A DNA stretch of 41,837 nt from Bacteroidales bacterium (GTDB taxonomy: Bacteria; Bacteroidota; Bacteroidia; Bacteroidales; P3): contig JAFVBA010000009.1 of NCBI GenBank assembly GCA_017480245.1, positions 1 to 41,837 on the forward strand. The letters are read 5' to 3'. Each line of letters starts with the position of its first letter. The first letter of the stretch is position 1. The notes beneath the pieces were generated by a model. It was not told the DNA's origin. It worked only from the letters and a program-made list of their open reading frames with translations, and made no database searches. Below are positions 1 through 41,837 of the stretch, one piece after another. A program made the position numbers and the translations under genes.

Positions 1-416
1 ACTTTTTAAATTTCTACCCCACCACTACACCACAAGTTTGATAAATTATGCACAAATTTGGATAAATTAAAATCGTTAAATGCTTAAAAATAGTACAATT
101 ATATTCAAATATGATTAAATAAGATTATATTTCTAACTCCCATCCGGAGTACTCTTTTTAAGCAATTAACCGATTGAATTTAATATTCAGTCGGTTTTTC
201 TTTTTATTCGGTAATGATTTTCCCCAAAAATCTATCCACAAGATTTATTCTCAACCAATAAACACCTCAAAATATCATTTTAAGTTACATTTTAATAATT
301 TATCCGAATATCTAAGTTCGCTGCAATTAAGCAACAAACTTCTTTGTTATAATATCATTTACATATAATTCTAATGAAAAAAAACGAGGAGTTATAATAA
401 AAAATCATTGAAAAAT
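1..416. other. Intergenic leader region without a convincing gene
   Basis: Very AT-rich sequence before the first promoter. I see no credible coding region: the one open frame (174-368, 64 codons) is rich in Phe, Ile and Asn, has no family resemblance and starts inside a terminator hairpin. A weak 5-bp hairpin (ACTCC/GGAGT, 136-150) and the terminator at 168-205 suggest that an upstream transcript ends here. The ribosomal L28 gene that commonly precedes rpmG in this phylum is not present. Confidence 0.6.
168..205 (+). terminator. Intrinsic terminator
   Basis: The arms AACCGATTGAA (168-178) and TTCAGTCGGTT (186-196) pair over 11 positions with one G-U wobble around a 7-base loop, and a T-rich tract follows directly (TTTCTTTTT). 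This is the form of a Rho-independent terminator for a transcript entering from the left edge of the window. Confidence 0.7.
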
Positions 417-447
417 TTTGTCAGTTCAAATAATTGCAGTAATTTTG
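417..447 (+). promoter_or_regulatory. Bacteroidetes-type promoter of the rpmG operon
   Basis: TTTG at 417-420, exactly 19 bases, then TAATTTTG at 440-447. This fits the phylum consensus TTTG-N19-TAnnTTTG. Transcription should begin near 454, about 20 bases before the rpmG ATG. The promoter therefore excludes the in-frame upstream start at 408 and fixes the start at 474. Confidence 0.85.
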
Positions 448-473
448 CAAACTCAAAAAAAATTGTTACAACA

Positions 474-662
474 ATGGCAAAGAAACAGAAAGACGTTAGA
501 GTACAGGTTATATTAGAATGTACAGAGCAGAAGGCATCAGGAGTTCCGGGAATTTCACGTTATGTAACGACAAAATCAAAGAAAAATACTCCTGAGAGAT
601 TAGAGTTAAAGAAATACAACCCTTATTTGAAAAAAGTAACGGTACATAAAGAAATTAAATAA
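474..662 (+). CDS. rpmG: Ribosomal protein L33 (bL33)
   Basis: Encodes a 62-residue large-subunit ribosomal protein. It begins [20 protein letters not shown] and ends with the typical L33 tail ([22 protein letters not shown] region). The usual paired CxxC zinc motifs are reduced to a single Cys, so this is a zinc-independent (C-minus) type. The frame is open further upstream to 408, but the promoter at 417-447 lies inside that extension, so ATG 474 is the start. It is followed 15 bases later by the DUF4295 mini-gene and then ftsY, an order seen in many Bacteroidetes. Confidence 0.93.
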
Positions 663-677
663 TAAGGAGAACAGAAA

Positions 678-836
678 ATGGCAAAGAAAGTAGTTGCAAC
701 ATTGAAGACTAAAGACGGTGCAAGTTTTGCAAAAGTTATCAGAACTGTCCGTTCCAAGAAAACAGGTGCATATATCTTCACTGAGGAATTAATGCCTGCT
801 GAACAAGTTAAAGAAGCTTTGGCAAAGAAGAAATAA
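678..836 (+). CDS. DUF4295 family small basic protein
   Basis: A 52-codon gene starting MAKKVVATLKTKDGASFAKV and ending in a lysine-rich tail (EALAKKK). It matches the DUF4295 family, small basic proteins encoded between rpmG and ftsY in Bacteroidetes. The position and charge suggest a ribosome-associated protein, but that is inference and no function is established here. An A-rich stretch with a possible GGAG (AAGGAGAACAGAAA) precedes the ATG, 15 bases after the rpmG stop, so the two are co-transcribed. Confidence 0.9.
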   Translation: MAKKVVATLKTKDGASFAKVIRTVRSKKTGAYIFTEELMPAEQVKEALAKKK

Positions 837-935
837 TTGCAGAAAACAAGCATTATTCTTAGTAAAAATAATCGGTAGTTGGTTCTTCTGAATAGCAAGA
901 ATCAATTACCTTTTTTATTATAAAATTCAGTAATT

Positions 936-1910
936 ATGGGAATTTTTTCATTTTTCAAAAAAAAGGACAAGGAAACTCTTGACAAAGGTTTAGAAAAAAC
1001 CAAAGAGAGTGTTTTCAGTAAAATTTCTAAAGCAATAGTCGGCAAATCCACTATTGACGATGACGTATTGGATAATTTGGAAGAAATTCTCATCGGTGCG
1101 GATGTCGGAGTTGAAACAACACTTAAGATTATTGACAGAATACAAAAGCGTGTTGCCAAAGACAAATACGTAGGCACGGCGGAATTAACCCGATTGCTTA
1201 AAGAGGAAATAAGTTCTCTTATGCAGGAAAACGTTATCGGTAACGAGCCTTTGGATTTTTCTTTCCCGAAAGGAGAAACTCCTTACGTAATATTGGTTGT
1301 CGGTGTCAATGGTGTTGGAAAAACTACGACTATCGGCAAATTGGCTTACCAGTTTAAGCAAGCAGGCAAAACGGTTGTACTCGGCGCTGCCGACACTTTC
1401 CGAGCTGCCGCAATAGACCAACTGAATATTTGGGCGGAAAGAACAGGCGTTGATATAGTTGCTCAACAAATGGGTTCAGACCCTGCAAGCGTTGCCTTCG
1501 ATACGCTTAAAAGTGCGATAGCAAAGCAAGCCGACGTCGTAATTATTGATACTGCGGGACGTTTGCATAACAAAATAGGCTTAATGAACGAATTGAGCAA
1601 GATAAAAAAGGTTATGCAAAAACTTATTCCTAATGCTCCTGACGAGGTATTACTTGTCTTGGACGCATCTACAGGACAGAACGCAATAGAACAGGCTAAG
1701 CAATTCACGCAAGCAACAGAGGTTACCGCACTTGCCCTAACCAAACTGGACGGAACGGCAAAGGGCGGTGTAGTTATCGGTATCAGCGATATGTTTAAGA
1801 TACCTGTTCGCTACATCGGACTTGGCGAGAAAGCGGAAGACCTACAGATTTTCAACCGTGAGGCATTTGTGGAAACGTTATTTGAAAACACGGCAGAGAA
1901 ATCGGAATAA
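936..1910 (+). CDS. ftsY: Signal recognition particle receptor FtsY
   Basis: A 324-residue SRP-receptor GTPase that docks the SRP-ribosome complex at the inner membrane for co-translational insertion. A short charged N-terminus (1-25) carries an N-terminal [10 protein letters not shown] amphipathic stretch suited to membrane contact, and the long acidic A domain of E. coli FtsY is absent. The NG domain is intact: P-loop GVNGVGKTT (123-131), DTFRAAA (153-159), DTAGR (205-209) and TKLDG (269-273). It lies 99 bases after the DUF4295 gene, in the conserved order rpmG, DUF4295, ftsY, rimO. Confidence 0.96.
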
Positions 1911-2012
1911 ATATTCACGACATTGCAAAACAATCCAAAAAAACAACAACATAAAACAACAATTTCTGAAAACGGCTTAATAAAGTAACTAACCTTTAAA
2001 ATTTAATAAGAA

Positions 2013-2774
2013 ATGAAAAAAATTTTAGTTGCATTAGCAGCAGTCGTTTGTGCATTAACTTTAAACGCACAGGAAAACAATCAAACAAAATCCTGCAACA
2101 ATAACGAAAAATCTTGTTGCAGCGAAACAAAGTCTTGTTGCAAAAAAGTAAGTCCTCATCATTTTACGATGAGTTTGGGGTACGGTTTTTCTTTATCGGA
2201 AGACCATGACGCCTTATTGCTTAATTACAACTCGGACAGCGACCACAACTCCAAAATGCGCCACGGCATTGACTACCGATTTGATTACGATTATAATTTT
2301 CACAAAAACTTTGCCGCAGGTGCAGTATTCAATATGTACAATTCGTTTGATTCTTACTACGCAGGTGACAAGAGTTTAGGTTCTTCTTCAGACGACAGAT
2401 GGTTGTTCTATGTCGGACCGTCATTTACCGCACACACCGATTTAATTAAAGAACATTATACCCTTTTTGCGAAAGCCACGGCAGGATATTTGAACTTCCG
2501 TAACGCACAACGTGCATTAGTCAATACAACTGACGCATACGGCAACCAGACAACAACAATTGCAAGCACAACTTACAAACGTGCAACATTCGGTTACGGA
2601 TTAAGTTTGGGTATGAGTTATCTTTTGAGCAAGTATTTCTCAATTGATTGTTCTCTTGGCTATCTTGGCGGAAGTGTAAGCAAATTGAAAGCAGCAGATA
2701 ACACATTTGATTTGGACGAAAATGAGAATCTTTCCCGAATAAACTTAAATGTCGGCGTTAAAATCAAATTATAA
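2013..2774 (+). CDS. Outer-membrane beta-barrel protein with a cysteine-rich N-terminus
   Basis: A 253-residue secreted protein. A signal peptide (MKKILVALAAVVCALTLNAQ, 1-20) is followed by a short polar segment with five cysteines (C28, C35, C36, C42, C43, two of them CC pairs). Residues from about 50 onward alternate aromatic and polar positions and end in GVKIKL, as in small outer-membrane beta barrels. The exact family is not recognised. It sits between ftsY and rimO, and rimO starts 10 bases after its stop, so they are probably co-transcribed. The cysteine cluster could bind metal or form disulfides, which is speculative. Confidence 0.75.
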   Translation: MKKILVALAAVVCALTLNAQENNQTKSCNNNEKSCCSETKSCCKKVSPHHFTMSLGYGFSLSEDHDALLLNYNSDSDHNSKMRHGIDYRFDYDYNFHKNFAAGAVFNMYNSFDSYYAGDKSLGSSSDDRWLFYVGPSFTAHTDLIKEHYTLFAKATAGYLNFRNAQRALVNTTDAYGNQTTTIASTTYKRATFGYGLSLGMSYLLSKYFSIDCSLGYLGGSVSKLKAADNTFDLDENENLSRINLNVGVKIKL

Positions 2775-2784
2775 TAAAACCTTA

Positions 2785-4104
2785 ATGCAGAAAACGAAAA
2801 TAAATCTTGTAAGTCTCGGTTGTTCAAAGAACACTGTTGATTCCGAATCACTTGCAGGTAAATTAATACACGAAGGTTTTTCCGTAAAATTTAATATGGA
2901 AGAACTTTCTTTTGATTTTATTATAATCAATACATGCGGTTTTATAGACAAAGCCAAAGAAGAAAGTATCAATACTATATTGGAGTTTATCAACTTGCGC
3001 AAAGAAGGGAATAAAAACTTCAAAATAATTGTCTATGGTTGCCTCGCACAGAGATATAAAAAAGATTTGGAAAAAGAACTGCCCGAAATAGATTTTTTAG
3101 CAGGAATAATGGCAGACAAAGACATTATAAAATATGTTCTAAGCACGAATTACAATGAGCAACGTACAGAATCGGCAAACACAAATGCCAAACGTTCGCT
3201 TTCGGGTGCCAAACACTATGCTTATATCAAAATTTCGGAAGGTTGCGACCGCAGATGCTCTTTTTGTGCCATACCTTTAATAAAAGGGAAACACGTTTCG
3301 CGCCCGATAGAAGATATTGTAGAGGAAACAAACGCCTTGATAAAACAAGGAGTTAAGGAAATAATCCTCATTGCTCAGGATACATCGTATTACGGTTTGG
3401 ATTTGTATGGCAAAAGATGCCTTTACGATTTATTGAAAGAACTTTGCAAGACAGACATTCATTGGATTAGACTGCAATACTCCTACCCTAACCAATTCCC
3501 TGTTGAAATTTTGGATTTAATGAACGAAGAAACCAAGATTTGTCATTATTTAGATATGCCGTTGCAACATATCAACAACAGAATTTTAGATTCTATGAAC
3601 CGCAATATCACTTCTGCAGAAATTATTTCTCTTATTAATAATGTACGCGCGCGCGTGAAAAATATTGCATTCCGTACTACGTTGATTGTCGGCTACCCTA
3701 CCGAAAACAAACTGGAATTTAATGAACTGAAAACATTTGTCAAGGAAATAAAATTTGACCGTATGGGCGCTTTTACTTATTCCAAAGAAGAGGGAACGAA
3801 AGCCGCTGAACTAAATGACAACGTTAGCGAAAAGGAAAAGCAAAGACGTTTGGATGAATTGACCGAAATCCAGCAGGAAATATCTTTTGAACTTAATCAA
3901 AACAAAATCGGCAAAACCTTTGAGACTATTATTGACCGCAAAGAGGGTGAATATTTTGTCGGACGCACACAGTACGATTCTCCCGAGGTTGATAACGAAG
4001 TTTTGATTGCAATAAAAGATAATCCGACCTTACAAATCGGAGAATTTTACGATATAAAAATCACGGATTCCTCAGAATTTGACCTTTACGGCACACTTGC
4101 TTAA
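2785..4104 (+). CDS. rimO: Ribosomal protein S12 methylthiotransferase RimO
   Basis: A 439-residue radical-SAM enzyme that adds a methylthio group to the conserved aspartate of ribosomal protein S12. The N-terminal UPF0004 domain has the second-cluster cysteines C13 (GCSKNTVDS), C51 (NTCGF) and C86 (YGCLAQ). The radical-SAM motif is CDRRCSFC (C154, C158, C161), and the C-terminus forms a TRAM domain. The frame extends upstream to 2749, inside the preceding gene, but MQKTKINLVSLGCSKNT at 2785 is the standard RimO start and lies 10 bases after the upstream stop. Confidence 0.95.
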   Translation: MQKTKINLVSLGCSKNTVDSESLAGKLIHEGFSVKFNMEELSFDFIIINTCGFIDKAKEESINTILEFINLRKEGNKNFKIIVYGCLAQRYKKDLEKELPEIDFLAGIMADKDIIKYVLSTNYNEQRTESANTNAKRSLSGAKHYAYIKISEGCDRRCSFCAIPLIKGKHVSRPIEDIVEETNALIKQGVKEIILIAQDTSYYGLDLYGKRCLYDLLKELCKTDIHWIRLQYSYPNQFPVEILDLMNEETKICHYLDMPLQHINNRILDSMNRNITSAEIISLINNVRARVKNIAFRTTLIVGYPTENKLEFNELKTFVKEIKFDRMGAFTYSKEEGTKAAELNDNVSEKEKQRRLDELTEIQQEISFELNQNKIGKTFETIIDRKEGEYFVGRTQYDSPEVDNEVLIAIKDNPTLQIGEFYDIKITDSSEFDLYGTLA

Positions 4105-4150
4105 AATAAATTAACTGTTTGCTACACAGAAAGTTTATTATTATCAAAAT

Positions 4151-4226
4151 AAAGTGCCAAATCAGTAAATTGTTTTCAGAAAAGAGTAAAATGTTTTTTG
4201 AAAACAATTTTGTGATTCGGCACTTT
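4151..4226 (+). repeat. 76-bp palindromic repeat, copy A
   Basis: The outer arms begin AAAGTGCC and end GGCACTTT. Each arm is 26 bases and 23 of 26 positions pair. The asymmetric 24-base centre contains GAAAAGAGTAAAAT, shared by all five copies in this window. It starts 46 bases after the rimO stop. The arm carries the G:C version of arm column 22 (ATTGTTTT/AAAACAAT). The hairpin could act as a terminator or protect the 3' end. Confidence 0.85.
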
Positions 4227-4379
4227 AATCAAACCTTTCCTTTTCGCCGTATTTTTTTATCTGTATTCACAAATTTTTTTTTGAAAATAATCGTTTGAAA
4301 ATTAGCATAGTCATCGGTTATTAACAATGAATGTTTATAAGTTTATATTTTTTTTTGGCGTTATGTAATTTTTTATGTG

Positions 4380-4387
4380 TACTTTTG
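4380..4387 (+). promoter_or_regulatory. Promoter -7 box upstream of nrdD
   Basis: TACTTTTG fits TAnnTTTG. A TTTG (4354-4357) lies 22 bases upstream, slightly longer than the usual 19, so the -33 assignment is weak. A start near 4394 would give a leader of about 60 bases before the nrdD ATG. Confidence 0.5.
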
Positions 4388-4454
4388 CTAAACGAAACAA
4401 CAAGGTAGAGTATTAATAAAATTTTAACCATAAAAACAACACAAATATCAGGAT

Positions 4455-6632
4455 ATGAACACTATACATATTGTTAAGAGAGACGGAAAACAAGAAGTAT
4501 TTTCCATAGACAAGATAAAAAATGCCATAAGAAAGGCTTTCCTTTCAGTAGGTGGATATGCAACTGAATCTGACTTGACAGAGATTCTTTCACGCGTCAA
4601 TATTAAAGACGGAATGACGGTTGAGGAAATCCAAAATCAAGTTGAAATTGCATTGATGGCAGAAAAATATTATGCAGTGGCAAAATCCTATATGCTTTAC
4701 CGCCAAAGACATCAAGAAGACAGAGAGACGACAAGCAAAGTTAAGTTCCTTTTGAACTATTGCGCCGCAGAAAACGCTGCAACAGGCTCTAAGTTTGATG
4801 CGAATGCTAACGTTGAGTCAAAGAATATTGCAACGCTTATCGGAGAATTACCGAAACAAAATTTCATCCGTCTTAACCGCAGAATGCTTACCGACCGTTT
4901 GAAAGAGATGTACGGAAAAGATTTCTCCGACCGTTATCTTTATCTGTTGGAAAACCACTTTATTTATAAGAATGACGAAACTTCTTTGGCAAATTACTGT
5001 GCTTCCATTACGATGTACCCATGGCTTTTGAACGGAACGGCATCTATCGGCGGTAATTCCAAAGCTCCTACCAACTTAAAGTCATTTTGCGGTGGTTTTA
5101 TCAATATGGTGTTCATGGTTTCTTCAATGCTTTCCGGTGCATGCGCAACTCCTGAGTTCCTTATGTATATGAACTATTTTATTCAGAAGGAATACGGTGA
5201 GGATTACTATTTGAATTCTGACAAAGTGGTAGATTTGTCTGCTAAACAGCGTACTTTGGACAAGGTTATTTGTGATTGTTTCGAGCAAATCGTATATTCT
5301 ATCAACCAACCTACAGGAGCAAGAAACTTCCAGGCAGTATTTTGGAATGTTGCTTACTATGACAAATATTATTTCGAAAGTTTGTTCGGTGAATTCTTTT
5401 TCCCTGACGGCAGCCGTCCTCATTGGGACAGCCTTTGCTGGTTGCAAAAACGTTTTATGAAATGGTTTAACAAGGAAAGGACTCGTACCGTTCTTACATT
5501 CCCTGTTGAGACTATGGCGTTGCTATCTGACGGCGATGATTTCAAAGATAAAGATATGGCGGACTTCACTGCAGAGATGTATGCTGAGGGACATTCATTC
5601 TTTACTTATGTTTCAGACAACGCAGATTCGCTTTCATCTTGCTGCCGTTTGAGAAACGAAATACAAGACAACGGTTTCTCTTATACATTGGGCGCAGGAG
5701 GAGTATCAACAGGCTCAAAGAGTGTATTAACTATCAATTTGAACCGTTGTATTCAGTACGCAGTAAAACAAAATATCCCTTACTTACAATATATAGAAGG
5801 TATAGTAGATTTGATGCACAAAGTACAGACAGGATATAACGAAAACCTGAAAATGCTTTACAATAACGGAATGTTACCTCTATTTACAGCAGGATATATC
5901 AACCTTTCACGTCAATATCTTACCATCGGAGTAAATGGAATGGTAGAAGCAGCACAGTTTTTGGGCTTAGAAATAAACGACAATCCGAAATACGAGAAAT
6001 TTGTTGCCGACATATTGGGTATAGTTGAGAAGTTGAACAAGAAATACCGCACAAAAGAATTAATGTTCAACTGCGAAATGATTCCTGCTGAGAATGTAGG
6101 AGTAAAACATGCGAAATGGGATAAAGAAGACGGCTATCAAACCTTCCGTGATTGCTACAACTCTTATTTCTATATAGTAGAAGATGATTCTTTGAACGTT
6201 TTGGATAAGATTCGTCTGCACGGGAAACGCTATATTGAGCATTTGACAGGCGGAAGTGCGCTTCACTTGAATTTAGAAGAGCATTTGTCTCAGGCACAAT
6301 ACAGACAAATACTTAAAGTTGCGGCAAAAGAAGGATGTAATTACTTTACGTTTAACATTCCTAACACTATATGCAACGATTGCGGCCATATAGACAAACG
6401 TTATTTGAAAGAATGTCCTTCATGCGGTTCAACAAACGTTGATTACTTGACAAGAATCATCGGATATATGAAACGTGTAAGCAATTTCTCCGTTGCACGC
6501 CAGAAAGAAGCCGCACAAAGATATTATATCAACGTAAATAAAAACGAAAAACACATACAAGAACCTTTACCTGCCAGACATATAGAATTTTCTAAGGAAC
6601 AGGAAAAGGCAATAGCAGAAACGCTTGCATAA
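4455..6632 (+). CDS. nrdD: Anaerobic ribonucleoside-triphosphate reductase (class III)
   Basis: A 725-residue glycyl-radical enzyme that reduces ribonucleoside triphosphates to deoxynucleotides without oxygen. An N-terminal ATP-cone (about 3-95; HIVKRDGKQEVFS) is the allosteric site. The C-terminal zinc site CNDC...CPSC (C640, C643, C654, C657) comes just before the radical loop RIIGYMKR, with the radical glycine at G670. Length and order match NrdD. The activase gene nrdG follows after a 193-base spacer that holds a terminator-like hairpin. The enzyme implies that the organism lives anaerobically. Confidence 0.96.
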   Translation: MNTIHIVKRDGKQEVFSIDKIKNAIRKAFLSVGGYATESDLTEILSRVNIKDGMTVEEIQNQVEIALMAEKYYAVAKSYMLYRQRHQEDRETTSKVKFLLNYCAAENAATGSKFDANANVESKNIATLIGELPKQNFIRLNRRMLTDRLKEMYGKDFSDRYLYLLENHFIYKNDETSLANYCASITMYPWLLNGTASIGGNSKAPTNLKSFCGGFINMVFMVSSMLSGACATPEFLMYMNYFIQKEYGEDYYLNSDKVVDLSAKQRTLDKVICDCFEQIVYSINQPTGARNFQAVFWNVAYYDKYYFESLFGEFFFPDGSRPHWDSLCWLQKRFMKWFNKERTRTVLTFPVETMALLSDGDDFKDKDMADFTAEMYAEGHSFFTYVSDNADSLSSCCRLRNEIQDNGFSYTLGAGGVSTGSKSVLTINLNRCIQYAVKQNIPYLQYIEGIVDLMHKVQTGYNENLKMLYNNGMLPLFTAGYINLSRQYLTIGVNGMVEAAQFLGLEINDNPKYEKFVADILGIVEKLNKKYRTKELMFNCEMIPAENVGVKHAKWDKEDGYQTFRDCYNSYFYIVEDDSLNVLDKIRLHGKRYIEHLTGGSALHLNLEEHLSQAQYRQILKVAAKEGCNYFTFNIPNTICNDCGHIDKRYLKECPSCGSTNVDYLTRIIGYMKRVSNFSVARQKEAAQRYYINVNKNEKHIQEPLPARHIEFSKEQEKAIAETLA

Positions 6633-6815
6633 CATATAGTATATAGAACGTAGCATGTAGTATGTATGACCTGACGGGACGAAATATATACTTCATGCTA
6701 CGTTTTTTTGTACCTATGTTATATAATACTACTCCGATGTCCCAAATTAAATGCTACATACTACATGCTAAATAATATATGTTATATGCTACATGCTAAA
6801 TACTACATAAAATAA
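6629..6815. repeat. Nested inverted-repeat region built from CTACATGCTA motifs
   Basis: The spacer between nrdD and nrdG is built almost wholly from degenerate copies of ATGCTACATACTACATGCTA in both orientations. Its left end (6629-6667) is roughly the inverse of 6745-6788, giving an imperfect inverted repeat of about 160 bp. It contains the tighter hairpin at 6647-6704. The same motif recurs inside a gene at 31289-31320. It could be a miniature non-coding mobile element or an expanded simple repeat; no transposase was seen. Confidence 0.55.
6647..6709 (+). terminator. Terminator-like hairpin after nrdD
   Basis: The arms AACGTAGCATGTAGTATGTAT (split here as 6647-6657 and 6658-6667) and 6684-6704 pair along about 21 positions with few mismatches. 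The loop is about 16 bases and the downstream arm runs into a T tract (TTTTTTT, to 6709). This would end or attenuate transcription between nrdD and nrdG, lowering activase level relative to reductase. Confidence 0.65.
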
Positions 6816-6825
6816 ACTTTTTACA

Positions 6826-7293
6826 ATGTTAAAATATTTTAATTACGATATTGTTTTCCAGGAAATCCCCAATGAAGTTACTTTGGCGGTGAATTTCTCT
6901 CTTTGTCCCAATCATTGCGAAGGTTGTCATTCACCTTGGCTTTGGCAGGACAGAGGCGAAGAGTTTGATTTACAGACTTTGGACAATCTTATCAGAACTT
7001 ATCACAGCAATTTCACTTGTTTTGCTTTTATGGGCGGAGATAACGACCCCGAAGCAGTGAATAAAATGGCTGAATACATAAAAGAAAACTATGAAAATAT
7101 CAAAACGGCGTGGTATAGCGGCAAGGACGAGATATCAGATAAGATTGAAATAAAAAATTTTGACTATATAAAAATAGGTAGTTACAAAAAAGAATTCGGA
7201 AGTTTGAAAGACAAGACGACAAATCAAATTTTATGGAAGATAAACGGCGATTTGTCAAAAGAAGATATCACCTATCTTTTCCAAAAACGGTAA
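6826..7293 (+). CDS. nrdG: Anaerobic ribonucleotide reductase-activating protein
   Basis: A 155-residue radical-SAM activase that makes the glycyl radical in NrdD. The 4Fe-4S motif CPNHCEGC gives C27, C31 and C34 (CxxxCxxC), followed by HSPWLW as in NrdG. MGGDND (about 68-73) is the SAM-contacting glycine-rich stretch. The length is typical. It lies downstream of nrdD in the same direction, separated by the hairpin region 6629-6815, so expression may come by read-through. Confidence 0.93.
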   Translation: MLKYFNYDIVFQEIPNEVTLAVNFSLCPNHCEGCHSPWLWQDRGEEFDLQTLDNLIRTYHSNFTCFAFMGGDNDPEAVNKMAEYIKENYENIKTAWYSGKDEISDKIEIKNFDYIKIGSYKKEFGSLKDKTTNQILWKINGDLSKEDITYLFQKR

Positions 7294-7366
7294 TTAGCAA
7301 AACAAATTTTAGTAAGCAAAAAAGGCAATTCAGATAAAATTTTCACTGTTTTGATGCAGTTAAAAT

Positions 7367-7442
7367 AATGTGGCGAATCAGTAAATTCTTTTTTGAAAAG
7401 AGTAAAATGTTTTCAGAAAAGAATTTCGCGATTCGGCACTTT
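7367..7442 (+). repeat. 76-bp palindromic repeat, copy B
   Basis: The same element as at 4151 but with the most decayed left end (AATGTGGC instead of AAAGTGCC); 21 of 26 arm positions pair. The GAAAAGAGTAAAAT centre is intact and the right arm ends GGCACTTT followed by ATTTTT. It begins 73 bases after the nrdG stop and carries the C:G version of arm column 22. Confidence 0.83.
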
Positions 7443-7633
7443 ATTTTTGTGAAATCAAATTGCCAAATTTTCTCTTTTTGATTTGTTGTTGTGATAATTT
7501 ATAAAGGATTAAAGAGATGAAATTTCAAGAAAGCAGCAGACCTTTTTACTAAATTTAGCTGACTTTTTTGTAATCTTTTGCAGATTTTTTGCAAAAAATT
7601 TCATGTTTTTGTGTCTTTTTTGAGAAAAATCAT

Positions 7634-7641
7634 TAAATTTG
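7634..7641 (+). promoter_or_regulatory. Promoter -7 box of the T9SS cargo gene
   Basis: TAAATTTG matches TAnnTTTG. A TTTG (7608-7611) lies 22 bases upstream. Transcription near 7648 would leave a leader of roughly 23 bases before the ATG at 7671. Confidence 0.6.
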
Positions 7642-7670
7642 CAACTCAATTCATAAAAACGATAAGTAAA

Positions 7671-10481
7671 ATGACATCAATAAAAAAAGTAATTGCTTAT
7701 ACATTGTGTACGATTAGTTTTTTTTTAATTAACAATCAAACACTTAGAGCTCAAAATTCAGCAGAAACTACAGGACAGGGATGCGCACATGTTGAAATAT
7801 TTGAGATGATTAACGATGATACTGTGAGTTTCACTGCGTCAGATAGAAACCTCGGGCTGTTTCTTTCCTGTGATAGATGGAAAAGAGTTTTGTATCCTTA
7901 TGGATTCGCCCCTGGTTACCCGGATCCCGACAAAGGATACTATACTTATGAAAAAATAACGTATGCTCCTCCGACGGAATTCAACAAAGGAGACAAAATT
8001 ACTTTACCTGCAGATGACTGTTGGAGTGAAATGTTCTCTTTTGATTACTATTTCCCGCCTAAAGAGGACTCCGATACTCCGGGATTCAGTTTTTACTTCT
8101 ACGATGAGTCGTATAACATTGTTATGGCGAACTCTAACGGCGGTCTTCACATGTTTAACACCTCAAGTCCGCTGCTTACTTATGCTATAGCCAATAATAA
8201 AAATCTTTATCAGAAACCTACGTACGGTAACTACTTATATTGTCCTTATTCCACCTCGCAAACATTTCCTGACAATAGGACACAATGGGGTTCATACGCC
8301 TCTCCGGTTTTAAATTCCATCAACGGACCGTTCTGCGACATCAATTACGGGTTGGCAAGCGGCAATCAAGGAATGTATATCAACTTTATAGGCGAATACC
8401 CTTGCCGAATGTGTATATTATCTTTCAATGACATTCCGATGTATGGCAATGACAATAAAGACACTGCACGTATTACTTCAATGATTGTGCTGTATGAGAC
8501 GACAAATGTAATAGAGTTTTACATGAAAAGGAAACCTGTATTTACTTCAACCAATGGTTCCAACGCTATATTGGGAATTCAAAACGTCGATGGCACAAAA
8601 TCAACTACTATTACCAACAATAACTACACAGCAAAAGGCGCTTCAAAAACACAATCCTACAATAACACGGTATGGGAAGCCACAAACGAAGCATGGCGTA
8701 TCTCTCCGACGGGAGAATTGACCAAATCATTTGCATGGTATAAGAAAAACACGGAAGGAAATTTGAAAGACTCACTTCAACTTTTGGTAGAATCAAACGA
8801 TCCTCAAACAATAGATGCAAATCCTGAGTTAGACGAGGGGGACACTTGGTACTATGCTAAAATGATTGTAACACGTATGGAAGACGGATTGGAATTTGAG
8901 GTATGGGATTCAATACTCGTTCATCCGTTGGACGTTCCTGCTTTAACCATTTCGCACAACAGCGCCGACAATCCCGAAACTGTCAAAATGAATTCCGACA
9001 GCCTTTCAAGATATGACACAATCTGCGCAGGCGATAGAGTAACCTTTAGATTCAAAGGCGGGGACGAATACCATTTTGTTGAACCTGCAAGTTTGGCTGC
9101 CCAACAAATCTTAAACGGTACGGCAACCATTTATCAAAATCCGGATGTTGAGAAAGTATTTTATAAATTCCAGGTAATAAATTTCAAAAACGGAAACAAA
9201 AACGACACAGTCTGCAAAAGATATGACTCAGTCTATATAGTCAATAGAAAAGTTGCGGTCAATATAGGTAATGACTCTGCCGTATGTCAAGGACAAAGCG
9301 TACTGTACTTTGATACTCTGAAAGAGAATACTGGAGATTATCTTTGGACTTTCAATTCCGTTGTCAGCACTGTTGATTCTGCTTTATTCGTTCCTGAAAA
9401 CAGCGGTACTCTTACTTTAAAACTGACTGACAACAGGGCATGTTCGGCTACCGACGAGGCGCAGATTAATGTTATTAAGTATCCTGTGATAACTATTGAG
9501 GGAGATAAGGACATTTGCAACGGAAGTTCCACTACCCTAACCGCAAAACACGACGCAGACGGTGTGCTTTACCAATGGTCTAACGGAGGTAACGGAGCTT
9601 CTATCACAGTACAGCCACAGGTAACCACAGATTACGAAGTCAATGTAACAACTGATACCGCACTTTGCACAAGTACTAAATCTACAACGGTTAATGTATA
9701 TCCTATTCCGCAGATTCAAACTTTGGAAGACGCAAAAATATGTGCAGAAGAGACGGCTCTTATAGGTGTTACAGGAGAAGCCGAGCGTTATGAGTGGTCT
9801 TCCAAAGATGCTTCGGTCAATCAAGGTACTTTAACCGAATATACCGTTTCTCCTGAGACAACTACACAATACACGGTTACGGCTTACAATAATCCAACAT
9901 TGAATTGTCAATCTTCGGCAACGATGACTGTCTTTGTTGAGCAAAAACCTAATCCTGTCATTGCAATGTCTCCTGAGTTTATCGATGAATTGACTCCTGT
10001 TGTCGTATTTACGGACAATACTGTCGGAACTGTAGATAGGTTATGGGAGATTTCGGACGGAGCAACCTCAACGGATAAGAATTTCAGGCATACTTTTGAA
10101 CTTGAAGACTCAATTGCAACCTACTATGTTACACTTATCGGTTATACGGGCTTTGGTTGTACGGATTCCGTTACTAATGAGATTTCCGTAATAAGAGACC
10201 ATCATATTTGGGCGCCGACAGGTATTTATATTCACTCAACTAATCCTTCCAACTCAAGATTTCAGTTGAATGTCGATGCCGTTGAGGATTTCAATCTCAA
10301 AATTTTTGACCGTTGGGGTACGGTAGTATTTGAAACAAATGACGTTACTCAGTCATGGGATTGTACCTACAAAGGAAAACCTGTGCAACAAGGAGTTTAT
10401 TCCTGGTATGCAAGTTATCACCACTCCGATTCACCAGACAGATTGATGCAAAAAGCAGGTACATTTATGATTTACAATTAA
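7671..10481 (+). CDS. Secreted multi-domain surface protein with a type IX (type B) sorting domain
   Basis: A 936-residue exported protein. It has a signal peptide (MTSIKKVIAYTLC...TLRAQ, about 1-28), then a long N-terminal region rich in aromatic residues and Asn with no family I recognise. Roughly four PKD/Ig-like modules follow, each with a Cys pair and a YxWS or LWxxS core (about residues 520-830). The last 90 residues form the gliding-motility-type C-terminal domain (DFNLKIFDRWGTVVFETND, GVYSWYASY), the T9SS type B sorting signal. It is expected to cross the outer membrane by T9SS and be shed or surface-bound. The start was chosen because the signal peptide and promoter both fit 7671, not the upstream in-frame ATG at 7578. 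The ligand or role is unknown. Confidence 0.85.
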   Translation: MTSIKKVIAYTLCTISFFLINNQTLRAQNSAETTGQGCAHVEIFEMINDDTVSFTASDRNLGLFLSCDRWKRVLYPYGFAPGYPDPDKGYYTYEKITYAPPTEFNKGDKITLPADDCWSEMFSFDYYFPPKEDSDTPGFSFYFYDESYNIVMANSNGGLHMFNTSSPLLTYAIANNKNLYQKPTYGNYLYCPYSTSQTFPDNRTQWGSYASPVLNSINGPFCDINYGLASGNQGMYINFIGEYPCRMCILSFNDIPMYGNDNKDTARITSMIVLYETTNVIEFYMKRKPVFTSTNGSNAILGIQNVDGTKSTTITNNNYTAKGASKTQSYNNTVWEATNEAWRISPTGELTKSFAWYKKNTEGNLKDSLQLLVESNDPQTIDANPELDEGDTWYYAKMIVTRMEDGLEFEVWDSILVHPLDVPALTISHNSADNPETVKMNSDSLSRYDTICAGDRVTFRFKGGDEYHFVEPASLAAQQILNGTATIYQNPDVEKVFYKFQVINFKNGNKNDTVCKRYDSVYIVNRKVAVNIGNDSAVCQGQSVLYFDTLKENTGDYLWTFNSVVSTVDSALFVPENSGTLTLKLTDNRACSATDEAQINVIKYPVITIEGDKDICNGSSTTLTAKHDADGVLYQWSNGGNGASITVQPQVTTDYEVNVTTDTALCTSTKSTTVNVYPIPQIQTLEDAKICAEETALIGVTGEAERYEWSSKDASVNQGTLTEYTVSPETTTQYTVTAYNNPTLNCQSSATMTVFVEQKPNPVIAMSPEFIDELTPVVVFTDNTVGTVDRLWEISDGATSTDKNFRHTFELEDSIATYYVTLIGYTGFGCTDSVTNEISVIRDHHIWAPTGIYIHSTNPSNSRFQLNVDAVEDFNLKIFDRWGTVVFETNDVTQSWDCTYKGKPVQQGVYSWYASYHHSDSPDRLMQKAGTFMIYN

Positions 10482-10507
10482 CAAATCAAATAAAACACTG
10501 AACTAAA

Positions 10508-10789
10508 ATGAACATTGAAGAAAACTTTACCTTGATAAGACAACTAACAGAGGCGGAACAGTACGAAGAAGCTTTAACTGCTGTTAATAACTTATTGGAA
10601 GAAGACAAGAAAAACGATTTTGCTTGGTATCTGAAAGGAAATATATTCAAAAAACAGGAAAAATGGCAGGAGGCAATCAACTCTTATACCGAAGCCATCG
10701 CCATCAATCCTAAGAATCCGGCAACTACAATGCGCAGAATCTGCATTGACATTCTGAACTTCTACGATAAAACTCTTTACAATCCATAA
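10508..10789 (+). CDS. Small TPR-repeat protein
   Basis: 93 residues with one clear tetratricopeptide unit (WYLKGNIFKKQEKWQEAINSYTEAIAINPKN, about 45-75) and a degenerate one before it (about 8-40). The tail ILNFYDKTLYNP is characteristic of short TPR proteins of Bacteroidales. It is probably a cytoplasmic protein-binding adaptor; the partner is unknown. It begins 26 bases after the T9SS cargo gene and repeat copy C follows, so it is likely the last gene of that transcript. Confidence 0.8.
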   Translation: MNIEENFTLIRQLTEAEQYEEALTAVNNLLEEDKKNDFAWYLKGNIFKKQEKWQEAINSYTEAIAINPKNPATTMRRICIDILNFYDKTLYNP

Positions 10790-10840
10790 AAATTCAGTAA
10801 TAAACCTTAAAAGAATGTGCCGATAAAATAAGACGGAAAT

Positions 10841-10916
10841 AAAGTGCCGAATCATAAAATTGTTTTCAGAAAACATTTTACTCTTTTCAGAAAACAATTT
10901 ACTGATTCGGCACTTT
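10841..10916 (-). repeat. 76-bp palindromic repeat, copy C
   Basis: Arms 26 bases each, 24 of 26 paired. The centre is in the opposite orientation to copies A, B and D (ATTTTACTCTTTTC on the plus strand). It starts 51 bases after the TPR gene stop. It carries the G:C version of arm column 22 (ATTGTTTT/AAAACAAT), as in copy A. Confidence 0.85.
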
Positions 10917-11068
10917 ATTTCAACTATACTAAAACGGCGTTTTGATTTACTTCAAAATCTCTTAGCAAAACGGAAGTTTATGTCCGTTTTTCTTACATAA
11001 AATTTACACATCAATCATAATGAACAAAAAATAAGGAAAATAGACAATTTTATTATTCAAAATTTGTG

Positions 11069-11076
11069 TATCTTTG
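11069..11076 (+). promoter_or_regulatory. Promoter -7 box of the DUF5686/inositol-lipid operon
   Basis: TATCTTTG matches TAnnTTTG exactly. No TTTG is present at the -33 position (ACAATTTTATT instead). Because the inositol-lipid genes follow the DUF5686 gene by only 5 bases, this may be the promoter for the whole run to about 18000. Confidence 0.6.
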
Positions 11077-11129
11077 CAGTTTCAATCAAATTTAAAGGAG
11101 TTGTTAAGAATTTACTTTAAAACATACTG

Positions 11130-13706
11130 ATGAACATTAGAAAAACAGTTAAATTTATTATACTATTTATTCTTGTATTAACGGGAAATATTTATGCGCA
11201 AAACACTGTTATTAACGGCATTGTGCGCGACAGCAAAACAGGTGAAGTTATTCCTTACGTGAATATTACAACAAATACCAAATCCTCTGTTTTTATCGGA
11301 ACGATTACCGATGAGAATGGCAAATTTTCCCTTAAAGCAGCACAGAATTTTGACACTTTAATATTTCAATTCATAGGTTATAAAACCGTTATGAAAAAAA
11401 TCAAACCTCATACCACACAAAACGTTACAATTGAGATGATTCCTGAAGTGGTAATGTTGGACGAAGCGGTTGTGGTGGCAAAAAAAGAAAAATATAAGCG
11501 CAAAAACAACCCTGCCGTCATACTTATGGAGAACGTTCAGGCTCATAAGAAAGACAACAATATAACTTATCAAGACTATTACCAATACCGCAAACACGAA
11601 AAGACGGAAATCGCTATTTTAAACGTAAATGATTCACTGCGATACAAGAAAGGATTCAAAAAGTTGGGATTTCTGTTTGACAACATTCAACAGTCGGAAC
11701 TTTCAGACAGGAAATATATGCCTGTTTATTTTATGGAGAAACTTTACGAGGAACATTACCGCAAGAATCCTGCGTGTGCAAAAACTATGTTGATTGGTCA
11801 AAAAGATGTTACTATAAGCAAATTTATTGAAACACAGACAATAGATTTTATGTTGCAGGATGTGTTCGGCGATGTCAATGTATATGACAACAGCATCAGG
11901 ATATTGAGTAATGATTTAATATCTCCACTTGCTCCATTTGCGACCCGTTTCTATCAATTCTTTCTTACCGATACTCTTTTCTACAAAGGCGACAGTTGTA
12001 TAGTACTTGCGTTCAATCCTGCCAATATGCGTGATATGGGATTTTCGGGAAAACTTTGGATAACTAAGGATTCTTCTTATGCGGTAAAGAAAATCTATTT
12101 GGAATTCCCTAAAAAAACTTCTGTTAATTTCGTTGAAAATCTTAGTATAAATCAAGAATACACCAAGATAAACAATCAACTGTGTCTTACCGAAAATAAA
12201 ACCATTATGGAGGGAAGTGTGTTCGGCTCTAAGATACATGGCAAAAAGCAAACGTTTTATTCCGGTTATGAATTCGGAAAAGATATGGGTGATAAGTTCT
12301 ATAATAATAATGATGTTACCCAACGTGTCGAGGGATTCAACAAAAGGACGAATACTTGGTGGAGTGAAAACCGTATTTCCCCGCTTACCCAAAACGAACA
12401 GAATACTTACAATATTCCGACCGAATTAAATTCCATTGTTACCTACAAAGTTTTGATGAATACCTTAATGGCATTTGTTTCGGGGTACATTGATTGCGGC
12501 AAATTCGATTACGGTCCGTTGGAAAACACTCTTTCTTGGAATAATGTAGAAGGTGTGCGTCTGAGAGTGGGCGGTAAAACCAATGTTAAGTTTGATAAGC
12601 ATATTTTCCTCAACGGTTTTGTCGCTTACGGCACAAAAGATAAGACTGTTAAGTACAATGCGGAGATTATGTACAACTTTGCGGACAAACTTTATCATCA
12701 ATGGGAGTTTCCTGTCAATCTTTTAACTTTAGGAGTGGAGAAAAACACTGAAATTCCGGGACAAAGTCTGCTTATGGGTACATACGACCGTTTTACCTTG
12801 TCGTTTAACCGCGGTGATATAGACCTTATGACTCTTAACACGAGATATTACGCTGAGTATTGGTACGAAACAATGTCTCAATTCTCAACAAAAATCCGTA
12901 TAGAGAGAAAAGAAATTGTTCCGTTGGCAAATTTGGAGGGTACTTTTCATTCTTTAAGCGTTGATAACGATGGTAATTATCTTGTTTCCTACAATAAAGA
13001 CAATCAATTAACGACTGCAACTTTCAATGCGGAATTGCGTTACGCCAAAAACGAACAATTTTTCCAAAGTCAGAAGTATCGTATGACTATGAACTCAACT
13101 GCTCCTATCTATACCTTAACTTATACTTACGGAGCCAAGATTTTAGGAGCCGATTACGGATTTCATAAAATTAAAGCCGAGATTCAAAAGCGTTGGTTCT
13201 TGCTTTCGTTCGGATTTGCAGACATTTCAATCCAGGGAGGTAAGGTTTTCGGTAAAACAGCTTACCCTTTGCTTTTCGTCCATCAGGCAAATCAAAACTG
13301 GGCTTACCAAGATGAATCATTTAACTTAATGAATTATTTTGAGTTTGTTAGTGATTATTATGCCCAAGGCATACTTAACTACAACTTTAACGGATTTATC
13401 TTCAACCGTATTCCACTTATCCGTGCTTTAAAGTTAAGAGAAGTTTTTGCGGTGAAAGCTATTTGGGGCGGATTGAGTGATAAAAACACGCCTTCCGCAG
13501 ATAACGACCTTATTGACTTTGCTTACAATGACAAAGGGCAATACCGTACTTATCATTTGGAAGAAAAACCGTATATTGAGGCAAATTTCGGTATTGATAA
13601 TATATTTAAAGTTTTGCGTTTGGATTATGTGCGACGTTTTACCTATTTGGATAATCCTAAAGTGGCCAAATGGGGCATTAGATTCAGATTAAGATTTACT
13701 TTTTAG
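11130..13706 (+). CDS. DUF5686 protein with a carboxypeptidase-regulatory-like domain
   Basis: An 858-residue outer-membrane protein. The signal peptide is MNIRKTVKFIILFILVLTGN with cleavage near IYAQ (about 24). Residues 27-112 form the CarboxypepD_reg-like beta sandwich (VINGIVRDSKTGEVIPYVNI, ending DEAVVVAKKEK), the plug-side domain common in Bacteroidetes surface proteins. The remaining 740 residues match the DUF5686 type: beta-strand rich, ending in an aromatic terminal strand (GIRFRLRFTF), consistent with a barrel. No TonB-dependent plug domain was seen, so it is not a classical SusC. The next gene starts 5 bases after its stop, so it shares a transcript with the inositol-lipid genes. 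Its function is unknown. Confidence 0.8.
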   Translation: MNIRKTVKFIILFILVLTGNIYAQNTVINGIVRDSKTGEVIPYVNITTNTKSSVFIGTITDENGKFSLKAAQNFDTLIFQFIGYKTVMKKIKPHTTQNVTIEMIPEVVMLDEAVVVAKKEKYKRKNNPAVILMENVQAHKKDNNITYQDYYQYRKHEKTEIAILNVNDSLRYKKGFKKLGFLFDNIQQSELSDRKYMPVYFMEKLYEEHYRKNPACAKTMLIGQKDVTISKFIETQTIDFMLQDVFGDVNVYDNSIRILSNDLISPLAPFATRFYQFFLTDTLFYKGDSCIVLAFNPANMRDMGFSGKLWITKDSSYAVKKIYLEFPKKTSVNFVENLSINQEYTKINNQLCLTENKTIMEGSVFGSKIHGKKQTFYSGYEFGKDMGDKFYNNNDVTQRVEGFNKRTNTWWSENRISPLTQNEQNTYNIPTELNSIVTYKVLMNTLMAFVSGYIDCGKFDYGPLENTLSWNNVEGVRLRVGGKTNVKFDKHIFLNGFVAYGTKDKTVKYNAEIMYNFADKLYHQWEFPVNLLTLGVEKNTEIPGQSLLMGTYDRFTLSFNRGDIDLMTLNTRYYAEYWYETMSQFSTKIRIERKEIVPLANLEGTFHSLSVDNDGNYLVSYNKDNQLTTATFNAELRYAKNEQFFQSQKYRMTMNSTAPIYTLTYTYGAKILGADYGFHKIKAEIQKRWFLLSFGFADISIQGGKVFGKTAYPLLFVHQANQNWAYQDESFNLMNYFEFVSDYYAQGILNYNFNGFIFNRIPLIRALKLREVFAVKAIWGGLSDKNTPSADNDLIDFAYNDKGQYRTYHLEEKPYIEANFGIDNIFKVLRLDYVRRFTYLDNPKVAKWGIRFRLRFTF

Positions 13707-13711
13707 GGATT

Positions 13712-15274
13712 ATGAATTACGCAATTATAGCAGCAGGAGAAGGAAGTCGGTTAAGGAAAGAGGGTTTTGACAATGTAAAACCTTTAGTTAAAGTTTGCGG
13801 AGAATATCTTATAGAAAGATTGATACGGATTTTCAAAGACAATAACGCAGAAAGCATATCTATTATAATAAATGAAGAAAGCGGAGAATTAAATTCTTAT
13901 TTACATTCAAAGGATTGGGAAGTTAAGATAAATTTGATAGTAAAAAGCACTCCGTCTTCGCTTCATAGTTTTTGGAATATTATAAATCAAACGGGTATAA
14001 AGGAATGTTGTCTTACTACGGTTGATACTATTTTCAGCGAAAGAGATTTTAAGGATTATATTTCTTATTTCCAATCTCACAAAGAGGTTGATGCGTTGAT
14101 GGGAATAACGAAATATATTGACGATGAGAAACCTCTGTACATTGAAACACATAATGACAACAACATTTTAGCATTTAAAGACGATAACATCGCAAGTATT
14201 GGAAATGAAACGCCGTCTTATTTGGATAAAGTTTCTGCAGGAATTTATTGCTTGAGGAGTAAATCAATAGAAAAGGCAGATGAGTGCATCAAAAACAGAG
14301 TTTCCCGTATGCGTAATTATCAACGCTCACTTGTTGAGGCTAATCTGAATGTTAAAGCCTTTCTTTTCTCCAAAGTTATAGACATTGACCACGTTGAAGA
14401 CATAACAAAAGCGGAGAAACTGTTGAAACAATTTAATACAAAGATACTTTGCATTAAGCGTTTCAAAGATTACTCGCCTAATTCGCAGAATAAAGACAGT
14501 GAGATTATATCTTCTGTCAGCGAAAAGTTGAAAGCGGAAGGGTACTTGGTATGTGAGAAAGACGAAACGAAGATTGATTTTAACAAAGAATATTATCCTT
14601 ACGTTATTTCTATGGCGCGCAATCCTGAAGTTATAAAAGGAATCTCTAAGTGGGAAGAAAAAGGTGCCGTTGTTATCAATTCGTCAAAATCTTGTCTGAA
14701 TTGTTGGCGGAAAAAACAGATAAACATATTACAAGATGGCGCAATAAGTATTCCGAAAACGGTAATAGTTGAAACCAATCAAGATATTACGGACTTGAAT
14801 TTTCTTAACGGCACAAAAGAATGGTGGATTAAGCGCGGAGATTTTCAAACTGTGGAGGAAATAGACGTTATAAAGGTTTCCGATTCTAAAAAAGCGAAAG
14901 AGATATTGGATAATTACCGTTCAAGAGGCATAAATACGGCAGTGATAAGCGAAAACATTGACGGCGATATCGTAAAATTTTACGGTGTTACGGGAATTGA
15001 GTTTTTTTATTACACGTATCCGCAAAAAGATAAGTTCAATAACCCTATCAATACCGCACAGACAAGAATTAAATTCAACAAAGAACAGTTTGTTTCCTCT
15101 TGTCAAATGGCTGCTGAGCATTTGGATTTGGATATTTACGGAGGTGATGCCGCTATTGACGCACAAGGTAATTTTTATATAATTGATATGAATGATTTTC
15201 CTTCGTTTTCGTCTTGCAAAGAGGCGGCTACAGAGAATATTGTCAAAAGATTTTTAAGCAAATGCAACATATAA
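13712..15274 (+). CDS. Nucleotidyltransferase fused to an ATP-grasp domain, inositol-lipid cluster
   Basis: 520 residues in two parts. Residues 1-240 are a sugar-phosphate-type nucleotidyltransferase: AAGEGSRL (7-14), K23 in VKPLVKV, metal aspartate D105 in TTVDTIF and a second acidic site near IDIDHVED (223-230). Residues about 245-517 resemble an ATP-grasp domain: IKRG (373-376), YGGDAAID (476-483) and IDMNDFPS (491-498). By context, the first half could make CDP-inositol from CTP and inositol-1-phosphate, like archaeal IPCT enzymes. The DxNxFP motif of the second half recalls inositol-phosphate kinases (ITPK) but also RimK-type ligases. The domain calls are firm; the substrates are inferred. 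It overlaps no gene and precedes the CDP-alcohol transferase by 9 bases. Confidence 0.75.
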   Translation: MNYAIIAAGEGSRLRKEGFDNVKPLVKVCGEYLIERLIRIFKDNNAESISIIINEESGELNSYLHSKDWEVKINLIVKSTPSSLHSFWNIINQTGIKECCLTTVDTIFSERDFKDYISYFQSHKEVDALMGITKYIDDEKPLYIETHNDNNILAFKDDNIASIGNETPSYLDKVSAGIYCLRSKSIEKADECIKNRVSRMRNYQRSLVEANLNVKAFLFSKVIDIDHVEDITKAEKLLKQFNTKILCIKRFKDYSPNSQNKDSEIISSVSEKLKAEGYLVCEKDETKIDFNKEYYPYVISMARNPEVIKGISKWEEKGAVVINSSKSCLNCWRKKQINILQDGAISIPKTVIVETNQDITDLNFLNGTKEWWIKRGDFQTVEEIDVIKVSDSKKAKEILDNYRSRGINTAVISENIDGDIVKFYGVTGIEFFYYTYPQKDKFNNPINTAQTRIKFNKEQFVSSCQMAAEHLDLDIYGGDAAIDAQGNFYIIDMNDFPSFSSCKEAATENIVKRFLSKCNI

Positions 15275-15283
15275 TAATGAGAA

Positions 15284-16252
15284 ATGAATGATAAAATAAT
15301 GGAAGATACAATAAAAGATAACAATAAGCAGATTACATTTGCCAACTCATTGAAATCAAGCGATACTGAGGAGTGGTGGGACATCCTTTTCAACCGTCCG
15401 ATAGGCTACTTTTGGGCTAAGTGTGCTATTCCACTACATATAACTCCCAATATGATAACTATCGCCAGCATATTCATCGGTGCGGTCGGCGGATGGTTGT
15501 TTTATTATACGGACTTAAAGACTAACATCATCGGAATGTTACTTCTGACTTTGGCGAATACGTTTGATTCTGCCGATGGGCAACTTGCGCGTCTTACGGG
15601 GAATAAAACACGGCTCGGAAGAATACTTGACGGTCTTGCGGGCGACGTTTGGTTTATTGTAATTTATCTTGCGTTGGTTCTACGTTTGACATTATTGGAA
15701 GGATATTCGGTCATTGGAATGTGGATTTTGGCAGCAACGGCAGGAGCTTCTCATATATTGGCAGCAGGTATGGCAGATTATTACAGAAATATACATTTGT
15801 TCTTCCTAAAAGGCAAAGACGGAAGCGAACATGACACTTCCGCAAAAGTAAGAGAAGATTTTAAAAATACGAAGTTCGCAGAAAAACCATTCACCAAAGT
15901 ATCTCTTTGGTTCTATTTAAACTATACCAAAACGCAAGAGGCACTTTCGCCGAAGTTTCAATCGTTTTGGAATATCCTAACTTCAATGTACGGTAATAAT
16001 ATTCCTCAAGATTTGTGCAGCGAGATAAGAGAGAAGAATAAGAAGTATATGTCGCTTACCAACATCTTACAATTCAACACCAGAGTTATATTTCTGTTCA
16101 TTACCTTGTTTATCGGTCAAGTCTGGTTGTACTTTGTTTTCGATGTAGTGGTAATGAACGCCATTTTGATTTATCTAATAGCGAAAGAAGAGAAATTATT
16201 CGGCAATTATTCTAAGGAGTTAAGACAAATAAATAAGGTAAGGCGGAAATAA
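15284..16252 (+). CDS. CDP-alcohol phosphatidyltransferase, probable phosphatidylinositol(-phosphate) synthase
   Basis: A 322-residue inner-membrane enzyme with several hydrophobic helices. The family signature is at D95xxD98GxxA102R103, then G112 and D116. It would transfer a phospho-alcohol from a CDP-activated donor, here most likely joining inositol phosphate to a lipid, given myo-inositol-1-phosphate synthase in the same cluster. Oddity: the last aspartate of the motif is at D121, four residues after D116 instead of three (LDGLAGD). The N-terminal 30 residues and a soluble insertion around 185-250 are extra. It could instead use CDP-inositol made by the preceding gene. Confidence 0.8.
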   Translation: MNDKIMEDTIKDNNKQITFANSLKSSDTEEWWDILFNRPIGYFWAKCAIPLHITPNMITIASIFIGAVGGWLFYYTDLKTNIIGMLLLTLANTFDSADGQLARLTGNKTRLGRILDGLAGDVWFIVIYLALVLRLTLLEGYSVIGMWILAATAGASHILAAGMADYYRNIHLFFLKGKDGSEHDTSAKVREDFKNTKFAEKPFTKVSLWFYLNYTKTQEALSPKFQSFWNILTSMYGNNIPQDLCSEIREKNKKYMSLTNILQFNTRVIFLFITLFIGQVWLYFVFDVVVMNAILIYLIAKEEKLFGNYSKELRQINKVRRK

Positions 16253-16289
16253 AGCGTTATCATAATTTAAAGATAAGGTAAAAAAGCAG

Positions 16290-17300
16290 ATGGATAAGAA
16301 AAATAAATACGGTATGTTCTTTTTTGTAATCGGTATTCTCATTATCGGAGCTATGCTTTACAATTTAGGATGGACTGCATTGGCTGAAAACCTAAAGAAA
16401 GTGGGTTTTTGGATTTTTCTTATTATAGCTTCACGTCTTTTGATGTACCCTCTGAACACTATGTCGTGGAGAGCCCTGTCATATCTAAGTTATGAAGAAA
16501 AGAAAAAGGTATCGTGGTTACGTATGTTCCGTTTAACTATAAGCGGATACGCAATAAATTACATTACTCCAGTGATGGCATTAGGCGGAGAACCATATCG
16601 TATAATGGCAATGCAGAAAGATTTGGGTACAAAGCGGGCTACTTCCTCCGTACTGAATTATGCTATGATGCATATTCTTTCTCATTTCGTTTTTTGGATA
16701 ATCGGTTTTTGGCTGTTGATATTTTTTGAATACGACAAGGCGCCAAGATTCGTATTTATCGGCTCTTTAGTGTTCATAGGCGTAAGTATAATAGCGATAA
16801 TCTACATAATAAAAGCATACAAAAGAGGTGTAATTGTTTCTTTTTTCAAACTATTGCTAAGAATACCTGTTTTAAATAAGTTTATTGCAAAGAAAATGAC
16901 AGAGGAATTCAAACAGAGTTTAGCCGATACTGATAAACAATTTACAACATTATATAACGACCACCGCAAAGACTTCTACAAAGCGTTGTTCTATGAAACG
17001 CTTTCAAGGATTTTGTCATGTGTGGAAATTTTAGTAATTTTGCGAGCCGTTGGAATCGGAATAAATATTGTGGATTCCATTATTATCAACACCGAAACCT
17101 CATTGATTGCCAACATAGGCTTTGTTTTTCCGATGCAAGTTGGAGTACGTGAAGGTGGATTGACATTTGCGTTAAAAAGTATCGGATTGAATGCCAACAT
17201 GGGCATACTTGTAGGCATAATAACCAGAATCAGTGAGTTGGCGTGGATAATTATCGGCATGGGAATGATAAAAGTTAAACGTTTTGGAAGACATGAATAA
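16290..17300 (+). CDS. LPG-synthase-TM-like integral membrane protein (possible lipid flippase)
   Basis: 336 residues, mostly hydrophobic, with about eight membrane segments. It has the pattern of the lysylphosphatidylglycerol synthase transmembrane (UPF0104) family, including YAINYITPVMALGGEPYR (about 85-105) and PMQVGVREGG (about 290-300). The catalytic lysyl-transfer domain of MprF is missing, so only a flippase or transport role is plausible. In this operon it may move inositol lipids across the inner membrane, which is inference from position. The stop codon overlaps the start of the HAD gene. Confidence 0.75.
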   Translation: MDKKNKYGMFFFVIGILIIGAMLYNLGWTALAENLKKVGFWIFLIIASRLLMYPLNTMSWRALSYLSYEEKKKVSWLRMFRLTISGYAINYITPVMALGGEPYRIMAMQKDLGTKRATSSVLNYAMMHILSHFVFWIIGFWLLIFFEYDKAPRFVFIGSLVFIGVSIIAIIYIIKAYKRGVIVSFFKLLLRIPVLNKFIAKKMTEEFKQSLADTDKQFTTLYNDHRKDFYKALFYETLSRILSCVEILVILRAVGIGINIVDSIIINTETSLIANIGFVFPMQVGVREGGLTFALKSIGLNANMGILVGIITRISELAWIIIGMGMIKVKRFGRHE

Positions 17301-18009
17301 AACGGATAAGAAAGATAAGACGGTGATATTTGATTACGGGGCTACGTTAGACACTAACGGAGTTCATTGGTACCATATTTTTGCCGGCGAACACTTGAAA
17401 TTCAACAGTTATTTGACCGATGAACAGATGCGGGAGGCATACGTTTATGGTGAAAGGCAGATTGCAGCCACGCGTACCGTTGAAAGTATGCACAACTTCT
17501 TGGATACACTTTTGATAAAGGTAGATTTTCAATTTGATTGGTTAGAAAACAACGGTATAATTAAAAAAGAATGCCGTCATACCGAAGAAATTTCTCGCAA
17601 TTGCTACCATCTGGCTAAAGAAAATACTAAAAAGGTTCGTCCTATGTTAGAAAAACTTGCCGAAAGCTATAACGTGGGTTTGGTATCCAACTTTTACGGC
17701 AATTTAGACGAGGTTTTGAAGGATTTTAGCTTAAGGGATTGCTTTGATGACGTTGTTGAGAGTGCTGTTGTGGGAATAAGCAAACCCGATAAGCGTCTTT
17801 GGCAATATGCGTTGGAAAGACTGCTCACCAATGCGCAGGATGCAACAGTTGTAGGGGATTCTTACAAGAAGGATATTATGCCTACAAAGCAGCTTGGGTG
17901 TTCTACCATTTGGTTAAAGGGTAAAGGTTGGAAAGATATACCGCAAAACACTCCTTTTGCGGATGCAATCATTACGGATATTATGCAAGTGGAAAATATT
18001 TTGGGATGA
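17293..18009 (+). CDS. HAD-family hydrolase, probable phosphatidylinositol-phosphate phosphatase
   Basis: A 238-residue HAD hydrolase. Motif I is FDYGATLD with nucleophile D14, but G16 replaces the usual second aspartate (DxGxT, not DxDxT). Motif II is VSN, motif III is GISKPDKRLW and motif IV is VVGDSYKKD. A helical cap lies between motifs I and II. Next to a PIP-synthase-like gene it most likely removes the phosphate from a phosphoinositide intermediate, as proposed for the inositol-lipid cluster of Bacteroides thetaiotaomicron. ATG 17293 overlaps the upstream stop by 8 bases; the in-frame TTG at 17284 is less likely. Confidence 0.75.
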   Translation: MNKTDKKDKTVIFDYGATLDTNGVHWYHIFAGEHLKFNSYLTDEQMREAYVYGERQIAATRTVESMHNFLDTLLIKVDFQFDWLENNGIIKKECRHTEEISRNCYHLAKENTKKVRPMLEKLAESYNVGLVSNFYGNLDEVLKDFSLRDCFDDVVESAVVGISKPDKRLWQYALERLLTNAQDATVVGDSYKKDIMPTKQLGCSTIWLKGKGWKDIPQNTPFADAIITDIMQVENILG

Positions 18010-18142
18010 CGTTTTACAGAATGGTGAATTGACAGAGAGAAAATCAAGATTGTTGAACTTAAGAAGAGAATTGTTGAACTTGAAATCAAAATAAAGAATA
18101 TTAACATAAAATAAAAACCATATAAAATTTGAGAAATTAAAA
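18010..18142. other. Spacer with a 14-bp direct repeat upstream of the MIPS gene
   Basis: The 133-base gap carries two copies of an ATTGTTGAACTT motif (around 18048-18060 and 18069-18081), 21 bases apart. They could be a binding site or chance. No perfect TAnnTTTG promoter was seen: TAAAATTTG at 18124 has one extra base. The MIPS gene probably belongs to the same transcript. Confidence 0.35.
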
Positions 18143-19303
18143 ATGGAAAAGATTAGAATTGCAATTGCAGGCATAGGTAATTGTGCCTCTGCTTTAATTC
18201 AGGGATTGGAATACTATGGTAATCCCGCTAATCAGAATGCTCCCGAAGGTATGATGGCTGCTAATATCGGCGGATACACTGCTCAAGATATTGAAGTAGT
18301 TGCTGCTTTTGATATTGACGCAAGAAAAGTCGGCAAAACCTTAGATGAAGCAATTTATGCCAAACCTAACTGCACTATAAACATTATTGACCCAGACAAA
18401 TTCCCAAAAAGCAATGTCGTTGTTCAAAAAGCACCTTTGCTTGACGGAGTTTCGGAACACATGTTGAATTATGACAAATATCCGAAGGACACTACTTTTG
18501 TTGTTGATACAGAACACGACCCTGTTGATGTAGTTAAAGTTTTGAAAGAGACCAAAGCCGATATTTTGATTGATTATTTGCCTGTGGGAAGCGAAGAAGG
18601 CGTTAAATTCTATGCACAATGTGCTATCGACGCTCACGTTGCTTTTCTTAACTGCATACCTGTATTTATCGCTTCCGACCCTGAGTGGGAGCAGAAGTTC
18701 ATTGACGCCGGTTTGCCGTTAATAGGTGATGATATGAAGTCTCAATTCGGAGCAAGTATCTTATCTCAGATGCTTCAGGAGTTAGCTTTCGCACGCGGGC
18801 ACAAAGTTAAAGCACATATACAGCAGAATTGCGGAGGTAACACCGATTTTATGAATATGATGAACCAGAATCGTTTGAAGAGCAAGAAGATTTCCAAAGA
18901 AAATGTCATTCGTTGCCAAAACGACATCAGAGGAATTTCCACTGACGGATCATTCCTTCACGCAGGACCGTCTGAATACATAGAGTTCTACAAAGATAAT
19001 AAGATTGCCACTTTCCATTTGGAACTTGAAGGCTTTGGCGGCAGTCCTGTTACCTTTGATGCCCGTCTCTCTGTTATAGATTCTCCGAACAGTGCGGGAG
19101 TTGTTATTGACGCTATCCGTTATCTTAAGGTTGCAAGGGAACTTGGTATCACTGGTTCGTTACACGGAGCAAGTGCATTCACTCAAAAAACGCCTCCGTT
19201 CCCAATGACGTTTGAAGATGCACAATACGAATGCCGTATGCTTGCAGAAAGAAAACTTACCAAATTGACAGAACCTCAGGCCAACAGAAATAAAAATAAA
19301 TAA
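18143..19303 (+). CDS. ino1: Myo-inositol-1-phosphate synthase
   Basis: A 386-residue enzyme converting glucose-6-phosphate to myo-inositol-1-phosphate with an internal NAD redox cycle. The NAD-binding loop is GIGNCASALIQG (10-21), and the family core includes DDMKSQFGASILSQ and QQNCGGNTDFMNM. The C-terminal half forms the dimer and active-site region (GPSEYIEF, LHGASAFTQKTPP). It is of the short prokaryotic type. It supplies the inositol phosphate for the preceding transferase genes, and a terminator follows at 19327. Confidence 0.92.
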   Translation: MEKIRIAIAGIGNCASALIQGLEYYGNPANQNAPEGMMAANIGGYTAQDIEVVAAFDIDARKVGKTLDEAIYAKPNCTINIIDPDKFPKSNVVVQKAPLLDGVSEHMLNYDKYPKDTTFVVDTEHDPVDVVKVLKETKADILIDYLPVGSEEGVKFYAQCAIDAHVAFLNCIPVFIASDPEWEQKFIDAGLPLIGDDMKSQFGASILSQMLQELAFARGHKVKAHIQQNCGGNTDFMNMMNQNRLKSKKISKENVIRCQNDIRGISTDGSFLHAGPSEYIEFYKDNKIATFHLELEGFGGSPVTFDARLSVIDSPNSAGVVIDAIRYLKVARELGITGSLHGASAFTQKTPPFPMTFEDAQYECRMLAERKLTKLTEPQANRNKNK

Positions 19304-19326
19304 TTATTTATTGGATTTAGTGAAAT

Positions 19327-19376
19327 GAAAAGAGAGTTTCTCAATTTGGGAAATTCTCTTTTTTGTTTTTCATTTC
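19327..19376 (+). terminator. Intrinsic terminator after the inositol-lipid operon
   Basis: Left arm GAAAAGAGAGTTTC (19327-19340) pairs with GAAATTCTCTTTTTT (19350-19364) around a 9-base loop, and T-rich sequence follows (TTTTTTGTTTTT). An outer TGAAATG/CATTTCA pair extends the stem. This marks the end of the operon that starts near 11076. Confidence 0.8.
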
Positions 19377-19428
19377 ACAATAAAGAACAGCGTTTTTCAG
19401 TTATCTGTATGCAAATTAAATATTCCGA

Positions 19429-20055
19429 ATGCCGAAAAATATTTTAAAGTACATATTATTTATCATTCTATTGGCAAGTTCCTCTGTACTTTCTTCGCAG
19501 AATATTGCCCGATATCAACTCGGAATGCAACTAAATGCAGGATTCAATCACCGTCCGCAGTCAAATACATACTATGAACAGGCGCCGAAATACTTTCCTT
19601 TGTCGTTTGCAATTGAGTTTGGCAAGAAAAATACTTGGTTTATCAAAAGTAAAATTACTAATGTGGCGTATGTAACTGAGAAATTCACGCAAGACGGTTT
19701 TAATATAGAACATAATGATAATACTAACGTGTTACAATTTGCTATCGGCTACAATTTTCTTCATAACCAACCGAAAGAACTTATTAGAGTCTCGCTTTGT
19801 TTAGGTGATTTCATAGAACAATCTCACACAAACCATATTGATTATTCCGATATGCCAACGGAATACAGCCTTAACCAAAAATTTTATTACGGATTGGAAA
19901 TAACTTACCGCCACGAATGGAAATACAATCTTGGTTTCGGATTTGAATTTAACTATGGGCGTGCTAATTATTTTGACAAGTACTTCTTTTCAAACTATTA
20001 CGAAGAAGTTTTCTGTGTTAGCGTACTCCTCTCCTACTCTGTCAAAAGCCACTAA
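19429..20055 (+). CDS. Exported beta-rich envelope protein of unknown function
   Basis: 208 residues with a signal peptide (MPKNILKYILFIILLASSSV, cleavage near LSSQ, about 24). The rest alternates aromatic and polar residues (GYNFLHNQPK, YYGLEITYRHEW, GFGFEFNYGRANYF) and ends in a hydrophobic strand (CVSVLLSYSVKSH), in keeping with a small outer-membrane barrel. I do not recognise the family. It stands alone between the MIPS terminator and the convergent rsmD gene. Confidence 0.65.
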   Translation: MPKNILKYILFIILLASSSVLSSQNIARYQLGMQLNAGFNHRPQSNTYYEQAPKYFPLSFAIEFGKKNTWFIKSKITNVAYVTEKFTQDGFNIEHNDNTNVLQFAIGYNFLHNQPKELIRVSLCLGDFIEQSHTNHIDYSDMPTEYSLNQKFYYGLEITYRHEWKYNLGFGFEFNYGRANYFDKYFFSNYYEEVFCVSVLLSYSVKSH

Positions 20056-20095
20056 ACTCTTGACAGCAATAAGGAAAATACGGTATTGATAAATT

Positions 20096-20647
20096 TTAAT
20101 TATCTTCCGATTGTGCAGGATTTCTAAAGAAAGTAAAATTAACCTTTCCGTAATGGCGTTGCTCCACAAAGAAAGGATTATCTTGATACGAATGTTCTTT
20201 AGAATGCTCCAAAACAAACAAACCGTCCGGTGCCAAAAAAGATTTCAAAACCAACTCCGGAACCAAATCAAACTTGTCCATATCATAAGGAGGGTCGGCA
20301 AAAATAACATCAAACTTCATCTTGCTGCGACCCAAATACACAAAAACATCGCTGCGCAATGCAAAAAGATTATCAACTTTGAATTTCTCTTTAGTTTGAT
20401 TGATAAAGTTGATACATCTCGGGTTGATATCCACACTCGTTATTGATTTGATACCACGGGAAACAAATTCAAAACTTATATTCCCCGTCCCGCAAAACAA
20501 ATCCAACGCATTGCAACTTTCAAAGTCAATTTTGTTGCGCAAAATATTGAAAAGACTTTCCTTAGCGAAGTCAGTAGTCGGACGGACGGGCAAATTCATC
20601 GGAGGATTCAACCGTCTGCCGCGTAAAGTTCCTGCTACTATTCTCAT
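20096..20647 (-). CDS. rsmD: 16S rRNA (guanine966-N2)-methyltransferase RsmD
   Basis: A 183-residue SAM-dependent methyltransferase acting on 16S rRNA in the 30S subunit. N-terminal RIVAGTLRGRRL is diagnostic, followed by RPTTDFAKESLFNIL. Motif I is LDLFCGTG (48-55) and the catalytic motif is DPPY (118-121). It is last in the minus-strand run and lies 42 bases after the DUF3822 gene, its usual neighbour in Bacteroidetes. Confidence 0.95.
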   Translation of the reverse strand: MRIVAGTLRGRRLNPPMNLPVRPTTDFAKESLFNILRNKIDFESCNALDLFCGTGNISFEFVSRGIKSITSVDINPRCINFINQTKEKFKVDNLFALRSDVFVYLGRSKMKFDVIFADPPYDMDKFDLVPELVLKSFLAPDGLFVLEHSKEHSYQDNPFFVEQRHYGKVNFTFFRNPAQSEDN

Positions 20648-20689
20648 TTATTCGAATATATTGTATTAAGATGCTTATTCCACTCAGTT

Positions 20690-21523
20690 TTATGCTAACA
20701 CAAGGAAATATTTTTGCAAATCCAATGAGTCAAACTCCATTGATACAGAAATATTTTCTGTCGGATTGGCAAAAGATACGTGCTTAACATAACGTTTCAA
20801 CAACGCCAACTCCTCAGTTGAATATTCCATACCCGTAATAAGCATATTCACCTGTGCAGTATCTATCTCCATTTGTTGAAGTGTGTAAAGAATGAAATAA
20901 ATCAAATCATCGGGCGTTTGATAGGCGAAAGAGTTGGACAAAGTAAAGGTATTACCTTTGTAAATTACGAAATCAACGCCGTTTTGATGCTTATTCATTA
21001 CAAAAGTATTCTGCATAAACGAACTTATATCAAAAGCGTATTCAGCCAAAACCGATGACGGCGAAACAAACTGCGCTTTAGGCATAATTATTTTCAATCC
21101 GCTGTGCTGCTGAAGAGATGTTGCAAAAATATTTACCGCATCCATCTTCTCACAAACGTTTGCTATCACAGTATCATTAGAATACACAGGAGCAACTGCC
21201 TTCAAATATTCTTTATTCTTCGTATTATCGTAAAGTTTATACGGAACCCATGTATTTTTTTGCGTAGGGCATACAATACGGGTGCGATTGAAATTAAAGA
21301 TATGTATTCCTATTGAAGAGAAACACGCTTTTATGTTAGTCATTACCTGAGTCATGCTTCCCGATAGGTCAATAGAAAATTCTCCGACGGCATTTAATCT
21401 GAACTTTTTGTCTATTACGGCAAAAATAAATCCACTTGCCGTTAAGCAAATGGATAAATTTGATTCATTTGTTACTATTTGGTCTTCAGTTTGTGTGAAA
21501 GATTCCAATTTAAACGTGTTCAT
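20690..21523 (-). CDS. DUF3822 family protein
   Basis: 277 residues from the ATG at 21523; an in-frame ATG two codons upstream (21529) is possible. It is a Bacteroidetes family encoded beside rsmD. The pattern of short beta strands around NLSICLTASGFIFAVI and LINGMEY-like segments suggests an actin-like or PilM-like fold, but no function is known. No signal peptide or membrane helix was seen, so it is probably cytoplasmic. The small gap to its neighbours suggests one transcript. Confidence 0.75.
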   Translation of the reverse strand: MNTFKLESFTQTEDQIVTNESNLSICLTASGFIFAVIDKKFRLNAVGEFSIDLSGSMTQVMTNIKACFSSIGIHIFNFNRTRIVCPTQKNTWVPYKLYDNTKNKEYLKAVAPVYSNDTVIANVCEKMDAVNIFATSLQQHSGLKIIMPKAQFVSPSSVLAEYAFDISSFMQNTFVMNKHQNGVDFVIYKGNTFTLSNSFAYQTPDDLIYFILYTLQQMEIDTAQVNMLITGMEYSTEELALLKRYVKHVSFANPTENISVSMEFDSLDLQKYFLVLA

Positions 21524-21544
21524 GCACAATATTTTTTTGAACTA

Positions 21545-22186
21545 TTATTCAAAGTTTCCGTCTGTGGAAGGTTGTTCCATTGAACCGACTTTCCAACCTG
21601 CGAAACCATCTACTTTTTTCTCCAATTCAGCTTTAAGATTTATCACCTGCTGTTCGTCCATCTCCCATGTATATGTCTCTATAGGCGCTTTAACTTCAAA
21701 AACAGCAACCTCAACACCGCCTTTATCCAATTTGCTGGCTTGCATTTCAAAAACCTTACCGTTGGAATACGGAATAATTTTTAAATCTTTTATCTTATCT
21801 TTTGGAGTAATCAATTTACCTTCCGTAGATAGTTTTTCCAAAGGATTAACCTTAGTTGTATCTCTTCTAAGTATGCCTTGTTTCAACGCTTCTGCCTCAG
21901 TCATATTGTCTGGTACAGTACCGAATTTCTGAACTAACAACGCTTCACCGTTATATGCAAAGTCAATTAATGAATCTATGTTGTTGCAGTACTCTCCCAT
22001 TGTGTTTTTGTACTGTTCCTGCAAAGTACGGATATCATTCAGCTTATTGATAACTTCTTTTGAACGAGCGTTGTACTCTGCTTCAAATTTAACGGGTTTT
22101 TGTATGCAAGCGTATAAAACGTATGCCAACACTACAATTGCTACTGCGCCAACTGCTAACAGGATTGTTCTTACTGTTTTATTCAT
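21545..22186 (-). CDS. Membrane-anchored protein of unknown function
   Basis: 213 residues. One N-terminal membrane helix (about 7-28, TILLAVGAVAIVVLAYVLYA) is followed by a coiled-coil-prone stretch (KFEAEYNARSKEVINKLNDI, about 33-65) and a soluble extracytoplasmic domain of about 130 residues. It is found next to DUF3822/rsmD in this window, but I do not recognise a named family. The topology (short cytoplasmic end, helix, periplasmic domain) resembles a pilin-like or envelope scaffold protein. Confidence 0.6.
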   Translation of the reverse strand: MNKTVRTILLAVGAVAIVVLAYVLYACIQKPVKFEAEYNARSKEVINKLNDIRTLQEQYKNTMGEYCNNIDSLIDFAYNGEALLVQKFGTVPDNMTEAEALKQGILRRDTTKVNPLEKLSTEGKLITPKDKIKDLKIIPYSNGKVFEMQASKLDKGGVEVAVFEVKAPIETYTWEMDEQQVINLKAELEKKVDGFAGWKVGSMEQPSTDGNFE

Positions 22187-22293
22187 GATAGTAATTACTT
22201 TTACTTTTGTTTATTTAACTTCTATTTTTTCAAATTTTATTTTGCAAATTTAAGGTATTTCGGCGAAAGAACAATAAATTACGGCGAAAAAAT

Positions 22294-23682
22294 TTAAATA
22301 TTTTGTTCTATATGGTGAATAATAACATTTAAATCAGGATTTTGCGCCAATATATCTGCACACTTCTGAGCCAAATATACACTTCTGTGTTGTCCGCCCG
22401 TACATCCGAAATATACACTCAAATTTGAGAAACCTCTATTCAAATAATTTTCAATGCTTTGCTGAACTAAATTCATTGCATTGGCAAAGAAATAATCCAC
22501 CTCTTTATATTGTTGCAAATATTCTTTAACTTCTCTGTCCAACCCCGTCATTTGCTTAAATTTCGTTTCTCTTCCCGGATTCGGTAAGGCTCGGCAATCA
22601 AACACAAAGCCTCCTCCGTTTCCCGAAACGTCATGAGGATAACCTTTCTTATAAGAAAAACTTTTTACGGTTATTGTAAGTTTATTTTTATTTACGGTAT
22701 CAATGATTTTTTGCGAATTAATAATCTGTTGAAAACAGTTTTCCAAATGCGGAATCTTTGCTTCCAAATCAACATTCTCCGAAAGATATTTCAAGTTCTT
22801 CAACGCAAACGGAATACTTTTGATAAAAGACTTTTTATTCTCATAAACACCGCGGAAACCGTACGCCCCCATAGTCTGAATAAGCCTCATATAAACGTAA
22901 GCATAGAAGTAGTTTTTTTGTTCAGAGTTTTGAGTTGAATCGCTTCCTAAACTCTCACAAAGAAATACGTTTAAAAGTTCTTCTCTTGTGGTATTATCCA
23001 AATCTGTCTTAGCATCAAAAAGAAAAGATGCGGCGTCATAATAGCAACTGCCTTTTCTGCCGCCCTGAAAGTCTATAAAATACGGTTCGTTATTGAAAAG
23101 CATTATATTTCTCGGAATAAAATCTCGGTAAAGGAAGTATTCCTGAGGACAAGAGAGCAAATAATCCGTAAAGGTATTGAAATCCTTTTCTAAAAGACGC
23201 TCGTCAAACTGAATGTCAAAGAATTTAAGAAAATAATACTTGAAATAATTGCAATCCCACAGCATACTCTGTTTGTCAAATGCCTTTGCAGGATATGCAT
23301 AGGAGAAATCAAAGTTTTCAATTCTCTGAATACGGACAAGATTTTGCATTACCTTAATATAATAAGGCATCGTTTCCTGCAAAGTATGCGATTTAAGGAA
23401 TGTAAATAAGGTTTCATCTCCCAAATCCTGCTGAAGATAAACATTATTTTCCAAGTCTTCGGCATAAATCTCGGGAACGTTAATATTATTAGCCTTTAAT
23501 TGTTTAGCATAAGAAATAAAGGCTTTGTTTTCTTTGAGATCATTGTTGTAAGCAGCGATACAACTGTGATTTTTTGAGATAATACGTTCATAATATCTGT
23601 TACTACCCGTTGCAGATACTTTTTCAATCTTTACAATGGGTTCATTAAACGTTTTTTTGAATAATTCTTCTGTCTCTTTCAT
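22294..23682 (-). CDS. AmgK-like phosphotransferase fused to a RapZ C-terminal domain
   Basis: 462 residues. The N-terminal 320 or so form an aminoglycoside-phosphotransferase-type kinase. Its catalytic loop YRDFIPRNIM and metal motif IDFQGG...YDAAS match the AmgK type of MurNAc/GlcNAc kinase, with Tyr where the first His is usual. The last 125 residues are a RapZ C-terminal domain (DVSGNGGGFVFDCRALPNPG, VYFGCTGGQHRSV), which in E. coli RapZ senses glucosamine-6-phosphate. This suggests a sugar-sensing or cell-wall recycling kinase. The ATG at 23682 was chosen because the upstream open frame begins with TTG inside repeat D. It shares the minus-strand run with ispD. Confidence 0.75.
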   Translation of the reverse strand: MKETEELFKKTFNEPIVKIEKVSATGSNRYYERIISKNHSCIAAYNNDLKENKAFISYAKQLKANNINVPEIYAEDLENNVYLQQDLGDETLFTFLKSHTLQETMPYYIKVMQNLVRIQRIENFDFSYAYPAKAFDKQSMLWDCNYFKYYFLKFFDIQFDERLLEKDFNTFTDYLLSCPQEYFLYRDFIPRNIMLFNNEPYFIDFQGGRKGSCYYDAASFLFDAKTDLDNTTREELLNVFLCESLGSDSTQNSEQKNYFYAYVYMRLIQTMGAYGFRGVYENKKSFIKSIPFALKNLKYLSENVDLEAKIPHLENCFQQIINSQKIIDTVNKNKLTITVKSFSYKKGYPHDVSGNGGGFVFDCRALPNPGRETKFKQMTGLDREVKEYLQQYKEVDYFFANAMNLVQQSIENYLNRGFSNLSVYFGCTGGQHRSVYLAQKCADILAQNPDLNVIIHHIEQNI

Positions 23683-23717
23683 AACCTTATTTTTTGCCTT
23701 TTTCTTCTTGCTAAAAT

Positions 23718-23793
23718 AAAGTGCCAAATCAGTAAATTCTTTTTTGAAAAGAGTAAAATGTTTTTTGAAAAGAATTTACTGATTCGGCACTTT
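23718..23793 (+). repeat. 76-bp palindromic repeat, copy D, overlapping the ispD 3' end
   Basis: The best-paired copy: 25 of 26 arm positions match. The centre GAAAAGAGTAAAAT is in the plus orientation, opposite to the surrounding genes. The right 18 bases lie within ispD and supply its last residues (KVPNQ) and TAA stop. The left end lies just upstream of the kinase/RapZ gene. This is the only copy in the window that overlaps coding sequence. Confidence 0.88.
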
Positions 23794-24456
23794 AGTAAGT
23801 AACTGTGCAGCAATAGATAAATCAATCGGAAAAGTTATCTTAATATTTGCCTTATTACCTTGAATAATATGTATCTTCTCCCCTATGGATTCGGCAACTG
23901 AGGCGTCATCTGTAAATATCGGTTTATATTCTTGCGAATACGCTTTCTTTATTACGGAAGTTTTAAATGTCTGAGGAGTTTGTACCAAAAATATTTCCCT
24001 TCTGTCTATTGCGCAATTAGTATTTTCATCACCTTTTCTTATACTGTCCGTCGCTTTAACACAACATATTGCATTGCCGTATTGACTTGCTGCGGCAAAA
24101 CTCTCTTCAAACATCCTTTTCTCCACAATCGGACGTACTCCGTCATGTATTGCTACCAAAGAATCCTCTTCCTTTATAGTATTCAGTGCATTTTTTACAG
24201 AGAAAAACCTCTCCTCTCCTCCGAAAACCAATTTGAAAGGAACATTAAGAGCATAACGTTTGCTAAATTCGCTAAACAAACCGTTATGCTCCTTATTTAT
24301 TACCACTATTATATTATATGAAGAATCAAATCCGCTTATTGTTTCTATTGTATGGAAAACTATCGGTTTATTATTCAAAAGTATGTATTGCTTCGGTATA
24401 TCGGATTGCATTCTTGTGCCGCTTCCGCACGCTAAAATAACTACATACTTTTTCAT
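23776..24456 (-). CDS. ispD: 2-C-methyl-D-erythritol 4-phosphate cytidylyltransferase
   Basis: A 226-residue enzyme of the MEP isoprenoid pathway, forming CDP-methylerythritol from CTP and MEP. The CTP loop is ACGSGTRM (9-16) followed by PKQY. VAIHDGVRP, QTPQTF and FTDDASVAE are IspD signatures. The final five residues and stop codon come from repeat copy D, so the natural C-terminus has been replaced or extended by the repeat. queA lies 22 bases upstream, and both appear to be in one minus-strand operon. Confidence 0.92.
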   Translation of the reverse strand: MKKYVVILACGSGTRMQSDIPKQYILLNNKPIVFHTIETISGFDSSYNIIVVINKEHNGLFSEFSKRYALNVPFKLVFGGEERFFSVKNALNTIKEEDSLVAIHDGVRPIVEKRMFEESFAAASQYGNAICCVKATDSIRKGDENTNCAIDRREIFLVQTPQTFKTSVIKKAYSQEYKPIFTDDASVAESIGEKIHIIQGNKANIKITFPIDLSIAAQLLTKVPNQ

Positions 24457-24478
24457 AATGTCCTTTTGTAAGTGCGGA

Positions 24479-25534
24479 TTAGATAATCAACATCGCATCT
24501 CCGTAAGTCAAAAACTTGTATCCCTCTTTTATTGCCTCTTGATAAGCATGCATTATAAGTTCATAGCCACCGAAAGCGCACGCCATTATCAACATAGGAG
24601 ACAACGGACGGTTGAATTGACAAACCATCGCATCTGCCACTTGGAAATTATACTCAGGAAAAATGAATTTACTTGTCCAACCCTCATATTGTTTAATCTT
24701 TCCGTCTATTGTAGCTGCAGTCTCTAAGGCTTTCACTGTCGTTGTACCAATTGCACAAAGTTTGCGTTTGGTTGCTTTGATTGAATTGATTTTATTAACA
24801 GTTGCCTCAGTGATAAACATTTCCTCGCTGTCAGCTTTATGTTTGGTTAAATCCTCTACCTCTATCGGACGGAAATTTCCCAAACCTGAATGAAGGGTAA
24901 TAAACGTCCAATCAATGCCTTTTATCTCCATTCTCTTCAAAAGTTCTCTTGAGAAATGGAATCCCGTTGCCGGTGCAACAACCGCCCCTTCATTTTGAGC
25001 AAATATGGTTTGATATCTAACGGCATCGTCATCTGTCAAAGCACGGTACTGCAATATATCCATAGGTAATGGTGTTGTTCCTAAGGATTTTAATACCCTA
25101 TGGAATTCTTCATTACTTCCGTCAAACAAAAAGCGCAACGTTCTTCCGCGTGAGGTTGTATTGTCTATAACTTCCGCAACCAATTCGTTGTTTTCTCCGA
25201 AATAAAGTTTGTTTCCTATTCTTATCTTCCTGGCAGGCTCAACCAAAATATCCCAAAGACGTGTGTTTTCATTGATTTCCCTTAACAAGAAAACTTCTAT
25301 ACGGGCGTTTGTCTTCTCTTTCGTACCTACTAATCTGGCAGGGAAAACCTTTGTGTCATTCATCACAAACAAATCGCCCTCATCAAAATAACTTATGATG
25401 TCTTTAAACATCTTATGCTCAATATTGCCGTCGTCTTTATGAATTACCATCAAACGACATTCGTCTCTTTGTTTTGAAGGAGTAAGAGCAATACTCTCTT
25501 TCGGCAAATTGTACTTAAATTGCGATAACTTCAT
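24479..25534 (-). CDS. queA: S-adenosylmethionine:tRNA ribosyltransferase-isomerase QueA
   Basis: A 351-residue enzyme that transfers the ribosyl part of SAM to 7-aminomethyl-7-deazaguanine in tRNA to give epoxyqueuosine. Diagnostic stretches are [19 protein letters not shown] at the start, [10 protein letters not shown] (about 59-68), APATGFHFS and [13 protein letters not shown]. The length is normal. It heads the minus-strand run and faces lysC across a 150-base divergent region. In many relatives queA follows truB; here it has moved. Confidence 0.95.
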
Positions 25535-25658
25535 ATTAAATTTATATTTAAGCCTCTATAACGAAACAAATTTGCTGTTTATTATGTAAAACGGCGAAAA
25601 AATTTCAAAAAATAGCGTTTTCCGTATTTTTAAATGATAATGTATTGGAATTTTTCTT

Positions 25659-25666
25659 TACTTTTG
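25659..25666 (+). promoter_or_regulatory. Promoter -7 box of lysC
   Basis: TACTTTTG matches TAnnTTTG; no TTTG was found at the -33 spacing. A start near 25673 would leave a very short leader before ATG 25685. It supports 25685 over the in-frame upstream ATG at 25634. Confidence 0.55.
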
Positions 25667-25684
25667 CACCCAAAATTCATAAGT

Positions 25685-26992
25685 ATGGAAATTTTTGTAG
25701 AGAAATTCGGCGGTGCAAGCGTGAATAGTGCTGATGCAATAAGAAACGTTGAGCATATTCTTTCATTGGAGAAAAAGAAAAGGGTTGTTGTTATCTCCGC
25801 AATGGGCAAAACAACCAACAAATTGGAAAATATCGTCAATAAATGGTTTAATGAAAAGATATTTTTCACACAACAGTTTGACGAATTAAAGAGTTATCAT
25901 TTTCAAATCATAGATAATTTATTTGAAAACATAAAAGACAAATCTGCGGACAAGTCTGCACTTCTGGAAAACGTAAATGATATTTTTGAAGAGTTGAAAC
26001 AAAAAAATCAAATCATACCTTCATCTGACTATAACTTCCTTTATGACAGCATTGTCTCGTTCGGAGAAAGATTATCCACCGTTATCATTTCTTCTTACTT
26101 GAACTTGGTAGGCGTAAATAACAAATTGGTTTATGCATACGAGATAATAAAGACGGATAATAACTACAGAGATGCCAATATTGACTGGTTGCAAACCCAA
26201 AATGCAGTCAATGAAAAATTAATTCCACTTACAGAAGAGTATGACTTGATAATAACTCAAGGATTTGTCGGCGGAACAAAAGAAAACCTCACAACAACTT
26301 TGGGAAGAGAAGGTTCGGATTATTCGGCGGCGATACTGTCGCATTGTCTTTTAGCAAAAAGTATGTCAGTTTGGAAAGACGTTCCCGGACTTTTGAATGC
26401 AGACCCTAAACGCGTGGAAAAAACGGTGAAAATAGTCTCAATGCCATACACGGAAGCAGTGGAGTTGAGTTATTACGGTGCTTCAATTATCCATCCTAAG
26501 ACAATAAAACCGTTAGAGAACGCAAAAATTCCGCTTTTCATCAAATCATTTTTACAACCTGAGGAAAAAGGAACGGTGATTTGTGATAGTGGCAGCGTGA
26601 ATCCGATTGTTCCGAATTTTATTTTCAAAGACAATCAAATATTATTGTCCATTATGCCGAAGGATTTATCATTTGCAACGGAGAGCAGGCTTTCGGAAAT
26701 ATTTTCTTTGCTTGCCAAACACAAGATTAAAGTAAATATGATGCAGAATTCGGCTATCAGTTTCTCGGTATGCTTTGACGAAAACCTGAATATTCTTCCT
26801 GCGCTGTTGAATGACCTTGAGAAAGATTTCTCTGTGCGTTACAACGAAGGATTGCAACTTGTTACTATCCGCCATTATACATTGGATTCAATAAATAAAG
26901 CAATCCGCGGACGGAGAATACTCATTGAGCAAAAAAGCAGAATAACTGCCCAATATCTTCTTAATAAAGATGTAAAAACATCAAATAATTGA
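25685..26992 (+). CDS. lysC: Aspartate kinase
   Basis: A 435-residue enzyme phosphorylating aspartate, the first step to lysine, diaminopimelate, threonine and methionine. The kinase signature is VEKFGGASV (5-13), with SVWKDVPGLLNADP and the SYYGASIIHPKT substrate/feedback region. A C-terminal ACT-type segment (about 310-420) suggests amino-acid feedback. No homoserine dehydrogenase is fused, so this is a monofunctional kinase. The start follows the promoter at 25659. Confidence 0.92.
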   Translation: MEIFVEKFGGASVNSADAIRNVEHILSLEKKKRVVVISAMGKTTNKLENIVNKWFNEKIFFTQQFDELKSYHFQIIDNLFENIKDKSADKSALLENVNDIFEELKQKNQIIPSSDYNFLYDSIVSFGERLSTVIISSYLNLVGVNNKLVYAYEIIKTDNNYRDANIDWLQTQNAVNEKLIPLTEEYDLIITQGFVGGTKENLTTTLGREGSDYSAAILSHCLLAKSMSVWKDVPGLLNADPKRVEKTVKIVSMPYTEAVELSYYGASIIHPKTIKPLENAKIPLFIKSFLQPEEKGTVICDSGSVNPIVPNFIFKDNQILLSIMPKDLSFATESRLSEIFSLLAKHKIKVNMMQNSAISFSVCFDENLNILPALLNDLEKDFSVRYNEGLQLVTIRHYTLDSINKAIRGRRILIEQKSRITAQYLLNKDVKTSNN

Positions 26993-27000
26993 AAAAAATA

Positions 27001-27030
27001 TTGTTAATTGGCAATTGTTTTGTAAATTTG
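27001..27030 (+). promoter_or_regulatory. Promoter of the ftsX-uppP-truB operon
   Basis: TTG (27001-27003), 19 bases, TAAATTTG (27023-27030). It matches the phylum consensus in both boxes and spacing. The transcription start near 27037 lies about 24 bases before the ftsX ATG. It sits in the short gap after lysC. Confidence 0.75.
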
Positions 27031-27060
27031 CAAAATCTTTAATTCAAAAAAGAAATTGAT

Positions 27061-27939
27061 ATGAAGGATAATAAACAATATAATAAGCGAAGTCTTTTGA
27101 CTGCAAACTTCTCTACGGTGCTTAGTATCGCACTTGTTCTTTTTATGGTGGCAAGTATGGTTTTGATTTCCTTTCATCTTTGGGCGCTTTCTTCACAAGT
27201 AAAGGAAGAAGTGGCATTTACGGTTTATATGAGCGATGATGCCACTGCCGAACAGGGAAAAGAACTTACCAAGGAGCTAAGAAAAAATGATTTGGTCAAA
27301 ACTGCCGATTATGTTTCCAAAGAAGACGCCGCTAAGATGATGGATAAAGTTATGGGAGCGGGACATCTTGACGCTTTGGACGGATTTAATCCTTACCAAG
27401 CCTCGATTCAAGTCAATCTGAAGGCAGAAAATTTCACCGTTAAGCAAATTAAATCTTTTATCACTACATTGGAAGCCAAAGAAACCGTTGATGCGGTTGA
27501 TTACAGGGACGATTTAATCAACGACATCAACAGTGTTTATTATAATGCGAGCGTTTTTTTCGTTATTATCCTAATTGCGCTCCTTATTATCTCTGTTACT
27601 CTTATCAATCACACAATTAATCTTACCATTCGCAACAAAAAACTTCTTATCCGCAGCATGCAGTTGGTCGGAGCTAAGGCTTCATTTATCCGAAGACCGT
27701 TCTTAGTAAAAGGGTTGTGGTTGGGAGTATGCTCAGGTGTGATTGCAGATTTGTTTGCAGTGGCGGTAATGATTTGGATAGGCTCTTCAATGGAAGGATT
27801 TGACTTTTCACCGTTTTATTCCTTCTATTTAATCGCAGCAATAGGCATTATAGTTTTGGGAATACTGCTTACATTGTTATTCTCCTACATTGCAGTAATC
27901 AGAAATATGAATTTAAAGAATTATAAACTCTATAATTAA
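27061..27939 (+). CDS. ftsX: Cell-division protein FtsX
   Basis: A 292-residue inner-membrane permease of the FtsEX complex that activates peptidoglycan hydrolases at the division site. It has four membrane helices (about 20-45, 162-185, 215-240 and 255-282) with the large extracytoplasmic loop after the first (EVAFTVYMSDDAT). In this phylum FtsE is usually encoded elsewhere, and none is seen here. It is followed 1 base later by the DUF3098 gene. Confidence 0.93.
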   Translation: MKDNKQYNKRSLLTANFSTVLSIALVLFMVASMVLISFHLWALSSQVKEEVAFTVYMSDDATAEQGKELTKELRKNDLVKTADYVSKEDAAKMMDKVMGAGHLDALDGFNPYQASIQVNLKAENFTVKQIKSFITTLEAKETVDAVDYRDDLINDINSVYYNASVFFVIILIALLIISVTLINHTINLTIRNKKLLIRSMQLVGAKASFIRRPFLVKGLWLGVCSGVIADLFAVAVMIWIGSSMEGFDFSPFYSFYLIAAIGIIVLGILLTLLFSYIAVIRNMNLKNYKLYN

Positions 27940-27940
27940 A

Positions 27941-28207
27941 ATGGAAATCAAAAAAACAGACAGGAAACCTCAGTTTCAATTTGCTTTTACCAAAGAAAAC
28001 TACATTTGGATGGCAATCGGTGTAGTTTTATTGCTGTTAGGTTATATTTTATTGATAGGCGGAGGAAGTAAAGATCCCGATACATTCAACTACTCCTTAT
28101 TTAATGCCCGCAGATTGATAATTTCCCCGATTCTTATCATAGGCGGTTTGGTTGTTGAGGTGTATGCCATCATGAAAAAGGGCAAACAGGAAACTCAGGA
28201 GTTATAA
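27941..28207 (+). CDS. DUF3098 family small membrane protein
   Basis: 88 residues with two hydrophobic helices (about 26-44 and 61-79) separated by GGGSKDPDTFNYSLFNARR, typical of DUF3098. The family is encoded between ftsX and uppP across Bacteroidetes. The partnership with FtsX is inferred from this linkage; no activity is known. It starts 1 base after ftsX. Confidence 0.85.
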   Translation: MEIKKTDRKPQFQFAFTKENYIWMAIGVVLLLLGYILLIGGGSKDPDTFNYSLFNARRLIISPILIIGGLVVEVYAIMKKGKQETQEL

Positions 28208-28224
28208 CACAAAATTATTATCCG

Positions 28225-28284
28225 AAAAGAATTTACTAATCACTCAAATAAATTTATTAATATGCGTGATTAGTAAATTCTTTT
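28225..28284. repeat. Inside-out palindrome related to the 76-bp repeat
   Basis: Perfect 19-base inverted arms (AAAAGAATTTACTAATCAC at 28225-28243 and its complement at 28266-28284) enclose a 22-base AT-rich centre. The arm core AAAAGAATTTACT is that of the 76-bp family, but here it faces outward and the AATCAC side faces the centre. GCGTGATTA recurs right after it (28285-28293). It lies 17 bases after DUF3098, ahead of uppP. Confidence 0.7.
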
Positions 28285-28361
28285 GCGTGATTAATAAAAC
28301 AAGAGGACATATTATTCAAAACAATTGTGATAGCTAAAAATTTAATTGAGAAATAAGTACA

Positions 28362-29219
28362 ATGAATACAATTCAAACGATAATAATTGCAATAGTTGAA
28401 GGACTGACTGAGTTCTTGCCTGTTTCCTCTACGGGGCACATGATTTTAGCACAAGGAATAATGGGTGTAAAAAGCGATGATTTTGTCAAGGCATTCACAA
28501 TCATTATTCAATTTGCCGCAATCCTTTCGGTAGTGTGCATCTATTGGAAACGTTTTTTCAAACTCAACCAAACGCCTGCTCCTGAGAACGCAACGCCTTT
28601 TAAAAAATTTATTCACAAATGGGATTTCTATTGGAAATTATTAGTAGCCTTTATTCCTGCTGCGGTAATCGGTTTGATAGGAAAGAAAAGCGGTGTGATA
28701 GATAGGTTTTTGGAGAGCGTGCCTGTGGTTGCCGTTATGTTGGTATTGGGAGGTATTTTTATGTTATTCTGTGATAAAATATTCAATAAAGGAAGCGAGA
28801 AAACGGAATTAACAGAAAAAAGAGCATTTCGTATCGGTTTGTTTCAGTGTATCGCAATGATTCCGGGGGTATCAAGAAGTATGGCAACAATTGTCGGAGG
28901 TATGGCGCAGAAACTAACACGCAAGGCAGCGGCTGAGTTTTCCTTTTTCTTAGCTGTACCAACTATGGCAGCGGCTACGGGATTGGATTTATTGGAATTG
29001 ATAACCATGGAAGACAAATCGTGGGCTACCTCACAAAATATCTTTCTTTTGGTTTTGGGATGTGTTGTTGCATTCGTAGTTGCAATATTCGCCATCAAAG
29101 GATTCGTTTCCTTTTTGACAAAATATGGATTCAAAGCCTTCGGATACTACCGTATTATCGTAGGTGGGTTGATTATTGTTTTGTTGTTGTGCGGTGTTAA
29201 TTTATCTATCGTAGATTAG
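28362..29219 (+). CDS. uppP: Undecaprenyl-diphosphatase
   Basis: A 285-residue integral-membrane phosphatase (BacA/UppP) that recycles undecaprenyl pyrophosphate for peptidoglycan and other glycan synthesis. It carries the signature [14 protein letters not shown] (16-29) and the second catalytic motif [10 protein letters not shown]. The length and hydrophobic profile are normal. It lies in the ftsX, DUF3098, uppP, truB order, 154 bases after DUF3098 with the palindrome 28225-28284 in between. Confidence 0.95.
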
Positions 29220-29225
29220 TTATCA

Positions 29226-30005
29226 ATGTTAGTAGATATTAAAGAGGGACAATATTTCCTTGTAGATAAACCTTATACTTGGACATCGTTTCAAGTAGTC
29301 AAGAAATTGAAAATAGCAATCCGTAAATTAACAGGCGAAAAGAAATTCAAAATCGGGCATGCAGGAACGTTAGATCCTCTTGCTACGGGATTGTTAGTCG
29401 TATGCCTTGGCAAATGGACGAAAAAGATTGAGGAGTTTCAGGCATTGGATAAAGTCTATACAGGAAGTTTTCATTTGGGAGCGACAACTAAAAGTTTCGA
29501 TATGGAACACGAGGAAGACAAACAGTATCCTACCGACCATATTACCGAAGAAATGATTGTTCAAACCGCAAAATCTTTTATCGGAGAGCAAATGCAGATT
29601 CCTCCAGTGTATTCTGCGGTCAAGATTGGCGGCAAACGTCTGTTTTCTTATGCAAGAAGTGCCGACAATATGAGTACTTCCAACGATAAAGAGAGATTGC
29701 AGGAAGGTAACTCCTCATTGCAAAACATTGAAGAGGAAATAAAATCCCGTAAAGTCAATATTTATGATTTTGAAATCACAAAAATAGAGTTTCCCGAGGT
29801 ATTTTTCTCTATTAAATGCTCCAAAGGAACTTATATCCGTTCAATTGCGCGGGATTTCGGTCAGAGATTAAATTCGGGAGCCTACCTTTCTTCTTTGCGA
29901 AGAGAGAGTATCGGAGATTATAATGTCCTTTCGGCATTATCTCCCGATGATTGGGAGAAAGAAATAATGAATGCAGAATACAGAAAAACGGAATTACAAA
30001 ATTAA
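29226..30005 (+). CDS. truB: tRNA pseudouridine(55) synthase TruB
   Basis: A 259-residue enzyme that makes pseudouridine 55 in the T-loop of tRNAs. The catalytic site is GHAGTLDPLATGLL with nucleophile D50. Later motifs are VPPVYSAVK-like (IPPVYSAVKIGG) and CSKGTYIRSIARDFG. It begins 6 bases after uppP and ends just before a lysozyme-like gene, so it is cotranscribed. In many relatives queA follows here; it does not in this window. Confidence 0.95.
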   Translation: MLVDIKEGQYFLVDKPYTWTSFQVVKKLKIAIRKLTGEKKFKIGHAGTLDPLATGLLVVCLGKWTKKIEEFQALDKVYTGSFHLGATTKSFDMEHEEDKQYPTDHITEEMIVQTAKSFIGEQMQIPPVYSAVKIGGKRLFSYARSADNMSTSNDKERLQEGNSSLQNIEEEIKSRKVNIYDFEITKIEFPEVFFSIKCSKGTYIRSIARDFGQRLNSGAYLSSLRRESIGDYNVLSALSPDDWEKEIMNAEYRKTELQN

Positions 30006-30022
30006 ATAATTGTAATACTTAA

Positions 30023-31129
30023 ATGAAACTGAAAGAATTTTATTACAAAAAGCCTGTCAAAATAATAAGGAAAGTATTTGTCTATGGCTTTGCCCTATTC
30101 GGATTGGGAGTATTCGGAGCGTGGGCAATATATGAACTCGGGCTTACAAACAACGGCGGATTGGTTGATAAAAATAACCGCTATCTTGCCTCAATAAGTG
30201 ATGACAAGGCGGTAAATAAGCAAGACTCAACAGCAAGATTCGTAACCCAAAACTATTTGAAGTTACTTACTTTAGGTAAATTGTATCCTCATAATGCAAA
30301 ATTGATAATTGACGGACTGCGCAACTCAAAAGACGACAGTCAAGTTGCACAAATGCTGCGTGCCTGCGAAATGTATTTGCAAAATGACGAGAAATACCAA
30401 AACCTTTTGAAACAAGGGCAAAATATTTACGGAACTGCATCGGTTAGAGACAATAACTACAACGCTATTGAGTGGATGAACACTATTGAATGGGAAGCTT
30501 TGAAACCTTCTATCATCAAAGACAGCGCTGCCATCAATAAAGCGGCACAGATTACGGGCGTTGAACCGCGTATGATAGTAGGTTGTTTGGTTGGGGAGCA
30601 AATCCGTTTGTTCAATTCCAAAAGAGAAATGTTCAAAAAGTATTTAGGTCCTGTCAAAATGTTAAGCGTACAAAGTCAATTCTCTTTCGGTGTTAATGGT
30701 ATCAAAGATTTTACCGCCAGAATGGTTGAAGACCACTTGAAAGACAAAAATTCTCCTTTTTATATGGGAGAAAAATACGAACATATCTTGGATTATAACG
30801 GTTATGTCAATGATTCCGTCCGTATAAAGCGGTTAGTGGATTACCGAGACCACACTTATTCTTATATTTACACAGGTTGTATTATCCACCAGACAAGAAA
30901 CCAATGGAAAAAGGCAGGTTATGATATCAGTAACCGACCTGACATTCTTTTTACCTTATTTAATGTCGGCTTTGCGTCCTCTAACCCTTCTCCAAACCCA
31001 CAATGCGGAGGCTCACACATAACAGTAGGCGACAAAATCTACACCTTCGGAGTTATAGGTTTTGATTTCTATTACTCAGGTGAGATGTCAGATGTTTTCC
31101 CTTACTGGAAAGACAGGTTTATTGACTAA
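30023..31129 (+). CDS. Membrane-anchored protein resembling a lytic transglycosylase
   Basis: 368 residues. A single N-terminal membrane helix (about 17-39) leaves a large extracytoplasmic domain. The region around EPRMIVGCLVGEQIR has a Glu (E192) placed as in lysozyme-like transglycosylases, followed by QSQFSFGVNGIKDFTA. Conserved Cys and Pro lie near the C-terminus (SSNPSPNPQCGGSHIT). The family resembles DUF1402, but I am not certain. It follows truB by 17 bases in an operon with cell-wall genes, which fits a peptidoglycan role. Confidence 0.55.
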   Translation: MKLKEFYYKKPVKIIRKVFVYGFALFGLGVFGAWAIYELGLTNNGGLVDKNNRYLASISDDKAVNKQDSTARFVTQNYLKLLTLGKLYPHNAKLIIDGLRNSKDDSQVAQMLRACEMYLQNDEKYQNLLKQGQNIYGTASVRDNNYNAIEWMNTIEWEALKPSIIKDSAAINKAAQITGVEPRMIVGCLVGEQIRLFNSKREMFKKYLGPVKMLSVQSQFSFGVNGIKDFTARMVEDHLKDKNSPFYMGEKYEHILDYNGYVNDSVRIKRLVDYRDHTYSYIYTGCIIHQTRNQWKKAGYDISNRPDILFTLFNVGFASSNPSPNPQCGGSHITVGDKIYTFGVIGFDFYYSGEMSDVFPYWKDRFID

Positions 31130-31205
31130 AGAGATTTGTAACTTATAATATAAGCAAGAGAAAATTCGGCATAAATTATGCTAAACATCAAAAAAATTTA
31201 ATAAG

Positions 31206-31646
31206 ATGAAAAAAACAATCATTATATCCGCAATATGTTTAACCTTTATCACAACAAAGGCAAATAACATCATATTTCAAACAAACAATATGCTACATTC
31301 TACACACTACATGCTACATAAATCTATGGTTCCCGCAGACCCGCGCCCGCGGACTATAAAACAGCCTAACGGAAAGACGCTTACGTTTTATATTAGGGGT
31401 GATGAACGGATTAGTTGGTGTGAAACTTTGGACGGATACACGCTTTTGAATAACGAGGAGGGTAATTTGGAATATGCATGCATAGATGAAAATCTCAATT
31501 TAGTACCTTCGGGAATTTTAGCTTCCAATACAGAGGAAAGAGATGAAGAGGAGTTGAACTTTTTACGCGAAATAAAACCAAAACTATTCTTTTCAAAACA
31601 ACAAACCGACTTAATGCTCGGAAGATGCAACAACCCTACAAAATAA
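31206..31646 (+). pseudogene. Remnant of a secreted M6-type protease (signal and propeptide only)
   Basis: 146 residues. A signal peptide (MKKTIIISAICLTFITTKA) is followed by the propeptide segment VPADPRPRTIKQPNGKTLTF, with RGDERISWCETLDGYTLL, as found at the N-terminus of M6-like secreted proteases of Bacteroidetes. The catalytic HExxH domain and sorting domain are missing: the frame ends at 31646 and the next gene is unrelated. A CTACATGC-type repeat (31289-31320) is in frame just after the signal peptide and encodes MLHSTHYMLH. It is probably a truncated gene; a short stand-alone secreted protein remains possible. Confidence 0.55.
31289..31320. repeat. Copy of the CTACATGCTA repeat inside the M6 remnant
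   Basis: TATGCTACATTCTACACACT followed by ACATGCTACATA matches the repeat motif at 6749-6815. It is in frame within the M6 remnant, between its signal peptide and propeptide. Confidence 0.55.
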
Positions 31647-31681
31647 ATAGGTATTTTACTTTACTATAATTAAATATCTGT

Positions 31682-32638
31682 ATGTCAATGCGGATAAGTG
31701 AAACCACAAAAGGACATCTTGTTATTCTATTAACCAATATTATTTTCGGAATAAACACTCCTATTGCAAAGGATGCCCTTAATATTATAGGACCTTATAT
31801 ACTCAGTACATTCCGTTTCGCAGGCTGTGCTGTGTTGTTTTGGATTGCATCATTTTTATTTAAAATACCGAAAGTAAATAAGAAAGACATCGGTTTGTTG
31901 TGCCTTGCCTCTTTGTTCGGAATTGTATTTAATTTATTTGCTTTTATTTTGGGACTAAGCAATACCACTCCTACCAATGCTTCTATTATAGTTAGTATGA
32001 CACCTATATTTACTATGATAATGGCTGCTATATTTTTGAAAGAGCCTTTAACATTGAAAAAAGCAATAGGCGTAATGTGCGGATTGTCAGGTGCATTGAC
32101 TTTAATATTTACCAAACAGACTACCGCAACAGTACTTGCTAAGAACAACGTTTTAGGAATTATCTTCTGTTTAGTGAGCGGTGTGTCATACGCTTTGTAT
32201 CTTACTCTGTTTTCTTCACTAATCAAACGCAACCATCCTATAAACATTATGAAATGGATGTTTTTGGCTTCAACCATTGCAGTACTTCCTATAACGTGGA
32301 GTGAAGTAAGCAGTTTTAATTACTCTGTTTTGACAACAAAAACATGCCTTGAAATTAGTTATGTGGTAGTGATGGCAACGTTTTTAAATTATATGTTCAT
32401 ACCTATTGCACAGGCAAGATTAAGACCTACTACCCTTTCTATGTATAACTATGTCCAACCAATAGTTACTACAATTATTTCAATAATAACCTTTATGGAC
32501 GTGCTGAATATATACAAAGTAATAGCAGCGTTGCTTATTTTCGGCGGAGTTTATATAGTTACCACTTCAAGAAGCAAAAAACAGACGGCAGAACAGGTAA
32601 AAGCCAAACAAACTCTTGAAGAAATTACAGCAAATTGA
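31682..32638 (+). CDS. EamA-family (DMT) transporter
   Basis: A 318-residue inner-membrane protein with about ten helices in two EamA repeats. The first half has ITPFTMIMAAIFLKEPLTLK-like features and the second YVQPIVTTIISIITFMD. Such proteins export amino acids, nucleosides or other metabolites; the substrate cannot be read. An alternative ATG lies two codons downstream (31688). The final 25 residues are a charged cytoplasmic tail. Confidence 0.85.
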   Translation: MSMRISETTKGHLVILLTNIIFGINTPIAKDALNIIGPYILSTFRFAGCAVLFWIASFLFKIPKVNKKDIGLLCLASLFGIVFNLFAFILGLSNTTPTNASIIVSMTPIFTMIMAAIFLKEPLTLKKAIGVMCGLSGALTLIFTKQTTATVLAKNNVLGIIFCLVSGVSYALYLTLFSSLIKRNHPINIMKWMFLASTIAVLPITWSEVSSFNYSVLTTKTCLEISYVVVMATFLNYMFIPIAQARLRPTTLSMYNYVQPIVTTIISIITFMDVLNIYKVIAALLIFGGVYIVTTSRSKKQTAEQVKAKQTLEEITAN

Positions 32639-32918
32639 ACTTCCCTCAACAGTATTACTCACAAGATTTTTAATTTCAGCGTACCTATAAACCCAACCAA
32701 CTGAACTATTCCCGCCCATACGTATCTTAACACCGCCCTTTCGTTTGTTCTTGCCGCCCTTTGCGAAGAAATTTTGAAAAAAACTCTTTTTTCTATATAA
32801 AAAAACAGTTTTTTTGACTCAAAAAAAGAGTTTTTTTCAAATTAAATTACGAAAGGGCGGCAAAAACTCTCCATAGGGCAATATTAAATTACCTTAGGGC
32901 AGTAAGAATTTTATATTT
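32639..32918. other. Convergent intergenic region
   Basis: A 280-base region between the converging EamA and mutS genes. It contains three partial copies of CCGCCCTTT/AAAGGGCGG and a long inverted repeat (32751-32863). No gene was seen. Confidence 0.7.
32751..32863. terminator. Large inverted repeat, probable bidirectional terminator
   Basis: 36-base arms start TTGCCGCCCTTT (32751) and end AAAGGGCGGCAA (32863). They pair with a few mismatches, and the stem continues through T6/A6 to an inner TTTTTTT/AAAAAAA hairpin. A third CCGCCCTTTCG lies at 32733. It sits between converging genes and could end both transcripts. Confidence 0.65.
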
Positions 32919-35558
32919 TTATTTTTTAAGCAGTGATTTGATTTTATTCAATTCGTTAAGTGCTTCAATCGGAGTAAGATTGTCTATATTCAAGTGCAAT
33001 AAATCTTCTTTGATTTGCAATAAAACAGGGTCATCAAGTTGAATGAAACTTGTTTGGAATGACATCTGCGCAGTTTTCTTTGCTTCTTTCTCTTCTTTGA
33101 GGCGTTTCTTGCTTGTGTTTTCGCCCTCGTCAATACCCAATTGCAATGAATCCGAGCGTTTTTCCTCTAACGAAACAAGCATATCGTCAGCCGTTTTCAA
33201 AACTTCTTTAGGTATTCCCGCCAAGCGTGCAACGTGCAAACCGAAACTTTGAGATGAACCGCCTTTTGCAATAGTACGCAAAAAGATTATTCTGCTTCCC
33301 AATTCCTTTACTGCAATGTGATAATTCTTTATACGATTGAAATGTTTTTCCATTGCAATCAATTCGTGGTAATGCGTTGCGAACAGTACCTTTGCCCTGT
33401 TCTTGTTGTCGTGAAGGTAAGAAGCAATAGCCCAAGCGATACTTACGCCGTCGTATGTAGATGTTCCTCTTCCGATTTCGTCCAACAAGACAAGTGAATG
33501 CGGGGAAAGATTGTTAAGAATTGATGCCGTTTCGTTCATTTCAACCATAAAGGTACTTTCTCCCGATGCTATGTTGTCCGATGCTCCTACGCGTGTGAAG
33601 ATTTTATCAACTATGCCTATCTCTGCACGTTTTGCAGGCACGTAACTTCCCATCTGGGCAAGGATTACTATCAACGCCGTCTGCCTTAGGTAAGCGCTTT
33701 TACCGGACATATTAGGCCCTGTGATAATTACTATCTGCTGTGTGGTAGTATCCAAATATACATCATTGGCAATATATTCCGTACCGACAGGGAGCATTTT
33801 CTCTATAACAGGGTGGCGTCCTTTGGAAATATGAAGTATATCCGTTTCCAAAATTTGCGGACGTGTGTAGTTGTTTTCCAATGCCACCAATGCAAATGAC
33901 AGTATGCAGTCAATATATGCAACACTCTGCGCCGTGATTTGCAGTTTGGAAATATAAGGAACGAATTTCAACAGAATTTCGTTATATAATGACGATTCCA
34001 AAGAGGAGATATTTTCCTGTGCATTGAGAATTTGTGTTTCTATTTCTTTAAGTTCGGGAGTTATATAGCGCTCGCAATTCGTCAAAGTCTGTTTTCTTTG
34101 CCATGATTGAGGCACTTTGTCTTTGTGAATGTTGGTAACCTCCAAATAATATCCGAAAACATTGTTGAAACCTACCTTAAGGGAAGAAATTCCTGTCATT
34201 TCGGCTTGCTCACTTCGGATTTTCTCCAAAACCTCTTGTGAATTGAATGCAATGTTTCGGTAATAGTCCAACTTCTCATTATACCCCGTTTTGACGGCAT
34301 TACCTTTATTTATATTGTTAGGGGCATTCTCATCAATGGATTGAAGAATAAAATCTTTTAATTCCGAGAAATCCTCAATCAACGGGAATATTTCCGAATT
34401 TTGATTGAAAGACAACAGAACTTCTTTCAGTTTTGCGATGCTGTCAAGTACATCTGCAAAGCGGAAAAGTTCATTGGGTTGAATACGTTTGAAAGATATT
34501 TTACTTATCATTCGCTCCATATCTCCGATATCCGCAATCAACTCCTTTACTTTCTCCCTTTGTTCATCGTTATATACAAACAATCCTACTGTTGTCTGAC
34601 GTCTTTCTATTACAGTCTTATCTTTCAGTGGTAATATCAACCATTGTTTCAATAATCTTGCACCCATATTACTTTGAGTGCGGTTGATAACGTTGTAAAG
34701 CGTGGATTTCTCGCCGCCGTTGGAGTAAATAAGTTCAAGATTGCGGATTGTAAAACTGTCCAACCACACAAAATTGCCGTTATCTATCCTTGAAATATTG
34801 CAAATGTGGGAAAGTTCGGTGTGATTGGTCTCTTTGATATAATAAATTGCAGCACCTGCGGCAATAACAGCCAACGGCATATTTTCAATTCCGAATCCCT
34901 TAAGCGAATTTACGTCAAAAACCTCAGCAAGTATATCATTTGCGAAAGCGGATGTAAAAACCCAGTCGTCATATCCTTTAGTAAGAATAGTATTTCCGAA
35001 TATTGCAAAAAAATCTCTTTCAAACTGTCTTTGCAATACTACTTCCCGTACATTGAAATCTTTTAATAGTTTATCAATATCGCTCTTTTTTCCCTGCGAA
35101 ACCAAAAATTCTCCCGTTGTTATGTCAATAAAAGCGATTCCGTAGTCATCTTTTTGTTTGTGAATGGCGCAAAGATAATTGCTTTGTCCGCCGTCAATAG
35201 CTCCGTCATTGTAAGAAATACCCGGAGTTACGATTTCGCTGACACCTCTTTTGACAATACCTTTTGCAAGTTTCGGGTCTTCAATTTGGTCGCAGATTGC
35301 AACCCTGCGTCCTGCCTTAAGAAATTTGGGAAGATAGGTCTCCAAAGCGTGATGCGGAAATCCGGCCAATCTATCTTGTCCTCCGCCGGCACGTTTTGTA
35401 AGTACAATACCCAAAATCTTGGAGGTATCTTCTGCATCCTGCCCGAAAGTTTCGTAAAAGTCGCCTACTCGGTACAGAAGTATGCAATCAGGATATTTGG
35501 CTTTGAATTCTCCGTATTGTTTCATCAACGGAGTAACGTTATCTGTGTTTTTAGCCAT
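32919..35558 (-). CDS. mutS: DNA mismatch repair protein MutS
   Basis: An 879-residue ATPase that binds base mismatches and starts mismatch repair. The mismatch-reading loop is VGDFYETFG with F34 and E36. The ATPase has Walker A GPNMSGKS and the signature GRGTSTYDG. The full set of MutS domains is present at normal length. It starts 2 bases after the manA stop, so it is translated from the manA mRNA. No mutL is nearby. Confidence 0.97.
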   Translation of the reverse strand: MAKNTDNVTPLMKQYGEFKAKYPDCILLYRVGDFYETFGQDAEDTSKILGIVLTKRAGGGQDRLAGFPHHALETYLPKFLKAGRRVAICDQIEDPKLAKGIVKRGVSEIVTPGISYNDGAIDGGQSNYLCAIHKQKDDYGIAFIDITTGEFLVSQGKKSDIDKLLKDFNVREVVLQRQFERDFFAIFGNTILTKGYDDWVFTSAFANDILAEVFDVNSLKGFGIENMPLAVIAAGAAIYYIKETNHTELSHICNISRIDNGNFVWLDSFTIRNLELIYSNGGEKSTLYNVINRTQSNMGARLLKQWLILPLKDKTVIERRQTTVGLFVYNDEQREKVKELIADIGDMERMISKISFKRIQPNELFRFADVLDSIAKLKEVLLSFNQNSEIFPLIEDFSELKDFILQSIDENAPNNINKGNAVKTGYNEKLDYYRNIAFNSQEVLEKIRSEQAEMTGISSLKVGFNNVFGYYLEVTNIHKDKVPQSWQRKQTLTNCERYITPELKEIETQILNAQENISSLESSLYNEILLKFVPYISKLQITAQSVAYIDCILSFALVALENNYTRPQILETDILHISKGRHPVIEKMLPVGTEYIANDVYLDTTTQQIVIITGPNMSGKSAYLRQTALIVILAQMGSYVPAKRAEIGIVDKIFTRVGASDNIASGESTFMVEMNETASILNNLSPHSLVLLDEIGRGTSTYDGVSIAWAIASYLHDNKNRAKVLFATHYHELIAMEKHFNRIKNYHIAVKELGSRIIFLRTIAKGGSSQSFGLHVARLAGIPKEVLKTADDMLVSLEEKRSDSLQLGIDEGENTSKKRLKEEKEAKKTAQMSFQTSFIQLDDPVLLQIKEDLLHLNIDNLTPIEALNELNKIKSLLKK

Positions 35559-35560
35559 TT

Positions 35561-36550
35561 TTAAAGCACGGTTATTTCCAAAATCTCCATCATCGGCGAA
35601 GGCTCTATTAATGTCTCTTTGGCAATTGCAGGAATCATCAAAATCTCTCCTGCTTTCAACGGAATTTTATCGCCCATACAGGTAACGAATCCGCTGCCTG
35701 CCACACAGAAATACAAATAGAACGTATCGGCATTGCTCAAATCCTTCCTCAATCCTGAAGTCAGAGGAATAAGGTTGGTAACAAAATACGGACTTTCCAC
35801 CAAATTGGTCGTTTCATTCAAATGGTAGTGATAATGACACTTCGCAGTTCCCTCTTGTGCGGATAAATCCATAACTTTCAACCCTTCCTCCAAATGCAAC
35901 TGCCTCGGGTTACCGTTATCATCCACTCTGTCCCAATCATATATACGGAAAGTGGAGTCAGATGACTGCTGAATTTCGGCAAGCAACACTCCCTTACCGA
36001 TAGCATGCACCGTACCGGCAGGAATGTAGTAAAGGTCGCCTTGTTCTGCGTGGTCGTGGTGAAGAATATCCTTTACAGTTTTGTTTCTTGTGCGGTTGAT
36101 AATGTCGGCTTTGGTCTCCTTTTGGTTAAATCCGCAATAAATTTTTGCATCTTCGTCCGCCTGAAGTACATACCACATCTCCGTTTTACCGTTTTGCATA
36201 TCATGCGCCCAAGCATAGTCATCATCGGGATGAACCTGCACCGAAAGATTGTCATTAGCGTCAATAATCTTGATAAGTAATGGAAAATCATCACCGAACC
36301 GGTCAAAATTATTCTCTCCTACCAATTCATCGGCATACATCTCCAAAACCTCTTTCAAAGTACATTCGGCAAGAAAACCGTTTTCCACTACAGTTTCTTC
36401 TCCTTCCACCGCACTTAACACCCATAACTCTCCGAGACGGTTAAGCGGCGAATAATCAATACCGATTAAGTCTCTTACTTTGTTGCCTCCCCAAATCTTG
36501 TCTTTGAACAGGGGCATAAATTTCAAAGGATATAATCCGCGTTCTTCCAT
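35561..36550 (-). CDS. manA: Mannose-6-phosphate isomerase, class I
   Basis: A 329-residue zinc enzyme interconverting mannose-6-phosphate and fructose-6-phosphate. It begins LKFMPLFKDKIWGGNKVRDL. It has the metal motif LSVQVHPDD (about 101-109), with EMWYVL (Glu ligand) and PAGTVHAIGKG (His ligand). The length is typical. A -7 box (36567-36574) lies just upstream, and mutS follows 2 bases after its stop. Repeat E lies upstream of its promoter. Confidence 0.93.
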   Translation of the reverse strand: MEERGLYPLKFMPLFKDKIWGGNKVRDLIGIDYSPLNRLGELWVLSAVEGEETVVENGFLAECTLKEVLEMYADELVGENNFDRFGDDFPLLIKIIDANDNLSVQVHPDDDYAWAHDMQNGKTEMWYVLQADEDAKIYCGFNQKETKADIINRTRNKTVKDILHHDHAEQGDLYYIPAGTVHAIGKGVLLAEIQQSSDSTFRIYDWDRVDDNGNPRQLHLEEGLKVMDLSAQEGTAKCHYHYHLNETTNLVESPYFVTNLIPLTSGLRKDLSNADTFYLYFCVAGSGFVTCMGDKIPLKAGEILMIPAIAKETLIEPSPMMEILEITVL

Positions 36551-36566
36551 ATCTGCTAATTTTTTG

Positions 36567-36574
36567 CAAAATTA
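36567..36574 (-). promoter_or_regulatory. Promoter -7 box of the manA-mutS operon
   Basis: On the minus strand, TAATTTTG (36574 to 36567) fits TAnnTTTG, with TTTA at the -33 position (36597-36594). Transcription would start around 36560, only 10 bases before the manA ATG. Confidence 0.6.
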
Positions 36575-36610
36575 CGAATTTTTAAATTCACTTTAAAATA
36601 ATATCAAAAT

Positions 36611-36686
36611 AAAGTGCCGTTTCAGTAAATTATTTTCAAGAAATATTTTACTCTTTTCAAAAAAGAATTTACTGAAACGGCACTTT
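36611..36686 (-). repeat. 76-bp palindromic repeat, copy E
   Basis: 25 of 26 arm positions pair. The centre is reversed (TATTTTACTCTTTT on the plus strand), with the invariant GAAAAGAGTAAAAT on the minus strand. The arms carry GTTTCAG/CTGAAAC where the others have GAATCAG/CTGATTC, a paired change. It starts 39 bases after the YD-repeat gene stop on the minus strand. Confidence 0.87.
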
Positions 36687-36725
36687 ATTTTTTGCAGATT
36701 TAACAATGTTTTTTCCTTATCTTGA

Positions 36726-37796
36726 TTACTCGTAATATTCTATTGTAATAATCTGTATATATGTATTTTCGGGATATTCATCCGAGATTTGAAGAATACA
36801 ATTTCCTTTTTCGTCATATTCTTCCAATGTTTTGGTTACGTTATTTTCGCTGTCAGTCGTTGTAATTATTCTTTTAGTACCGTAATACTTGATTTCGGAT
36901 TCTTCATCATTCGATTCAGTATGATGCCCCTGCACTCTTACCAATTTATCTCCGTCATAAAAATAGTTTAACAAGTCATGAAAACCTGCTTCAGAATAGA
37001 ACTGAAATTGCAATCTATTAAGAGAATCATATACATAGATATTAGTATCATAAGAAGTAGCGACCTTGATAACATTGTCCCTTTCGTCATATTGAATTAT
37101 GTTTTTTTCATAGTTTTCCCATATCTCGCCGACCATAGCAAACTCCTTACTGTAATGAAATACGGTCGTAACATCAAAATACTTATAAAGATTAAACCTA
37201 TAGTTATTTGTATCTTCACCTCTTAACTCAATACTTGCCGTTTTACGCCCTTGATTGTCATATTTTATGATTTCCCTTGTTTCAAATACAAAAGCAGTAT
37301 CTTTAAATCTGTTCCAAGAAAGGATTTCTTCCGTTTTATCTTCCAAAACATTATATCTGCTGCTTCTTTTATCGGGTCAGAAATTCTCATCTTGAATATC
37401 ATGCTGATAACATATTTGATTGGTATCAAATTTCCACACCTCATAACTATGAATATCCTTTACATCATGACTAAAATCCACGTGCATATCTTTTGAATAC
37501 TTATCAATACGGTATGATTTGATTTTACCTTTTACAGCCGAGGGTACATCATTTCTTTTTATATAAAAACTGTGGTTAAGTTGCAAAAGAGTATCGGGAT
37601 TAGAAGTAGTATAAAAAGTATCCGACTTATCCTCAAACAAAGGTTTCGTATTAAACTGATAATATTTCAAATCTTCAAGATGATACTGCTTTGCTAATTC
37701 AAAAAACGCCAATGTATCAAATTCTTGCGCCGAAACATTACCTGCAAACAGCGCACAGACACAAATTAATTTTATAAATAACTTACTGTTTTTCAT
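36726..37796 (-). pseudogene. Secreted YD-repeat-like protein gene interrupted by one in-frame TGA
   Basis: Read as one frame it gives about 356 residues. It starts with a signal peptide (MKNSKLFIKLICVCALFAGN, cleavage near VSAQ). The remainder has several YD/Rhs-like motifs (IIKYDNQGRKTA, IIQYDERDNVIK, YVYDSLNRLQ, YEYDEKGN-like), as in Bacteroidetes surface proteins of unknown function. A TGA at 37377-37379 cuts it after 139 residues, in a context (ENF*PDKRSS) that fits a former TGG Trp codon. The downstream part has no ATG start, only TTG. Other genes use TGA as stop, so recoding is unlikely. It is a pseudogene, or an assembly error. Confidence 0.7.
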
Positions 37797-37809
37797 ATCT
37801 ATTAAAATT

Positions 37810-38304
37810 TTATTTGATTATCTTTTGGTAAGCAAGTCTTTCGTTGCCGTTAAGTAAGTAAATTATGCCGCAATATGTGAATCCGTTTTTCTCCAACAAG
37901 TGTTGCATAATGTGATTGTCGCGATGGGTATCTACTTTTATATTATCCGTAAATTGAAAGCAATATTGCAGTATTTCTTCCAACACTCCTTTATACTGAG
38001 ATAACTTTCCTGCGCGGTGAATAACGCAATAATCCTTGTCATTATCCAACCAATTGCCGTCAAATATCCTTTTGTAAGTGATATCCGGTCCTTTCAGGAA
38101 AGTAAATACCGCAACAGGCTTATTATTCAGTGAAACCAAGTAATGATTACCGCTGTTTATATCATCCATTATCGTTTTACGGTCGGGATAACCACAAGTC
38201 CATTGATTATTATTGCCTGACTGCCGCATAATACTGCGCCCTGCATCAATAATCTGCATAATTGCCTCAATATCTTCCGCTCTTGAATGCCTTATATTAT
38301 ACAT
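37810..38304 (-). CDS. GNAT-family N-acetyltransferase
   Basis: 164 residues from ATG 38304 (MYNIRHSRAEDIEAIM, the usual GNAT beginning). An in-frame start 16 codons upstream is less likely. Beta-strand PVAVFTFLKG, KVDTHRDNHIMQHLLEKNGF (acetyl-CoA pyrophosphate loop/helix) and a C-terminal strand identify the fold. The substrate is unknown. It precedes the broken YD gene by 13 bases, so both lie in one transcript. Confidence 0.82.
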   Translation of the reverse strand: MYNIRHSRAEDIEAIMQIIDAGRSIMRQSGNNNQWTCGYPDRKTIMDDINSGNHYLVSLNNKPVAVFTFLKGPDITYKRIFDGNWLDNDKDYCVIHRAGKLSQYKGVLEEILQYCFQFTDNIKVDTHRDNHIMQHLLEKNGFTYCGIIYLLNGNERLAYQKIIK

Positions 38305-38341
38305 CGGTATCTTTATTTTTAATTTTACCGTCTTTATTTTG

Positions 38342-38349
38342 CAAAAATA
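38342..38349 (-). promoter_or_regulatory. Promoter -7 box of the GNAT gene
   Basis: On the minus strand, TATTTTTG (38349 to 38342) fits TAnnTTTG. No clear -33 TTTG was found: that position lies at the edge of the palindrome 38369-38465. Confidence 0.5.
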
Positions 38350-38368
38350 CAAATTCTTTTGGCACTTT

Positions 38369-38465
38369 AATTTTGAAAAACCTATGTATTTCGTTCAAAA
38401 AACCTATGTTTTTGAATTAAAAAACCATGGTTTTTTTGCTAAAAAAACATAGGTTTTTCAAAATT
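38369..38465. repeat. 97-bp palindrome with 22-bp internal tandem units
   Basis: Perfect 18-base inverted arms (AATTTTGAAAAACCTATG and its complement CATAGGTTTTTCAAAATT). Inside, an AAAAACCTATG-type unit recurs every 22 bases: CCTATG at 38381 and 38403, CCATGG at 38425, then CATAGG at 38448 inverted. GGCACTTTAAT just outside (38361-38371) echoes the end of the 76-bp family. It lies between the diverging GNAT and methyltransferase genes. Confidence 0.75.
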
Positions 38466-38530
38466 ATTTCTTGATAATAATTCAAATAAATGCGATTTTG
38501 ATTTTATTAATCCATATTTCCCTGCCGTGT

Positions 38531-38561
38531 TTTGCCAATTAGAAAACATTTCGTAACTTTG
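38531..38561 (+). promoter_or_regulatory. Promoter of the structured RNA and accessory island
   Basis: TTTG (38531-38534), 19 bases, TAACTTTG (38554-38561). It matches the phylum consensus exactly. No gene starts near it: the first coding sequence is 277 bases downstream, after strongly structured sequence. It therefore drives a non-coding RNA or a very long leader. Confidence 0.85.
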
Positions 38562-38567
38562 CAACCA

Positions 38568-38805
38568 ATCCGATAATGGTGTCGGAGAAATAACGTAGCA
38601 TAAACTATTATTTCGCAGTCAAAATAAGCCTAGCAAACTAATTTTGTAAGTCGGAATAAGGCAGTTAAGTTAGGTTAATAATGAAAAATAAAACACTATT
38701 TTAAGATTGCACCTTTGGGTGTGAGTTCTTGGAGTGTTTAGGTTTTCATTTGCTAGGCTTAACCTTGACTGCGACAAAAAGAAGTTGCACCTCTTTTATT
38801 TTATT
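38568..38805 (+). ncRNA. Structured RNA candidate, about 235 nt (6S-like RNA or methylase leader)
   Basis: After a strong promoter, the sequence folds into a long closing helix. CGCAGTCAA (38614-38622) pairs with TTGACTGCG (38765-38773), and TAAGCCTAGCAAA (38625-38637) pairs with TTTGCTAGGCTTA (38749-38761), all positions matching. Smaller hairpins lie at 38571-38585 (TCCGA/TCGGA), 38586-38614 (GAAATAA/TTATTTC) and 38708-38722 (CACC/GGTG). A weak terminator-like AAAAGA/TCTTTT pair ends near 38805. Length, promoter and long-rod shape recall the Bacteroidales 6S-like RNA, but the sequence match is not established. A 7-codon ORF (MKNKTLF) lies in the loop. Confidence 0.55.
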
Positions 38806-38812
38806 CCTTATG

Positions 38813-38844
38813 TGATTGATAGTTATGCATAAAATTATCAATCA
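38813..38844 (+). promoter_or_regulatory. 9-bp inverted repeat abutting the methyltransferase start
   Basis: TGATTGATA (38813-38821) and TATCAATCA (38836-38844) pair perfectly over 9 bases with a 14-base loop. The right arm ends on the base before the ATG at 38845. It could be an operator or an mRNA hairpin that masks the start region. Confidence 0.65.
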
Positions 38845-39828
38845 ATGGCAGGAAATGAAAATTTGCATAGAGCAAACAGACAAAAGAAAGACGAATTCTA
38901 TACTCAATTAGCAGATATTGAGAATGAATTAAAACATTACAAGGAACATTTCAGAGGAAAAACCATATTGTGTAATTGCGATGATCCAAGGGTAAGTAAT
39001 TTCTTTAAGTACTTTTCACTTAATTTTGAATTGTTCGGGCTTAAGAAATTAATTACAACTTGTTATAAAAATCAAGATATGGACTTATTTTCCACCAATT
39101 CATCAGAACGTGCTATTTATTTGGAATATGAAGGCGATAAAAACGGAAATCGCATGCCGGATATTGAAGAAATCGGAGTTAAATACCTAAAAGGAGACGG
39201 AGATTTCAGAAGTCAGGAATGTATTGAGTTGCTAAAACAAGCCGATATTGTGATAACAAATCCTCCGTTCTCGTTATTTAGGGAATATATAGCCCAATTA
39301 ATGCAATACAATAAGAAATTCATTATTGTAGGTCATCAAAACGCTTTGACTTATAGGGAAGTCTTTCCGTTGATTAAAGAAAACAAGATATGGTTAGGTT
39401 ATGGTTTCAAGGGTGGAGCGGCACATTTTATAAATAATTCTTATGAAGATTATGCCACATCATCAAATCATAAAGAAGGAATGATAAGAGTATCCGGTGT
39501 TGTGTGGTTTACTAATCTTGATATCTTGAAACGACACGAGGAATTGATACTTTATAAAAAATATACGCCCGAAGAATATCCGAAATATGACAATTATGAC
39601 GCTATAAACGTGGATAAAACAGACGAAATACCGATGGATTACGACGGAGTTATGGGGGTGCCTATTACCTTTATGGATAAATACAACCCTGAGCAGTTTG
39701 AAATTATTGACGGCATAGGACGTTACAGTATGCTGACAGGTCCTACTCCTGAAACCGTAGGAAAATATCTTACAAAGATTAACGGCAAACCTAAATATGC
39801 ACGAGTGATTATCCGAAAGCGAAAATAA
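38845..39828 (+). CDS. Adenine-specific DNA methyltransferase, M.EcoRI family
   Basis: A 327-residue DNA N6-adenine methyltransferase very close to M.EcoRI in sequence pattern and length: KKDEFYTQLADIENELKHY (14-32), CNCDDPRVSNFFKYF (43-57), KGDGDFRS (116-123), NPPFSLFREY (139-148) and PKYDNYDAINVDKT further on. By family it should protect a GAATTC-like site; the recognition sequence is inferred. No EcoRI-type endonuclease lies beside it. Downstream are a MntA/HepT pair and a DUF262-HNH protein. The start is fixed by the ATG just after the inverted repeat 38813-38844. Confidence 0.88.
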   Translation: MAGNENLHRANRQKKDEFYTQLADIENELKHYKEHFRGKTILCNCDDPRVSNFFKYFSLNFELFGLKKLITTCYKNQDMDLFSTNSSERAIYLEYEGDKNGNRMPDIEEIGVKYLKGDGDFRSQECIELLKQADIVITNPPFSLFREYIAQLMQYNKKFIIVGHQNALTYREVFPLIKENKIWLGYGFKGGAAHFINNSYEDYATSSNHKEGMIRVSGVVWFTNLDILKRHEELILYKKYTPEEYPKYDNYDAINVDKTDEIPMDYDGVMGVPITFMDKYNPEQFEIIDGIGRYSMLTGPTPETVGKYLTKINGKPKYARVIIRKRK

Positions 39829-39863
39829 TAAACTGAAATTCAATATATCTTAAATAAAATTAG

Positions 39864-39871
39864 TATTTTTG
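39864..39871 (+). promoter_or_regulatory. Promoter -7 box of the MntA/HepT genes
   Basis: TATTTTTG fits TAnnTTTG, 24 bases before the MntA ATG. No TTTG was found at the -33 position. It suggests that the toxin-antitoxin genes can be transcribed apart from the methylase. Confidence 0.5.
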
Positions 39872-39895
39872 CAGAAAAATTAAGAAGAAAAGGAT

Positions 39896-40195
39896 ATGAT
39901 AGCGATAGAGAAAAATATAGATGCAATAAAAACATTATGCAATAGGTACAATGTTGCATCGTTGGATGTTTTCGGTTCGGTACTAACCGATAAATTCAAC
40001 TCCGATAGCGATATTGATTTTCTCGTACGGTTTAAAACAATTCCCATAGAAGATTATGCCGATAATTATTTTGCTTTACAATCCGCACTATCTAAACTAT
40101 TGACACGGGAAATTGATTTGGTGGAATTGAAATCTATCCGCAATCCAGTTTTTCTTGATAACGTTGAACGCACAAAAGTAAAAATCTATGGATGA
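39896..40195 (+). CDS. mntA: Minimal nucleotidyltransferase, MntA-type antitoxin
   Basis: A 99-residue MNT-family nucleotidyltransferase. The active site motif GSVLTDKFNSDSDID gives G27, S28, D39 and D41 (GSx10DxD), with a third carboxylate at D74 (EIDLVEL). In type VII systems, MntA adds AMP to its HEPN partner and silences it. Here the partner gene overlaps its 3' end by 8 bases, the usual order. A -7 box lies 24 bases upstream. Confidence 0.88.
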   Translation: MIAIEKNIDAIKTLCNRYNVASLDVFGSVLTDKFNSDSDIDFLVRFKTIPIEDYADNYFALQSALSKLLTREIDLVELKSIRNPVFLDNVERTKVKIYG

Positions 40196-40526
40196 ATACT
40201 CAAAAAAATATTTAATTGACGTTTTAAATGCATGTAAAGAGACAGAAAGTTTCTTTAATGGTGAAAAAATCTTTACGGATTTAGAGAAAGACATAATGAA
40301 ACAACGTGCAGTTGAAAGGAATGTTGAAATTATGGGCGAGGCTATTACACATCTTTTAAAGAATAACCCTGACATTATCCTTAATAATGCAAAAGCTGTA
40401 ATCAATACACGTAACAGAGTTATTCATGGCTATGATAGTGTAACGCCAGAGTTTCTTTGGAGTTTAGTTATAAAACATATTCCGCAACTGCATAAAGATG
40501 TTTTATCATTATTACAAAATGATTGA
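40188..40526 (+). CDS. hepT: HEPN-family toxin HepT (DUF86)
   Basis: A 112-residue all-helical HEPN ribonuclease. The full toxin motif Rx4HxY is present: R75, H80 and Y82 (RNRVIHGY), where the tyrosine is the AMP-acceptor in known MntA/HepT pairs. The ATG overlaps the mntA end. It probably cleaves RNA when freed from MntA. It lies inside a restriction-like island, a common setting for this pair. Confidence 0.88.
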   Translation: MDEYSKKYLIDVLNACKETESFFNGEKIFTDLEKDIMKQRAVERNVEIMGEAITHLLKNNPDIILNNAKAVINTRNRVIHGYDSVTPEFLWSLVIKHIPQLHKDVLSLLQND

Positions 40527-40552
40527 CACATATTAGAAATAACAAATTTTAT

Positions 40553-41656
40553 ATGCAAATAGACTTAAAGAAAATCACGGTTAGGGAACTGACTTTAGGG
40601 AATAAAGACGGTTATAAGGACGGTGAAGAAAACGGAGTGGTAGGTTATGGCGGTAAATTGGATATCCGCCCTGCTTATCAAAGGAATTTTATCTACAATG
40701 ACAAGCAACGTGAGGCGGTTATCACAACAATAAAAAATCATTTTCCACTTAACGTGATGTATTGGGCTAAACGTGATGATAATTCGGAGATTCCTTTTGA
40801 GATTATTGACGGTCAGCAACGTACAATAAGTATTTGTCAATATGTTAATTCGGAATTTGCATACGATTTCAAATATTTTCACAATCTTACCGAAACCGAA
40901 AAGGAAGAAATCCTGTCTTACGAACTTATGATTTATATCTGCAGCGGTAATGACAGAGAAAAACTCAATTGGTTTGAAACAATCAACATTTCCGGCGAAA
41001 AACTAACTGACCAAGAGTTAAGAAATGCCGTTTATTCGGGAAGTTGGGTTACGGATGCCAAACGTTATTTTTCCAAAAACGGATGTGTGGCATATAAGAT
41101 GGGCAAAGATTATCTTAACGGCTCTTGTAACAGACAGGATTACTTGGAAACGGCTATCAAATGGATAAATGACGGGCAAATTGAGGCATATATGGCAAAG
41201 CATCAGCACGACCAAAACGCCAACCAGTTATGGCAATATTTCAACTCTGTTATTCAGTGGGTGCAATCTACATTCAAAAAATACCGTAAGGAACAAAAAG
41301 GCGTCAATTGGGGAGAATTATACAATAAATATAAAGACGAATTTATTGATACCGACAAATTGGAAGAGGAAATCTCATCTCTTATGGCTGACAGCGATGT
41401 TACAAACAAGAAAGGCATATATCAATATGTTTTTGACAAACAAGAAAAACATCTTTCCATACGTGCATTTGATAACAATATGAAACGCAGTGTTTATGAG
41501 AAACAATTAGGTGTTTGTATCAAGTGCGGTAAATATTTTTCAATAGAAGAAATGGAAGCAGACCACATTAAACCTTGGCATTTGGGAGGACGCACTACCG
41601 AAGACAACTGTCAATTGCTTTGCAAGCAATGTAACCGTGAAAAATCAGGAAAATAA
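40553..41656 (+). CDS. DUF262 (GmrSD-like) protein with a C-terminal HNH nuclease
   Basis: 367 residues. The N-terminal DUF262 domain contains RPAYQRNF (39-46) and the nucleotide-binding DGQQR (86-90), as in GmrSD-type and other ParB-like restriction proteins. The C-terminus is an HNH nuclease: C322xxC325, D337H338 (ADHIKPW), N352 and C357xxC360. It could cut unmethylated or modified DNA, acting with the M.EcoRI-like methylase. ATG 40553 was chosen; the frame opens from TTG 40523, which overlaps the hepT stop. It ends the island. Confidence 0.82.
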   Translation: MQIDLKKITVRELTLGNKDGYKDGEENGVVGYGGKLDIRPAYQRNFIYNDKQREAVITTIKNHFPLNVMYWAKRDDNSEIPFEIIDGQQRTISICQYVNSEFAYDFKYFHNLTETEKEEILSYELMIYICSGNDREKLNWFETINISGEKLTDQELRNAVYSGSWVTDAKRYFSKNGCVAYKMGKDYLNGSCNRQDYLETAIKWINDGQIEAYMAKHQHDQNANQLWQYFNSVIQWVQSTFKKYRKEQKGVNWGELYNKYKDEFIDTDKLEEEISSLMADSDVTNKKGIYQYVFDKQEKHLSIRAFDNNMKRSVYEKQLGVCIKCGKYFSIEEMEADHIKPWHLGGRTTEDNCQLLCKQCNREKSGK

Positions 41657-41837
41657 CATAGATTTTTATCATTTAAATATACAAAAATATTATTTCAGGC
41701 ATAATGGTCAAAATCGTAGGCTAAAAAGGGGGTTAAATTATTAATTTACTTATCTTTGCAAAGATTTTTTAGCTGCGGTATGAAAAAAAGTGTAAATTCT
41801 GTGGTTCGTGCCACATAAAAAGAACGGAAAAATTAGA
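41657..41837. other. End of window: promoter-like box and short hairpin
   Basis: AT-rich sequence with a TATCTTTG box at 41751 and a TGTGG/CCACA hairpin at 41801-41816. A 12-codon ORF (MKKSVNSVVRAT, 41780-41818) overlaps it. Whatever is transcribed lies mostly beyond the window. Confidence 0.5.
41751..41758 (+). promoter_or_regulatory. Promoter -7 box near the window end
   Basis: TATCTTTG matches TAnnTTTG. No TTTG was seen at the -33 position. A start near 41765 would give a transcript that leaves the window with only a 12-codon ORF visible. Confidence 0.5.

Follow-up and report, generated by a model that had tools for sequence, protein, structure and literature searches.

The window, by which we mean the whole 41,837-bp stretch of Bacteroidales DNA that was analyzed, contains five 76-bp palindromes, further palindromes of other lengths and a sequence lattice with a period of 21.03 bp (Table 1). 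A preliminary description had reported the coordinates and length of the five copies, and both were exact. It also reported an invariant center. GAAAAGAGTAAAAT occurs exactly five times in the window, once in each 76-bp copy and nowhere else, with three occurrences on the + strand and two on the - strand. The same description placed arms around an asymmetric 24-base center. The center is conserved, but it is itself largely palindromic, and the family consensus has TTTTCTGAAAA twice, 21 bp apart. Outside the 76 bp, the symmetry of most copies extends into AAAAT...ATTTT, and the element is preceded by an A-tract and followed by a T-tract.

Table 1. Coordinates of the lattice and the palindromes in the window
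Feature	Position	Strand	Remarks
21.03-bp lattice	1..41837	none	in genes and in gaps; present at any distance from a palindrome
76-bp palindrome, copy 1	4151..4226	+	four lattice sites, centers at element positions 7, 28, 49, 70
76-bp palindrome, copy 2	7367..7442	+	starts with AATGTGGC, versus perfect AAAGTGCC
76-bp palindrome, copy 3	10841..10916	-	center read on - strand
76-bp palindrome, copy 4	23718..23793	+	overlaps stop of ORF 23776-24456(-)
60-bp palindrome, other sequence, 21-bp units	28225..28284	none	on dyad; flank offsets 10.9 / 10.1
69-bp A/T-rich palindrome, 22-bp units	32773..32841	none	on dyad; flank offsets 20.4 / 0.6
76-bp palindrome, copy 5	36611..36686	-	center read on - strand
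99-bp palindrome, AAAAAACCTATG units, 22-bp repeat	38368..38466	none	near dyad; flank offsets 8.4 / 12.6, both sides off by about 2 bp

As had been noted, each of the five copies is 3' of a gene according to the ORF calls. Copies 1, 2, 3 and 5 are 46, 73, 51 and 39 bp past a stop codon, and copy 4 overlaps its stop by 18 bp and, in addition, covers 10 bp at the start of the following ORF call. When folded as RNA, each window copy gave z-scores between -7.2 and -17.2 on both strands relative to dinucleotide shuffles. Rfam 15 returned no match in the window at the gathering threshold. A known structured RNA family was rejected on this basis, and we found no named family for the element, in agreement with the preliminary description.

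A multi-copy family in the home genome

A covariance-model search located the element in at least 90 distinct places in the home genome. This count is a lower bound, since 150 of 3844 candidates were scored and all 150 matched. The length is exactly 76 bp in 85 of the 90 copies located, the median pairwise identity is 0.84, and four copies are identical though they occupy different loci. The arm and center combination AGTA/CGTG is found in 26 copies, versus 8 for ACGA/ACTG. The pattern AAAGTGCCN{40,80}GGCACTTT matched 40 places in the home genome, all of them 76 bp, and its reversed control matched none; one pattern scan of genome contigs, from which close records were possibly left out, also gave no matches. 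The further copies that had been anticipated thus exist, with both length and center conserved.

We compared the placement of these copies with that of the gaps around them. Of the 90 copies located, 52 lie in tandem gaps, 18 between convergent genes, 13 between divergent genes, 6 inside an ORF call and 1 at an edge (a coarser count gave 55 tandem, 21 convergent and 13 divergent, with 1 unclassed). Background gaps of at least 76 bp in the same stretches divide into 112 tandem, 42 convergent and 32 divergent. In tandem gaps the copy is nearer the upstream stop in 38 of 52 cases. Divergent gaps hold 13 of the 83 classifiable copies, similar to their share of the background (32 of 186). The preliminary description had treated 3' placement as a defining trait. 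The five window copies and the genome-wide tendency agree with it, but the copies between divergent genes do not, and across the genome 3' placement is only a bias.

A 21.03-bp lattice in coding and intergenic DNA

All of the home-genome DNA that we examined (477 kb), coding and intergenic, carries the lattice. Autocorrelation over these 477 kb peaks at lags 21, 42, 63 and onward. The excess is 0.0295 at lag 21, 0.0206 at lag 105 and 0.0118 at lag 420, against a local sd of about 0.002. A profile-free estimate put the period at 21.03 for lags 300-5000 and at 21.02 for lags 5000-8000, with peak values 2.9- to 5.0-fold the off-peak average. A circular HMM with 21 states scored 9219 nats, compared with 565-1072 for 18, 20, 22 or 24 states, and its slips were to 22 bp (1.375/kb) or to 20 bp (0.04/kb). 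When independent 420-bp blocks were compared, their phases agreed with a resultant of 0.96 for a separation of 420 bp, 0.57 for 5 kb and 0.34 for 10 kb. Block phases drift steadily, and a confident phase was assigned in 620 of 1123 blocks. In simple Fourier spectra of individual stretches no line stood out clearly, which we attribute to the drift and slips of the lattice; lag-folding was used instead.

The lattice motif is base-specific, 15 bp long and dyad-symmetric, approximately YRAWWYSNSRWWTYR. The profile correlates with its own reverse complement at r 0.71 in the home genome, 0.69 in the relative G148 and 0.76 in the relative G006, with a shift of 16 in all three. No one-turn signal was seen in the base autocorrelation. 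Lags 10-11 were within 2 sd of the mean in every class, and intergenic lags 31-32 and 52-53 were not raised, unlike 21, 42 and 63.

Within genes, the lattice is written mainly at synonymous sites. Fourfold sites 7 codons apart match at 0.382, versus 0.295-0.297 at 6 and 8 codons. The coding match at lag 21 was 0.3028 before synonymous resampling and 0.2854 after it; at lags 18 and 24 it is about 0.279. A small amino-acid peak was left at lag 7, and fourfold sites hold most of the signal. In the lag-folding analysis, in which intergenic DNA was left unaltered, resampling synonymous codons left a peak near 21.02-21.08 that was 2 to 4.5 times weaker. Several of the genes with the weakest lattice are secreted, fn3 or orphan ORFs.

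Simpler sources of the signal were rejected. Chance or local repeats do not account for it, as judged from periods 18, 20, 22 and 24, from off-peak periods and from shuffling of codon order, which reduced the excess in the window from 0.0249 to 0.0027 (about 90% lost). Protein heptads were rejected as the main source by synonymous resampling, by the fourfold sites and by the presence of the signal in intergenic DNA. Nor is the lattice debris of the 76-bp family: it persists with the elements masked, and its strength is constant with distance from them, being equal 5-9 kb from any element.

Palindromes in register with the lattice

The 76-bp element consists of four lattice sites, 21 bp apart, and is centered on a lattice dyad. 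When register was measured from flanks with the elements masked, the resultant was 0.985 (107 of 170 flanks usable), compared with 0.054 for random shifts. Left and right flank phases agreed within 2 bp in all 37 elements that could be read on both sides (of 85). The fixed length of the element follows from the 21-bp lattice, a relationship that the preliminary description had missed. Its statement that these are not ordinary terminators is supported by the exact 76-bp length and the lattice register.

Other palindromes follow the same rule. Usable flanks were available for five more, of which four have other sequences and one is a three-site relative; all five are on or close to dyads (p 0.006 from 8 flank measures). 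The motif is degenerate, in that 14/15 is also scored at element position 62, where no center is predicted, and just 11 at one of the four predicted centers. A GTGCGGCTCGCAC hairpin that is a frequent neighbor of the element was worked out by hand to be off-center relative to the dyads.

The lattice and candidate proteins in relatives

Relatives share the lattice motif, and their palindromes are 55 bp (three-site) or 76 bp (four-site) and of other sequence. Separately learned lattice profiles correlate with the home profile at r 0.80 (G148), 0.88 (G006) and 0.62 (G008). Lattice phase is maintained between species in some blocks of one orthologous gene. The register test was clear for some loci only, and many loci scored too low. 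In two genomes, G009 and G170, the 21-bp signal is weak (z 6.8 and 5.9; 213-220 kb), the profile is unlike that of the home genome (r about 0.3), and there is no stable long-range period. The lattice is missing from same-genus stretches of G002 and short stretches of G010 and G011. It was not shown in four of 11 close named relatives (L107, L112, L114, L116), in stretches from higher-GC family members, Alistipes and Bacteroides, or in one locus each of Bacteroides timonensis, B. oleiciplenus and Parabacteroides faecis.

Bacteroides and Parabacteroides possess HU-HIG, although the three named loci from them show no lattice. We found HU-HIG matches (E < 1e-12) in all 12 searched genomes with a 21-bp signal, strong or weak, an association that is confounded by clade, and in 1 of 8 genomes whose single tested stretch showed no such signal. 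Copy number does not track lattice strength, as G009 and G170 have many copies and a weak signal. HU-HIG is a weak candidate for the lattice protein. The archaeal-type histone fold PF00808 was found in 0 of 20 genomes, with control matches in three archaea, and an archaeal-type histone was therefore rejected.

Alternative explanations

One alternative is that the palindromes are MITEs, inverted-repeat elements of 76 or 86 bp whose transposase is encoded elsewhere and whose 21-bp units are transposase-binding repeats. Copies have been duplicated in the genome; the four identical copies at separate loci attest to this, so a MITE-like history is possible. The number and dispersal of the copies, their similarity and their conserved AAAAT/ATTTT ends also suit a mobile element, as does a patchy distribution among relatives (10 of 14 genus genomes, counting the home genome, and 18 of 190 family genomes). 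The element is short, non-coding, dispersed and palindromic over its full length, which gives it the terminal inverted repeats of a MITE. We nevertheless judge this origin unlikely. No convincing target-site duplication was found: the best of 1998 combinations of offset and length were 13/85 versus 4.0 expected (2 bp, offset 12) and 5/85 versus 0.7 (4 bp, offset 11). Over nrdD, nucleotide identity with the closest loci is about 83-84%, and no clean empty site could be aligned in their gaps; in loci L106-L116, no palindrome reached threshold except one in L110. The Y1/RAYT transposase PF01797, the sole transposase family searched, was absent from the home genome G000 (a MAG about 70% complete) and from the other 10 genomes of the genus and g7 that were searched, including eight genus mates. 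It matched in 3 of 20 genomes, every one outside the genus and g7, and RAYT was rejected. Moreover, the lattice with elements masked predicts element position, and the rule holds for palindromes with other sequences too. The preliminary proposal of a mobile element has partial support, in the duplication of copies, but none from target sites, empty sites or Y1/RAYT. A viral origin was rejected, as two IMG/VR matches to the core pattern lay in other sequence, lacked the arms and were judged to be chance. One copy compared with phages and another compared with plasmids gave no match.

A mutational or mechanical origin of the lattice, through damage, repair or supercoiling of naked DNA in phase with the helix, is similarly improbable; in that case there would be no dedicated two-turn protein, and the palindromes on dyads would be by-products. 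The period of two helical turns and the bearing of the lattice by synonymous sites would fit such a process, and the weak secreted, fn3 and orphan ORFs would fit a slowly accumulating bias. However, the missing one-turn signal speaks against it, and the base-specific dyad motif with kilobase phase memory points to a DNA-bound object that reads sequence and repeats every two turns.

We consider it quite unlikely that the elements are simply bidirectional terminators or RNA-stabilizing gene-end hairpins homogenized by gene conversion. Strong hairpins on both strands, the flanking A- and T-tracts and the proximity to stops in tandem gaps are what terminators would show, but the near-background frequency between divergent genes is not, and the exact length, the lattice register and the lattice in coding DNA are left unexplained. 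A terminator function in addition to a role in the lattice is possible.

The lattice resembles uptake sequences in being a code that recurs within and between genes and has paired, palindromic copies, and it is lacking in some surface and orphan genes. Both points would suit a self-recognition or DNA-uptake code, by which lattice DNA is taken up, or spared by a defense system, and hence spread. Such a code is nevertheless very improbable, as it has no need of kilobase phase coherence with 21.03-bp drift.

A possible nucleoid-protein lattice

We know of no genome with a 21.03-bp sequence order that is phase-coherent over kilobases, and aimed searches of open-access papers brought up no earlier description of one. 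REP/BIME elements, which are associated with RAYT (TnpAREP) transposases, are many-copy intergenic palindromes near gene ends. The 76-bp family differs in that no PF01797 match was found in its genome (a MAG about 70% complete), in a length set by 21-bp units and in its lattice register. Iteron arrays at plasmid origins are tandem protein sites with a same-face spacing of about 21-22 bp, or two helical turns; they are local to origins, whereas the lattice is chromosome-wide.

The bacterial A-tract or AT2 periodicity of ~10-11 bp, a "structural code" described as genome-wide, located at synonymous third positions, matched to the helical repeat and discussed as a nucleoid feature (PMC4132750, PMC3940949), is likewise genome-wide, mainly synonymous within genes and helix-related. 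The lattice differs in its two-turn period of 21.03 bp and lack of a one-turn peak, as judged by autocorrelation lags rather than the published AT2/MaxQ indices. It is also base-specific and dyad-symmetric rather than a phasing of A-tracts, with kilobase coherence and palindromes in register. The index in PMC3940949 scored only peaks of 9.5-11.5 bp, so a 21-bp lattice would have escaped it. BrickBuilt of Porphyromonas gingivalis, described as a MITE with 23-nt tandem units (PMC4596501), is like the 76-bp element in being intergenic and multi-copy with short tandem units and inverted-repeat ends; the element differs in its 21-bp units and its register with a genome-wide lattice. Archaeal histone and HTa chromatin is characterized by dyad-symmetric WW/SS preferences, oligomerization behavior and chromosome-wide extent (PMC6877293). 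Besides the lack of a PF00808 match in the 20 genomes searched, the present case differs in that the lattice is written in sequence with long-range register.

A period of 21.03 bp corresponds to two turns of B-DNA (2 x 10.5), and we therefore infer that the lattice may be the footprint of a dyad-symmetric nucleoid protein. We give a probability of about one half to the reading, drawn from sequence, that a degenerate site recurs every 21.03 bp in a nucleoid-protein lattice and takes its high-affinity form in the palindromes. A dimeric protein of this kind would pack side by side on one face of the helix. Synonymous and intergenic bases would be molded by what the protein prefers, or by a bias that it introduces into mutation, and the resulting sequence pattern would hold the packing in the same register across evolutionary time. 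As tandem near-consensus sites, the palindromes may nucleate or anchor the packing, and copying would have spread them through the genome in register.

More tentatively, this could amount to chromatin with a DNA-written register, in which a dimeric protein would occupy the whole chromosome in 21.03-bp steps on evolved synonymous and intergenic bases, with kilobase persistence, a register partly kept between species and 55- or 76-bp palindromes as nucleation or anchor points. If so, nucleoid organization in a group of uncultured gut bacteria would be readable from sequence alone at base-pair resolution, including the position, two-turn repeat, symmetry and strong sites of the protein. This would tie codon choice to non-coding repeats and to the packing of the chromosome, and the old question of whether the bacterial chromosome has a regular primary structure would become testable.

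A family of 76-bp palindromes in the home genome

The window lies on contig C8 of the home genome (G000), a MAG of 1.75 Mb that is 70% complete. Ten window proteins were scanned, including FtsY, RimO, the anaerobic NrdD/NrdG, IspD and ManA, and one of them matches the T9SS type B sorting domain below that domain's cut-off. The closest named relatives of NrdD come from Bacteroidales MAGs, mostly rumen, with RGIG9295 (water deer rumen) at 98% identity. A 28-bp direct repeat, TAAATGCTACATACTACATGC..., lies between nrdD and nrdG.

Alignment and folds confirmed the five palindromes of the preliminary description, each with an invariant GAAAAGAGTAAAAT. The covariance-model check that it proposed placed copies at no fewer than 90 sites in G000, a lower bound because all 150 candidates scored were matches; 85 of the 90 are exactly 76 bp long. 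A pattern scan for perfect AAAGTGCC/GGCACTTT ends found 40 copies, every one 76 bp. The 85 exact-length copies comprise 82 distinct sequences, one present at four loci, with a median pairwise identity of 0.84. The elements were copied from one another, which shows duplication on top of their putative lattice role. Copies are generally intergenic, and the claim that all lie 3' of genes stands as a bias toward gene ends but not as a rule: 13 of the 90 copies lie between divergent genes, and the others between tandem (52) or convergent (18) genes, within ORF calls (6) or at a contig edge (1). Background gaps in the same stretches number 112/42/32 (tandem/convergent/divergent), with gene and ORF calls made within this analysis on the incomplete MAG. 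The arms occur in two orders relative to the asymmetric centre (positions 14-17 and 61-64: AGTA/CGTG in 26 of 85 copies, ACGA/ACTG in 8), a pattern that would fit an inversion of the centre within the palindrome.

Coordinates of palindromes and repeats
Feature	Sequence	Position	Length (bp)
76-bp element	window	4151-4226	76
76-bp element	window	7367-7442	76
76-bp element	window	10841-10916	76
76-bp element	window	23718-23793	76
76-bp element	window	36611-36686	76
Other palindrome	window	28225-28284	60
Other palindrome	window	32773-32841	69
Other palindrome	window	38368-38466	99
28-bp direct repeat	window	6748-6805	
GTGCGGCTCGCAC hairpin	G000 contig C9	153614-153626	
GTGCGGCTCGCAC hairpin	G000 contig C15	17798-17810	
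L072 palindrome (centre 66 of the locus)	G000 contig C9	~225550	59
CATATG-bearing palindrome	L110 (close relative)	6480-6599	120

A 21-bp lattice in genes and gaps

Conserved positions in the element flanks of G000 recur every 21 bp (13/34/55, 17/59 and 94/115), and they do so in a subset of 60 of the 170 flanks that are dissimilar to one another. Tests on home-genome DNA showed that this repetition is not special to elements. In a 477-kb sample (the window plus 60 stretches), the excess of identical bases at multiples of 21 was 0.0295 (lag 21), 0.0206 (105), 0.0118 (420), 0.0041 (1050) and 0.0008 (1260), with a local sd of about 0.002. The home-genome stretches were picked around elements, and those of relatives mostly were not. 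Parts of the window lie 5-9 kb away from the nearest element, and lattice strength within the window is alike at 11-500 bp (0.0215) and 5-9 kb (0.0253; SE about 0.003). Fitted to DNA whose elements had been masked, a circular hidden Markov model gained 9219 nats with 21 states, compared to 981, 565, 614 and 1072 with 18, 20, 22 and 24. Coding and intergenic DNA both carry the lattice; intergenic DNA alone gained 975 nats (21 states) versus 158 (20) and 215 (22).

The lattice in genes rests mainly on synonymous sites. Fourfold third positions match at 0.382 seven codons apart versus 0.297 (six) and 0.295 (eight), and amino acids show a small seven-residue peak (0.0698 versus 0.0624 and 0.0642). 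Resampling synonymous codons removed most of the coding lattice, and shuffling codon order within window genes reduced the excess from 0.0249 to 0.0027 (SE 0.0011). Among 276 genes of at least 600 bp, the median gain was 21 nats/kb, with the lowest tenth below 5.4. Ten of the 13 lowest-gain genes were annotated (three T9SS cargo, two fn3, four without a Pfam match and one flavodiiron-type); ten of the 25 highest-gain genes were mostly ordinary enzymes, three of them without a match.

We measured the period without a learned profile by folding the raw autocorrelation. It was 21.03 at lags of 300-1000, 1000-2000, 2000-3500 and 3500-5000, and 21.02 at 5000-8000; the folded peak was 2 to 4.5 times weaker after synonymous-codon resampling that left intergenic DNA as is. 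The helical repeat of B-DNA is about 10.5 bp. Since 21.03 equals 2 x 10.51, the lattice period is two helical turns. When slips were permitted, the model learned 1.375 steps of 22 bp and 0.04 steps of 20 bp per kb. Phase was assessed on independent 420-bp blocks, of which 620 of 1123 were confident and 503 were dropped. The phase resultant fell from 0.96 (420 bp apart) through 0.79 (2.1 kb) and 0.57 (5.0 kb) to 0.34 (10.1 kb), with a steady drift of 7.79 bp over 5.04 kb. Of 203 pairs of adjacent blocks, 169 had plus- and minus-strand readings offset by 15-17, indicating that both strands read one lattice and that it has dyads. The profile correlates with its own reverse complement at 0.71 (shift 16; next best 0.27), and its motif, taken by eye, is YRAWWYSNSRWWTYR, centred at phase 18.

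Palindromes in register with the lattice

When elements were masked and the lattice was read from either flank, the motif centre fell 10.45 bp from the element centre (resultant 0.985; 107 of 170 flanks usable, the others too short or scoring too low). Random positions gave a resultant of 0.054 (103 flanks). Left and right phases agreed within 2 bp in all 37 elements readable on both sides. The 10.45-bp offset makes each element four sites at positions 7, 28, 49 and 70, whose consensus scores are 14, 11, 13 and 14 out of 15. The motif is degenerate, since positions 62 and 15 reach 14 and 12 as well.

Five further home-genome palindromes had a usable flank, those without one being left out of the dyad count; four are of other sequence, three of these in the window. 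The eight flank measures of the five place them at or close to dyads, with a folded resultant of 0.80 (p 0.006). The fifth, the L072 palindrome, resembles by reading a version of the 76-bp family with three sites in place of four, and its flank offset of 20.6 is the value expected for three sites. A second G000 repeat, the hairpin GTGCGGCTCGCAC inside ATTGCCTGTGCGGCTCGCACCACTTTATTTT, occurs at 30 places (<=1 mismatch), often 18 or 39 bp outside 76-bp elements, with its own centre off the lattice dyad by reading.

In relatives, the covariance model found elements that differ in sequence yet are built alike: those of G006, G009, G013 and G156 measure 76 bp, whereas G008 and G001 have 55-bp ones (76 minus 21). 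All ten relatives' flank measures scoring >6 gave 10.0-12.0 (G006, G148, G013, G004 and G007; 75-76 bp); scores at most of the remaining loci were too low for a verdict on register. For a 55-bp element of G008 each flank gave 0.5, the value that three sites predict, at scores of only 3.5 and 2.1. The L110 palindrome has units of about 21 bp and resembles the 99-bp window palindrome.

The lattice in related genomes

We surveyed 40 relatives by single stretches, 38 of them readable. z was at least 5 in 11 (G003-G008, G012, G013, G147, G148 and G178), 2.5 to 4.2 in seven and <2.5 in 20; all 13 readable stretches with GC >=47% had z <=2.6. With more DNA, 21 states gained 8020 nats in G148 (389 kb), 3709 in G006 (287 kb) and 737 in G008 (120 kb), whereas the 20- and 22-state controls did not exceed 648, 343 and 299, respectively. 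Separately learned profiles correlated with the home profile at 0.80, 0.88 and 0.62, and best periods were 21.07-21.19, 21.05-21.11 and 21.02-21.04, respectively (20.95-21.04 in G012, 20 kb only). Phase coherence faded by 3-5 kb in G148 and G006. The signal in G009 and G170 is weak (z 6.8 and 5.9), though 21 was the best of 14-40; their profiles do not fit the home profile (r about 0.3), and a search for a stable period in these two genomes found none.

Among named Bacteroidales loci of at least 7 kb, 9 of 74 had z >=4: seven of 11 close relatives (L106-L116), L185 (Dysgonamonadaceae MAG Cc175_bin86, z 5.3) and L176 (Prevotellaceae MAG Nc350_bin194, z 4.0). A Bacteroidaceae locus reached 3.2, and the Alistipes, Bacteroides, Parabacteroides and Tannerella loci in this set at most 2.4. 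Because L176 and L185 are labelled as other families, the lattice may be wider or of several origins. In nrdD blocks with clear scores, the home phase recurs in L106, L108, L109 and one block of L107, and is shifted 3 bp in L111; the remaining relatives scored low or lacked a clear counterpart block. NrdD is strongly conserved, so protein constraint could explain part of this shared phase.

A possible protein origin

Third codon positions are reported to carry helical (~10-11 bp) periodicity (PMC4132750), and a comparative study on nucleoid proteins and periodicity considered only periods of 9.5-11.5 bp (PMC3940949). BrickBuilt MITEs of P. gingivalis are described as having 23-nt units (PMC4596501), and HTa chromatin, another system, as having symmetric preferences around a dyad (PMC6877293). 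In open-access titles and abstract openings we found no earlier account of these palindromes or of a genome lattice with a 21-bp step; subscription journals, where one may exist, were mostly outside this scope.

HU was present in all 20 genomes searched. By our own tally (matches below E 1e-12), all 12 searched genomes that show a 21-bp signal have HU-HIG, at 1 to about 18 copies each; among eight whose single stretch lacked the signal, one has it. Expansions of about 11 to 18 matches occur in G000 (11), G007, G012, G147 and G170. Lattice strength does not track HU-HIG copy number, and clade confounds the co-occurrence. A role in genome conflict has reportedly been proposed for HU-HIG; no open-access paper was found that holds both 'HU-HIG' and 'Bacteroidetes'.

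From its sequence signature, the simplest writer of a base-specific, two-turn dyad motif over kilobases may be a dimeric DNA-binding protein. Such putative dimers would pack side by side along one helix face. Fit to the protein would select synonymous and intergenic bases, or its protection would bias them, and the written pattern would then hold the packing register. The putative protein would bind most strongly at the palindromes, with their three or four near-perfect sites.
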